The notes under the pieces were generated by a model. It was not told where the DNA came from and did no database searches. It saw only the letters and a program-made list of their open reading frames with translations. Both the position numbers and the translations under genes were made by a program. A DNA stretch of 64,000 nt from Bolinopsis microptera (lineage: Eukaryota; Ctenophora; Tentaculata; Lobata; Bolinopsidae), in assembly GCF_026151205.1 (NCBI RefSeq), contig NC_087075.1, forward strand, positions 6,528,858-6,592,857. The letters run 5' to 3'. Positions 1-64,000 of this stretch are shown in pieces. Positions within the stretch are counted from its first letter, which is position 1. The number at the start of each line of letters is the position of its first letter.

Positions 1-576
1 GCCAAGTGCAGTGCATGTATTAGTTAACTTTTCAAAACAACATATTTTAGGGCTATGATTGGCAGAAGAACTATCAAATAATGAGTTGAAAGGGTTTTGA
101 GGACACCTCACAGTAGAAAAGAGGTCTCATATTCTAAGTGTGACAAAGTTTACGAAATGTTGCCTTAAAGCCGTTCGATCACTGCCCTTTAGGCCTACAT
201 TGTATCATAATTGTTAGATTGACCTAATCTACTATATTTTAGACCAAAAAATGCTAATTGGGCAGCTATGGTAAACAATGCCACAAAAATGTGACATTTT
301 TTACATAATAGTGCCTAAAAGCAATACATTTAATTTTTGAGCAGTGTATATGGGAGTATGGGTCACGTGGCTAATGTTCAGAACTTATGAACACGCTAGA
401 TTAATATATATTGAAATTAAACTACTATCGTCAAAAACGCTGTTTTAGAAATTTACCAATTTCCTCAAACTTCAATGAACGTGTCCTTATAAGTTTATAG
501 AGTTGTAGATACTTGGGTTAGATCTTGAGTTAGGGTCAAGTTAGGGTTTGAGTGGCGGATTAAGGTCCATCCTATT
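1..576. other. AT-rich non-coding stretch
   Basis: I see no exon, RNA gene or element here. The last part carries a few loose copies of the word GTTAGGGT, too irregular to call an array. Confidence 0.5.
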
Positions 577-720
577 ACAAAAGAAAATCGCGATTATTTT
601 GGCCAAAAATTGCGATACCGCGATTTTTACCGCGATTGATACCGCAAGACATGTAAAATTTTTCGCAAAAAATGGGGAAAATCGCGATTCTGTACATGTC
701 GCGATTTCCTTTTGTCCCTG
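577..720. mobile_element. hAT-type MITE with 8-bp target duplication
   Basis: A 144-bp palindromic element flanked by the 8-bp direct repeat ATCCTATT (569-576 and 721-728), the size made by hAT transposases. Read inward, the right end is CAGGGACAAAAGGAAATCGC, a typical hAT terminus. The left end starts at ACAAAAG and lacks the first five bases (CAGGG). The interior is built from ATCGCGAT words. It has no coding capacity, so it would have needed a transposase supplied in trans. Confidence 0.8.
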
Positions 721-769
721 ATCCTATTTGACAGTTCTGGGAGAGCAAAAGCTGTGAAGGTGCGAGGTT

Positions 770-826
770 GCCTATTAATTGCCTATTAATTGCCTATTAA
801 TTGCCTATTAATTGCCTACTAATTGA
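770..826. repeat. 11-bp minisatellite (TGCCTATTAAT)x5
   Basis: Five tandem copies of TGCCTATTAAT; the last has one substitution (CTACTAAT). Confidence 0.9.
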
Positions 827-1425
827 TGTCTGATGATGATTGATCGAGCGTGAGCTCAGTGAAGTCACACACGCACAAGTCAGTGTTGCAATACCGCAAA
901 ATAATATCATATGCTGGGACAGGTGCAGTATTTATTATTCCTCTATTGTCTATTTTAGATTTCTCAGAAAATGAATTTCGCGGTATAGTTGATGCATTGG
1001 TAGAAGTTGATGCATTGCGGATCAAAACAGCAATTTAATATATATATTATATATCACCGAACGGGGGTGCATGTTTAGTGTTTATGTGATACGACAATGT
1101 TATAAATATGTGTTATTTGACATTTTTATAACCGAATTTTGTTTGACCAAGCAAAGCAGATATAATGCCGTGATATAAAAGTACAATATAAAATTATGCA
1201 GACCAACTGAAACAGGTCCGTGACCTTAACTTTTTGCGTATTATGATAAACGAGATTATTAACAAAAACAACTATTAAATTTAAATAATTAATGTTATGG
1301 GAAATGTAGTCTTGCTGTATCTTCAACAACAAAAACCATATCTTCATCAGTATTCAGCACTGAAGAGGGTCCAGCGCTGGTAACTGTAATTGCGGTTTTC
1401 TGGTTTAAAAAATACATATATAGAT
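827..1425. other. No supported gene
   Basis: Opposing frames of about 60 codons overlap at 819-1038 and match nothing I recognise. On the minus strand near 1399 a good acceptor (TTTTTTAAACCAG) precedes an acidic 34-codon frame that ends at about 1294. It could be a terminal exon, but I cannot tie it to a gene. Confidence 0.4.
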
Positions 1426-2031
1426 ATATCGGTACAAAGCAAACTATGCAATTGTCAAACTATAAGTTTCATGTTTGAAAAGCAATCTTCAGTGACATAA
1501 TTAACATAAAAATGGCAAACATAATACAACACAGTGCTCCTTTATCAAATTTTATAATTAACAATTAACAATTACTCAATACTACTAAACCTATATAAAT
1601 ACAAAACCTAATAACTAATAAATACTAACTAAATATGTCTAACTAAGAATTTCCTAGAGTGCCTACATTTAGAAATAATTTCTGATCTTTTATTAATAAT
1701 GCCTGGGGTTTTAAGTATGTATAGTTTCTCGTCTAAGCAGAGGCCACAATGCCCCGCTCCAGCCTTATATTTCTTCGATTTAGTAATAATCTTCCAGTCT
1801 ATGCTATATTCAATCATCTTCTCCTTGAGGTCCCATATCAATTTTGATAACTCGGTACTCAGTCTGTGCTTAGAATTCTTAAAACTTTGTCGATGATTGT
1901 ACCACCGTGTCACGGAGGAGCACTGTGTTGTATTATGTTTGCCATTTTTATGTTAATTATGTCACTGAAGATTGCTTTTCAAACATGAAACTTATAGTTT
2001 GACAATTGTATAGTTTGCTTTGTACCGATAT
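1426..2031 (-). mobile_element. Penelope-like element fragment with inverted end copies
   Basis: A 5'-truncated retroelement lying in the presumed intron after GPCR exon 3. About 115 bp at 1426-1540 is repeated in inverted orientation at 1917-2031, with few differences. The repeat contains the post-ORF motif GTCACTGAAGATTGC. Between the arms is a minus-strand frame for the end of a GIY-YIG domain. Such an inverted extra copy at a truncated 5' end is known for Penelope-like elements. I found no clear target duplication. Confidence 0.75.
1629..1913 (-). pseudogene. C-terminal GIY-YIG endonuclease fragment of a Penelope-like element
   Basis: About 94 codons. The pattern RWYNHRQSFKN, then TELSKLIWDLKEK, then GHCGLCLDEKLYI and a closing NKRSEIISKCRHSRKF is the conserved tail of GIY-YIG endonucleases fused to Penelope-type reverse transcriptases. 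The conserved R, H, E (in EKL) and N (in NKRSE) are present. The reverse transcriptase and the start of the GIY-YIG domain are missing, so this is a dead 5'-truncated copy. It belongs to a different lineage from the element at 25.3 kb, whose GIY-YIG region is clearly different. Confidence 0.75.
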
Positions 2032-2134
2032 TTCATGCTCCTAGCTACAGCTAGTAGAGCCCTTTTTCTATAAGAGAAGAAAACCAGTTGCATATATAGA
2101 TAAATATAAATTAGAGGAATCCGCTGAGACTAAC

Positions 2135-2224
2135 CTTGTAGTAGATGGGTTGGACCACTGCCAGGTATCTATCAATTGCTATCCCAGTTAGGGAGAGTAT
2201 GGAGACGTTTATCAGTACTGAAAT
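2135..2224 (-). CDS. Class A GPCR, exon 3 (TM3, DRY motif)
   Basis: Thirty codons between acceptor CTTCAG and donor AAG|GTTAGT, in phase 0 at both ends. They encode TM3 and the second intracellular loop, with GIAIDRYLAVVQPIYYK. The DRY arginine lies exactly 25 residues after the TM2-TM3 loop cysteine of the previous exon, the spacing fixed in rhodopsin-like receptors (C3.25 to R3.50). That confirms the splice junction. Exons for TM4-TM7 are not visible between here and base 1; the Penelope fragment at 1426-2031 lies in the way. Confidence 0.85.
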
Positions 2225-2587
2225 CTGAAGGGATATTTATTGATATTTTAAAGACAACTATTTAGAAAATTATAGTTTGAAAAGATGAGGGATCATCAAT
2301 GGTTCTTGGTGGGCGAAGAGAACAGGGAAAATTTTACAATATCCTCTGCAGTCTGCAGTCTATCATAGATTGTAAGATCGTCGAATGTGAAAGATCAAAG
2401 ATGTGATGAAGCACCTTATCACTCTCTAATGTCAATGATCCTTTCAAAGTTTACAACTCACAATAGCACTTTAACACTGTTTAAATATTACATAATTATA
2501 TTGGCTATTAAAAATCCACAAAAAATTAAATATTATAATCTTAACATTTAACTTAATATTTAAGTGCAAAAAAAATTAATTTCTCAC
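2225..2587 (-). other. GPCR intron 2 (363 bp)
   Basis: Bounded by donor TGG|GTGAGA and acceptor TTCAG. AT-rich, with no element recognised inside. Confidence 0.75.
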
Positions 2588-2731
2588 CCAAACACCATGG
2601 ATCTGGCACCCCGGGAGGGTTAACTTCCAAACTCTTTGAGAAGAAACTGATACCACCATGATGGGTAGTATTAGGAGTCCAATTAGCATGTCTGTCAATG
2701 CTAGGTTTCTAATAAACACGTTGGAAGGTAC
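2588..2731 (-). CDS. Class A GPCR, exon 2 (TM2 and first extracellular loop)
   Basis: Forty-eight codons in phase 0 at both ends, from acceptor CCCCAG to donor TGG|GTGAGA. The segment NLALTDMLIGLLILP is a canonical TM2 with the sodium-site aspartate (D2.50). RVWKLTLPGC supplies the loop tryptophan and the cysteine (C3.25) that bonds to extracellular loop 2. The exon is too short and frame-shifted to stand out as an open frame. Confidence 0.87.
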
Positions 2732-3011
2732 CTGGGGAGGAGAAGTTATTTAATCACAGTAGGAAAAAGAAAGGGAAAATGTAGAATGTAATTAAATGCG
2801 GTGGAATTGACCAATCACAAGCTGGCTATCACACCTATATCTTATATCTATTATCTACCGTAATTTTGTCCGACCACGAAGTACTTCCAAATTATCTCAA
2901 CTATTCTCAATTCTGCGTTACACCCACTCACCCAGTTAGTAACTAAGTAACGGTCCTGATTACTATACTAACTCCTATTAACTATGGTAACTAGTAACTA
3001 CGATAGTGACT

Positions 3012-3254
3012 CTGCCGTTTTCTGACAAATGTGCTTAAAGATAATTTGAAATTTTGAATTCTGTAACCCAAGTTTATTTTTGGGTCAAGAACTATCCCCG
3101 AAAACCATCAAAATCTGTAAGAACCAATCGCTGGCTCCAAAAAACCTCCTTTGGAAAAGCCTAAAATGCCATAATTTGTCAATAATGTGTCAGAAGTGCT
3201 TAAAATCCTTGAGTTTTTAAGTGGTCTTTAAGCACTTTTGTCAGAAAACGGCAG
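3012..3254. mobile_element. MITE in GPCR intron 1 (TIR CTGCCGTTTTCTGACAAA)
   Basis: A 243-bp non-coding element with ends CTGCCGTTTTCTGACAAA and its complement. It is flanked by the direct repeat GACT (3008-3011 and 3255-3258). A truncated relative with the same terminus begins at 12484. The superfamily is uncertain; a 4-bp duplication is unusual. Confidence 0.7.
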
Positions 3255-3320
3255 GACTAACCTTCCGATCTAAGCTATATTCCCGCCAATGCGTCTCTCA
3301 CTACATCTAGAAACTAGTTG
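3255..3320 (-). pseudogene. Broken duplicate of the GPCR exon 1 end and splice donor
   Basis: Read on the minus strand, this copies the end of exon 1 (AGTGAGAGACGCATTGGCGGGAA), then has about 15 extra bases before AAGGTTAGTC, the duplicated donor. It lies inside intron 1. The surrounding sequence repeats the word AGTAACTA, as does the flank of the real exon, so a local tandem duplication is likely. Confidence 0.55.
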
Positions 3321-3391
3321 GTAAATAGTAACTATAGTAGCTATGTTAGTAACCATAGTAACTAACTCTTAGTAACTGGATAATGACTAAC

Positions 3392-3535
3392 CTTCCTGCC
3401 GATGCGTCTCTCGCTAGATCTTGAGACAAGGAGAACAGTGATGTTCCCCACAACCCCTACCACTGACAGTAACGTCACAATGCACACAATCAGCATCTCG
3501 AATTCGGGGATCAACTTCTCTGATATGACTGACAT
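3392..3535 (-). CDS. Class A (rhodopsin-like) GPCR, exon 1 (N-terminus and TM1)
   Basis: First coding exon of a seven-helix G-protein-coupled receptor of the plasma membrane; the window contains only its first three exons (126 residues). It runs 48 codons from an ATG at 3535 to donor AAG|GTTAGT. After a 13-residue N-terminus comes TM1 (MLIVCIVTLLSVVGVVGNIT), with the TM1 signature Asn (N1.50) at residue 31. The spliced product reads N1.50 in TM1, D2.50 in NLALTD, C3.25, then DRY, with family-typical spacing. Both introns are phase 0. Aminergic, melatonin-like and peptide receptors share these motifs, so the ligand cannot be called. An upstream in-frame Met would add 27 hydrophobic residues; I prefer the inner one because it leaves an ordinary short N-terminus. 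Confidence 0.83.
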
Positions 3536-4285
3536 CTTGCTTAAGCTTTGGGGGTAATAGTGAAAAATGGGAATTGATAAATAGAATATATTGATAAAAT
3601 AGGTTTTAAAATACATTCAGCTTTGACAGTTGGATACTGTACAGTGTACATGTAGGTAAGACAAGGATTTAAAATTATGAACTATGAAGTTAAAAGAGGT
3701 TCTATTACTAAGTCGTAAAACTAGCACACAAAATAAATGTTGAAAGCAGTCTTTATTAATATTAATTTAGTTAGTAGTTGCGTTAAGAGTTCAAGATGTA
3801 ATATCGAATAATCTAACGCTCACGAAACATTATTATTTAAAGTTATTTTATTCGATATAATTTCTTGAACCCCAAAGGCAGCTACAAACTATTAAGTAAT
3901 AGCGCAACTATTTTGACAGTTAATAAAAATTCAAGAGCAACAGTGATCACTCCGCAAAATCCCACCGTATATAATAAATGAGCGCGGCGCTGAACGCAAG
4001 TTGTAAATGATCATAAACACCAAGCAGCTACAAAATGAGCTAAATGACGCAGATGTCAGATTGGAGGGTTGACGTCACGAGCCACGTTTGTAAGTCTCAT
4101 ACGAACTTTGACTGAGCTATAGCTGCTTCTCTAGCGAACATAACGAACATGGAATTGGAAAATAAGTATCCGGAAATTAACACGAAGATTGGAAAAGCGT
4201 GCCCAGCGAGACTTTAAATATTAGTCCTAGCTGACACATACCCACTTATATATATTCACAGTCTAGTTGACCAGATAGTCAGTTT
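3536..4285. other. AT-rich non-coding stretch upstream of the GPCR
   Basis: No exon or element seen. It should contain the receptor's 5'UTR and promoter, but I find no distinctive core-promoter motif. Confidence 0.4.
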
Positions 4286-4890
4286 AATAAGCGCCATGAG
4301 TTATGGCACAGAATTTTTCTCTCTCCGATTTCTCTCCAAATTTGGTACCAAAAGTTGTCTGAAAATGTGAATTAAGTAATTCCAATTCCATCGTGAAGCA
4401 CTTTTTTGCAATTTTTCTTGCTACACTTTGTATACCTCTCGTGCACTCCGGCCAGAGAGAGAGGCCGGCCGCCATTTGTGGCCGGCTTCGGGCGCGAAAA
4501 GGGGTTGCAACGTGTGTCAACATTTTTCTAGTTTTCGGCATGCACTGTAACTTGAAACTTCAAGTTATTTGGAAGTAATTTTCGTAATCAGCTTTTTCAG
4601 AACTCTTATCCCAGATATCTTATCTGACCGAGAAGATTACGATGCTGTAATATTTACTTAAAAATAAAATAATAATAATAAAAATATTTCAAAAATTGTA
4701 GGTACTTTAAGCCAGAAATTGGCAATTTTTCGTCCTTTTTACACACGTGCAACGTGCAAGAGGACATGCACAGCTCGACCCAATCGTGCTTCCCGGTGAA
4801 TTTGTAATATTCACACTTTGAGGCAAATTTTAGTACCAAATTTATCAAAATCGGAGACAAAACATTCTGTGGCAACTCATTGCGCTTATT
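4286..4890. mobile_element. 605-bp foldback element with GC-rich core
   Basis: The left end (AATAAGCGCCATGAGTTATG, continuing to about 4370) is repeated in inverted, diverged form at about 4812-4890, ending ACTCATTGCGCTTATT. The core at 4440-4500 is GC-rich with palindromic GGCCGGCC words, unlike its surroundings. Open frames on both strands cross the arms and core and look like by-products. No clear target duplication or superfamily. Confidence 0.6.
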
Positions 4891-5882
4891 CCACTGACTA
4901 TAAAAACGCTCTCCTAAGATTTATTCAAGCACTTAAATGGTAACTTTAACGATGAAGTAGACATCAATAAAATGATCACGCGTTGTGGTACCTAGTTTGG
5001 TAGTTTGGTAGTTTATAGTTGAGCAGCGACTTAATCTGTAGGGTTATGTGTTAAGCCTGTTAAAATATATCGCGTACAAAGCAATTATTATAATTGGCGG
5101 CGTGGTGGAGTGAGGGGCTGTAAAATAAATATTATACCGTCAGTTTTAAAGTTACTACTGTCATAAGCCACACGTTTTATATCATACATATAATATATAT
5201 TTATAAATATAATTATATACATATTATGTATGATTATGAATGATGCGACAAGCAGAAATCAAGCTTAAGAGGTAGTTTTCTTCTCACAAATGGATTATAA
5301 TGGTTAATGGTTAACATTTTTTGCATAGACCATAGACAGGGTGTGGCAAGCAAAACCCTAAGTTGTGCAATACTGAAAATTTGAATTAATCAATACAATT
5401 CGACAGTATTAAGCAATATTTCTTAATGAGTAAATCACAACGAATATCTTACCTCTGTTGCATAAGACTGATCTAATATTTAAGAAACCGTTTCATAGTA
5501 AATTTTCTTTAATTACGATCAAGACCCATCAAACTTGTGACATGTTATTGGATTAGATCATATGTCAACAGTTATAAGCGACGTGATTCTTGTAAACGAT
5601 GTTTCACAGCAATCCTAGACAGTAGTGAGTAGACTTTATAAAGCACTAAAAGTACACTACTACTATGTCGGAACTAAGTCCGATCTACGCCAGATAACCC
5701 CCTCCATAATCATATATCCCTGCCCTGCATCAGGGTTCGCAGTTCCTCTTTAGAGTTTGTCCCAACTTCCTTCAGTAACATAGACAAGTAGCTTTGTCTT
5801 GGTCAAGTAAATTGTAAAAGTACAATATCTGCTGTATTACTAGTAGGGGGAAATATCAAGTTATACTAGTATGACACGACTA
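4891..5882. other. AT-rich non-coding stretch
   Basis: Nothing recognised except an imperfect AT palindrome at about 5160-5235. Confidence 0.4.
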
Positions 5883-6482
5883 CAAGTGTTATACACTCGT
5901 TTTAGCAGTTTTAGTACTAGACATTAAACTGTATTTTACCGTAGTATTTTAGGGCATTTATTAGTGTACGACATTTAGTACAGCAGGGTAGTGCAGAGAG
6001 TTCAGTTTAACAACTCTGTTTTGGCTATAGGAGGATAGTTAAAGATATTGTTAAGAGCAGAGAGTTTTAGGGAAACAGAAAGTTTATTTTAACATCTCTG
6101 TTTTGATTATCAGAGGGTGCATTTTAACACCTCTGTTTTGGTTACAAGGAGGATAGTTTGGGATTTGTTTAGGAATTGCTAAACGAGTGGGAGATTGTTT
6201 ATACTATCTAAGGATATTTAAGAGTGGGCCTGTTGGATGGCAGGACACTTTTTGGTTTGGATACAGCAGACGTTTACAGTTAATGTTTACTAGGCTATTC
6301 GAATTATTGACATGGTATTTGAGGAACTCTGAGATATTGTAATTACAATTCTTAACGGTTTATTCAAATTGAGGTATTTTCCCTTGTCACCTTGCAGAAC
6401 AAAATATAAAGGAAAAGAGCCTTTTATCAACTGGAGCCTGATTAATCAATTGGTTAATACCCTCGAAGTGAATTGAGCATAG

Positions 6483-6640
6483 ATGACTAGTGGCAGTGAC
6501 AAGGAAGAAAAGGCTGCAGCAGCGGCTGAAGCAAAAGAGGAGTTGGAGAAAATCAAAGCTGAACGAGAGAAAATCAAAGCTGAACGAGAGACAGGTGGGA
6601 CAGGAGAAGAAGGTAACCAGCATCACGAAGATGAAACCTT
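6483..6640 (+). pseudogene. N-terminal gag remnant of the LTR element
   Basis: An ATG at 6483, 51 bases after the proposed primer-binding site, opens MTSGSDKEEKAAAAAEAK, followed by two copies of EKIKAERE. This is a highly charged helix of the kind that starts many Gag proteins. The frame stops at about 6643, just where another frame continues to the 3' end. I infer that a large deletion fused the start of gag to the far end of the coding region out of frame. Confidence 0.55.
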
Positions 6641-7275
6641 ATAAAGGGGGAGAGCCACTCACCAAGGTTCCTGGAGCGGCTGTGGGATTTCCCAACGGTT
6701 GTTCTGGAGAAAGTGAAGGCAACATGAGTGAAGTGATCCTAGTCACTGAGAGTGATTCAGATGATTCAGATGATTATCACATCATCACAAGGAGTCGGAA
6801 GAAGAAGAGGGATCAAGTAGTTCCTTGTCCCTCATCTAAGATCACTAAAAGTGGAGGAGAAGCGTCAGCACCAGTGAATCTCACCAGTTCTGGAAATGAT
6901 GTACCACAGACTGAAGTTGGAAGCGGAGATCTGGCCATTGTGGTGGAAAAGGAGGAACGAGGATTGGATGACACGATAGTAAACTCATCACTCAACGATG
7001 TACCGCGTCAGGAAGAAGATCCACAATTAAATCTAAGTGCAGACACCACCGAATCTTTTCACGATGCACTAGATTCAAGTCAATCTCAAAACATTGACTC
7101 TAGTCCGGAAGTAGCGGCTGCATCTGCTGGACCAAGCAGAGAGGGAAATATGCACTTCGGAGAAATAGATAGTAGAGGACTTACTCTTGCTGAGATAGGT
7201 CGTGAGGAAGACGGCAGAAATCCGAGGAGAAAGTACGAACTCAGACCGAGAAGGAATAAACCGAAGTACGTTTAG
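6630..7275 (+). pseudogene. Acidic C-terminal coding remnant of the LTR element
   Basis: An open frame of about 215 codons, rich in Ser, Asp and Glu, ending in the basic tail RRKYELRPRRNKPKYV. Such acidic linkers with a basic YxLRPR end are common after the integrase domain of Ty3-like polyproteins, but no enzyme motif remains. The frame can be read back to about 6490; I think that part is the gag region in the wrong frame. Some 590 bp of AT-rich DNA then leads to the purine tract. Confidence 0.5.
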
Positions 7276-8383
7276 TACAGGTGAGATTCCTGGAATAACT
7301 TTATTTAAGTAAGATAGCCTGAAAGGTTATTTACGTGGTATATATATATATATATTAATTATTGTGCACAATGGTATTTTGTGGTAATCTTGTTTTGCTC
7401 TTATGAGTTAACTACAATTAAAAACAATGGTATTTTGTTTAAATATTCACAACAATATCACGGTATCCGGAATTTGAACAGTATATCGTAAAGATAGACC
7501 TTGTTGTTGCCCTTTCCGTGTTAACAGTCATATTGTATTACTAGGATCCTGAGTGTTGATTCCTACCGTATTCGGGAGATTGATCACCTCTTTTTTACAT
7601 TCAGTTTGAATCATAACAACACTTTAATTACAGTAGTACTAATCTTGACATCATTAGAACATGGTTATTTTCAACTTGGTGATGACAATGATTTTGGGCA
7701 GCTTTGGTGCCAGTTTTAATAGCAAGAGAGACACATTTTTTTCTCTCAATTTTATGTGGGTTTTAAAAAAAACACTTTGTAGGTAGATTTGATATATATT
7801 AGAATTTGTAAAGTTATCCATTGCAATTGCAACGGGAGAACTTCCACAAAATTTTGTGGGGAGGATATGTTATACACTCGTTTTAGCAGTTTTATATTAG
7901 ATATATATATTTAGATATTGTAATTACAATATCTCAGAGTTCCTCAAATACCATGTCAATAATTCGAATAGCCTAGTAAACATTAACTGTAAACGTCTGC
8001 TGTATCCAAACCAAAAAGTGTCCTGCCATCCAACAGGCCCACTCTTAAATATCCTTAGATAGTATAAACAATCTCCCACTCGTTTAGCAATTCCTAAACA
8101 AATCCCAAACTATCCTCCTTGTAACCAAAACAGAGGTGTTAAAATGCACCCTCTGATAATCAAAACAGAGATGTTAAAATAAACTTTCTGTTTCCCTAAA
8201 ACTCTCTGCTCTTAACAATATCTTTAACTATCCTCCTATAGCCAAAACAGAGTTGTTAAACTGAACTCTCTGCACTACCCTGCTGTACTAAATGTCGTAC
8301 ACTAATAAATGCCCTAAAATACTACGGTAAAATACAGTTTAATGTCTAGTACTAAAACTGCTAAAACGAGTGTATAACACAAG

Positions 8384-11300
8384 CATATTAAAAAAGATTT
8401 ATATCGCAGTTCAGTTTGAAGTTGAACCAACAGGTCTAAACATGAAAACAAAAGGAGAGGCCAATACTTCAAATTACAGGATGCCACGTGAGCGGCGAAC
8501 AATCCTCTTGAAATTTGCTTGCTGAGGATGAAATTAACTGGAAATTATGGTTGTTTACTTTTAGAACCCTGAGATATCACGTTGTGTTCAAAATTTCATG
8601 TCCATCAAATCTCTGGTTATACTTATATGAAAGTATGAAGGTGGAAATTAGTAACAAATAATTATTTTAGCCTATGACCAGTCCGAAAGTAATCCCAATT
8701 TTCAAAATGAGATCAGAAACGTTTTTTATAAATTCTAAAAAATGGGAATACTCAAAAATGAGAGAAAAAAAATTCAGCATGGATTTTTCATTTTCTCAAA
8801 AATTGTCCACTCAAAAATTATTTTTGAATCTGAGAAATTCAGCATGGATTTCTCATTTTCTCAAAAATTTCATTTTCTGGTGCAGAGAAGGCGAGGGGAA
8901 TTTTTTACACGTGGCAATAATTAACTTATCAACTTCCACTATTGACCAATCAAATTCCATAATCAGTAATCACTGTTACGTGTCAAAAAAATTTGGCTCA
9001 CCTCCATATCTATTCAAATTTAAAAGCGAAATTTCTGTGATTCAACACTCCACACCAACGATGACATTTTAAAATCTTTCAGGTAAACGTTTCAAATAAA
9101 CTCAAACAATTCCATCAGCAGGATCTTACGTCAAGTGTTAAGTGTCAAATCAAGCAGACTTCCATTATCAATTCGTGTCTGGTAATTTGAACTGCAGTCC
9201 TCATTTTCAAAACAAGATCAGCTCATCTATTTATTTAATTTTCAATTTTAACCTTTTGAGTTTTGATACAGTAAAACCTTTAGATACAGTAAGACCCGCG
9301 AACTCGATTAACCGGGCATATATTCTTTTCTCAATCCAGTTTTGCCATATAAATGAGTTTCACAAATTAAGTGTCTCTGAAGTAAAGAATCTCTTGAAGT
9401 AAAGTATCTCTTAAAATTTAAATGTCTCTTGAAAAACAAATTATATTAACCAGACTCAATCCCCCTATTTTATAACTTAACGGGTAAACGACAATTTAGT
9501 TGACAATCTCATTATACCTTACTAATACCAAATTATTTAAAATTATGGAACATTAGCGCTAAGAGGTTAAAACCATTAACCGTACAGAATATACTGTGAT
9601 TTGCGAGACTTCTGAACGGAGACAGGTGGAAGGAAGTTGAAAGTATAACCTGACAACCCGGCTGTGTCATTATACTCGTTAGGTAGTTTCTGGTGTTAAA
9701 TAATGTCAGAATAATTATAGAAATGGGGTAGTAAAATTTGGTATATTAATCTGTGTAATCCCTTTATCTTAAAGTCCAAGGCAAAAACACAAATCTAAAA
9801 AGTTAACATTGCCGGCCTAAGATTAAAACCTAAAACGGGGCCTTTGCGATTAAAGGAATATGGTGGAATATATGTGCGGAGCCTTTTAATATTTGAACTG
9901 CCATCAAAGATTTTATCAATCGAATTGTCCAGTTCATCGACCAGCACACGATCCAAAAAGGGTATGATCGATTATAACAAAGTGTTTGTAAATTTGATTA
10001 AATTAGGTAAATAATAACTTTATAAGTTAGGTAAATCATAAGACCCAATATTTAGAGAGCCGCTGGCCACCTCGTACAGAATATTTCCATCAGAGATTGC
10101 AGCGAAAACTATTGCAGCGAAAAGATAAGAAAAAAGATAAGAGATACAAATTGACAGCGCAGTTCAATTTAAAAGCGAACAACTCACACTCTCACAGTCA
10201 CAGACCATACTGCAAATCTTAAAGTACTAATTGATGCGTGAGGTGAATTGAGCCAACCTCTTGCACTTGCTGCCAGAGCAAGTTGAAGTTCTGATTAAAT
10301 TTAATGCCAGTGGTTAATGGTTATAGCCAGCATATCTCACAAATCGTGCGACATATCTTAAACCATTATAAATTCGGTGCGCAGCGATCAGGGATAAATT
10401 TTACTGCTGCAGTGCTCTGATAAGACTATATTAAGAAATTTTATTTCATCAATTTCGTCTGACTTGGTGAGTTCCATGACTACTTTCTCTTAATTTCATC
10501 GAGCATGTTCTGATGGTTCGGTAATTGAAAATTTCATGAAATAAAATGATTTTGACAACCCTGACTCATACTTATATATTACTACCACGCTTCTAAGGAG
10601 CTACTGACTAAATTCTTTGTGATCATTTAAAAAGCATGATAAACAATTAAATCGGATTCAAATGGGTGGTTTTAAGTGGTTTTGGAGAGATTTAAACGAC
10701 GATTTTAATGGAGATTTTCGATAACTTTCTACCAAATCAGATATATTGCTCAAATAAATTTGTAAATCTTTGTTTTTAAACGGTATAAATTGTGGACCAA
10801 AATACGTCAATATACTCTTATCCAAACTTCCAAATGACATAATGTTGTCAGCAAATGAACAAATCGACCCGGACCAATTTAGCAAACCCCATTCTCCTCC
10901 TCGGCTGCTGACGTATTAGCTCTGTTCGTCAACATAAGGCAAGCTACAAACTAATTCATTTACAAATCATGATGACCACATATTTCAGTTTCATTATAAA
11001 GAAACCAAAATAGTTAACCACAAATAATCAAACAGTACATAATATATACTTCCGTCCCCCGGGGGCTGGGACCTCAAGAATCAAGATCATCAAAGAAAAT
11101 TAATGAAATATTCGGTCCATAAAACTGAATACAATTGTTCAAGAAGTTGCGAAATCGTTGGCGAATGAAGTCTTTCACAGCGGGGAATTTAACGCAGGTA
11201 CGATCAAACGATTCTGATTCTTCCAAAAATGTTCTATTGAATTAACCTTTAATTACCTCGACCACCGAGAACGAATCAAAATGACGAGTGAAGTGTCAAG

Positions 11301-12483
11301 GAAAAATTAATTCATCATCGATTGATCCTAATTTCAAATTAGTCTACCCAAGGCCCAGGGCCTTACGAATAGCTTTTATTAAATACTTTCATCATGAATA
11401 TCCACTAAGAATTTTGAAAGAAATTCTCTACTGTCAAATTTTCTACTGTCAAAAGAGCGCTTTTACTAAATCGTACGCCCAAATTTTTAAGAAACTCTTC
11501 TGAAAGGGCCTTGAAGATAAAATGACTCTGCTCGATGTATTTCGCAACGCTGATTCCGAATTACCTCACATTACAGGGGTTTAAATACTTGAAGTTATGG
11601 GCAAAACCTGTTTAAGGCTTTAAACGCAAATTCGGTTGTTTATGGTTATGGTTATTTGGGCGAGGGAAATAATATCAGCCATTAAAGATTCTAAAAACAG
11701 CTTTTTATTTGAGTAACATTTTATGAAACATCTCTGGAGTCTGGCGGGGCCAAAATATACTTTAGAATGTATAATATAGAGAAAGTTCCTGACTGACTGA
11801 AGCTCCTTACAAAGTACAAACTGAAATAATAATATCGACGAAAAGTTGCTATAACAACTGTATAATAATAAGGGATAATAATAACCAACTCAGGCGAAAC
11901 ATGGGGTTAAAATTCGCCCACGTACGTAGTAATCCTTACTTTGACTCTCCATGAAATACTCATTATATCGCCATGGGAGCTCACCTAAAAAGATATCCCC
12001 AGCCACGACACTTGTTAAATCAACCAATCCTGACACCTACTAATCTACAAACTGACTGCCCTAGGAGCAGCGTAAATAATAAAGCACATCTTGTTGTGGT
12101 CAATGAGTTGTCATTGACGTGCTTCTACTATCGGTAATTATTGGCTCTAATAGTTGAGCTCCTGTAATAATTGGTCCTATATCTTACTTCTGTGATCGGA
12201 TATAAGGAACCGTAACGGACGGACAGAATACATGCAACAATTAAGTCGACGTAAAGAATGTAGTCCACGGATAGTCAGCCATGGAACGGTGCCTCGCAAC
12301 AGAGTTTCAGCCGCTCCTAACACGATCTCGAGACTTACGGAAACTAAAAGTGTTTGGTTGTGATATTGGAGGTGAAGATGGTAGGTCTGCAGATTAAAGA
12401 TACTGATGACTGATGGAATCGGTGAGGTTGAAAAAAGCTCAACAGACAAACCATGGGTTAACAGTTAAACTTTAAGGAACTAA
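8384..12483. other. Long AT-rich gene-free stretch
   Basis: No exon chain or RNA gene recognised. Small items: a direct repeat built on TTCAGCATGGATTT (8776 and 8839); a pogo-like terminus (TACAGTAAGACCCGCGAA) near 9285; otherwise AT-rich single-copy-looking DNA. Short frames at 9142, 10658, 11288 and 12177 match nothing. Confidence 0.4.
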
Positions 12484-12575
12484 TCTGCCGTTTTCTGACA
12501 AAATTGCTTAAAGACCACTCAAAAATCCGAGATTCAAAGCACTTTTGACACATTTTTGACAAATTTCAAGATGTA
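12484..12575. mobile_element. Truncated MITE, same family as 3012-3254
   Basis: Begins CTGCCGTTTTCTGACAAA and continues TTGCTTAAAGACCACTC, like the intronic MITE, then decays after GCACTTTTGACAC. The second terminus is missing. Confidence 0.6.
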
Positions 12576-12836
12576 AGTGAGTATTCAAGCCCACACCAAC
12601 AGATGTTATAAATTATAGAAAAGTATAAGAACATTAGACATCTCATTTTTCTGAATGTCGCATAGACCATCTATATAAAATGATGATTCAGGCGAATGGT
12701 AATTATTAAAAGACATCAGCCTTTAAACACACGGCCCTCACCAACGTACAACGTACCCACAATTACCACGATAAAAACCAGCTTCAAATTCTAAAACGAA
12801 AAGAAGAGGTTGAAACTCGGATAATGACTAGCGTGA

Positions 12837-12960
<124 letters not shown>

Positions 12961-13148
12961 GGGTGACAGCTCATGTCATTATTTCAGTATATGTCACTGA
13001 CATAACGACATGAGTCAGAGCGAGTCACAACTTCTCCTGTACGAGACGCTAGGCGGTTTGAAAACCAGCAGCTACTTTTCATTGTCCGATGATGGAGTGA
13101 AGCGACGTCAGAGTGACCGTCAAACAATAATAGATATGCTGTCAGGGA

Positions 13149-13197
13149 TGGTAACCACTGGTAACCACTGGTAACCACTGGTAACCACTGGTAACCT
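13149..13197. repeat. 10-bp minisatellite (GTAACCACTG)
   Basis: Four perfect copies and a partial fifth of GTAACCACTG. A related GTAACCA word builds the large array at 61.7-62.1 kb. Confidence 0.93.
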
Positions 13198-14267
13198 GCT
13201 ACCACCAGGTAAGGGTAGTCCGAGGATGCAGACAATGTGGCGGGAGATATATACAGGGAGATATGATAATAGGTTGAATAATAAATATGGAAAAGTATGG
13301 TAAACCGGGGGCCAGTAAGGCGAAAATTAGGGGTTTTGAATATTTTTCTGAGCTGGTAGAGGATGATATGTTTTTATAAAGCAGAAAGAAACAAAAGGAG
13401 AGTTTTTATAAGTAGCTGTTTTCGGTTGAAGGTAGTCCACCGAAAACGCTAACTTTGTAAATTGTAACGCTAGTACTACTACTAGTAAAGAAAACGGATG
13501 GTTAATACTTAATACGAGCAACTTAAAAAGTTACAACGAACAATAAATATAATCTGAAGATGGGTTATAAATTGACTAATTATACAGACATGTTGACTGG
13601 TAATTTATCCAATCGTAGAGCGATCTCGCAAAGCAACTAATAATCTGGTCGTAAACATGTTAAAGTGATTTCTGGAGTTTTGAATTCAATATTTTCTACA
13701 ATACTTGAGGATGCTTAACGGGTTAACCACAAGGAGAAAGTTATACAATTTGATAGTTTCGGCTCCTTTTTCATGGTCCTGCGGTCCTCATGGCTCCGTA
13801 TCAGGAAACGAGAAATCAAAAAAGTGAAAATGATCCAAGGAACCTCTGTTGCGCCACTACAGCGGGCAGGTGACAAATGATTGCATACAAGGAGGTTATA
13901 GAGTATCAGTATTTTGTATCGTTAACACACAAAATGAAGCATCGCTCGCAAAAATTACACTTTATACAGTTCGAGATACCGGAGAATAAGTTACTTCAGA
14001 CTAAAAACCAACTCATCAGATCTTACGATAAAGAACAAATGACTATGAGATTCTTAGGTTAATACATCAAGTTCAACATTAAATCCGTCATGTTCGTTCT
14101 TATAAATCACTTAGTCTTCGAGATTGCATCACTTCAAGGTGGTCTAGCTCTAGAAATGATACCGACTCAGTTAAACTCACTTGTACTAAAGACATAGTAT
14201 AATGTGTTGCTTTGATAATTCGTAGCTATAGCAGTTGTTCAGACTTACAGATACTGTTTAGCTGCCA
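13198..14267. other. No gene recognised
   Basis: AT-rich DNA with frames of about 60 codons (13327 minus, 13877 plus) that resemble nothing known. Confidence 0.4.
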
Positions 14268-14318
14268 CTTGTGACTTGTGACTTATGACTTATGACTTGT
14301 GACTTGTGACTTATGACG
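14268..14318. repeat. 7-bp tandem array (TGACTTG/TGACTTA)
   Basis: About seven heptamers alternating TGACTTG and TGACTTA. Confidence 0.9.
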
Positions 14319-14496
14319 CGGTTTCTGAGGTATACAGCCCGCCAAGTTGGTGAAGTGATGAAGTTATACTAGTCGGGTGACTGGGCGAATATTTTAAAAG
14401 TTTTATTCCGGAAAAATAATGATTGCAGGAAGTTTAAACTTGAAACACTGTGTTTGGATCAGTAAGTATTTGCAGTACTAAATAAGTACTTACGTA

Positions 14497-14556
14497 CACA
14501 CAGACAAAGAACACACAGACAAAAAACACACAGACAAAGAACACACCGACAAAGGA
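14497..14556. repeat. 15-16-bp tandem repeat (ACACACAGACAAAGA)
   Basis: Four adjacent copies with small changes. Confidence 0.85.
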
Positions 14557-15938
14557 CAAGTATGGAACTCGGTCCAAGTAAAGATGTCGTTGAAGTGATC
14601 AGTAATATGCTATTATAGTATATATAGTATATATTATAGTATATACTATATTATATAATGACAAAACCAAAACATACTCTTTAATATACACTACAGTGCT
14701 TAAGAGTTATTTTGCACTATTGAGAAATCACTGTGAGCTATATTTTACAGTTAACCTGGCATCGAGTGAGACACTGATGAATTGACAATGATCCACGGTA
14801 CAAATTAAACAGCAGTTAATAAGCAGTCGAAGAAAGAAAACTACGTACTATCTTGAAGAAAGTACGTGATTGAATTAGCAGTAGGGACTCCTGCAATCAC
14901 GATATTATGCACGTTGGTAGCCGTGTTACTATAGTAGTCAGGCTCTATTAAGAGGAAATGTTGCAATTGATATTAGATACGTATCTGGCACATTTATAGC
15001 TGTGAGAGTTCTGATAAGAAAGCCGAGTAAATGAGCATTCTTGTAAGAACAACATTCCAACGACAGAAGAAGAACCCAAAAAGAGTTCAAACAACATCAA
15101 CCATAATTTGAGGCTGTTGCGGAGTCAAAATCATTCTCTCGCACTCAGCGGACAGAGTGTCAGGTCGTTAAATAGGTGAGAAATGGGAAGGATCAAACGA
15201 TCAGACAGATTATGAGACGATATCAGATATTTGGGTATATCGAACATTATAGTCTCGACGTTTAATCTTGAGGAATTGCAGGTCAGTACTGACAGTTTTT
15301 GACAATCTCTTAATCTCTCAAAGATTGGAGTTGTGTCATGCCACCACTAATGTAAAATCCCCTTTTTTGGAACTACCAAACGTATTATTGTCACTATTCG
15401 AGCTGAAACCTGCGACCATGCCCCTTTCATTAATCAAAATTCGATGAACCAGTAACTAAGCTGATTTCTGGGGACTAATATAGATTGGGGAGGAGAAATG
15501 GAGAAAATGTTGCGCCACTGCACTATCATGTTTTGTTTCTTACACTGACAGTAAACAAAAGCAACTGAAAGCGGGCACATTACAATAATCAATATCGACA
15601 AAGTTGTTCAGTTATTTCACTGCGACTATAGGTAATGTATATTATTTGATAATCACTTTAACATCAAACTCAAAGTGAATACGGACATACCCTGTCCAAA
15701 CCCAGGATGCACTACATGAAGAATTCGTTGTAACTTTGTTTGAAAAGTATTAATATACCTGCTACTGCGTAAATATTTCAAAGCCCTTCTCCATCAAACT
15801 GCTTACGTAATAGCGAAATTAGAACCCGTACGACAACACAGCTGAAACAACGCACAGTGTAAACTGTAATCCCTCCCGCGCACTACTGGACTCCTAGTCC
15901 TAGGTGTGAAATTATAATCATATCTGGGTAGCGGGGGG
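14557..15938. other. No gene recognised
   Basis: Contains a TATAGTATA-based palindrome at about 14610-14660 and otherwise unremarkable AT-rich DNA. Confidence 0.4.
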
Positions 15939-16740
15939 TATGTAGGATAACTTATAGTATGTAGTATAACTTATGTTATGTAGTATAACTTAGAATGAAT
16001 GAAGAATGGTGCAGTAGCAAGTTGTTGGGTTCTCTGCTAGAAAGTAGGAAAGATGTCACCAGAAGAATCATGTTAGCCAATGTAGCATTCCAGAACTTCA
16101 AGAAGGTCTGGTGCCAGAGTAAGATCCCCCTACAGAAGAAGCTGAAGGTCTATGAGGCCCAAGTAGTATCTATCCTCATGTATAACTCTAGTTGCTGGGG
16201 AATGCCTAAATCGTACTGGGACAAACTAGATGCATGTCACCGTAACCACCTCAGAAAGATCATGAATGTCAGCTGGCCACGCAGTATGATGTCCAAAGAT
16301 ACCCTATACAAACAGAGTAACTCTACCCCTATGTCTGAGCGTGCTGAGTTATCTAGGTGGAAGATGCTAGGACACATACTGAGGAGCGATGAAAGATCAC
16401 CAGCTCAAGCTGCGCTGTGCTTTGCTGTCGAGATGTGTAGTGAAGTTGGTAGACTCGGGGCTCACAGACGTAACCTCCTACACCACCTGAAGGTTGACCT
16501 CTGGAAGCGTTTCATCTTGCTGGAGTCGTATGATGATATTCTTCATTTGAGAGAACTTGCTAGTAACCGTGGTTATTGGAGTAAATTGTTCGACTTTATA
16601 CTTGAGTACAAGTCAATTTGACTTTTGGGACATATAATCTTACAAAGGATCACGTTTAGGTTCTAAATTATTTTAGGATTGTTGACATTTGTAAGATTGA
16701 CATGTTTGATAATAGTATAACTTATGTTATGTAGGATAAC
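15939..16740 (+). mobile_element. 5'-truncated LINE fragment flanked by TATGTAGTATAACTTA repeats
   Basis: A LINE 3' coding fragment lies between short tandem repeats of a TATGTAGTATAACTTA-type word at 15939-15992 and 16712-16740. LINEs often end in short tandem tails. Here the same word also occurs on the 5' side, so either the target already held the repeat or the tail was templated twice. Confidence 0.65.
15995..16621 (+). pseudogene. C-terminal part of a LINE ORF2 (RT thumb and tail)
   Basis: An intact 208-codon frame with the features that follow the reverse transcriptase palm in non-LTR elements: SLLESRKDVTRRIMLANVAF, then SKIPLQKKLKVYEAQVVSIL and YNSSCWG, a helical LDACHRNHLRKIMNVSWP block, and WKMLGHILR. 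The endonuclease and catalytic palm (FADD-type box) are missing, so it cannot copy itself. The frame is still open, which suggests a fairly young 5' truncation. The start Met is simply the first one after the truncation. Clade not assigned. Confidence 0.8.
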
Positions 16741-19700
16741 TGACTTATTGACTTATTTTACTGAATATTATTATACGACCACCACCGGAGTCAACCAGTA
16801 GGCTAAATTACGGTTTATAAAACCAGTTCTGTAGAAAAGTAGCGACTACTGCAAGCAAAAAAAAAGTAGGAAGATTCCTCACAATAAATACCGCTGGGTG
16901 ATCGTCTGAGACGTTAAAATATAAAGTACCCTCATTACTGCAAAGGTGAAGTTACTAATTGTATTGCACTATAAGTATTTATGGCACACAGACGTATCTT
17001 AATCTGAGAGGATGTTGCATTCTGGCGGCTAACATGAACAACTTGACACAAATTATAAGTTGAAGTTGTAAAGTTAAGATAAGCGTATAAACTATAATAT
17101 ATTTTGTCGCGCATCTAGCACCTGGAGCCTCTATATTCTAGGGGTGCCAATTATTTAATGATAATTATTGTTCGTTAAATTAATCATTGCAAAAGAGGGT
17201 GTTACTGTTGTACTGTAATTTCAAACTGTCGTTAAGTTCAAATTCAAATTATTGCGATGAAAATTATAGAAAGTATATTAAGCGGCATAGTTGCCGTTAT
17301 AATTTTACATTTAGTTATATAATTAGATACGAATATGCATAGTTCAAACTGTAGTGGTTTATTTCCATTCCAGCATATAGCGGTTGGTTGATCAATGCGA
17401 AATATTTTCTGAAATAAATACAAAAAAAAAACATCTTGACACGACTTCACAACAGGAAACCTGGTGGAAAAACCCCGCACCAATTATCTGTTCTTCTTTT
17501 AGTTGTCGGCCGCAATGATGGTAATGGTTACTAACCTATTTTTTCCTTTTTTTGGTTGTTCTAAACATATAAAAACTGGTTCCCCTCGTGTAAGGCACAG
17601 ATCAAAATCGAGGCCGCACATGAATCCCACATCGAATGGAATTAATGAAATCTTAACTGTCGAATATATTTATATAACATCGGTTACTGGTTTTTGTCTG
17701 GTAATTTTCAGCGGGACTAATTTAAAAGCAGGAACAATCACTCAACTGTCAACAAAGTTATTCTCGTCCACCGATTCCACCAGTTCAACTTAGATGCCAA
17801 GTGCAATAATGCACTGAATTAGTTAAATACTGAACGAATATCAACAGAGTTATTTTCGTCTGCAGAATACAGATACCCCCTGCAATTATATATACTAAAC
17901 GCAGAAAAATCAAGTTTAACCTTAAATAACTATAAATATACCCTTTATTATTTGCACCTGCAGACGATTGCAACTAAATATGATGAGAGTTATATGGTCT
18001 TCGTAAAGAATCCCGAAATAGGTTACATTGAGATTGGAGTGGTTAAAATCAGGTAATGTTACTGTTAGGTTATCCTGCTGAGGATTCTAACTTTGACTAA
18101 GATAATATGCTCCTTTTTACACTTTGTACCTACACGCTATACTATATGTAGTATGTACTATGTAGATTAACAAACCGCTTCTGTTCCTTGAAAAATAGGT
18201 TAAACTTGATAAAATTGAGTCTCTATAAAGACACAAGCTCACACCAAGATTCAAAATAAATCATCATATGCAGAAACAACAAGAAGATACAAGTCAAATT
18301 TAAACCGGTGGAAATAAAAATAGAAAATATGTACGTGAGTGAATTAGCTTGACAAGTGATTCCTTATATATCAATCATTGGTCCAATCAGCAAAGTGTCA
18401 AAATATAATTATACCTGCATAAATAAAGGGGTCCGAGCAGGCTTAGGACAGAATGAGTATACCTACAAGTATAAAGTAATTGATAAGATGACAGAAAATT
18501 TGGAACTAAGCACTAAAGCACTGCGAAAGCCGACAGATTATAACTATGTGCAGGGTAAATAATAAATATCGCACGTGCGCGCGTCACCAGAACTGCAACA
18601 CCTTTTGTCAAACACGCGTTGTCTCATGTCTGCATCGCAATTACAGTTTACACAGTACACGCTGCTGTTCAGTGTTCAGTGTACACACTACACACTACAC
18701 GATTATACAGTATACACACAATAGCATAACTGGTTTAAAATTCGAATCTCAATCGGTGTAACCATGAGCTCGGAGCTCTAACAGTGTGCATGTACGTTGT
18801 TTATGAATTAACTATACATGAAACACATTTTCAGAACATTTTCAGAACTCTATATAGCTCTCACCTGCACTTAAGTTAATTGACCTGCACTTAATGATTT
18901 AAATGAAATATAATATTCAAACAATATACATGAAAGATAATTTCAACAATGGTAATTGTCTAGCTATAAGAGTATAAGGTATAACTGAAACATCTTCGAA
19001 AATAAATCAACCAATAAATTTAATTGAATAAGTATGGTAGAAAATATTTTTAAACCAGGGTAGAAAATAAAACCCTTAATTGTAATCTGCACTTAACTGA
19101 TCTGACTGCAGTTGTTAAGTAAATTAGGGGTTACAATAAAGGTGTAGGCCGGTTGGAGATATGTAGTTAAAATTCAATAAAAATAATTTGAATTTAATTT
19201 AAAATTGAATGCCGTTGAGTTAAATGGACAAGCCAAGTGTGATTTTTAATTAGTTTCTAGTTTAAATTTAATTTCAAGCAATTCTCTTGACAAATTGATC
19301 TTTTGAAGTTTAAATGAATCATTTTAATTTTTAAATGGAAATTTATAAGCATCATTTAAATAGTTGATTGAAATCTCAAAATTGGCGGATCAGTTGTCAA
19401 ATTTGGGATCTATTCGTTTTAAAGCTAAAAATGAGAGCGACCAATAAAAATAAATATTAGAATGACTGTAACGTGACAAAGCTCCTTAAAAGTTTTCAAG
19501 TTTCTTAAAGTAAAACATAAACATAGCTGCTAGCACCACTGAAAATATATATCTCCAAGCACCGATCAACAAAACTGCAGTACCACGCTTATTATTAACC
19601 CAAAGACACCATGATCAGATAATTGGTCACGTGACCTCTATAGCAGAGGCACGTGACTCGTGTGGTTGATGTTTAACACGTGTCTGTGCAGGTCGGGTCT

Positions 19701-19896
19701 ATAAATCTCATTTTCTTGATTTAAATGTAAAATCATCATAGATTATAGGGACAAGGTTGACATCCTAACACCTAAGATCATGTCAATGTATGAATATATC
19801 ATCATCAAACGATCATGAAACATCAGAAAGGTAAAAAGTGGCAATTCTTTAACTGCAAACTGTCGGTGACCGTGAAGCAGTGACAAAGTTAAAGTG
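16741..19896. other. AT-rich gene-free stretch
   Basis: No exon chain found. A 96-codon frame at 17503-17793 starts at a non-ATG codon and is unrecognised. At 19626-19683 four CACGTG/ACACGTG words cluster around a small inverted repeat. Confidence 0.4.
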
Positions 19897-20067
19897 CAGT
19901 AGCGTAACGTTTCCTGTTGGCGCCGCAGTTTTGCTAGTACCGTAATTAAGTTTTTCCAAATTGTCCCACGTTCAAACGACGATTTTGGCGCCCCCTTATA
20001 AGATGCCCCTCCCCCCCCCCCCCCCCCCCCCCCCCATACAACAGCGGGGTCCTTCGTTACGTCACTG
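19897..20067. mobile_element. MITE with internal poly-C tract (TIR CAGTRGCGTAACG)
   Basis: Ends CAGTAGCGTAACG and CGTTACGTCACTG, inverted relative to one another. The body contains the shared text TTTCCAAATTGTCCCAC and a run of about 25 C. A second copy, in opposite orientation, is at 48532-48709. Flanks show no obvious target duplication. Confidence 0.7.
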
Positions 20068-20124
20068 AATGAATGATATAACATGGAGATGATCGAGAAT
20101 ACCAAGGCCGATTTACGGCGGATA

Positions 20125-20434
20125 CATGATAAGGGAAACCTTGTAAGTATTGATAGCATTTGTAACTATAGTAGCTTATTATGAAACTTACAATAGTGCT
20201 GCAGGTATTTTGGTATATAATTGGTTTAGCCCAATTTCGGACATAAGACATTTATTGTTTGCATGAGCTGACTGTTCTAATTCTTCTATAGTTTCCTCCT
20301 GCAAACAATAAATGTCGTATGTCAGAAGTCGGGCAATATATCAAAATTATACCTGCACAGCAGCACTATTGTAAGTTACATAAGCTATCATAGTTACGAA
20401 TATTATCATTACTTACAGGGCTTCCCTTATCATG
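20125..20434. mobile_element. 310-bp foldback element
   Basis: Arms 20125-20263 and 20300-20434 are inverted repeats (CATGATAAGGGAA at the outside, ATTTATTGTTTGCA at the inside), roughly 80% alike, with a loop of about 36 bp. Non-coding. Confidence 0.75.
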
Positions 20435-23400
20435 AATCTCTCCGAAATATGCATTCATTGACATTCTTGATTTATGATAAGTATGATAGCATGACTGGGC
20501 GTAAAATCATATTTCAAATGACATATCAAATCATTATATCCCAACAAAGTTGACAATCATTTACAAAATAAAAAATGTAAACCGCTTGTTCCACTTCGCA
20601 GTTAACAGGTTCTTTTAATCACAGAAGTAGTAGTAGTAGTAGTTTAATCACAGGTAATTGTCGGCAGTGTACCTATTTGCCTTGTCTGTCTATATAATAT
20701 TTCTGTGGCTCGATAAAAAGGCCAAATTCATCAATAAAATATATTAATATAATTTATATGTTATAGGTCTATTGTAGGGCTGCAGAAGTTATTTACCGCT
20801 GCAGGCTTGCAACTCATGATTAGATATTCAGATTCTAATGCACTATAATCAAAATAATATTCAGCTTTGAAGATATTTGGCGCTGTAACAACGTGTTACT
20901 ATTAGTGCTTTTCAATACAAATTAAAAGGAGGCCTTCATGCAATGTTAATGTTATGGAGCCAGGGTTTGGATTAGCTTTTACCCGCTTTAACAAATATAA
21001 ATATAACAAATATATTAAATATACGGCCTCCAAGAGTAAGCTTAAGAATTAATATAAAATAACATTGCTGTTATGTAGCGACATCATATTTTTGAATATA
21101 CCAAGGATTCCTACTCCATACGACAAAAAGTGGCGATAACTCAATTAAGTACCTATTTTTCAATAGCTCAATTGTCATTGCGACCAGCGATGACTTCAAT
21201 ACTATTAATTGTTTTTGTAGTTTTACTGCCGTACTCTTTACAGATTACAGATAGATTTTGCATATTTGATAGAACAGACTAAGAATTGTAGCGAGTATCG
21301 GCTGATATTTCACCACACTCCTGTATTGCATGGTAAGGACACATCACCACGATTCACGATTGTCAATTTCGCAAACCGCACCAAACGCTTAATTGTGCCG
21401 GAAGAGCTGGATCAGACCGGGGTGACTTAAAGTATTATATCTCATAATCATATGCTGTCTCGTCTCGTTTTACTTTTCCAAACCCAGCTGGCATTTAAGC
21501 GTATCATTTTGACTCATATCACTTCTTACACCATCCTCCACCATTCACTCTGATTTCACCGGCAACCTCCCCAGGGTTGCCACACCCCAAAGGTAGGCAG
21601 AGCATCTCAATGCTATCCTCTCGTGGGCTATCTTGGCCCAGCCTCTCTTTTTTTTAATTTTTTATAAATGGTAAGGATTTGAATGAACGATTAGATGATA
21701 CCTCAACCCTATAAACCTCATCCCCAACCCTGCAGTCTACAGGCAGTTTCAGTTATTAAGCGTCAGTAGTTGAGTCGTTTACCACTTCAACGAGCCACGA
21801 GAAAACCAACAAGCACAACACAACGTTACCTGTTTTCAAGTACTAGACTACGACAAATTCCCGATAATAAAACTCCAAGCCATTTGTGACGATCCAGTTC
21901 ACAGTCATTAAACAAAAATGTTACCTAGCTTGCTAATCTATTGCTTGCTTCTCTCACGGTCAGGAAGCTTGAAAAGAGCGCCGCGCACTGGTGTAGTGGT
22001 GTGCCAGGTTGAGGTTGCAGGAAACAATAATGCAGAAGCTATCTGATACCATTGTTACTGTCAAGATTGTGGATCTGTTAAAAAGGAGTATGGAATATGT
22101 AGAAGCGATGCTTCGAGTACAAACCATGGCCATGGCCATTTATTCTAATTTAGCAATACCAAAATCTGCAGGCTTAACCTATTTTCATATGTTGTAAGTA
22201 AAGTTAAACCAGCATTTACTAATTCACTCGTGATTTAGGATTTTAAGATTTTGAAGCCGAATGAAAGGGTCCTACTTCAAACCTTAACCCCAAAGCTAGC
22301 CATAACCCTAACCACAATTAATCTAACCCTTAACGATCGAATTCTTGTTCTACCATTTACTATCTAGCCTGTCACATGACCAAAACATTTTCCCTCATAT
22401 GTCAGATGAGGACTTTCGAACTCAACTCGAGATAAAGATCAAAAGAATCTACCATATTTAGTAAACAATTTCAAAATCCTTGGCGAGTGATTTAGTGGGA
22501 CCGAGTAAAGATTAATCCAATTTCCTCCTTGCAAAATGCAAAATCCTCATTATTCCATGTTCCGAATAATCGCTCGGAAGTTTGTGCCCGTTTAAAATGA
22601 ATAACGTAACTGACGTTTAAACTTAAAGTGAATAACGTAACTAACGTTTAAAGTGAATTACGTAACTTCGCACTTTAGTACAATTTAGTAGTAAAGGTTG
22701 TGGCATGTTGACTAACGACCTGTCAGAATCATATCTCTCGGCCGGGCGAGCGCAGGGCTATACTGGTTTCCATCTCCAAGTTTAACCGCACACGATTTCA
22801 AAATTCCCTTAAACCCAAATCCCATCCCAATCCCATCCATAACCCAGAATTTACTTATATGGTACCGATTAAAAGGTTTATTCCCCTGTTATATTGAAAT
22901 GGTCGCTCACTGATCACATTTATGGTTATTAAAGTTTAAACAACATATTTGAGTTATAATTATCTATATCAAAATAATCAACATTTCACAAAAAATACTA
23001 ATCAAACAATTTTCTCAAAATCTGTATAAGAAATGATAACTTTGCACAAGATGAATATCATTATTTGACACCATGCAGTTTAAGATTTTCTCATCAAATT
23101 TTTCAAGCAATCAAGAAATTGGCTAACATGAAGAAAAAAAATTAAGTTTCAGACTGAAATTCACATACAAAAAATATCAATAATGATTGGCTATTAAAGT
23201 ATGCATTTATAACTAACATAGTTTGAATATACTTGCATCGCACTGAAAAAGTAAGGAATATACACTACCAATCTCAGAATATTGATATTACCATGAAGCA
23301 TGAACACTCTTCATTCTAGGAGGAATGCCAATAAACCATCGCATCCGCTAGAGCATAGAGGTTCAAATTTCGAGCGCTTTAGTCATCACTCGAAGATGCA

Positions 23401-23493
23401 CCAGACCCTCAACACTAACAGTAGATGGATGGAACTGTAAGGTACGATAATATCATTTAGCCGAAAAAATAAAACCCCTTAAAACTCGCCATT
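20435..23493. other. AT-rich gene-free stretch
   Basis: No exon continuing the 24.7-57.7 kb gene could be recognised here, although its 3' exons must lie in this direction. Short frames (22009 plus) resemble nothing known. Confidence 0.4.
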
Positions 23494-23700
23494 AATGAAG
23501 ATGACTCCCGCCGTTGTAGCGCGATGCACTACTGGGCCGATCTTCGTTAGATCGGCGCGATGCACCACTATACTACTAGGCCGCGCCGAGCTGCGAAGGA
23601 TTGACATCGCCAATCAACTCCCGCCGCCGCTACAGAAAGCTCCCCCCGATTTGATCGTACGAGCACAGTCAACAGCAATATTCGCTCCCAGACGGTAACC
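23494..23700. other. Small GC-rich island
   Basis: GC content well above its neighbours, with repeated GCGCGATGCAC words and a hairpin GCCGATCTTCGTTAGATCGGC-like. A 67-codon plus frame ends at a possible donor (CGG|GTAACC), but no partner exon was found. It may be an element core or a CpG island. Confidence 0.35.
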
Positions 23701-23789
23701 AGATAGCTACTGATTTCTATCGGAGCAGGCAGAGACTTAAATATCTGGGGAATTAACCAGCACCGCGTTAAAGTGGTTAAAGTAACGAT

Positions 23790-23792
23790 GGA

Positions 23793-23822
<30 letters not shown>
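23790..23822. repeat. (GA)n microsatellite
   Basis: About 16 GA units with one GATA interruption. Confidence 0.93.
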
Positions 23823-23823
<1 letters not shown>

Positions 23824-24578
23824 GAAGTCTTGTAAAACTGAGAATAGTGCGCTTTTTTATAGGGCTAGCCGGCTTAGGTGCAAAGGGAGGGGAAACTGTG
23901 GGGAAGAAGTCTGAAGTCGGGAATAATTACTTTACAACTTCCTGATTAGGTAAACTTAAACTGGTGAAGTTGGCACACTTGCTTTGCATGTCCTGTCAAG
24001 GTACCATCTCTTGGAAATGTGAGGTCGTTCTTAGCTAATGATGCTAATTTGATTAAACAAATCTCTGGACCATTAATTGAAAGCCTGGAAAGTGAACAGA
24101 GCATGATGGGTATTGGGTAATCTAGCCTAATCTGGGATATCTTGGTAAGATGCCATGTCGCCATGACGAAACCAGTCTAGACCAAACTATTACTGACAAT
24201 TTCATGTTAAAGTTCAGTTTAATACCAGCTCCTTGCAAATAAACGATTAACGATATTGACTGAGAATTTATATTCTCTGCCAAAATCGTGAATCGCTATA
24301 ACACGTCGACTTCCTCGGCATTAACGATCTATTAACTGCTACTTCAATGATATCGGAATCTCAAAATAACGACCTTATAAACTAAATTTTACCAAACTCT
24401 TTCCATCAAAATATTAATGAATTATACTTTAAAGCAGTAGGAAAGACACTTATTTCTGAGATGTACTTCTGACTACAAGACAGCTTTGTAAAAATTTGCC
24501 AATATAATATGTGGTAAAATATGGTAGTCCATGTGCTGAGATAAAAAATAGTCCTTGGTACGAGGGGTCATCATAACG

Positions 24579-24660
24579 TGACGTCATCATTACGTCATCA
24601 TAGCGTCGCAATAACGTCACCGTCTAGATGACGTCACCGTCTAGATGTTAGATGATGTCA
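24579..24660. promoter_or_regulatory. Cluster of CRE-type (TGACGTCA) words
   Basis: Two full TGACGTCA palindromes (24579, 24629) and several ACGTCA half-sites in 80 bp, just past the end of exon 16. TGACGTCA is the CREB/ATF binding site. Function here is inference; a decayed GATGACGTCA repeat is the simpler reading. Confidence 0.4.
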
Positions 24661-24689
24661 TTATTCGGAAGTTGAGGGGGGTCGGTTAC

Positions 24690-24742
24690 CAAGTGCTTGC
24701 TCCAGTTTCTGTATCCCTTTTTCCTTTTCCTCTTTGATTTGC
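24690..24742 (-). CDS. 17/31-repeat protein gene, exon 16 (last found)
   Basis: Residues 860-877. Acceptor CCGGCAG, donor CTTG|GTAACC; enters in phase 2 and leaves in phase 1. RQIKEEKEKGIQKLEQAL closely repeats exon 15 (RQIKEEKEQGMANVEALL), so this is the next unit of the 31-residue repeat. The reading frame continues past the donor, so at least one more exon is needed; I could not find it. Confidence 0.78.
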
Positions 24743-25009
24743 CTGCCGGAGAAATAAGATTATTAAACCACACTATAAATACTTCTAAACTTAGGAAAAA
24801 TAAATAATAAAAGAAACATAAAAAACACAAAAAGGAAAAATAAAAAAAGAAACACCGTTGTCTGACAATCTCCTGAGTCCTGACATACGGGATTAAAAGA
24901 TAAAAGGCTTGCTGATGAGCTGTACATGAAATATCACGAGGATCTTTAGCATTCCTTTTTGACTAACTAATACTCAAATGATCTCGATTATGAGAAATAA
25001 CCTTCGTTG

Positions 25010-25214
25010 CATAATGGTAGATTCATTGCTGCAGCAGTTTACGTGACACAAGTTTATCACGAGGTGTGACGTCACAATCACATAATGGTAGATTCATTGC
25101 TGCAGCAGTTTACGTGACACAAGTTTATCACGAGGTGTGACGTCACATCACGTGGTGTGACGTCACATAATGGTAGATTCATTGCTGCAGCAGTTTACGT
25201 GACACAAGTTTATC
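25010..25214. repeat. Three 49-bp copies separated by a TCACGAGGTGTGACGTCACA-type spacer
   Basis: Copies at 25010-25058, 25081-25129 and 25166-25214 (CATAATGGTAGATTCATTGC to AGTTTATC) are essentially identical. They are separated by one or two copies of a 20-base word, TCACGAGGTGTGACGTCACA, also found at 27.78 kb. The array is directly upstream of the Penelope-like ORF. Confidence 0.9.
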
Positions 25215-27110
25215 TCCTAAACTGTTAAACTTACTGTCGGCACTGATTAATTGTTGAGCAAAATGAATTATGATGTTTTCCTTGCTAGCCAATACCTGAA
25301 GGATCTTGAAAAAGATTTCTGCTCTGACCTTTTGACTGATAGCACTGATGCCCTTCAATGGTTGGATTTCGTGGATAGTGAACATTCCCCAGTACAGAAG
25401 AAAGGCTTCAGATCATTTACCTACGACTTTAAGGCCCTCTATGATTCTCTAACACCACCCCTCGTCATAGAGGCCCTGAATTCCGCTATGTCATCATGCA
25501 GAGAAGATTGGTCTGAAGATTTCTGCAAATGGCTCACCAAATTGGTGGAATTGAGCCTTCGATCCTCTGCTGGGGTGTTCGATCAAAATTGGTTCATACA
25601 ACTCATCGGTATCCCTACGGGTGGATCACTATGTGTCCAAATCGCAAACATAGCAGTCTACTACCTAATGAACAAATGTGTTTATAGTAACCCAGAGCTC
25701 ATGAATAAGATCGTATCAGCTAGGCGTTACATTGACGACGGAGCAGGTTTGTTTGAGGGAACTACAGATGAGTTCAAAATTTGGATTGCAGATGTTAACA
25801 AAGCACTCCTCTCCCATGGCCTAATCATTGATGAATACCAAATAGAAGATCCTGGTAAATACGTATCTTTCCTTGACATAATGTTCACCTTCGATTCCTT
25901 AGGATCCCTCCAAACGGATTTGTTCATAAAGCCAACAGACTCTCGTTCATATCTACATTTTAAAAGCTCCCACCCTAACCATATCTATTCCGGTATCGTG
26001 TACTCTCAATGCCTTAGACTCAGAAGGATCATCAACTGCCAAGAACGCCTGAAAGAACATCTCAACAACCTTAAAAAAGCCTTCCTTGCCGCATGTTACC
26101 CTAGAAAAATGATTGAGAACATCAGTAATAAGGTCCTTAACACAGCAAGATCACTGTCACGCAAAGTTCAGGCTCCTGATGACCAGACATCATTACATCT
26201 TCCAATCAGGGTCATATCTACTTATGGTAGTGATGATGATCTGGTGTCTGTGACTAAGAAGTATGAAGAACACCTCTCAAGAACGAGGAGTTTCAGTGAA
26301 AGTGACACTGCTGAAACATCCCAAGAGACCTCCTCAACATCCGCCACACCTAGAAAGACAATTTTCAGTTACACAAAGAAAACAGGGCCAAGCCTAAAAT
26401 CTCGCCTCGTCAAATTGAAAGAACTTGCTTTAGGAGCTCAACATGGCCCAACCAGCAAATGCAATGTGCCAAGATGCAAATGTTGTGAACTTGTCAAAGG
26501 CACCCGTGAATTCAAAGTGAACGGCAAGAAGGTTAAAGCTTCCCCTGGAAACTGCCAGAGCTACAACATCATTTATCTGTTCCAATGTAGTGTCTGTGGA
26601 AAGGCTTACGTCGGCCGCACAACTCGATCTCTACGGGTTAGGACTGGAGAACATAGGGTCAAATATTATAAACTTTTAAATGGTGATAAGGTAGATGAAA
26701 CAAGTGATGAATATAGTTTGGGTTTACATTTGTTGGATCATGGTTTTAGACAAAGGGAAGATTTTAACAAAATTTTTAATGTGTCAATTATTGATAATTC
26801 TAGTCCTAAAACTTTGGATGTCCGTGAACATAAATATATTCAACTACTCAAGACTTTAAAACCTTTGGGAATTAATACTATAAATCCTTTTGGCCTTCCA
26901 TTACTCCTAACATCTTAATTTTAACATTATAACCGTTTTAAGAGTGTTCAGATTTTTAAAGGAATTTTGGGTTTTACTAACTTTTTACAATTTTTAGGGC
27001 TTATGTCACTGAAGATGACGCCTTGCAACATGTTTGACGATAGCCTGTAGATTGATAGTTTGATCTCAGTATTTACAACAATTCATCTAGTTTGATTGAT
27101 TCAAAGGGAA
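25215..27110 (+). mobile_element. Penelope-like retroelement, 5'-truncated
   Basis: In the intron between exons 15 and 16 of the large gene, on the opposite strand. It has one long ORF and a 3' tail containing GTCACTGAAGATGACGCC, a motif echoed after the ORF of the unrelated fragment at 1.4 kb. The 5' boundary abuts the 49-bp triple repeat; the exact 3' boundary is unclear. Confidence 0.8.
25263..26918 (+). CDS. Penelope-like reverse transcriptase with GIY-YIG endonuclease
   Basis: Copies element RNA into DNA at nicked target sites. Reverse transcriptase palm motifs in order: A, SFTYDFKALYDSL; B, GIPTGGSLCVQIANIAVYYL; C, RRYIDDGAG with the two catalytic Asp; D, YVSFLDIMF. The family block FIKPTDSRSYLHFKSSHPNH follows, then a Cys cluster (CNVPRCKCCE) and a C-terminal GIY-YIG nuclease (IIYLFQC, AYVGRT, LRVRTGEH). 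The frame is open and uninterrupted. It begins only about 95 residues before motif A, while full-length relatives have some 200 more at the N-terminus, so the copy is probably 5'-truncated despite a usable ATG at 25263. The frame also opens 12 bases earlier at a TTG, which I do not favour. Confidence 0.9.
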   Translation: MNYDVFLASQYLKDLEKDFCSDLLTDSTDALQWLDFVDSEHSPVQKKGFRSFTYDFKALYDSLTPPLVIEALNSAMSSCREDWSEDFCKWLTKLVELSLRSSAGVFDQNWFIQLIGIPTGGSLCVQIANIAVYYLMNKCVYSNPELMNKIVSARRYIDDGAGLFEGTTDEFKIWIADVNKALLSHGLIIDEYQIEDPGKYVSFLDIMFTFDSLGSLQTDLFIKPTDSRSYLHFKSSHPNHIYSGIVYSQCLRLRRIINCQERLKEHLNNLKKAFLAACYPRKMIENISNKVLNTARSLSRKVQAPDDQTSLHLPIRVISTYGSDDDLVSVTKKYEEHLSRTRSFSESDTAETSQETSSTSATPRKTIFSYTKKTGPSLKSRLVKLKELALGAQHGPTSKCNVPRCKCCELVKGTREFKVNGKKVKASPGNCQSYNIIYLFQCSVCGKAYVGRTTRSLRVRTGEHRVKYYKLLNGDKVDETSDEYSLGLHLLDHGFRQREDFNKIFNVSIIDNSSPKTLDVREHKYIQLLKTLKPLGINTINPFGLPLLLTS

Positions 27111-27610
27111 ACAAATTCCTCTGAATTATGAGAAACGATATTATATATTCTAGAACTCTGTTATTATAGTTAAATTCTCAGTATCAAATATCTCTTAAAA
27201 CCATCATTACCCTCTTATCTCTTATACCTTATCTTCAACAGGATCATAATATGTTATTACTCAGACAAGATAATTTAATACTCCAACGCAAACTGCTGCC
27301 GTAAGGGGGTCTACTAGGATGGTGTTAAATCTTTTGTAATATCAATCTGACAACCAATCTTAATTGAGAAACTTTCAAGGCCCAATCTGTTTTGAGTTTT
27401 GACCAACGACACGAAATAACCGGACACAGAAAAAAAGTGATTACCGAGAAAGGTTATCTAGTACTTGGGATCATGGTCAAAATAATAAAAGAAAAAGTGA
27501 GATTCTTAACTTTTAACGATGGTTTGATAAAATTAAATGTCAAATGGTAAAAATAATAGAAGAAAAAGTGAGACTTTAAATCTCCCCACCTTATCTCAGC
27601 CTTATCTCAC

Positions 27611-27759
27611 CTTATCTCAGCCATAGCACCAGACTTAGAGCCCCTGGCTCCTAGGAGAGCCTCCACATTAGCCATACCCTGCTCCTTCTCCTCCTTTATC
27701 TGTCTGATATCGCTCAGCAGACCTGTCTTACTTGACTTGGCAGCAAACAACGCTTCTAC
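27611..27759 (-). CDS. 17/31-repeat protein gene, exon 15
   Basis: Residues 811-859. Acceptor CCCCCTCCAG, donor ATAAG|GTGAGA; phase 0 in, phase 2 out. It carries VEALFAAKSSKTGLLSDI and the next 31-residue unit through GARGSKSGAMAEI. The first 37 coding bases and the CAG acceptor are duplicated 125 bp upstream in transcription order (27848-27887). The outer copy would run into a stop, so splicing must use the inner acceptor to stay open. Confidence 0.8.
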
Positions 27760-27887
27760 CTGGAGGGGGAGGTGTGACGTCACATCACGAGGTGTGACGT
27801 CATATCACGAGGTGTGACGTCACATCACGTGATGTGACTCAGTATATCTGTCTTACTTGACTTGGCAGCAAACAACGCTTCTACCTG
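27723..27887. repeat. 40-bp duplication of exon 15 start around TGACGTCA repeats
   Basis: 27723-27762 equals 27848-27887 exactly (CTGTCTTACTTGACTTGGCA onwards). The 85 bp between them are three tandem 20-base words GGTGTGACGTCACATCACGA, the same word that separates the 49-bp repeats at 25.0-25.2 kb. Confidence 0.93.
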
Positions 27888-28219
27888 TTCAAAGATCAGA
27901 GGTTATATATTGTACGAACAACTACGAACAATTTGATTGATGAATATAATGTATTTAAAAGTTGTCATTTCTTTTTCTTTATCTGTTCTACAAAGAAGTG
28001 CCTGATATTTAAAGATGATTGAGTCATCCGCAGTTCGCACCTTATTTGGCAACTGTTGTTAAGGGCCGTTAAACCGTATTCTCGGACTTCAAAGCTGAGA
28101 GACGACCGAAAAACGTTGCATTTTATAGTATATATATATACTGTTACTAGAAAATGCAAAGTTTTATAATGGCAAGTAACTGTCACTCTAAATCTTAAAT
28201 TTCGCGATCACGTGACAGG

Positions 28220-28640
28220 ATTCAATTCCCCAAAAGGTGAACTTCGTAACTAGCCTATATTAACCACAAAATTTACTATTCTGCAATTTAATAGCCTTTT
28301 AAAAATATTGTATGTGTTCAATCTTATCTAGTAACGTAGCCAAATTTGGTACTTACTAACCCGTACAATTTTTATATTTCTAAGTCAATCCAATTAAAAA
28401 TATTTACCCCCGCAACCTACTTCCCAATATTCAATTCCCCAAAAGGCCAACTTTACTACACAAGAAAACATTACATAATGTGATTTGACAGCTTTTATAA
28501 AATCATTTACTGTGTTCAACCGTATCTTCTGAAGCTGTCAAATGTGGTACATACTTGGCATTGCTTCCCTGAGTTCGGGCACATTGTATAGTCACACTTG
28601 TAAGTATTTTTCACTACACTAAGCGGCCGCACATTGCACA
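28220..28640. repeat. Diverged tandem duplication, period about 209 bp
   Basis: ATTCAATTCCCCAAAAGG recurs at 28220 and 28429, followed in both copies by an AACTT segment and later GTGTTCAA then AAATTTGGTAC or AAATGTGGTAC. Old and diverged; intronic. Confidence 0.7.
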
Positions 28641-29069
28641 TAGAGATAGTGAACTATACATACACACTTCAAATGCGATAGTGTTATGGTAGCGTGTTTG
28701 CACAAGTGATGATCATGTAGGAGACCCATTTCTGGAAACTAACCCCGTACGATTTTATAATCTTTAATTTGGTCTAGTTTGGAAGAATTAGTATACACAG
28801 CCATACTAACTTTTGATTTTGCAGATAAGAGCAAACTCCAAAAACTGAGAGCAGGTCTAGTGGTCACTATGGTAAATCTCGAAGTTGATGCAAATCTTTT
28901 ATTATCTTTTTATTATCTTTTGATTAAAGCAAAAACGGCAATAATTTTAATCAATTGCAATAATAGCCGCGCATAGTTCACTCTAGGACGTTCACGATCA
29001 ATTTGAATTATACGAATAAAAGTATGCAACAAAAATTCAGCACTGAAACAAAAATATGCTAATTATTAC

Positions 29070-29218
29070 ATTTTTGATTCCTTCTTCTTTTTCTTTCCCC
29101 ATATCCTTGATATCAGATAAGACGTTCATCTGTTTAGCTCGTCCTTCAAAGAGGGCAGCAACGTTTTGTTTCCCTTGATCGGCCTCTGCACCACGAGCTT
29201 CAATGTCGGATAAAATAT
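29070..29218 (-). CDS. 17/31-repeat protein gene, exon 14
   Basis: Residues 761-810. Acceptor CTCGCAG, donor AAAAAT|GTAATA; phase 1 in, phase 0 out. ILSDIEARGAEADQGKQNV, then a 14-residue unit FEGRAKQMNVLSDI, then KDMGKEKEEGIKN. This is one and a half units of the 31-residue (17+14) repeat. It joins exon 15 as IKN|VEAL, in register. Confidence 0.83.
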
Positions 29219-30139
29219 CTGCGAGAATAAATAATTAATTGGCTGGGTGATTTAAGGTTAATTTCCGAGTGCCACACTGAACCATGAACACACAAACAAA
29301 CCTAAAACCGCTTTTTATGCCGCACCGCAGCATGATTACTTTCAACATTTTAACATTATATTCAAATAAATGATTATGTTGAAACTTGCAAATTATAAAA
29401 ACAAACGATTATGTCAAAAAATTTCCATAAACTTGAAAAGTTTTTTTCCCGAGCAAACCATATCTTACGCTTTGTGATAGTTTGACTTGATTAGAAATTT
29501 CTAGAATTTTTGGGAAAAAACAAGTGCAGCTCAGGCAAAAACAAGTGCACTCAAACCCTAGGTGGACATGGACGTATCAAGGAGAAAATGTATACGATTT
29601 TTAAAAATATAACAATACACAGCTGTAAACATAACCGTATACAAATTTGTTTAAGGAAAACGATATTAGAAGTCGCGTGCTAAATTATGAAGTTGAAAAC
29701 AAATCATAATAAAAATAATAATAATGGAATCTTATTAATGATTTGTTGATTTCATGCAGCATGTTTCATGCAAAAAGAATCACACTGATTCCCACAAAGC
29801 TTCTTTTTTAATTGCTTCAAGGTCAATGTTACATGCAGGTATCAAGCAGCCTAATAAGGAGTGAGCTTTAAGAAAAGCTGGACTCTACCGAGGAGACTTC
29901 TTTTGTGGATAGACTTTGAAGTTTCATATCAACAATGTAAACAAAAGTTCAAATTTCGAATTCTAATTGCAATTGCCGTTTTATGGCACAGCTTAAACAT
30001 CCTTTTCTAGCAGTAAAATTATTCTCTGATTAATCACTGTGTCTGTAGTACGACTGATTTATCGCTGTGCGACTGTTATTTCTACTGATTTTATTAGCAA
30101 AATTTGGTCTATAATATCCAGCCTTTCTCAATATCTCAC

Positions 30140-30253
30140 TTATTCTAGCGCCAGCAATTTTCACGCTCTGCGAATGTCCGGCAACAAACTGGGACAGTGC
30201 TTCCCGTTCATCATCAGCTTGCTTTCCTCGAGCTTCAATATCTGATAGCACGT
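30140..30253 (-). CDS. 17/31-repeat protein gene, exon 13
   Basis: Residues 723-760. Acceptor TTCTTGTAG, donor AATAA|GTGAGA; phase 1 at both ends. VLSDIEARGKQADDEREAL matches exon 14's opening. Its last seven residues (KIAGARI) break the 14-residue spacing that follows in other units, as if the donor had shifted 21 bases outward. Confidence 0.8.
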
Positions 30254-30717
30254 CTACAAGAAAAGAGTTCGTTTTGGGTACAGTATTAATAATACTATTA
30301 TCTCTATTATGGGTACGTACCCATAGGCATACTACTACTATATGTATAGTGTATACTAGTGGGGAGGTAAACCACATTTGTTTTGACTCTTGACAAAGAT
30401 TTTATAGTTTTCACTGTTCAATGCTGGAAGCTGAATTTACAGAAATTAAGGTGTACCTCTCCACCAGTAACTAGATATGTATCAAGGAAAGTTGAGTTAT
30501 ATGGCATCGGGAGTGTATTGACTTAGTTGTGGTTCCTTGGGGTTTGCTTAAACGTGAAATTATAGATTTTCGATAACTTCATGTAATAAAATCTTCATAC
30601 TCAAGCGCTCAGGTTAGAATCTCAGAGAATGTTTTAAAACTTAGGATCTAACCAACCAAATAAAAGAGTTAATGCAAGCAAGCAGTTCAAGCGGTTCAAG
30701 CATACCTCAGACAAATT

Positions 30718-30866
30718 CTCCCTCCCTCCCTCCCTCCCTCCCTCCCTCCCTCCCTCCCTCCCTCCCTCCCTCCCTCCCTCCCTCCCTCCCTCCCTCCCCC
30801 CCCTCCCTCCCTCCCTCCCTCCCTCCCTTCCTCCCTCCCTCCCTCCCTCCCTCCCTCCCTCCCTCC
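30718..30866. repeat. (CCCT)n microsatellite
   Basis: About 37 tetramers CCCT/GGGA with two small interruptions, inside the intron 65 bp past the exon 12 donor. The long Pro/Ser or Gly/Arg/Glu frames here are artefacts. Confidence 0.97.
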
Positions 30867-30932
30867 ATCTCGCTCTCGCTCTCTGCCAAACCCGAAACGA
30901 ATATTTCCTTGCGTTTGACAATTGTGACTTAC

Positions 30933-31047
30933 TCTGTCTAACTCCATCGGTTTTGTTCATCAGTTCGTTCTGCATGTTTTCTTTGTTTTCCTTTGAGTTA
31001 GTCAGTGTTCTGAGTTCTAGATGAGCTGCTTCTTTCGCGTTTCTTGC
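30933..31047 (-). CDS. 17/31-repeat protein gene, exon 12
   Basis: Residues 685-722. Acceptor TTTCATAG, donor CAGA|GTAAGT; phase 0 in, phase 1 out. ARNAKEAAHLELRTLTNSKE then NKENMQNEL. It completes the last two intervals of the strict 17-residue block; the anchor Leu at 713 ends that block. It is joined to exon 11 across a 16-kb intron. Confidence 0.82.
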
Positions 31048-31368
31048 CTATGAAATAATTCACATCTGTTAGTTTCCAATCTTAAATTAGCAAATGAAGG
31101 TCCTCTAACATAATGATTAGCTGTTATTCGTGATGTTTTAATTTTAACAGTATTTGGGGATAACAGAGTGCCCGCCACACTCTTTAATGATGAAATAAAG
31201 TATACCGTGGGATCAACAATGAAGAACTAAAAGCAACTTTACTTAGACTAAAAGTGTTTACGTTAAAATGGGTAGAATAAGTTCGCTCAATCACTATTTC
31301 TTCCTAAAAAACACATGCGACCTGTACTGCGTTTATGTACATGTACAATAAAACATGCATATACATAT

Positions 31369-31592
31369 ACAATAAAACTGAAATAATTGTGGTATCTTCC
31401 GTCAGGTAGAAATTAATTATCGTAACTAGAACTAAGATCATTTAAAAATTGTGTTACCAATATGAGATATGACCTGCGTTAATTAACAATAAAACTGAAA
31501 TAATTGTGGTATCTTCCGTCAAATGGAAACTAATTATCACAACTGTAATTTGAAGTATTTTAAAACAGTGTTACCATATAAGATAATATGCT
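31369..31592. repeat. Tandem duplication, period 117 bp
   Basis: ACAATAAAACTGAAATAATT at 31369 and 31486, each followed by GTGGTATCTTCCGTCA and a similar body. Directly adjacent to the direct repeat flanking the next element. Confidence 0.85.
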
Positions 31593-33029
31593 GATTATAA
31601 CATAAGGCAAGACCTAAAATTCACAACATTCCCCAAGATAGATCTTTAGGACACTAAAAAAGCAGTAAGTCAAAGTGGATTTAATCTTTCAATTAATGTC
31701 CAAATGAGTTGTAACTAGGGTTGCCAACCGATATTATCGGCCGATAATTATCGGTGATAATTTGCCAAAGATCTTTATCGATTATTGCGATAATTCTCGA
31801 GAATTATCGCGATAATCAACAAATTTTTATTAGGGGAAAATAGCCTAAATTTAACATATTTTTCTTATCTGTTTCTTTGTTTGTCATGTTAAACCCGACT
31901 GCTACCATAATTTGCAATGTAATGGACAATGGTATGCTGACGTGCTATGTAGTCTGTAGTTTTTATGAATTTGCGGCAGTGACAATTGAAATGTCGTGTT
32001 ATATTATCGCATCTAGTTAGTTATGAGTTAAGTAGGTAACTTGGATGTTGTATGATCAGACGCAGTTATTCTGGTTTTTGATGCACGGAAAGAAACTCAT
32101 ACTGCAACGAGACTGCAAAACCTGTTCGAGTTTGCTGTGTGGTGTGTAGTATGTTGAAGAGATATGACTGGATAACTGATGCAGTGAACGGAGTTTTGGT
32201 TGACTCGGAGCTAGGTAATCTAATACGGAATACAGGATAGACTGAGTTAGACATGAGTTAGACATCATTAAGACTGTGTTAAAGAGACAACAATCTCCCT
32301 CAACCTAGCAGAAGTGAATGTTCAGTTTATTGATAGCAAGCTGGAAGAGTCAAAAGATAGACTCGTCACTTTCTCGAACCCTTCTTGATAGGCTACGTAC
32401 ATGATATGTCAAGAGACTAGAGAAAGAACCTTAACTTCGTATGATTGCCAGTAAAGTTCTACTCGGACCCCGGTATTATAGCAGCTGCAGATGCATATCA
32501 AGACTACAAAATGATCACTAAGTAAACCTTGATACGTAATTTTAATGCTCTGCAAAGGAACAATAGGCCTAAAGAACATTTGTCGATGAAATATGGGCTT
32601 GTTAAAGGGCAATACCAATATTGCAATTGATTCTATAGAAAAGCTATTAAGCAATTCTATAGAAAAGAATAAAGCACACGATAATTCTATTAAAGTAATT
32701 CTAATTCTCTGCAGAGAAAAAATAGGCCATATTGTCGATAAAATGTGGGCTTGTTAAAGGGCAATGCCAATATTGCAATTGATTCTATAGGAAAGCATTA
32801 AGCAATTCTATAGAAAATGATAAAGCCAACGATAATGCTATGAAAGTTTGCTATTTTTTAAAAGTTTTTTTTTCAAAGTTCGAATTTAACCGATTTTTGG
32901 AAATTAAATTCAATTAATGATATTGTAACAAGATAACATAGCATAGGAGCATAATTCAAGTATGCATAGTGCAGACAAATATTACTTCTATTATCTTGCC
33001 AAATTTATCGCCGATAACCGATATTATCG

Positions 33030-34430
33030 CGATGATTTGATTTGATTTGAAACTTTTACAAAATAGCAAATATACAAATGTACAGCAAGTCGAACAAACA
33101 TATAAAATGGGCCGAAATGTATAAATGCTATAAAGCGTGGGTCAGTGAAACAAGTACAGAGGACAACTTTCAAAACAGGAGTTTTATGGCCGCCCAAAGT
33201 CTCAATAACATCACCTCCACCTAGTAATAAAATTATGAAATATGAAAAGTGTGAAACAATCAAATAATAAAATATTCAAAATATATAGTTGTCTCTTAAA
33301 TACAGATAACGTCTGAAAATTCTTAAAATAATCATCACTCCTTCATATATACTGATCAGTGTCCGAGAGTGTAACTCATGATGACTTCTTATCACGGCTA
33401 CATACCTTCCCGTACCGGATGTAGTGGTCGAGATGAGTCTGTTCCGCCCTCTTCTTCTTCAGGTCAGTGACCAGATGCTTCCTTGTTGCTCGTTCTTCGC
33501 TGGATCTGTCTGGACATATCCATACATCTTTGTGCTTCTCCCTCAGTCTCCCTGTTTTCATCAGAATCTGATGAACCGCTGTTGAGCTTGGGACGGTGAT
33601 CTTGACTGGTCGGATAGCCGTACTACCTGGCCTCTTCCAACCGACTCTAGTCGCTTCGAAGTGAGGTTTCTCCCCGATCTCCTCCAAAACTGCGGTAACT
33701 AGCGCTGGAAGCTGTTCTTCCTCCTCTTCTTTCAGCCCAAACACGATCAGGTTCTTGCTCCTGTCCTCCTCTGCAGCCACACTCTTCATCACCTTCTTCA
33801 GGATTTTACTGTTGCAGACCGTACCACTTGCACTGTTCTGTTGAACAGCTGCACTATAGTTCTGAATCCCTGACTCCACCGTTGTTTGGACTGTCTCCTC
33901 AACAGACGTCTTAAGCAACTGTAGTTGTTCGTCCTTCTGCATCAGCAGCTGGCCCTGCAGTCTGATCACCTTTTCTTTGTCTGCTAGTGCTTCCGTCTTG
34001 AAGCACTCGATGATCTCCTTCAAGAGATACATCTGACTATTCTGCCGACGAACAAGGTCCACTGCATCCACAATCCAGCCAGACAGAGTCTGTTTATCCT
34101 TAGTCTTGATCTTTTCACGACTTTCGTAGTCAATTTCACGGTAGTCCATATGCAGGTCTTTTTCTAACTTATCGGACCAGCGTGCAACACAGCCTTCCAC
34201 ATCTTCCTGTTGATCATAGTTGAACTCCTTAATCAACTCCTGGGATCGGGTCAAAGTTGGGTCATCCCCCATAGTGTACTTGTATAGTAATGTACAAGTA
34301 CACACGCAAAGGTAAACTACACGGTAGCAGCAAACTGAACTTATTGCAAATTTACAAAAGATAAGAGAGCTCGATATTTGCAACACAAGCTACACTGATT
34401 ACACACACTGATTTGGAAAAAAAATTTGGA
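33030..34430 (-). mobile_element. ORF1-only LINE
   Basis: On the minus strand: 5'UTR, ORF1, about 340 bp of 3'UTR and a tail of CAAAT repeats (TTTGATTTGATTTG near 33040 on plus). There is no ORF2, so it is an internally deleted, non-autonomous LINE. It interrupts the hAT-like element near its right end. Confidence 0.7.
33376..34272 (-). CDS. LINE ORF1 protein (coiled coil plus RRM-like domain)
   Basis: Nucleic-acid-binding ORF1 protein of a non-LTR retrotransposon; 298 residues from the ATG at 34272 (MGDDPTLTRSQELIKEF). The frame extends 38 codons upstream, but that part is leader-like. An amphipathic helical region (residues about 85-145) is followed by an RRM-like block starting RSKNLIVFGLKEEEEEQLPA, a basic RVGWKRPGS, IRPVKITVPSS, and LREKHKDVWICPDRSSEE. 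This order is the standard layout of CR1/L2-type ORF1 proteins in aquatic invertebrates. The frame is intact, so the copy is young or was mobilised in trans. Clade naming is inference. Confidence 0.82.
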   Translation of the reverse strand: MGDDPTLTRSQELIKEFNYDQQEDVEGCVARWSDKLEKDLHMDYREIDYESREKIKTKDKQTLSGWIVDAVDLVRRQNSQMYLLKEIIECFKTEALADKEKVIRLQGQLLMQKDEQLQLLKTSVEETVQTTVESGIQNYSAAVQQNSASGTVCNSKILKKVMKSVAAEEDRSKNLIVFGLKEEEEEQLPALVTAVLEEIGEKPHFEATRVGWKRPGSTAIRPVKITVPSSTAVHQILMKTGRLREKHKDVWICPDRSSEERATRKHLVTDLKKKRAEQTHLDHYIRYGKVCSRDKKSS

Positions 34431-34620
34431 AAAAGTTATCGATTATCGCGATTTAAAAAAAATTGTACCGATAATGGCAACCCTAATGCTAATTATAACA
34501 TAAGACAAGACCTAAAATATACAACATTCCCCAAGATAGATCTTTAGGACACTAAAAAAGCAGTAAGTCAAAGTGGATTTAATCTTTCAATTAATGTCCA
34601 AATGTGAAATGAGTTGTAAC

Positions 34621-35515
34621 ATACGAAACATAGATAAGTTTATCCATTAATAAACTAATTTACATACTTATAGATCAGTTTATTTATGGACAAACTCTCT
34701 ATCGAGTACAGAGTACAATATCATATACATTAATATACAATTTTATATTAAAGTTTATGATATCGTATTCTGCAGAGAGTAAAGGTATACGATCACGAGA
34801 TGAGATACATGCCACAGAGTGATGCAAAAATAATGTAGGGAATTAAATCAAATGAGAAGCAAGAATGAAACGTAAAACGTTTATGAATTGATAGCAACTC
34901 ATATCTCAAAATTTACTCCTCCATAAGAATTTCCACGATTTATTACAATGGCTAAATACTTTTTGCATAACCCTGTAAATTATCAGTCCATATAGCGATA
35001 ATATAAGTTGACCCACAAGTAAACACGCAACATTAGTTCTGTAACTTGAGAACTGAGAACTTAGCCCTATAATCAAGTCACCTGATGAACAATGCAAGGT
35101 GCGATAGAGTTCCTCAGTTCCTAGTTTCTAATCAATAACCACGTGACAACACCACTTGACAACACGACAAGCTCTTGGACAGGATATGAGAACAAGAGAG
35201 ACAATCCAGCTATCGTGAACAACTTATATCACCAGATGTATGACAAAGAGTTTGTATACCCAATTCCATTGTAGTTCCCGTCCATTAGCAGTACAATACG
35301 GTCACGAGCACCCCTTATAAAGATATACCTTATCTGTTAGTGCTGGGGCTATCTACCCTATCTTAGCACCTAAATAAATGCAGCACTTTTAAAGTGTACT
35401 CTTACAATATATCGTTACATCATTTCAACAAAGTAGAGCGGTTATCTAATTATTTACTAGTATTAACTAGAGAATTCAAGTAAACAGTCCAAAACCAAAA
35501 CCAAAAAGCAGTCCC
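34621..35515. other. Intronic AT-rich DNA
   Basis: No exon or element seen. Confidence 0.4.
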
Positions 35516-35519
35516 TTAA

Positions 35520-38188
35520 CCCATTAGGGACGATAGGGTCGTTTACGACCCACCTTTTCTAGAGGCTATAGAGGACAAACCATAATACTAAACGCAACGA
35601 ATCTTTCGCACATATGCTCAAAATTTATTGGGCTACATTATTGACTTTCCAGTCGAGACCCAATTAATTACTAACAACTAAATAATTAGGCTAATTAGTC
35701 GTCATAATTGGAAAATATTTCACTTTACTTCTTGCCTTGATTGGGACATTAAAACTTTATGTAGGCTTATTTTGTTGAGGACAAAATAGTTGCGGGCAAC
35801 GATTTCCTTGAGACATATGAAAAGCCCGTGATAATCAAATGTTCACAAACAGATCTAGACGCTGTTTACTAACTGCGGTCGCATACGACCCACTCGTCCG
35901 GGTCGCAAACGACCCATCACGGTTTTTCGGCTTTAACTTCTGAAACAAAGACGTTAGGATAAAATAAAAACTGTAGCATAAGTTAAAAACATATGGTCAA
36001 TACTGTGTGACTCTAACTTTTTAAAAATAAAGAATTTGGGTCATTAACGACCCACTCGGCTCACTCGCTTATTACTACATATGTCCATGTAACTTCTTGA
36101 ATTCAGCCTAAAGCATGACATCATAAGTTCAAAATCGCCTCTCAGCAAGTGATAATCATCATAAACTGCGAAAAATCGGTTAAATGGGTCATTAGCGACC
36201 CACTAAGACCACAAAATTGATTAATTAAATATAATGTTGTCAAACTTTTACAAATATTAGTATAAAAACATGTTATATCTTGGTCATTACTCCTGTACGT
36301 TGATTTAAATTTTAAAATCGATCAACTGGGTCAATAACGACCCACTCGGAAGTTGAACCACCTCATCAATTATTATCAGTATCATGTTGTTCTACCATCA
36401 AGAAAGACACTCGTAGGTCTTAATTCCACGCAAACCACGGGTGGCTGACTACTAGCCCTTCTGAGATCCAGGGCCAACTGAAGGGCCGTCATCACTCATC
36501 AAAGAGCTGCGAGAATAACACTACTGCATATGCCTGGAGTTGCGTCCTGACTATAATACTATGGTGCGTGGAAATCTGTACCGAAAGGACCGTGGCCGTG
36601 CCGCAAAAGAAAAGGAATCGGCCCTCGTTCCTAACTTGCTAGGTAATAGCCATGCTGTTGTTGTTGCTTATTAGATTCTGTTACCTTTTTCGTCAATTTC
36701 GAATCTTGGTAAACAACCTGCTACAACCCACCGCTTGAGACCCAGGGTCCCACGGTGATCAGATCATGTCACTCAAGAAAAATCCCCTGAACGAAGTATA
36801 CGAGATATCATGTAACCTTGGGTAAATACTGAAAGACGAGTGGTCAAATTGCATATTCTAATCCAACATGCCAAAATGTTTTTTTCATTCCTAGAAAGTA
36901 CGAGAATAACTAAACAACTGCTGCATTCAGATGGCTACATCTACAGCTCTGTGAAGAAGGACAAGGAAAAAGCCCCCCCCCCCCCCCATTTGGCTGGCGG
37001 TGCTGCAACCTGCAATCTCTCAGACAACTACCTCGTTTTGGGTAACAAACCCCGCAACAACGAGGCAGCTTTCAAAACGAAAACAAGTATTACGTAATCG
37101 GCCGAGAGGGAGGGGAGTTTCCAAATGATTAAGCTTGTGTAATTTTGACATAATAGCTATGTGGTGGGGGGGGGGGCGTAAAAATTGTCCAATAAGTGAT
37201 TACGTAATATATGAACGGCCCCTAAGAAGTAAAGAAAGGGAGCTGCGAAGAGAGTAGATGCAGCCATCTGAAATCTGAATCCAGCAGTTGTATAGTTCTT
37301 CTTGGACGTTCTAGGAATCGGGAAAAGATAGGCATGTTGTTTGCTGTCTCACGACATTACGGTCGTGTACTAACAGCTGATAAACTCACCTACCTATCAA
37401 TCCAATTCTGCCCATTATTCGTCAGTCATTGGGTGACGTGATCTGCAGATTACCGTGAGACTCCAGATCTCAGAAGGGCTAGTAGTCAGCCACCCGTGGT
37501 TTGCGTGGAATTAAGACCTACGAGTGTCTTTCTTGATGGTAGAACAACATGATACTGATAATAATTGATGAGGTGGTTCAACTTCCGAGTGGGTCGTTAT
37601 TGACCCAGTTGATCGATTTTAAAATTTAAATCAACGTACAAGAGTAATGACCAAGATATAACATGTTTTTATACTAATATTTGTAAAAGTTTGACAACAT
37701 TATATTTAATTAATCAATTTTGTGGTCTTAGTGGGTCGCTAATGACCCATTTAACCGATTTTTCGCAGTTTATGATGATTATCACTTGCTGAGAGGCGAT
37801 TTTGAACTTATGATGTCATGCTTTAGGCTGAATTCAAGAAGTTACATGGACATATGTAGTAATAAGCGAGTGAGCCGAGTGGGTCGTTAATGACCCAAAT
37901 TCTTTATTTTTAAAAAGTTAGAGTCACACAGTATTGACCATATGTTTTTAACTTATGCTACAGTTTTTATTTTATCCTAACGTCTTTGTTTCAGAAGTTA
38001 AAGCCGAAAAACCGTGATGGGTCGTTTGCGACCCGGACGAGTGGGTCGTATGCGACCATAGCTGTATCTTTTAAAGTAAACGAGATACAGATTAGCTTTT
38101 TTGGATATCTCATTTTTGCTGTAAAGTGACCTAGTGTGTTAAACGGCATCAAAATCGGCAAACTTTAAAACTCGTCGTCCCTAATGGG
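35520..38188. mobile_element. piggyBac-like palindromic element, non-autonomous
   Basis: A 2669-bp element with 14-bp ends CCCATTAGGGACGA in inverted orientation, flanked by TTAA (35516-35519, 38189-38192), the hallmark target of piggyBac transposases. Inner arms 35876-36470 and 37466-38057 are long inverted repeats. They carry GGGTC-NNNNNN-GACCC palindromes: 35536, 35877 (one G shorter), 35900, 36038, 36186 and 36328 on the left, and five mirrored on the right. These look like subterminal transposase-binding sites. The core (36471-37465) has no transposase frame. Confidence 0.83.
36471..37465. other. Core of the piggyBac-like element with nested pieces
   Basis: Contains a second degenerate inverted repeat (about 36892-36960 against 37245-37315, AACTGCTGCATTCAGATGGC). 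It also contains runs of C (36974) and G (37165), and the end GGGGCCGTTCATATATTACG (complement, ending near 37222). That end resembles a terminus seen on many invertebrate MITEs. The short frame from 36553 (VRGNLYRKDRGRAAKEKES) is unrecognised. Confidence 0.45.
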
Positions 38189-38192
38189 TTAA

Positions 38193-39123
38193 ATTCTTAC
38201 TCTTAAGGAGATAACGCGGTGAAGCTTTCCAATTTCCACGCTCTTAGACACTGGAAGTCAGTCATAGACCCAAAATAGCCCCAACTGTTAGTAAGATTGC
38301 TATTCAATCAATACAACACACAAATACCCAGAAGATTACTTCAAGAGTTACAAATAAAGAAATAAGAGTGCAGCAAGGGATAGGACACACTCTTATAACT
38401 TTATAACAATCTGAGGACCTTATATGTATCTGGAGCTCTAGCTCTCTAGATGCCTTTCTGTACAAAGAGTAGACATTGGACACCTTTGCGGCTTGCATGG
38501 TATGGGTGTGATCACGGTTGACTTACAAATGTACAAGTGATCACAAAGGCAATACTTTAATATTCCCTCATTATTAAAATACCATACTTGGAGCCGCTCC
38601 GCCGAACCAGCAAGGAAAAAGCATAAGGAGGAGCAAAGAAGGGATAGCTTTTACTTCCGAAAGAATTCGAAGTGATGCATAAATACCCTGAAGAATGCAT
38701 AATGTCATTAATTAACCTGTCCGGGAACATAAATCGCGCAATCAACAATATCAGTTTACATATTAATGAGAGAACGCCCTGAATATAGTCAGAAATTAAA
38801 AGATTATGCAACTTGGACAATGTATTATTATAGCGATAGCAATTATAATATAATCACTTAACGATTGTACAATGTACTTGTAGTTTATTAATCCTCAATG
38901 AAGTGTAAAAAATAAATTAGAAGTCTCAGCAGTCACGTATTAAGATCAAACCATCGAACAAGATCAGCTCCATGGAACATATATAACATAGCACAAACTT
39001 CACATACTGTGTACAATATTGCAACAGTACCATTGTTGGTACGGACTGTGTGAGCGAAACAAGAGCTCCAATCCAGGGGATATTAGCAACTGTTTAATTA
39101 AGTACAGGAGTCCTGTACTGGTA
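38193..39123. other. Intronic DNA, nothing recognised
   Basis: Short frames only (38304, 38557 minus), none with a family signature. Confidence 0.4.
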
Positions 39124-39270
39124 TACAAGGTACAATGTATAGTACAAGGTACAATGTATAGTACAAGGTACAATGTATAGTACAAGGTACAATGTATAGT
39201 ACAAGGTACAATGTATAGTACAAGGTACAATGTATAGTGGTACAATATATAGTACAAGGTACAATGTATA
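39124..39270. repeat. 19-bp minisatellite (TACAAGGTACAATGTATAG)
   Basis: About seven copies with one shortened unit near 39238-39251. Confidence 0.94.
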
Positions 39271-39428
39271 GTGTTATTTGTTATGCTGGTGGTGGGGACC
39301 CGATGATTGATGAGACACGTGATTTAACCATGATCTAACCGTGTTACTGATAAACGATATCACCATATTATATCATCTTATGTTAGCTGTTATAGGCTTC
39401 TTAACGAGCATATGTATCATGTTCCATG

Positions 39429-39521
39429 GGTCAGCCAGCTAGGATCAATTTGTTACAGACTGACATTCTTTAGATTTTAAGTTTGTCAGTCTGTAACCAA
39501 TCGATCCTAACTGGCTGACTC
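39429..39521. mobile_element. Short MITE or hairpin (GGTCAGCCAGCTAGGATC)
   Basis: Arms 39429-39464 and 39485-39521 are inverted repeats of about 36 bp with a 20-bp loop. No target duplication evident. Confidence 0.6.
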
Positions 39522-40016
39522 ACAGAATATGTCACTCACAAATCAAAATATGCACTTCTTATTACGCCAGAAGAAAGAGCTCTAAATAGATCGATGAAGA
39601 GACTAAGAGAGTTAAACTGGAACTTTGACTATAAATTTTTTTTTATCAATAAACTTTCAAATTGTTACACAAATACATCATTTTATTTCAAAGAAAATAT
39701 CGCCGAATGACCTTACATGCCTTGACAAGTGACCGAGTGTAAAAAAATAAGGGACACCGAAACACCAGTTGACCAGTAAACTGATCATAGCAATTACATC
39801 GGGCCCTAAATGCACCTATAAGTGAAGCGATGCTGCAACCAAGGCATGCTAGGTTTATTCCATTGAACTAATAAGGTTACAGCCTAAAATATAAATATAA
39901 TAAATAACAATGTACCATAAATCATAATTATAAACACACTTTATTTAACATATTTTATTAATTATACTTTTTATCAATTTATATTTAGACAATATAGTTA
40001 CATTAAGGTAAATTGT

Positions 40017-40764
40017 TTAACTGTCAGAGGATGTTATATGGTCGTTTAGAACTGTCCAGAGGTACTTAATTAAATGGGTTTTAAACACGGATGGCCTTGA
40101 GATTTCCCTTAATTCATAAGGGAGTTTATTCCAAAGAATGTGTGCTCTGTAAAAGTAATACTTAGATATGCCTGAACATCTGGTCTGGCTTGACGTAAGG
40201 TTTTGTGGAACTTGAGGAGAAATGTCACTAATCATACTGAGATCGTCTAGATGTGATCGCCTTAACCTACTTCCCATGAAACGTCGTAAGTAAGGTGGAA
40301 ATGTCACAACTGACATGTCATAAAAAATATTATGAAAATATAATATATCCTTGTAATCAAACCTTACCGAGAGTGGAAGGATATTTAGTTCCTTACACGC
40401 TATGAAATACCTTTTTTTGTCCCTAAGGCTCAAGTAAATATCATTAAGGATCCACTTGATACCTCTTTTTTGTATCGATTCAAGTTTCTCCACCGAGGTT
40501 TCTGAATGAGGCCGCCAGACAATTGTGCAGTGTTCGAAATGACTTCTAACCTGAGATAGATAGAAGGCCCGACGTTTTTTAGTGTTCTTGGTGAAGTAAC
40601 ATGTTCTTTTTAGAAGGCCTAACCTCTGACTAGCCTTAGAGTATATCATATCACAGTGATGTGACCAATCTAACTTACTATTGATATGTACTCCAAGATC
40701 TTTTTCAATGTCTGTGTATTCGATAGCCGTTTCATTCATTGAGTACACAAAATTAACACTACGA
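40017..40764 (-). pseudogene. LINE ORF2, C-terminal segment (after insertion)
   Basis: Continues the reverse transcriptase: DIEKDLGVHINSKLDWSHH, KRRAFYLSQVRSHFEHC, KLESIQKRGIKWIL, then FRAHILWNKLPYELR-type text ending at a stop. These are the thumb and connection blocks of CR1/L2/Jockey-type enzymes. The frame stays open up to the inserted element, with no internal stop. The first codons belong to the 9-bp duplication (ACACTACGA on plus). Confidence 0.83.
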
Positions 40765-43455
40765 TAGGGCCTGTCGTGATATCATGGATCGCTTAGGTTC
40801 CACCAGGATCTGGTAGTCCTCATAATTCTGCGGCCTCTATGTATCGTCATCTCGTACAACTCTTTAAGAATCTTAGGGATTTGGCATGTGAAAATTTGCA
40901 GCCTTCCAGACATTGATTGGGTTAACGAGGTGTCGTACGTCACCTCAAGATCGGGTGACAGGGGGCTGACCAGGCCAGAACCCAATTGATTGGGTCTGAG
41001 GTCACGTGATTATGAGCCTGAGGTCACGTGACTATGACGTCATCAGACCTTGTTCTCCGTTTCCCGCTCATTGGACCAGGTGAGCTTGCATGCTTGTGAA
41101 TGTGGGTGTAAGTACAGCTGTACTGTAGTTTATACCTAATTAACCCCTATAGAAACCGAAAATTTATTTTCTGGCAGAAAGCTAGAAATTTACCAAAATA
41201 TCGACATTGTTATCAATTTATTTTGATGACCATTCCTGACCTAAAATTGCACGAGAAATCGATTAAACTTGGTTTCAGGACTCAACAATGCTTCTTTATG
41301 CCTTAAAATCCATGTTTTATCGATAAAATCAACATTATGATCCCGTTGATTAATTAGTAACAGGTACCTAACAAATACGCAGAAACAACCATCACACCTA
41401 CATTGCATTCCTAACGGGTCGATTTCAAGTGACCAATAATCGTCGTGATGATACGTCATGTGTTCCTGATCATCATCAGCAATCAAGAGACAAGAGCGGC
41501 GGTAGCTTTAAATCAATGGTTTACGTTATTTTTGTGAATTCGACCCCTGTTGAAACAGTTATCTCACTTTGTAACTGCATACCTTAGTTCCCAAAAATTT
41601 GTGTGCCATTATATTGAGCACAATTTATTTGAGCCCGAAAAATTTGGGCAGAAAATTTGAACTCATTTGGGCGACCGAAAATTTGGGCACAAATTCTTCG
41701 AAAAATGAACGATTTTCCACTAAAATTTCAGTTAGATTTTTGCCTTAGTTCATTATTATTCCTTATTATTCCAGTCATTTTGCTTTCAATTTTAAGCATG
41801 TAGGTGGTAGTCTGAGTTGTTTCACATTATGAAATTTACGATCTGCCCAGTAACTACTAAAAAATACAGTGATGACGGCACAGTACAAAATGATAGATAT
41901 ACATACAATAGTGATATTTAGTCTCTCAATCAGATAGTTTAGTCTACTTACACTCAGCATATCTTATCATACCCCTTTCACATACAATTATCATTATGAC
42001 GCCTCACCAGATGGTCGAAAGGTTTGGCCAGTGTCCAGTTCTTTGAGAAAATCCTTCTTCCCCACATAGAATCAGTTCGAGCCTCCATCAACAACCCTGA
42101 GCAGAAAGCGCTACTGAAAACTCAAATTTCAAATATTATTTCACTTGGATATGAAGAAAAAGCCATCTTTCTATAGATTTCAGGGCCACAGGCCAAATGC
42201 CAAAAGTTTGGTTAGCAAAAAATTTAGCAGACGGAAAAGATTTATGCAATTAATTTGGTCTGCAAAAAATTTGGGCGAGAGGCCCGCTCAAATTTTTTGG
42301 CGCCCAAATTTTTGGGAATTAAGGTATGTATCGAGGATAGCTTTACAAATAAGAGTATCAGTAAATAAAATTGCCACAAGTGTTTCTTTCACTCACTTTC
42401 GATAAGACACATTGGAAATTCTTACTTCCATAAGATTCGGAATTTTTTTAAACGCCGAAGTATATCGGAATTTTATAAAATTTAATCACACTTATCAACC
42501 TTTGAACGGTTAATCGAACACAATAATTTCCTTATGGAAGTAAGAATTTCCAATGTGTCTTATCGAAAGTGAGTGAAAGAAACACTTGTGGCAATTTTAT
42601 TTACTGATACTCTTATTTGTAAAGCTATCCTCGATACATATGCAGTTACAAAGTGAGATAACTGTTTCAACAGGGGTCGAATTCACAAAAATAACGTAAA
42701 CCATTGATTTAAAGCTACCGCCGCTCTTGTCTCTTGATTGCTGATGATGATCAGGAACACATGACGTATCATCACGACGATTATTGGTCACTTGAAATCG
42801 ACCCGTTAGGAATGCAATGTAGGTGTGATGGTTGTTTCTGCGTATTTGTTAGGTACCTGTTACTAATTAATCAACGGGATCATAATGTTGATTTTATCGA
42901 TAAAACATGGATTTTAAGGCATAAAGAAGCATTGTTGAGTCCTGAAACCAAGTTTAATCGATTTCTCGTGCAATTTTAGGTCAGGAATGGTCATCAAAAT
43001 AAATTGATAACAATGTCGATATTTTGGTAAATTTCTAGCTTTCTGCCAGAAAATAAATTTTCGGTTTCTATAGGGGTTAATTAGGTATAAACTACAGTAC
43101 AGCTGTACTTACACCCACATTCGCAAGCATGCAAGCTCACCTGGTCCAATGAGCGGGAAACGGAGAACAAGGTCTGATGACGTCATAGTCACGTGACCTC
43201 AGGCTCATAATCACGTGACCTCAGACCCAATCAATTGGGTTCTGGCCTGGTCAGCCCCCTGTCACCCGATCTTGAGGTGACGTACGACACCTCGTTAACC
43301 CAATCAATGTCTGGAAGGCTGCAAATTTTCACATGCCAAATCCCTAAGATTCTTAAAGAGTTGTACGAGATGACGATACATAGAGGCCGCAGAATTATGA
43401 GGACTACCAGATCCTGGTGGAACCTAAGCGATCCATGATATCACGACAGGCCCTA
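40765..43455. mobile_element. MULE/foldback-type palindromic element
   Basis: A 2691-bp element with ends TAGGGCCTGTCGTGATATCA and its complement, flanked by the 9-bp direct repeat ACACTACGA (40756-40764, 43456-43464). Each arm is about 917 bp and the two are almost identical (one difference noticed, CATTCACAAG against CATTCGCAAG), with a loop of only about 110 bp (42428-42537). Very long inverted ends and 9-bp duplications occur in Mutator-like and Foldback elements. The 67- and 81-codon frames in each arm are the same sequences twice and match no transposase. Confidence 0.85.
41582..42324. mobile_element. TA-target element nested in the left palindrome arm
   Basis: A 743-bp element with ends CCTTAGTTCCCAAAAATTTG and CAAATTTTTGGGAATTAAGG, flanked by TA (41580-41581, 42325-42326). 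Subterminal regions repeat AAATTTGGGC words. TA duplication suggests the Tc1/mariner group, but there is no transposase. The other arm of the host palindrome shows the uninterrupted site, ACTGCATATGTATCG, with a single TA. Confidence 0.83.
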
Positions 43456-43464
43456 ACACTACGA

Positions 43465-43721
43465 TTCATAGAATATGCTCGGGTAATAGAAAGAACGTGA
43501 CTTTTTGAAGGGTGAAACACCATCTTATTATGATGAGCCCAATTTTGAAGACTGTTAATATCCCGCTGGAGCAGCCAATGGTCATCCTGGGACGTGATTC
43601 TACGCCATATTTTTGTATCATCAGCATACATGGTTATATTTGTTTCCGGTGACAAATCCTCTGTAATGTCATTAAGAAAAAGTATAAATAAATACCAGTT
43701 AGTAATGATTTGAGAGAGCAT
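43465..43721 (-). pseudogene. LINE ORF2, palm segment (before insertion)
   Basis: Reverse transcriptase palm: LFILFLNDITEDL, TMYADDTKIW with the two catalytic Asp, LQNWAHHNKMVFHPSKSHVL. It stays open to the insertion point. It resumes in the same frame at 40764 if the element and one 9-bp copy are taken out. The 5' side is lost. Confidence 0.82.
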
Positions 43722-46368
43722 GAACTATTTTAGCAGTTATTACAACGGATCCTCCCTACCACAACCGCGATCTCATGTGGTCTGCACAAAACTCAACTTA
43801 AGTTAAAATGAGAGTCATTTTGTGGACTAATCTTCAAAAACGTTCTTTGTTAATAAATCTAGTTGTAGGATCAAGTTAACACTTGCACCTGTAACACTTG
43901 CTCCTGTGTAAGGAGACTGTTTATTCCTAGCATACATTAAAAATACAGCTATAAGATTTGCTGAATGAAGTTATACAAGACCTCTAAGTTACCGGGGAGA
44001 TAAAACAAACCAGATAGATTAAAAAACTACCTTAAAATAACGCACAAGCGAATATCTTTCAACAGTTTAGAAAGTAAAACTTAGAACTATGTTACAGTGC
44101 TAATTAAGATGAGACGATGCACTGCTAAATCGCAAGAGTAACGCGTTCTCTGGAAGCTGCTACATTTCTCAGAGTCTTGTGAGGAATGTATGCGGCATTT
44201 CCCGGACTAAGACATCACAAAATTTGTAATTTGCGTTCAAAGCTCTACTCATCTACAAATTTGGAGAGAACAACCAGGAAATTAAAGATTGGTTGGCTAC
44301 AAGCTACATTTTATGTGTATGAAAGGAAAGAAATTCTGAGATCGCGGCGATTGTAAATTAATAACATTGTGAAGCAATAACTGCGTTATCTTTCTGTGAA
44401 TGATGGCAAATGACCCCTAAATATATTACAATTGCAAATTACAAATAATATATTATATTGTAATTATTTTGTGGATAGTTGTTATCAGTAGTCAATGACT
44501 AGACAGGGTTATTGAAAATTACAAAGAATAAAATGGCGTCTGGACTTGGGACCAGCTCATAGTTATATAAATGTAACAAGCTAAAGTAGCTAAAGTAGCT
44601 ATTGTATTAAAACTTAACATTTCACTAGCGTAATCTTTTAGAAAACCCATTTTCCCCCCTCAGTAATTGCGTAATAATATGTGAAGGACCCTTAAACCGT
44701 CGTGGGAAATAGGGCTGAAGTGAAACATAGCTTTTGACTACATAAAGGCTAGCTTATATAACATCTGAACCGAAAGTACGAGTACTTTCTTGACGAAAGT
44801 CAAATACAAGGAAATACTTTCTAGAAACCATAGTATATAGCTTAAGCAGGGTAGTGTTGGTTATGTGCCTAACCTGGTGAGCACAGTGGATATCCTTTCT
44901 GTACGGCTAGTTAAACAAGGAATTGAAACTGTGGGACTCCGTGTAGACCAACCTACCTGTGGCTAAAGCTCTAATATACAAAAACAATACATTTCTCTTC
45001 CCACACCCCCTTTAGTTGTCGGAAATGCTCGTCCTCGTGATTTAAGTAACTCACTTTTTTCGATCTTTGCAAACTCTCATTAAAATGTGAAAAATAATAT
45101 GTTTTTGATTCAAAGTGGGTTTTTAAAAATCGAACAGCTGATAGCAATTCCGCACAATTTTGCAATAAAATGTTGACTACAAGGACATAAAACTGCAAGA
45201 AAAGATTGCCTACGCTTATTAACTTACTCAAAAGTCAATTCCACCACAACTCCGATCAAAAGAACACATAAATTGCATTCTACAATCTACAGGCCTGATA
45301 ACAACAGTTGCAATGTATAGAAGTGAGACATACACTCCACATGAAGTTACCTGCACGTGATTGGCTTACTGGTCACGTGATCCAGAAAACAACATGATAT
45401 ATGAGGATGTCCCCTGTATATGATTTCCCAGAACAGTAACAAATGAAACACAGGTTTGCTATGCGTGGGGGGGACTACGAACCCTCTCCAGCCAGTTTCA
45501 CGCTTGTCGTCTTGATAACATTGTGAGCTGTAAAACAAATCAACTAAGAAATATAATTAACTAAACTTATGGAACTACTGCATTGCAAAGTTACGCTATA
45601 TTGGCCCTATTAAATACCTGTAAATACTCTGTATAGTGTAGATATGGGACCTGGCAGGGACCTAATTGAGAAGAGAAATAGTAACATAGTTATGGATGAT
45701 ATTCCAAGATAAGATAGAATCCTGAAGATAACGACACGTTTGCTTTCACCTTCAGAGGTTTAGGTACAGTATGAGATACTTCTGGAAATATTGAAATTTG
45801 ACGAGAGATTTCCAAAACTAACGGGGATAAATTATAAGCTTTGTTAAGAGGAGAGGAAAAATTAGCGAGTAAGAACTTAAATCTCTACACGTCCAGAACA
45901 AAGAAGAGATTTGACATGTTATCTACATAATATGGACGAGTGATTTCACATGTTATGTTGACTTCTGACAAAGATAGAATGATATTAAATCGCCAAATAT
46001 GGACAGAAAAGGAGCAAATACAGACTCATCGGTGAGGGGCTAATTGAATGGGACGAGCTGCGTCCCAAAATAAAATCTAACCCCAAAACTCAATATGTAC
46101 CAATTAATCAATGAGGCGCGTGGCAGTACAACGAAGTAGACTGAACTTCAATAAAACAAATGAAGAAGAGTAACTGTGTTTACAATGTCTAGATGAGAGA
46201 GGTTTAAGCTAAACCTGAAGTTTAGAACAATAGGTTAGACTTAGAGGGCGGTTTAATGAGGGGATGTAGAACAATAGTTACTATATAGTTACTATATAGT
46301 TACTATAGAATAGTACACTAACGGTATATTTCCTGGCCACACTGACTTCAAATATTTCATTTGAGTTC
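43722..46368. other. Intronic DNA without recognised genes
   Basis: AT-rich; short frames only. CACGTG words occur at 45356-45378. A small triple repeat AGTTACTATAT is at 46278. Confidence 0.4.
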
Positions 46369-46550
46369 CAGTTTACCACATAAGCTACCAGTTTACCACA
46401 TTAAGTTTACCACATAAGCTACCAGTTTACCACATAAGCTACCGCTGAATTGAAAGGAGAATATTTGATTGTTAACAGGAGTCCCATTTACAATAAAATA
46501 TGTTCTTCCTATTTCCTTAATTCAGCGGTAGCTTGTGCTGTGGTAAACCC
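46369..46550. mobile_element. Foldback element with internal 20-bp tandem repeats
   Basis: Left side: about four copies of CAGTTTACCACATAAGCTAC (46369-46443) running into CGCTGAATT. Right side: inverted AATTCAGCGGTAGCTTGTG and TGTGGTAAACC (46519-46550). Confidence 0.7.
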
Positions 46551-46676
46551 AGACTCAAACGAATTTAACAACAGGATCCAGTGAAATAGTATAGATGATA
46601 AAAATAAAACTAAACTTAGTTCAAGTGTTTAATCTGATGTGTACGTGATAGCAACACATGCCATCTTACAACAGGA

Positions 46677-47099
46677 ATGTCAAAATGTGTCAAAATGTGT
46701 CAAAATGTGTCAAAATGTGTCAAAATATTTCAAAATGTGTCAAAATGTGTCAAAATGTGTCAAAATGTGTCAAAATATTTCAAAATGTGTCAAAATGTGT
46801 CAAAATGTTTCAAAATGTGTCAAAATGTGTCAAAATGTGTCAAAATGTGTCAAAATGTGTCAAAATATTTCAAAATGTGTCAAAATGTGTCAAAATGTGT
46901 CAAAATGTGTCAAAATATTTCAAAATGTGTCAAAATGTGTCAAAATATTTCAAAATGTGTCAAAATGTGTCAAAATGTGTCAAAATATTTCAAAATGTGT
47001 CAAAATGTTTCAAAATGTGTCAAAATGTGTCAAAATGTGTCAAAATATTTCAAAATGTGTCAAAATGTGTCAAAATGTGTCAAAATGTGTCAAAATGTT
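46677..47099. repeat. 10-bp minisatellite (CAAAATGTGT), about 42 copies
   Basis: Perfect 10-bp periodicity with only three unit types (GTGT, ATTT, GTTT endings) in a higher-order pattern. It fills the start of the 16-kb intron from the fifth base after the exon 11 donor. All plus-strand frames across it are open, which is an artefact. Confidence 0.97.
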
Positions 47100-47101
47100 A
47101 C

Positions 47102-47208
47102 CTGTCCAATCTGACTGATCTCCCCGACCACCCTCTCCTTGGTATCTTTAGTAGAGGAAATTGTCAGCATCTCTTTCAGAGCCTGGCTCTTCGTATCCTT
47201 CTGTATAC
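47102..47208 (-). CDS. 17/31-repeat protein gene, exon 11
   Basis: Residues 649-684. Acceptor GCCGTTAG, donor GGACAG|GTAACA; phase 1 in, phase 0 out. It carries IQKDTKSQALKEM, LTISSTKDTKERVVGEI and SQIGQ, two full 17-residue units. The donor is followed immediately by the 10-bp minisatellite. Confidence 0.84.
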
Positions 47209-47384
47209 CTAACGGCAATGTTGTGAAGTACGTGCTTTTGTTAAATCATAAATGCGTAAAAAAATATACGCTATTTCTCTTTAAATTTCAAGTTTTTTAG
47301 GTTGCGTTTTCGATAGAATGGTTTGGTAGGCATCATTATTAACGTTATATTAATTATTATTATCAGCTAATAGAATTGACGTAC

Positions 47385-47430
47385 CAATAGTATTGATGTC
47401 CTTCATTGCCTTGCTTTTCACTGCGATTGC
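47385..47430 (-). CDS. 17/31-repeat protein gene, exon 10
   Basis: Residues 634-648. A 46-bp exon: acceptor CCTGCCAG, donor CTATTG|GTACGT; phase 0 in, phase 1 out. AIAVKSKAMKDINTI; the KDI anchor sits at the expected 17-residue position, which supports so short an exon. Confidence 0.8.
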
Positions 47431-48097
47431 CTGGCAGGAAAAATAAATCAAAACTTTAAGAAATCAGGAAAATCACTGAGTGACTGAACAACGCACTTCT
47501 GACAAGCAGTCAGGTGCGAAACAATAATTTTCTCAAAAATCATGCTATCAAATAATTTGGTGCATTTTCAGAGAAAATTACAATCCAACGATCAAGCGAG
47601 TTTATCTGTAATCGGTTCTCCAAATATTAAACATACTTACTGTTTATAAGTACAAAAATGCTACAATTTAAATCTTTTAATTTTACATTTTGGAGGAAAA
47701 AACAAACCAGCAAACTGAAATCTAAAGGTAACCATCATTTTGTGAGAGAAAATGCTGCAATTTCAATTTTAATATTTGAAGTAAAAACAAACCAGCAAAA
47801 TGAAATCTCAAGGTAAAAAATCATTTTGTGAGAAAAAATGCTACAATTTAAATCTTCATATTTAAAGGAAAAACAAACTAAAATCTCAAGGTAAAATATC
47901 ATTTTGTGAGAGAAACAGAATAAAAAGAGCTGACAAAATGCGATTAGTCTCACACTACTTACTAATATTTCGCTTTGATCATCATCCTCGCTCTAGTATC
48001 GTTAATTTAGCATGATAAAAACAACCAGAAACTTACAGACAATTGGACACAACAGATCTACAGAGTTAATAAGAGATTACAAGGAAATATAATCTAC

Positions 48098-48285
48098 CTT
48101 TTCCGCCGCCCCAATGGGCAGGTCAGGAGCTCCAACCTTCTCCTTAATATCAGCTACTTTCTTGAGCTCAGCCATGGCTGCTCCCTTCACATCTTTGGTC
48201 GTCTCTCTGTCTTTGATCTCCTGCATTGCAGCTTCTTTCGCGGACTTGCTTGCAGAGATGCCCTTCAGTTCTGACATGGCGGCAG
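48098..48285 (-). CDS. 17/31-repeat protein gene, exon 9
   Basis: Residues 571-633, the longest repeat exon. Acceptor TTGTTTCAG, donor GAAAAG|GTAGAT; phase 1 in, phase 0 out. It shows the repeat most clearly: AAAMSEL, KGISASKSAKEAAMQEI, KDRETTKDVKGAAMAEL, KKVADIKEKVGAPDLPI. The last unit has lost the helix-friendly core (APDLP). Confidence 0.85.
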
Positions 48286-48415
48286 CTGAAACAATATTAG
48301 TTGTTCCAGGCCCAATAACCACGCTTAATAATATAACGTAAGACTTTGTTACTTTTGTCCGCAAACGTATTCCATGAGTCTGGGGATAAAAAGTACTAAT
48401 TTTAAACAAACATAC

Positions 48416-48523
48416 CTTTGTTACTTTTAGTATCATGTTTGATAACAAGCTCTTTAAGTGCCTCCATTTTAGCCTCCTTTCTCTGTCCTCTCTCGTTGAT
48501 CTCCGAAATAACACTCAGCTGAC
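48416..48523 (-). CDS. 17/31-repeat protein gene, exon 8
   Basis: Residues 535-570. Acceptor GCAACTCAG, donor AACAAAG|GTATGT; phase 1 at both ends. QLSVISEI, NERGQRKEAKMEALKEL, VIKHDTKSNK. A G-tract MITE ends eight bases before the first exon base and so lies right at the branch-point/acceptor region. Confidence 0.84.
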
Positions 48524-48531
48524 CTGAGTTG

Positions 48532-48709
48532 CAGTGGCGTAACGAAGAGCGGGGGGGGGGGGGGGAGGTGCCATCTTAGGGGGGGGGGGGGGGTGGGCCG
48601 GGGGTGCCATCTTAAGGGGGGGGGGGGGGGGTGCCAAATCCTCGTTTGAAAGTGGGACAATTTGGAAAACTTAACTGCAGTATTAGCAAAACTTCGCGTT
48701 TCGCTGTAG
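48532..48709. mobile_element. MITE with poly-G tracts (copy of 19897-20067 family)
   Basis: Starts CAGTGGCGTAACGAAG and ends in a diverged CGTTTCGCTGTAG. Three G runs are separated by GGTGCCATCTTA. Shared body GTGGGACAATTTGGAAAA. It abuts the exon 8 splice acceptor. Confidence 0.7.
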
Positions 48710-49635
48710 AAACACATTTTTTAGAGACTACTGCGTTATAAGAATTATCAGAGCGTGCGATCTTTCCAGGTTCCTAATTTTGCAACCAAAAGCACCCCTG
48801 CCTCATAGAACCCTTGATTTTAGCAATTCCTATTCTTTCCAAAAATATGTTTTAATATTTGAGTATTATTGGGAGAATGTTGATAACAGTGCTCTAGTGT
48901 TTTCTTGGGTAAATTTCTATTGATCCCGTTTGATGCGACAAGGAAAAGGCTCTTATCATGAAAGGAATTATTCAACGTTTCAATGTCACAACATCGTATT
49001 TATCAATAGAAATTTACCAAAGAAAACATTTCAACTATGCGACTCATAAATAATATTCTAATCCGGATTTTACAGTGCTCTAGTAGTTGCACTAATAGTC
49101 TAATGAACAGAATATTAACTTGTAAGTTCTTGAAACATATGAGTAGCAGCAGGAACCTTTAACAAATATATGTTAATCGTCTTAAGCTGATATTTCATTT
49201 CTCTGGTGATTTATACGCTGTTTCCAAGTTATATTATACCAAATACTGTTCCCATCATTAGATGAAATATGTCGCTTCTTTCAAATTTAAAATTCCCTTT
49301 AATCGTTAAATGTAGTTAACCACAAATTATAGGTTGCAACTTGCAAACCAGTACTGCATTCTGCAACCCATTTAATGATCTTAAATGCTTAATCGCTTCA
49401 GGAAATGGCTGAAGCAGCTCGACTGCAAAAATTGTTTCCTCATAGTCGTAGCGAGAGTTTTAATGCTAGACTGATTATATTTTAGTTCTGGGTAATAACC
49501 AGAAATTTATTTATTTATATCACCAGACATTATATGGTGGGAAATAACGTTATTTATACCCAGAAGTTTATAGCAGAAGTAATTCTACTCAGTATTTGAG
49601 CGTCTGAAAGATAATAATTTTTCACAAAGTATGTT

Positions 49636-49766
49636 TAGTGTATAGTGTATAGTGTATAGTGTATAGTGTATAGTGTATAGTGTATAGTGTATAGTATAGT
49701 CTATAGTGTATAGTGTATAGTGTATAGTGTATAGTGTATAGTGTATAGTGTATAGTGTATAGTGTA
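49636..49766. repeat. 7-bp array (TGTATAG)
   Basis: About 18 heptamers with one shortened unit at 49693-49700; intronic. Confidence 0.95.
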
Positions 49767-49926
49767 TACTACATACTTGAAGTAAAGGTTCTTTTGTACT
49801 TGTATCCAGTTTAACCAAAATTTTACCAATCTTCAAAACTGATTCTCTTGAAGTGGTTTGGAGTGGTTCTTTAACTTATATATATGTGAAATATGAAACT
49901 CAGACAGACCACTAGTAAAGCAGTTA

Positions 49927-50095
49927 CAGTAAACCCCGATTTAGAGTCTGGGGAACCGGGAAACAGCCGCGTTAAATTGGGGTTTTTTGTTGTTCACATT
50001 ATGTATGTTAATCCCCATTGATCGGGAAAAGAAATGGCTGCGGTAAATCGGCCGGGTTTGCGTTAAATGGGGTGTGGTAATTTGGGGTTTTACTG
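49927..50095. mobile_element. pogo/Tigger-type MITE
   Basis: Ends CAGTAAACCCCGATTTA and GGGGTTTTACTG in inverted orientation, flanked by TA (49925-49926, 50096-50097). 169 bp, non-coding. CAGTAAAACCCC ends and TA duplications are typical of pogo-like families. Confidence 0.8.
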
Positions 50096-50190
50096 TATTT
50101 TTAATTTTTTCTGTATTTCGGGGGTTTTTGCTGTATTTAGCAATTTTATATATTATAGGGCATTAACTTACCAGAATAGCATTGACTTAC

Positions 50191-50239
50191 CGGAATAGAC
50201 TTTAGGAAGGGGTTCGCATACCTTCCCACTCGAAAATAC
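50191..50239 (-). CDS. 17/31-repeat protein gene, exon 7
   Basis: Residues 519-534 (VFSSGKVCEPLPKVYS). Acceptor TTATCTCAG, donor TTCCG|GTAAGT; phase 0 in, phase 1 out. Without it exons 6 and 8 would clash in phase. With it the distance between their anchors is exactly 34 residues (2 x 17). Sequence is unlike the helical repeats: a Cys at the anchor position and two prolines. An inner donor (GGGAAG|GTATGC) is possible but would break the phase. Confidence 0.72.
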
Positions 50240-50457
50240 CTGAGATAAAGACACTGCAGATTGAAGGAGAAAAGGAAGTATTTATAGTGGAACGATTTAG
50301 AATTGGCGGTTGATAACATACCTTACTAAAGGATATTTTTGACCGTAGAATTGATTAAAATTAGTGGTATGATTATGATTGGATTGGTTTTTAAGTGTAT
50401 TGGCTAAATCTATTTTTGGATCTACTCCAAAGTTTTTAAATGGCAACAAGATCTTAC

Positions 50458-50541
50458 CGTTGCGTTGATACTGCCAATTTTGTGTATATCATTGAGAACA
50501 CCCATCCTGGCGTCTTTTACTACCTTCATCTTACTGATATC
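50458..50541 (-). CDS. 17/31-repeat protein gene, exon 6
   Basis: Residues 491-518. Acceptor TATCTTTCCAG, donor GCAACG|GTAAGA; phase 0 at both ends. DI completes a unit begun in exon 5, then SKMKVVKDARMGVLNDI and HKIGSINAT. Confidence 0.83.
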
Positions 50542-50766
50542 CTGGAAAGATATTGGCGAACATTAAACAAGGAACATAATATATATATACATTTCATTAC
50601 AGCAAGTTGATGAGGAATTCACCTCCATGACAACACGATAATAATGATAAACTCACCTCATTGACAATACTATTGATAATAGTATTATCGATAATCGATA
50701 GTATTAATAGTATTGATCGATCCTTCTAATTAATATTATTAATCATAAGAATCATAAGAAACTTAC

Positions 50767-50903
50767 ATCCATGACGACCTTCTTCTTGTCTTTAGTATCA
50801 ATCCTGTCTCTAATCTCCTGCATTGCCCCAGCTTTAGCATCCCTCATGTGTGATATGGTCGTCAGTTCCCGCTGGACTGTTTCCTTCATCTCCTTGCTAC
50901 GTC
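50767..50903 (-). CDS. 17/31-repeat protein gene, exon 5
   Basis: Residues 445-490. Acceptor CTAACCAG, donor ATGGAT|GTAAGT; phase 1 in, phase 0 out. Three units in register: GRSKEMKETVQREL, TTISHMRDAKAGAMQEI, RDRIDTKDKKKVVMD. Confidence 0.85.
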
Positions 50904-52122
50904 CTGGTTAGTAAGATAATTAATATTAGTTCAGAGTGAGGGTTCATATTAAATATTACTTGCTACGTCCTGGTTAGTAAGATTACCAACATTAGGTGAG
51001 GGTTCGTGTAACGCAAGCCCAAAAATATTTAAGATATAGGAATGATGTGAGCTGTGATGAGAGTGGTAGGATACTAAATCAACGAGAAGCGACTTATACG
51101 CCGATACGCGAGGGTCTAATGTAAACATCTAATGGTAAAGATATGTCCTTGATAGTTAGTTTCGTGACCTCTCCTGAAGATGTGATACGTTTGTAACCTA
51201 CCAAGACGCGCGCCGAGTTGGACTCGTCGAAGTCTTGGACTAAACATTCATTCACCAAAGATAATCATACCTCAACTCCTTCCTGAACAGTTAAAAATCT
51301 AAAAGCATTTTGTGGCGATAGAAACTCCTGCAACTGCAGTTCCGGGTTACTGGTATACAGAGCAGACATCTAATCATATAAAACTTATCTACCTCACCAG
51401 TAAATTGAAAACCTTCTAATATGAATATCAAAGTTCATGTTGAAAATCAGGTAATTACTAGTCGAAATTTCGTTTTCCATTCAAAATTCAGTGTGTGTGT
51501 CATAATCTACATATTAATTTCAAATAGTTGTTTCGGCCACCGCGGTAACATATTTAACTATGTCATCTTGAAATAACTTAATAACTGATAACATAATCAC
51601 TCATATGATTATACAGTATAAGCAGTCTCGACATCTTCTACAACCGGATGCTACGTGGGCGTGTATGATTGTGCAGCTTATCTCCTCGGGTCCTGTTTCC
51701 ATGCTTTATATGGGAATAAGTAGGAATATATCATGATATTAAATATCCATCCTACATGTCCTACTTGAAGTCTAACCACTTATATAGTAGATTCTGCCCT
51801 CGCGGATATCATCAATACAAGATTCTTGTAGTTCTTTTTGCATCCAAGAACGAATGTGGATATTATTGTTTGAGGTGAATCATATGAGTCTGTAATTTTT
51901 AATAATCCCGTTACATCTCGAATCCCGGGAGGACACCAATGTTATGACATCCTGATCTTCCGTATTGGAGTGAAGGGGGAAAAACTTATTCTTGTGTAGT
52001 GGTTGATAATGAAAAGACGTATTTACAATTTCAAGCAAGCAAGTATAACTTCTTGACCCGAAATTCAAGTTACAATTAATAAGCTGTTTAAATTACCGAT
52101 AATTACAATTAATTTAAATTAC

Positions 52123-52203
52123 CGATAAGTGCGATCTCGCTCATTGCAGCGTCCTTTTTCTTCTTCTCCACGTGGACATTAGCCAGGTTTACATTCTCGT
52201 CAC
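52123..52203 (-). CDS. 17/31-repeat protein gene, exon 4
   Basis: Residues 418-444. Acceptor TTGTTGCAG, donor TATCG|GTAATT; phase 1 at both ends. DENVNLANVHVEKKKKDAAM then SEIALI. The Ile of SEI (441) is the first anchor of the strict 17-residue block. A short direct repeat (AAATTACCGATAA) spans the donor. Confidence 0.82.
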
Positions 52204-52734
52204 CTGCAACAAAATACAGATAAATTCGTGAACTACTATTTATAGTAGTTTATCAGTTATAACTGATAGATAAAATTGTGAACTGCTATAACTAATAATG
52301 GTCTTGCCTACTGAGCAGTAGGTGTAGAAGTTAATCTTCGCAAGAAACAATACCACATTCTTACTCCTTACAAAGTTACAAGTCACTGTGTGTATGTCTA
52401 CACCTATATCCGTGTTCAACTTGACGGAGTGCGCGGCATGAAGTGTTGAAGGCAGACTATCATGTCACTAATAGTGAGTAATACTCTGCATGCATTGGTT
52501 AAAGAAAATCCCTCTCCGGCGCTGTCATAAAATCGATTTTAGCATTAGGTTTTGGAGACTCTCTAACCAAGATATCCTGTAAATTAATTAGTTGCGCATC
52601 CAACCTACCAGTGTCACCATCACCTTCTTGAACAGCGAAATTTCACCTATAAAGTTATCTAGTTTCTCATTTGATAAAGATGGATCGTTTAGAAGGTGCG
52701 ACGATGCTCGCACGTAACTGATTATTATACATTT

Positions 52735-52899
52735 ATCACATGCCTTCTCATGCGATATCAAAACTTTCGCCCACGAGGCTTGCCGAGTTAGCGAAAGTTT
52801 CGATATTTCCCGAGGCTTGCCGAGGGTTATATCGACATTTTCAATCACGAGGCTTGCCGAGTTTTGAAAATGTTGATATCGCATGAGAAGGCATGTGAT
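52735..52899. repeat. Three-leaf palindrome with a repeated CGAGGCTTGCCGAG core
   Basis: A perfect 27-bp outer stem (52735-52761 with 52873-52899) encloses three hairpins side by side. Their stems are AACTTTCGC/GCGAAAGTT, CGATATTTCCC/GGGTTATATCG and ACATTTTCA/TTGAAAATGT. Each hairpin holds CGAGGCTTGCCGAG or GAGGCTTGCCGA at its tip. In single strand this would fold as a cloverleaf. A related hairpin with the same flanking text lies at 54766-54868. Confidence 0.85.
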
Positions 52900-52908
52900 T
52901 AATGTTTT

Positions 52909-52955
52909 ATCACACTTTCTTTGGAGCCAAATTTGGCCGGGAAAGCAGAATTTGA
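52909..52955. repeat. Dispersed repeat beside the palindrome
   Basis: TATCACACTTTC, GAGCCAAATTT and GAAAGCAGAATT in this order; the same words occur in inverted orientation at 54827-54868 beside another hairpin. Confidence 0.65.
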
Positions 52956-52999
52956 TCAAACGTTAGTTATAAATCTCACCAAAGCAAAACTAGACATGT

Positions 53000-54765
53000 C
53001 GAACTTATTTATGTTTATAATGTCCAAGCTATATATAGCTCTCGATAAGTTAGTATTTCAGATATCGACACAGTGAATGCTGTATGCCGCGCCCAATTTG
53101 CTTTCTATTGATACGTAGTGCATGCGATATTAATGTGTTTTCCGCCTATGGGTCTTGTACTTATGTGTCTAGAATATTCCGCCGCGAGCGCGTTTGATAC
53201 GTAATTACATCCTGCAAATCAATTGATGTGAGGTGATTCTAATACTTTATTTCTATTAGATATTTTTAGAGTCATTAAAACTGTAGATGCAGTATAATGT
53301 ATAGAACATCCGTTTAAGTGTTCATTATACATCACAGTCCTTATCGTATAATCTGTATCTGCGATAAGGTGAAAGAATTTCCTGGTTCTTGTATTTGAAT
53401 AGAGCTGTGGGGTCATAATTAGTGTCTATTTATCAGTCCACATTATACACTACACTCCCTAATTTACATCAACAATATTATCGTCCGTCTTGATTCTTGA
53501 TTGTCTGTTATTTCAGAATGATTTAATCAATGCAACTTGTAATCGTTGACTTAGAATTTTATCAAGTATTCTGCTTAGTTCTTAGTCAGTATTCATCTTT
53601 ACTTGCCATTATTTGCCATTATCTGCTTCGAGCTAGAAATTATCTGAACTGGAAATTATCAGAACATTTGTAATATTCAAATGTATCTCTTCAACATTTT
53701 AGAACGCAGTACTCCACCAGCCTATAACCACCCTGGTCATGGCCAGGTAGTTCACCCGTACTGTTACCAATATTGAATTGGTCTAATGAATGGCAGCACA
53801 TTAATCATCGGACCTGTTTGCCACAGTGCCCAGACTAATTTATAACCAGATTAGCTGATTAAGTTACGTCATTCGTCCCTTGATATATTTATATAAATAA
53901 TATATTTTATAGGATGTTTTTATTGCACTTATTTGCACTAACTAAAATTCAGTTAAAACTAGTCCTGGCATAGAATTTCCGCTCTTTATTGTACAGAATC
54001 TACATATAAGTCTCTTTAATCTTTATCAGTCTGTTTATAGATCAGCCACGAATTTCGCAAGCTAATCTAGGCGAAACCGGTTTGGAAAAGCCAAGTATAA
54101 TTTCTGCACAATTTCTATATGGAATATGGCTCAAAGAAGGGATCAGAGGGGGTTAAAATTGAGGTCTGAAATGGCTGAAATCTGGCTTTGTTTTGTGTGT
54201 TTTCTTCGTTCGAATTAATCAAACATCGTCTAGTGTTTACTATTTTTTGTGAGGGTGACTGTAGTTTGTTCTGACACTTCCTTTTTAATTTCGAGTAAGC
54301 GATTAAGGAAATTAATTATCCTGATTGATTGTATCGCTGACAAGTACCAAAACTTTGTGAAACTTTCAAGTCTGCTTGTAAACTTTGATCTCGTTTTCAA
54401 TAACCTTAAGTCACTTAAAGCTCGTACAAGCCAGGGAGTTTTTACTTTGTTTCATCATCCGAAGCCTAATTAGGCTTTGAACTATAAAGTGCAATAAAAA
54501 GGGAACAGCTTGAAAAAGTTTTACAACAAAAAATTTTATTTTGCTTGACGCATCTCAAACACAAGGAAATATTTTCAAAACCAGGTATAAATTTAAATTT
54601 TTCCTTATCCTGGAAAGTTTACCCGATCATTGCATTAACGGTCATAGACTACTTCAGGTTGTTGATTTAAATCTTTATTTAAATCAGTACCTCGCAGTAG
54701 TAGAACAGTTGTTGAGAGTGGGCTCCTTGTTCCTATGGGAATATCGGGATCTCTCTGAGTAACTG
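53000..54765. other. Intron 3 interior, nothing recognised
   Basis: AT-rich. Frames at 53219 (minus), 54249 and 54541 (plus) lack any family signature. Confidence 0.4.
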
Positions 54766-54868
54766 ATTGATATTTCATGCCCCCGGGTGAGAGCCAGTGC
54801 TCCCCATCGGGGCATGTAATATCAATTCTGCTTTCCTGCTAAATTTGGCTCGAAAGTGTGATAATATA
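54766..54868. repeat. Hairpin (ATTGATATTTCATGCCCC) with dispersed-repeat flank
   Basis: Stem 54766-54783 with 54809-54826, then the inverted copy of the 52909-52955 repeat. Confidence 0.7.
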
Positions 54869-55290
54869 GGTTATGCTAAATTGCTATGACGACATAACGT
54901 TATATCACGTGTCAAAGTCAAGTTGCACGAAATTTCTGTCATGTCTGACATTACAAGGTTCCCAGAAGGGCCAGTTCCATGTTACCAATACCACTATAAT
55001 ATCAACTAATAGTTAAAAGACAGGAGTGCGCTCCAAACTAAAAGTTGATGGCTTGTTACTACACGGGCTACTCTTGATGCCCAAATGGCAGACTTGGGTT
55101 TTTTGGCATAAATTAGACAAATTTAAGTTTAATTAATAGGACGGCTAGAACTAATGCTAAGATAAGTTGATCTGGAAATGGACCACCCTGGCGGAACTAA
55201 GAGTGGTCATATCCCCCACCCTCAGTATAAGAGGTTAAATTACTGCGCTAAAGTTAAATATAGATAATTGAAATACAAATAAGCGGTTAC

Positions 55291-55378
55291 CAATCACGCT
55301 ATCTTTAAGTTTCCCAAGTTTCCCCAGCTCTGCCAGGAGGACCGTCTTGTTTTCTTTCTGCTCACCTCGCGCTTCAAC
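55291..55378 (-). CDS. 17/31-repeat protein gene, exon 3
   Basis: Residues 389-417. Acceptor CTGGTATCAG, donor GATTG|GTAACC; phase 0 in, phase 1 out. VEARGEQKENKTVLLAEL is one 17-residue unit starting with the VEARG word also seen as IEARG in exons 13 and 14; GKLGKLKDSVI follows. Confidence 0.83.
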
Positions 55379-55565
55379 CTGATACCAGTGGGATGATCAT
55401 TACAGGGGTATTGAGCATGAGGTAATGTTCGCTTAACACTGAACATCTCTCATACATGCCAACATTGCTCACTGCTTAACAAGCTAATTGTTCCATGATC
55501 TAATATTTTAAGATTTTAGTAAATTATGACAAGCCCTGCTCTGACGTAATGTCTGGAGGTGACAG

Positions 55566-55642
55566 GGGGGGGTGGCAATGGTGAAAAATTGTTATGGTGA
55601 ATCGGGTCCCAGAATTTGCAAATTTCACCATTTTTCACCATT

Positions 55643-55683
<41 letters not shown>

Positions 55684-55684
55684 A
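55566..55684. mobile_element. Hairpin element ending in a 38-base C run
   Basis: GGGTGGCAATGGTGAAAAAT on the left and ATTTTTCACCATTACCCCC on the right form inverted arms, followed by the longest C run in the window (about 55646-55683). Confidence 0.65.
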
Positions 55685-55731
55685 GATGTGATAGTTGGGG
55701 TGACCGAACAATGAACATTGAACTAACGAAC

Positions 55732-55874
55732 CTCCTTTAATAGCGACTTTTTCTTCTCCTTAGTTACAGTTTTATCGATGAGTTCCTTATTCACGTCCTG
55801 TATCAGCGAGTTCCGTACGTTCACCGCGTTCAATGATACATCCTCAGCATGAGCAGGTCGAATTTCTGATAAAC
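55732..55874 (-). CDS. 17/31-repeat protein gene, exon 2
   Basis: Residues 341-388. Acceptor ATTTCAG, donor AAGGAG|GTTCGT; phase 1 in, phase 0 out. LSEIRPAHAEDVSLNAV, then a charged helix with DVNKELIDKTVTKEKKKSLL. It begins the helical region; spacing is 17-like but less regular than from exon 4 on. Confidence 0.83.
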
Positions 55875-56680
55875 CTGAAATAGTTAACTGTAACAGTATC
55901 TGGTGATATGATAATCTGCCAAGGATGATTTATTGTCGACAACTGCAATATTTGATAGATTATTGACAAGTCTTGATTTGTCGATAACTGCTTTGAGATA
56001 AAGCTTCGATTTATCGATGAAACAATTTAACGTTTTCTTTTCATAGAGGTTAGGTAGATAAGCATGTACAGGATGTTTCATAATTCCCAGGTATACTTTG
56101 TACTCGCGTGTACATACTTTATATCATTATATATTATGTATATATTATGTATGTTTATTGTATAAATATGTATTTTCACATATCTGACCTGCACTAAAGG
56201 TGTGATAACCCCCGATAGCGCAACACAACATTAGGAGGAACGAATATGCGGCACGGATGAGAAAATACTAACCAACAATATAACGTAATACTTTGCCACA
56301 ACAGCCAACTTTACCATAATATTAAACATTAGGGGCTCTTACTTTAGTTGTCCATTAGGGGCCCTCACATTAGAACATTAGTATATAGGGGCCCTCGCTT
56401 TCCTTCCTTGAGTGCACCAAGTACCCTGTTAACCTTTGCTTACGTCATAACCCCACAAACCCTCCCTACAACCCTCGTTAACCATAACCATAACCATAAC
56501 GGGGATATCCATCGCGGAGTTCATCAATTCATTGTCTCTCAGAGCAGTTATACGGTAACAATAATCAGTCGGAATAACAGATATGCCCAGATATGGATAT
56601 ATTGCTGATTGTGATTTGAGCTTTGTGAAATTAAGAAATCATTTCTTATTTAAAATTTGACGCAGTGATGTAATACTAAC

Positions 56681-57701
56681 CATCGATCTCCAGGGTGGGA
56701 CTGATTGAGGGCAATACTGAATCTTTATTTTCAAGTGAACCAGTAGCAGGTGGCTGGGATGTGGTTAGAGAGTGTTCGCTAGGGGGAAATACAATAGAAT
56801 CTGGTGGACTTGATAGGGTGGTTTCCAGGGAAGTAACAGGTTGTTCATTCTTCTGGATAATATCAATATCAGGTGAAGGCACATATTCTGTAGGTGAGGG
56901 CATGAATTCTGCAGATGAAGGCACACATTCTGCAGATGAAGGCACACATTCTGCAGGTGGAGGCACACATTCTGCAGGTGAAGGCACACATTCTGCAGGT
57001 GGAGGCACACATTCTGCCGGTGAAGACACACATTCTGCAGGTGGAGGCACACATTCTGCCGGTGAAGGCACACATTCTGCAGGTGAAGGCACACATTCTG
57101 CAGGTGGAGGCACACATTCTGCAGGTGAAGGCACACATTCTGCAGGTGGAGGCACACATTCTGCAGGTGAAGGCACACATTCTGCAGGTGAAGGCACACA
57201 TTCTGCAGGTGAAGGCACACATTCTGCAGGTGAAGGCACATATTCTGCAGGTGCTGACACACATTCTGCAGGTGCTGACACAAATTCTGCAGGTGAAGGC
57301 ACACATTCTGCAGGTGCTGACACACATTCTGCAGGTGAAGTCACACATTCTGCAGGTGAAGGCACACATTCTGCAGGTGGAGGCACACATTCTGCAGGTG
57401 GAGGCACACATTCTGCAGGTGCTGACGGAGTCAAACTATCTGCTGACTCTTCATTTTCTTCAACAGATAAACTCATTTTCTGGACTAATGACGTCTCATT
57501 TTGATCATCATCTGTCTTCTGTCTCTTATTGTCATTTTCAGTCGAGTGCCTGACGATTCGTTTAGCTTCACGTGACGTTTCACCATCACGTGACGAGCTT
57601 CCTAATTTAGGTTCCTGTGATTCGGAAGGTCGAGTCCAGTTGTAGATGAAGAGGAGGAAGGCAACAGAGGGAAGGAAGAGACCGAGGAAGAGATACAACA
57701 T
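56681..57701 (-). CDS. 17/31-repeat protein gene, exon 1: membrane anchor and 26 Cys heptads
   Basis: Residues 1-340. The ATG at 57701 is the first in the frame, which has a stop about 50 bases upstream. Residues 1-20 (MLYLFLGLFLPSVAFLLFIY) form a hydrophobic segment followed by NWTR and a charged region, as in ER-type anchors with the bulk in the cytosol (inference). Residues 93-274 are 26 perfect-length heptads of the type PSPAECV; 22 have Cys, the others Phe or Tyr. A Ser/Pro/Glu-rich linker leads to donor ATCGATG|GTTAGT (phase 1). The 21-bp repeat leaves nearly all frames open, so openness alone proves nothing. Support for this frame is the anchor, the donor and the phase match to exon 2. 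Confidence 0.8.
56876..57425. repeat. 21-bp coding minisatellite
   Basis: About 26 copies of GGCACACATTCTGCAGGTGAA (plus-strand form, 21 bp; variants GGAGGC, GCTGAC) encoding the heptads of exon 1. It is expected to vary in copy number between alleles. Confidence 0.95.
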
Positions 57702-60700
57702 ATCCTGGATTCGGAGGAGGAAATACTTTACTTTGGATTATTTCCATTTTTAACATACATTTTGTGGAATTTGGCAAAATGGCGTAAATTAAACTTTCTC
57801 GGAAAAAAAGCGAATCACGAAGATCTCCCGCCTTCGGGTCGTAAGGTACAGAATTCAGACCTGTTGACACAAAAAACATGAATGAAGATGGTACAAACTA
57901 AAAAGCACAATATTTTTTGCGGAAACAAAATTTGCAAGCGCACCAGGAACATACTCAGTAAGCTAATTAAAGAAGGCGAATTTAAACTGCAGCATGATAA
58001 ATCTTATCTCTTTATTTTTAAAGTTCCAAGTTTGTAAATGTAATGAAATAGGTTTTAACTTTTAATAACATTTAGAAGCAAATTCTAGAAGTTTCGGCCA
58101 GTTTATCAAATATCAAACGAACATGCTCAAAATCCACGTACAATTTATTTAACATAAGTATTGGAATAATAGACTAGCGTTAGCTGAATAGTAACCACAG
58201 TGACGACTGTCATATAACGGTGGATGACTTCCCGATAAAAATCATACAAATTGTAAGACTAATTCACACAAGATAACAAGACTGCAAGACTAATTCTCCT
58301 CAGAAATAGACAGATCGACAAACTACCCAAACTAGTTGAGTTCAAATTTAAGATCGATCAAGTCAAACAGGCGACAGAGTTAACTTTTTTGTACGTTCTG
58401 AAGAACAGCTTGGAGCTGGCATTTCCTTTGACAGCCACACAAGCCAGCCACAATTCCACAAAATATCATTACAATAAAGTGATCAAAGAAAGACACAAGT
58501 TATATTTTCCTTGAGTTAATCAAATGTGAGTAACTAATCACAAGATTTAAGCACAGATTACTTCAATAAATGTTCGATAACAAGTAGAGACAAACTCAAG
58601 TTAGGTAAGCAAGCTTAAATTTGCGCTAAGGTAAATCATTGATCACTCGCAGTAATCTGATAATATTCTAAAAATACTGATATGAACACCACACACCGTA
58701 CTCTCATTGGACACCACGTGTCATGTGATACTAAAGCAGCCTTCTCATTGATCGAAATGACGGTGGCGCTGATAAGCAAGCTTTAATATACTGAGTTGAG
58801 GATTTATGTTGATTATACTTGATTGCCAAGAAAGAGAGATCCATTATAAGTGGCGTATGGTGATGTCCATTGGACTGCATGACACTCTATATTAAAGTAT
58901 ACAATTTTCCAAGAAAGGTCAGAGTGGATGATCAAAAAATCACGCTTACGAAAATTATCAACGTTAGAAAATACAATATTTGGAGTGACACAAAACTGAC
59001 GTTTGAACCTCGAATCACCCAAATAACCAATATCATCGAAACCGAAGTTGGCCACAGCGACAGTCAGAATGAAGAAATGAAGAATGAAGAAATGAAGAAA
59101 TGTATGTAAGTATGACCGCGATTGAAAAATACTGGTTTGTACCCAAGAATAAGACCAGGGTGAAACAAAACGTTGAGTAATGTACACATTATACTACACA
59201 CTTTTAGTACAATTACTATAGTGTACCTACTAATGCTAGGTTACCAGGGACGTATAGGTTTGTAGGTAGCACTTATCGTACCGGCCCGCCGGTTATGTTA
59301 CCCAAATTACTTCATGGTTAAGATGATATAATTGTTAGGTCTTTGTCTACATTTTATTTTAGAGGGTAAAGATGTGACATCAAGTTCATCACTACCGCGG
59401 ACCTGCTGATACAAATGCAGGAACAAAATGGAGGAAATAACGACAATCTAGAAGCTTGCCATGTTGATGATCATCAAGCTTCCTAATATGAACTAAACTT
59501 GAGACAAACGAGACAAACCACTATTTTCTCAGACTTTTTTGGTTTCTTAAGTTCTTAAAAAATAGCATCAATTAAATTCATTATAGCTGGAGGAAACGAC
59601 TGTTGATAAAAATATCACGAGTAATTCTTAAGTGCATTGAAAATAACATTAAAATTAACATCAATAAAATTAAGCAACCGAGATGTATAACTTAGTACTT
59701 TCTGTGAACAACATCAACATTAAAAGCCTGCTCTCACATCACGCACAGATAACAGATACTGACAGATAAGCTTACCACTGATAAGTTATCTGTGTGTATT
59801 ACACAGTTACACATGAGTGGTGATGTAAACACAACTAGAGAAAATGTAGATTGTAGACTGTAAAATCATGACTAAATCTTGATAAAAAAGCTGTGCTACG
59901 TCGCTGGAAGACGAAACTGTTGCCAAAAAAAATCACGAGTACTAATCACGTGACCAACATAGTTGTACTGACGAACGTTGTGATTTAAACTATAACTTTA
60001 AAAAGTTATGGTTTAACTTGGTGGAAGAGTGACATGTAGTGTAACGATACAGAATAGAACGTGCGTTGGAAAATAATTACTCAACAGATCATATTCTATC
60101 ATCAAAGCATACTCTGCATATTTCAGAAGACAGTCAACATCTTTTTATATCCTAAAAACTCAGAATAACTCTTCACAGAAAGCTGAGAAATGGAATAGTT
60201 CCTAAAAAACGTGGAAATGTTTCATTCACTGCCACTCAGAATTAGATGCTACATAATAGAATGAACATAGAAAATAGGATTACGCTAGTGACAGATAAGG
60301 CCGAAAATTCCGATGATGCAAAAAACCGTTAGTCAAGCTTAGCATGTTTCAGAGGGAATAAACTAGCATTATATTACTGAAAATTAGATAATATGGTTTA
60401 TATTTGATACAAGAGAAACGCCATTTTCTGACGTGAGGAGAGTTAGGACTCCTCCAACTACATTAAATCAATTCCTTCTGTAACTTCCTCAATAAATGTA
60501 ATAGATTTTTATATGATTCTTTAAGGACTGAAGTAAATGGAAATATTTGGTACTTCGTATTTTACACTGGCAAGAGTCTGACGAAAATTACACTTTTGAA
60601 ACTATTACATTGTTTTAGTACTATTTGTTTCCACTTTGATGTACATTACCAAGTGTATCGAATTTCATATACGCATGAACGCCTGGCGTTAGTGATACGT

Positions 60701-61140
60701 CATACGACGCGAATATAAAACAAACGTTAATTAATGACTTTGACATTCCAAGAAAAGTCTTGTAGCTGTTAAAACTGCTGGTAGGACTGGGAAATGGAAA
60801 TATACGGTTTCCATAGATGGTATCGATATATTTACCAAAGTTCAAACAATAGCAAATATCAAAACTTTCAACATGATGGGAAGAGGGCAAATAAAAGCAG
60901 TGAAAACATGTTTTTCATTAGTTTCATACGGCACTGTCATCTAGCACAATCAGTATTCAATAACCATGCATGATTTAAGACTGATTGCAATCAATGCGTC
61001 AATTCTAAGAATTTCAGCTTTTTTCAAGGAAAATCCAATTTAGCAACTCAAATCTCACACAGAATGTACCTCAAACAAGAAAGTGGATACTTCACCCTTC
61101 TACATTTCACTCTTACCATTAAAAATGTAGTTCTCAGATC
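57702..61140. other. Upstream region of the large gene; no other gene recognised
   Basis: Should contain the promoter of the 24.7-57.7 kb gene, but no clear core motif. A 124-codon minus frame at 58813-59187 with a hydrophobic stretch is overlapped by an opposing frame and matches nothing I know. Other short frames are unsupported. Confidence 0.4.
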
Positions 61141-61290
61141 AACAGTTAGGGTTAGTAAGAAGGTAGAAGTTAGGGTTAGTAAGAAGGTAGAAGTTAGGGT
61201 TAGTAGAAGGTAGAAGTTAGGGTTAGTAGAAGGTAGAAGTTAGGGTTAGTAGAAGGTAGAAGTTAGGGTTAGTAGAAGGTAGAAGTCTAT
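61141..61290. repeat. Telomere-like minisatellite (GTTAGGGTTAG + AAGAAGGTAGAA)
   Basis: Six units of 24-26 bp, each holding GTTAGGGTTAG, which contains the animal telomere hexamer, separated by a GTAGAAGGTAGAA spacer. Confidence 0.92.
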
Positions 61291-61708
61291 AAGTTTATAT
61301 TAAACATAAAGGATAGTGTCAGGGACACGGTTTAATGTGGGAGTTCAGTCAAAAGTGCAGTTTAACGTTTTAGTATCGGAGGATTAAACGTCGTGGGCCC
61401 AAGCAAGAGGTTTATAACGATTGGATATAAAATATACGACAAAAAAGAGCTGAGATAAGCAGGAAGATGATATCCCGGAAACCACTGTCAACCTAAATAC
61501 GTTGGGAAGTCGAAATAATATAATTAATATAATATAACTAACGATATAATATAACAAACTGATAATATGACAGACAGTTTATAGGGGCATACAAGATGAA
61601 GGGTAATTTAGTTGGGTAGACAGAAAGTGCTCAAATAAGGAGAACTTTAGTCACCAGAGTCAAAACTGACAGGCTCAGTCACAGTTCTAATAGCGACAAT
61701 AAGTGTCA

Positions 61709-62105
61709 GGAACCAGTAACCAGTAACCAGTAACCAGCAACCAGCAACCAGCAACCAGCATCCAGTAACCAGTAACCAGTAACCAGTAACCAGTAACCAG
61801 TAACCAGTAACCAGTAACCAGTAACCAGTAACCAGTAACCAGTAACCAGTAACCAGTAACCAGTACCAGTTACCAGTAACCAGTAACCAGTAACCAGTAA
61901 CCAGTAACCAGTAACCAGTAACCAGTAACCAGTAACCAGTAACCAGTAACCAGTAACCAGTAACCAGTTACCAGTAACCAGTAACCAGTTACCAGTTACC
62001 AGTTACCAGTTACCAGTAACCAGTAACCAGTTACCAGTAACCAGTAACCAGTAACCAGTAACCAGTTACCAGTACCCAGTAACCAGTTACCAGTAACCAG
62101 TAACC
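61709..62105. repeat. 7-bp minisatellite (CCAGTAA), about 56 copies
   Basis: Near-perfect ACCAGTA/ACCAGTT heptamers, followed by a run of about 25 C (62104-62128) and one last CAGTAACCA. Confidence 0.96.
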
Positions 62106-62485
62106 CCCCCCCCCCCCCCCCCCCCCCCAGTAACCACCGGTTAGTATGGTATATTTGGGTATATAAATCTACAACATGTTTACATGTATTAACCAGCTCC
62201 AAGTTTCATTCCTGAAGATTATGAGATACCATACATGCGACGTTGTAAGGGAGGTTACACAAGCCATTATGAAGCTTTAAATTGATGACAAATATTTGTT
62301 AATTCAGGAGGCTGAATTTGAATCCAATTAAACGTCATAAGAGTCACGGCAGCAGGTCTCAAGTTGGTATGACCAAAGAGTGATGTTGATAAAGAGCATT
62401 CCAAATTCCGTTTCAGTGCTCCATATACGGCATGTTTACTGCTTGTAGGACGACATGTTATGATATACGGCATATTTACTGCTTG

Positions 62486-62572
62486 AAAGCTGCTAAACAC
62501 AGGATAAAAGAAGGTAAAGCACCAGGTGATGACGGCATACCACCTGAAGTCCTCAAAAGATGCGACTGGTGA
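62486..62572 (+). pseudogene. LINE reverse transcriptase scrap
   Basis: Twenty-eight codons with KEGKAPGDDGIPPEVLKRC, the conserved block just inside the reverse transcriptase domain of non-LTR elements (GKAPGxDGIPxE), ending at a stop. No further RT motif follows. Confidence 0.75.
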
Positions 62573-62849
62573 AACGGCGCCTTCGCACAAGCCCTACCGT
62601 GTTTCGCCAGACTAAACAACATCTCCCGCCCCAAAAAATTCCCTAAATGATATCTTTGACTCACTTGTAGCAAACTCTTAATAGATGGTGCAAAAGGTCC
62701 AGCCGCAAATAAAATCACTAGCACATTTTCCTCGAAATTCTCGCAAAATTTACCGCACATTTTTGTGATTAAGAGCTTTTTCACTCACCAAACAAAACTA
62801 AAGCCTATAAACCAAGTATTGTCAACTTCTACTCAGTAACCGGAACACA

Positions 62850-63640
62850 GAACCCATGGGAACCCTTTTACCCAGGCTCTTCAGGGATACATTACCCACT
62901 GTCATTTCCTGACGCTGACCCAGCGCCCCTTAGACCGGACTCAGAGTAAAAAGGCCACGTGGGCTAAAGATAACGGACCTCATACCCATCGGAACCCTGA
63001 CCCCAGCCCTGGGAAAAACCCTGACCAAGACCTTTCTCGGGACCATGACAGTCCCTTTCAGGACAGCGGGAGCATGCACACCCCTTTGGAACTAACCTTA
63101 GAAGTCACAGGACCGGTGTTCACACCCAGCCCTTCGGCGGTGCCATACGCCAGACTTGGACCCTAGACAAACAGGCATTTGATGGGACCGTGAAAAGGCC
63201 CTTAACATCATCAATATCGAGCTCCCCACGCCTGACCCGTGTCTCCCAAGTCAGCTCCAAGATCCCATCGGCGACTGCAGAATGCTCAGGCTCACTCGAC
63301 TCCAGGCCCTGCAACTATCTCGGAACCCTGCACCCAGGGCCCTTCTTCAGAACCTAGTAACCTGCAGATCCCTGGGGAACTCATAGCTTAGCAGACGTGA
63401 GACAGAAAGCCGTCGGAGACCATGATCCCGGTCCCCTTTCGTTACCGCTTTACCAAGAACGGCATTTCGCGGCACCGTTTACCCCAGCCCTTTGAATACG
63501 GCCAGTTACTGCTTGTAGCCCCATTTTTCGGCATGTTTACTGCTGTAGCCCCTTTTACGGCGACCGAGCCCAGGCCAGTTATGAACCTCGCGTTACCGTA
63601 CACGCATTATGATTATCAGTTACTCTGTAGGTGATAATAC
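62850..63640. repeat. GC-rich degenerate repeat block
   Basis: Base composition differs sharply from the rest. Short words recur irregularly: GGAACCCTGACCCCAGCCCT, GGGACCATGA, CCCAGCCCTT, and near the right end and at 62434 CGGCATGTTTACTGCTTGTAG. I read it as an old, scrambled tandem repeat. A 64-codon minus frame at 63120-63314 could be an exon, but has no partner. Confidence 0.45.
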
Positions 63641-64000
63641 GGCAGTTTCTGTTGTACAGGTACATGACTTTATCGTTGCAGCGTTGGCTTTTACTTAGTG
63701 CGGCTTAATGAATATTTAATGGTTCACAAAGATGACGATCTGACCAACAAATCACACCTATGGATCAACAAAGATCGATTTAGGAACCGATCAACAATGT
63801 CCTCTTTAACAACTGTTCCTCGGTACAGATGTAAGTCCTTTCAGACTTTAACTACTGACCCAAAATATTCAATAATGTCTGTACAAGAACGATAGCAACT
63901 CAGTAACACATAAACAGACCTATTTTTGATAAGAGCGGCGGTTATACGTTTAGAATTTCCAAAGTCCTCGAGAAAATGCAAAAAAAAACCGCACAATTCC
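63641..64000. other. No feature recognised
   Basis: A 65-codon plus frame (63698-63895) is unrecognised and starts at a non-ATG codon. Confidence 0.4.

What the first reader, a model, noticed from the sequence alone, without database searches (positions are those of the whole stretch)
30933..52203. A strict 17-residue protein repeat carried across eight introns
From Ile 441 to Leu 713 the anchors SEI, REL, QEI, DDI, NDI, (VC), SEI, KEL, SEL, QEI, AEL, LPI, KDI, KEM, GEI, LEL, NEL are each exactly 17 residues apart: 16 intervals, no indel. The consensus is I-x-x-I-x-x-x-K-[DE]-x-K-x-x-A-M-x-E-[IL]. Exon ends fall at different points of the repeat, so it predates or ignores the introns. 17 residues is neither the heptad nor the hendecad period (7+7+3, or five turns of 3.4), suggesting an overwound coiled coil or short linked helices.
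Basis: seen in the sequence. Interest (0 to 1): 0.9.

Follow-up and report, generated by a model that had tools for sequence, protein, structure and literature searches.

The report
Comb-jelly glycogen synthase with helical arm
The 17-residue repeat is real, and it turns out to be a long, probably rod-like tail on the enzyme that makes glycogen in two comb jellies, an arrangement not seen on the other glycogen synthases that were looked at.

Summary
A deposited Bolinopsis microptera protein contains the same 545 residues exactly, odd Pro-rich exon included. The Mnemiopsis leidyi protein shows no indel across the 289-residue core.

The repeat is the C-terminal extension (about 600 residues) of a glycogen synthase whose catalytic exons lie just outside the window.

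Thirteen of 17 units fit the repeat strongly; three do not. Conservation between the two species picks out one helix face, positions 3-7-10-14-17: five turns in 17 residues. A fold of five units gives one 84-residue helix at pLDDT 91; the low-confidence fold of the whole extension breaks the core in five places.

Best reading: an overwound helical rod behind the conserved phospho-sites, tethering or multimerising the enzyme. Tethering is inferred, not shown. A new variant of a known enzyme.

The parts
56681..57701 (-). Not in the deposited protein; lies in the intron before E2; alternative first exon or unrelated ORF
   Evidence: ORF and phase-1 donor; 21-nt tandem array, 26.3 copies; found at one place in the genome; absent from P0001 and P0002
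55732..55874 (-). E2: first extension exon in the window (P0001 from L723)
55291..55378 (-). E3: extension exon
52123..52203 (-).
50767..50903 (-). E5: strict 17-mer units
50458..50541 (-). E6: strict 17-mer units
50191..50239 (-). E7: Pro-rich exon (VFSSGKVCEPLPKVYS), keeps the phase but does not resemble the repeat
   Evidence: In P0001; 16 of 18 residues identical in Mnemiopsis; units 5 and 6 no better than shuffles
48416..48523 (-). E8: strict 17-mer units
48098..48285 (-). E9: strict 17-mer units and second break (VGAPDLPIG)
47385..47430 (-). E10: 17-mer unit KDI
47102..47208 (-). E11: 17-mer units KEM, GEI
30933..31047 (-). E12: last strict units LEL, NEL (L1094 = L713), after a 16-kb intron
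30140..30253 (-). E13: tail, unit spacing 38; most of it absent from Mnemiopsis (38-residue gap)
29070..29218 (-). E14: tail, 31-residue (17+14) units
27611..27759 (-). E15: tail, 31-residue (17+14) units
24661..24742 (-). E16: C-terminal exon with stop codon

Best explanation
The repeat is the C-terminal extension (about 600 residues) of the glycogen synthase of the comb jelly Bolinopsis microptera. The enzyme part and the cluster of inhibitory phosphorylation sites are conserved, and directly after them the chain becomes mostly helical. In the strict part each 17 residues make five turns (3.4 per turn), giving a face Ile3-Lys7-Lys10-Met14-Ile17; two Pro/Gly segments interrupt it. Inferred: this face packs against another helix as a left-handed, overwound coiled coil (two heptads plus a three-residue stammer per unit), so that the arms of the enzyme tetramer join enzymes into larger assemblies or hold them at a partner structure, while the adjacent phospho-sites still switch activity. 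Shown: the repeat, its place in the enzyme's deposited model in one species and in a second species' model, the conserved face. Predicted: helix (about 0.8). Inferred: coiled coil (about 0.5) and tether or scaffold role (about 0.4).
For: P0001, a deposited glycogen synthase of this assembly (contig length 16,326,010 = C4), contains E2-E16 exactly. All 33 reported matches of P0001 fall in C4:6553521-6622138, minus strand, and the exon before E2 ends in a matching phase-1 donor. PF05693 at 7e-295; alignment with human GYS1 over residues 17-667 including the RPAS-PPSP--SR-SS cluster. Mnemiopsis P0002 has the same enzyme-plus-arm order and a gap-free core. Of 62 substitutions in the 17 x 17 block, 5 fall in columns 3-7-10-14-17, the fewest of the 17 rotations of that spacing. 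Five units fold as one helix, residues 2-85 of 86, pLDDT 90.9. Tail spacings 31 and 38 equal 17+14 and 17+21, i.e. 17 plus whole heptads (my reading).
Against: Two of the five face positions are mostly Lys (12 and 13 of 17 units), unusual for a coiled-coil core. The strongest hydrophobic Fourier peak is 17/6, not 17/5. The whole-extension fold has pLDDT 49.9 and pTM 0.17 and breaks the core at P0001 861-865, 900-913, 946-948, 1002-1008 and 1046-1049; the first of these lies inside the five units that fold as one helix. Two rows from two related species are thin support for any fold. Four of 17 units fit weakly or not at all. No oligomer, partner or transcript evidence. The Mnemiopsis model carries an evident N-terminal fusion with reverse-transcriptase-related sequence, so its joins are not beyond doubt.
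Confidence: 0.45

Rival explanations
1. Single-helix ruler: the extension is a monomeric long helix whose Ile/Lys/Met face docks every 17 residues (about 25 A of helix, computed from the textbook 1.5 A per residue) on a regular surface such as a cytoskeletal filament or a membrane, bringing the enzyme there.
For: Conserved lysines at face positions 7 and 10 (0 and 2 substitutions); core net charge +13 over 289 residues; single long helix predicted.
Against: On an undistorted helix the face would wind round by about 100 degrees per unit, so a flat surface would need twisting (my geometry). No known filament-binding family matches: Pfam gave nothing above cut-off.
Confidence: 0.22
2. Alpha-solenoid or short linked helices: each 17-mer is a short helix and pairs form 34-residue hairpins, as in TPR-like repeats.
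For: Lag 34 is about as strong as lag 17 (identity 0.216 against 0.228; hydrophobic 0.398 against 0.336). Gly/Ser/Thr are common at positions 4-6. The low-confidence whole-extension model breaks the core helix at unit positions 5-9, 5-7 and 3-6 as well as at the two Pro/Gly segments.
Against: Five units fold as one continuous helix at pLDDT 90.9. No Pfam repeat family above cut-off. I raised this rival from 0.08 to 0.12 on rechecking the breaks.
Confidence: 0.12
3. A second product: E1 is an alternative first exon, giving a membrane-anchored repeat protein without the enzyme.
For: E1 ends in a phase-1 donor that fits E2 and gives an open frame of 886 aa; long ORF with a hydrophobic start.
Against: Absent from P0001 and P0002; most of its length is a tandem array that stays open by its unit; one place in the genome and no relatives there; phases fit by chance one time in three. 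Other isoforms of P0001 were not seen.
Confidence: 0.12
4. Gene-model chimera: the glycogen synthase and a neighbouring helical-repeat gene were fused by annotation in both species.
For: Gene models fuse neighbours here: the Mnemiopsis model has reverse-transcriptase-related sequence at its N terminus; the gene is about 69 kb long with a 16-kb intron.
Against: Two species' models give the same junction; the junction is in phase; no start is evident for a separate repeat gene other than E1.
Confidence: 0.07

Closest known systems
Human glycogen synthase GYS1 (PDB 7q0b and others)
   Same: Catalytic region and site-3 phosphorylation cluster align over P0001 17-667. In GYS1, phospho-S641 of this cluster holds the tetramer inactive by binding the regulatory helices (PMC9188544, passages read).
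   Different: The human chain is 737 residues; the alignment ends at its residue 665. P0001 continues for 600 more residues of helical repeat in place of the human end.
Other database glycogen synthases with extra domains: Owenia P0003, Amphimedon P0004
   Same: The enzyme is joined to extra sequence in the model.
   Different: EF-hands at the N terminus and a RasGEF domain after the enzyme; no 17-residue period.
Coiled coils with stammers (three residues inserted into heptads)
   Same: 17 = 7 + 7 + 3; stammers tighten the left-handed coil (PMC4786415 and PMC9369452, passages read).
   Different: PMC4786415 says most known coiled coils that deviate from heptads have periodicities above 3.5 and takes 3.33 as the lower limit; here the stammer would recur in every unit. 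Not shown to be a coiled coil.
Plant starch synthase 4 (SS4), needed to initiate starch granules (start of abstract of PMC5034061)
   Same: Works-like comparison only: a glucan synthase with a long coiled-coil extension (that SS4 has one is recalled, not from a call).
   Different: Extension at the other end (recalled), other enzyme family, plastid.

Membership tests
Animal glycogen synthase (PF05693, Glycogen_syn) | Near full-length match to the family profile above its cut-off | tested here: met
   980.1 bits (cut-off 27), profile positions 1-632 of 639, P0001 21-658
Animal glycogen synthase (PF05693, Glycogen_syn) | Conserved catalytic motif around SYYEPWGYTPAE (that it is catalytic is recalled) | tested here: met
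   Identical to human GYS1 in the alignment
Animal glycogen synthase (PF05693, Glycogen_syn) | C-terminal site-3 phosphorylation cluster RPAS-PPSP--SR-SS | tested here: met
   that the serines are phosphorylated in comb jellies is not tested
Animal glycogen synthase (PF05693, Glycogen_syn) | Enzyme activity and tetramer | not testable with these tools
   needs purified protein
Coiled coil (heptad or hendecad) | Hydrophobic period 3.5 or 3.67 | tested here: not met
   power 0.0 at 3.5 and 0.02 at 11/3
Coiled coil with stammers (17/5) | One conserved helix face with 4-3-4-3-3 spacing | tested here: met
   columns 3-7-10-14-17 hold 5 of 62 substitutions, the fewest of 17 rotations (next 7 and 8)
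Coiled coil with stammers (17/5) | Continuous helix | tested here: inconclusive
   one helix over five units, pLDDT 90.9; whole extension broken in five places of the core at pLDDT 49.9
Coiled coil with stammers (17/5) | Two or more helices packed together | not testable with these tools
   no multimer prediction offered
Known helical repeat families (Pfam) | Profile match above curated cut-off | tested here: not met
   three weak hits in the 886-aa model, all below cut-off; in P0001 the only families listed at E up to 0.001 are glycosyltransferases
Proteins of solved structure | Sequence match of the extension to a PDB chain | tested here: not met
   0 of 177635 distinct sequences at E up to 1, query without E7; with P0001 whole, the 12 matches end by residue 667

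The most novel reading that the evidence does not exclude
Comb-jelly glycogen synthase carries a natural 17/5 (3.4 residues per turn) coiled-coil array, with a stammer in every unit over some 270 residues, close to the lower limit proposed for coiled coils. It would build enzyme assemblies or filaments of a kind that I found no description of.
Probability: 0.25. Interest if true: 0.75.

Novelty: new variant of a known kind. Interest (0 to 1): 0.52.

Why it matters
Glycogen synthase is usually treated as a conserved enzyme whose tails carry phosphorylation sites. A long helical arm under selection in two comb jellies, members of an early-branching animal phylum, suggests that where or how glycogen is assembled was rebuilt in this lineage. 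If the helix really runs at 3.4 residues per turn for many units, it would also give structural biologists a natural test of how tightly a coiled coil can wind.

Tried and rejected

Skipping exon E7 by using a later acceptor of E8, which would give a 16-residue interval and spoil the strict period: rejected. P0001 contains E7 and Mnemiopsis conserves it. My first searches used the version without E7.

Loss of glycogenin as the reason for the arm: rejected. Glycogenin-like exons (53, 48 and 61% identity to a human glycogenin-1 fragment recalled from memory) are at C6:4503264-4505199.

Second copies of the repeat in the genome: none reported.

Same extension elsewhere: of the 239 proteins held after the searches, 3 reach lag-17 identity of 0.18 or more in a 200-residue window: P0001, P0002 and P0033, whose best lag is 9. 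The 120 listed of 7980 hits are 619 to 1108 aa long. The listed hits (120 of 3868, 120 of 7980) show no third comb jelly by name; many rows have no name.

Literature: (26 papers, 20 listed) showed no listing on a comb-jelly glycogen synthase; most seem to be about Wnt signalling. Searches (2 papers; 231 papers, 5 listed) likewise; listings only. A phrase search for 17-residue periods gave one unrelated paper; '17-residue repeat' with 'coiled coil' gave none.

A structure-library search was not run: a single helix would match many long helices.

Full report
WHAT WAS CHECKED. The finding claims a strict 17-residue repeat over eight introns on the minus strand. Splicing 16 exons from 57701 to 24661 gives one frame of 886 residues. 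Ile441 and Leu713 are exactly 16 x 17 residues apart. In the 289-residue core the fraction of identical residues at lag 17 is 0.228. In 1000 shuffles the highest value at any lag from 1 to 59 was 0.158. The repeat is real and not due to composition.

WHAT GENE IT IS. A search of about 5.8 billion proteins with the repeat region gave one protein at E up to 0.01 among the 7991 candidates scored: P0001, 1267 residues, named glycogen [starch] synthase, liver-like isoform X2, Bolinopsis microptera. Its contig length, 16,326,010, is that of contig C4 of the window's genome, so the window is from that assembly. Residues 723-1267 of P0001 are exactly my exons E2-E16, E7 included. Its remaining exons lie upstream on the same strand: all 33 reported matches fall within C4:6553521-6622138, about 69 kb. 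The last exon before E2 ends in a phase-1 donor (L050), as E2 requires. P0001 matches PF05693 over almost the whole profile (7e-295) and aligns with human GYS1 from residue 17 to 667, including the RPAS-PPSP--SR-SS phosphorylation cluster. In human GYS1 that cluster contains S641, which when phosphorylated holds the tetramer inactive by binding the regulatory helices (PMC9188544, passages read). The new arm begins right behind it.

E1 (57701-56681) encodes a hydrophobic start and about 26 copies of a 21-nt unit (PAECVPP). It lies in the intron between the preceding enzyme exon and E2 and is in neither P0001 nor P0002. It was found at one place in the genome. Whether it is an alternative first exon is open.

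A SECOND SPECIES. Lengthening the query to favour long proteins brought up Mnemiopsis leidyi P0002 (1900 residues; an N-terminal piece with reverse-transcriptase-related sequence, then the enzyme, then the same arm). Identity is 90.9% in the enzyme (595 aligned positions), 78.5% in the core (289) and 85.9% in the tail (135 aligned). The core has no gap. The rest of the repeat-bearing extension has gaps of 2, 1 and 38 residues, and the stretch between enzyme and extension has more. So length is preserved in the strict part. The odd E7 segment is 16 of 18 identical, which supports it as coding.

HOW REGULAR IT IS. With a leave-one-out profile, 13 of 17 units beat shuffles of themselves at p 0.0025 or less; unit 11 at 0.0165; units 5, 6 and 12 do not (p 0.09-0.105). 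These weak units hold or adjoin the two Pro/Gly segments, yet they keep the phase. The eight introns within the core fall at unit positions 4 (twice, phase 1), 5|6 (twice, phase 0), 9, 9|10, 11 and 15|16, which does not look like even scatter; I did not test it. After the core the period changes to 31 residues (identity 0.317 at lag 31), which reads as a 17-residue unit followed by a 14-residue unit lacking the three-residue step (my reading of the sequence).

WHAT SHAPE. Substitutions between the species are very uneven: 62 in the 17 x 17 block, of which 6 in columns 3, 7, 10, 14, 16 and 17 (0 of 20000 permutations as low). The five columns 3-7-10-14-17 carry 5, the fewest of all 17 rotations of the same spacing (next lowest 7 and 8). 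I picked the six-column set after seeing the counts, so the rotation comparison is the fairer test. That spacing, 4-3-4-3-3, is one helix face for five turns in 17 residues. Hydrophobic Fourier power is 17.9 at 3.4, 22.4 at 17/6 and 0.0 at 3.5. The 17/6 peak comes from hydrophobics spaced three apart, so the spectrum alone does not prove a 3.4 helix. AlphaFold on five units (six rows of contiguous fragments from both species; one pair was aligned one unit off, still in register) gives one helix over residues 2-85 of 86, pLDDT 90.9. On the whole extension with two rows it gives mostly helix at pLDDT 49.9 and pTM 0.17, with five breaks inside the core: at P0001 900-913 (E7) and 1002-1008 (VGAPDLP), and at 861-865, 946-948 and 1046-1049, which lie at unit positions 3-9. 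The first of these three is inside the five units that folded as one helix. I take the confident short model over the low-confidence long one, so a rod is favoured over linked helices, but the second is not excluded.

MECHANISM. Best supported: an extended helical arm on each subunit of the enzyme. From the face and the literature on stammers (10/3 = 3.33 taken as the lower limit, most known deviating cases above 3.5; PMC4786415, passages read), a 17/5 array would be a strongly left-handed coiled coil. I infer that it joins or anchors enzyme molecules. The conserved lysines at two of five face positions are the main difficulty and the main argument for the rival, a helix docking on a regular surface. 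Glycogenin-like exons are present in the genome, so the arm does not replace the usual primer.

COMPARISON AND NOVELTY. As an enzyme it is an ordinary glycogen synthase by profile and alignment. The arm has no Pfam family above cut-off and no PDB sequence match. Of the 239 proteins held, 236 stay below a lag-17 identity of 0.18, and the one other above it, P0033, is a 9-residue repeat. These 239 are only the listed best hits, bacterial ones among them. I found no paper on it (listings only, one library). I therefore call it a new variant of a known kind.

LIMITS. Two lobate species only; no transcripts seen by me; no oligomer or binding evidence; 'isoform X2' and protein names are the depositors'.

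Noticed in passing
window 40765-41581 and 42639-43455: Inverted repeat with 817-nt arms, 100% complementary, 1057 nt apart, in the 16-kb intron between E11 and E12; a second 110-nt pair lies inside (42325-42434 / 42531-42640). A reverse-transcriptase fragment (PF00078, 5.6e-7) overlaps one arm at 43404-43724 minus. A recent element insertion or an assembly artefact.
   Followed up: partly
window 27831-27890: Partial near-copy of the start of exon E15 (VEALFAAKSSKT...) just upstream of it, in the intron.
   Followed up: no
window 46678-47098: Minisatellite of 42.1 copies of a 10-nt unit, next to the donor of exon E11.
   Followed up: no
window 33379-34389: Minus-strand open frame of 337 aa, rich in charged residues, no Pfam match at E up to 0.01.
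   Followed up: no
G000:C6:4503264-4505199 (L047-L049): Exons of a glycogenin-like gene, 48-61% identity to a human glycogenin-1 fragment.
   Followed up: partly
L043 (G000:C3:6136558-6137052): GT8-family open frame of 434 aa with a hydrophobic N-terminal stretch and a Cys-rich segment, not glycogenin-like by eye.
   Followed up: no
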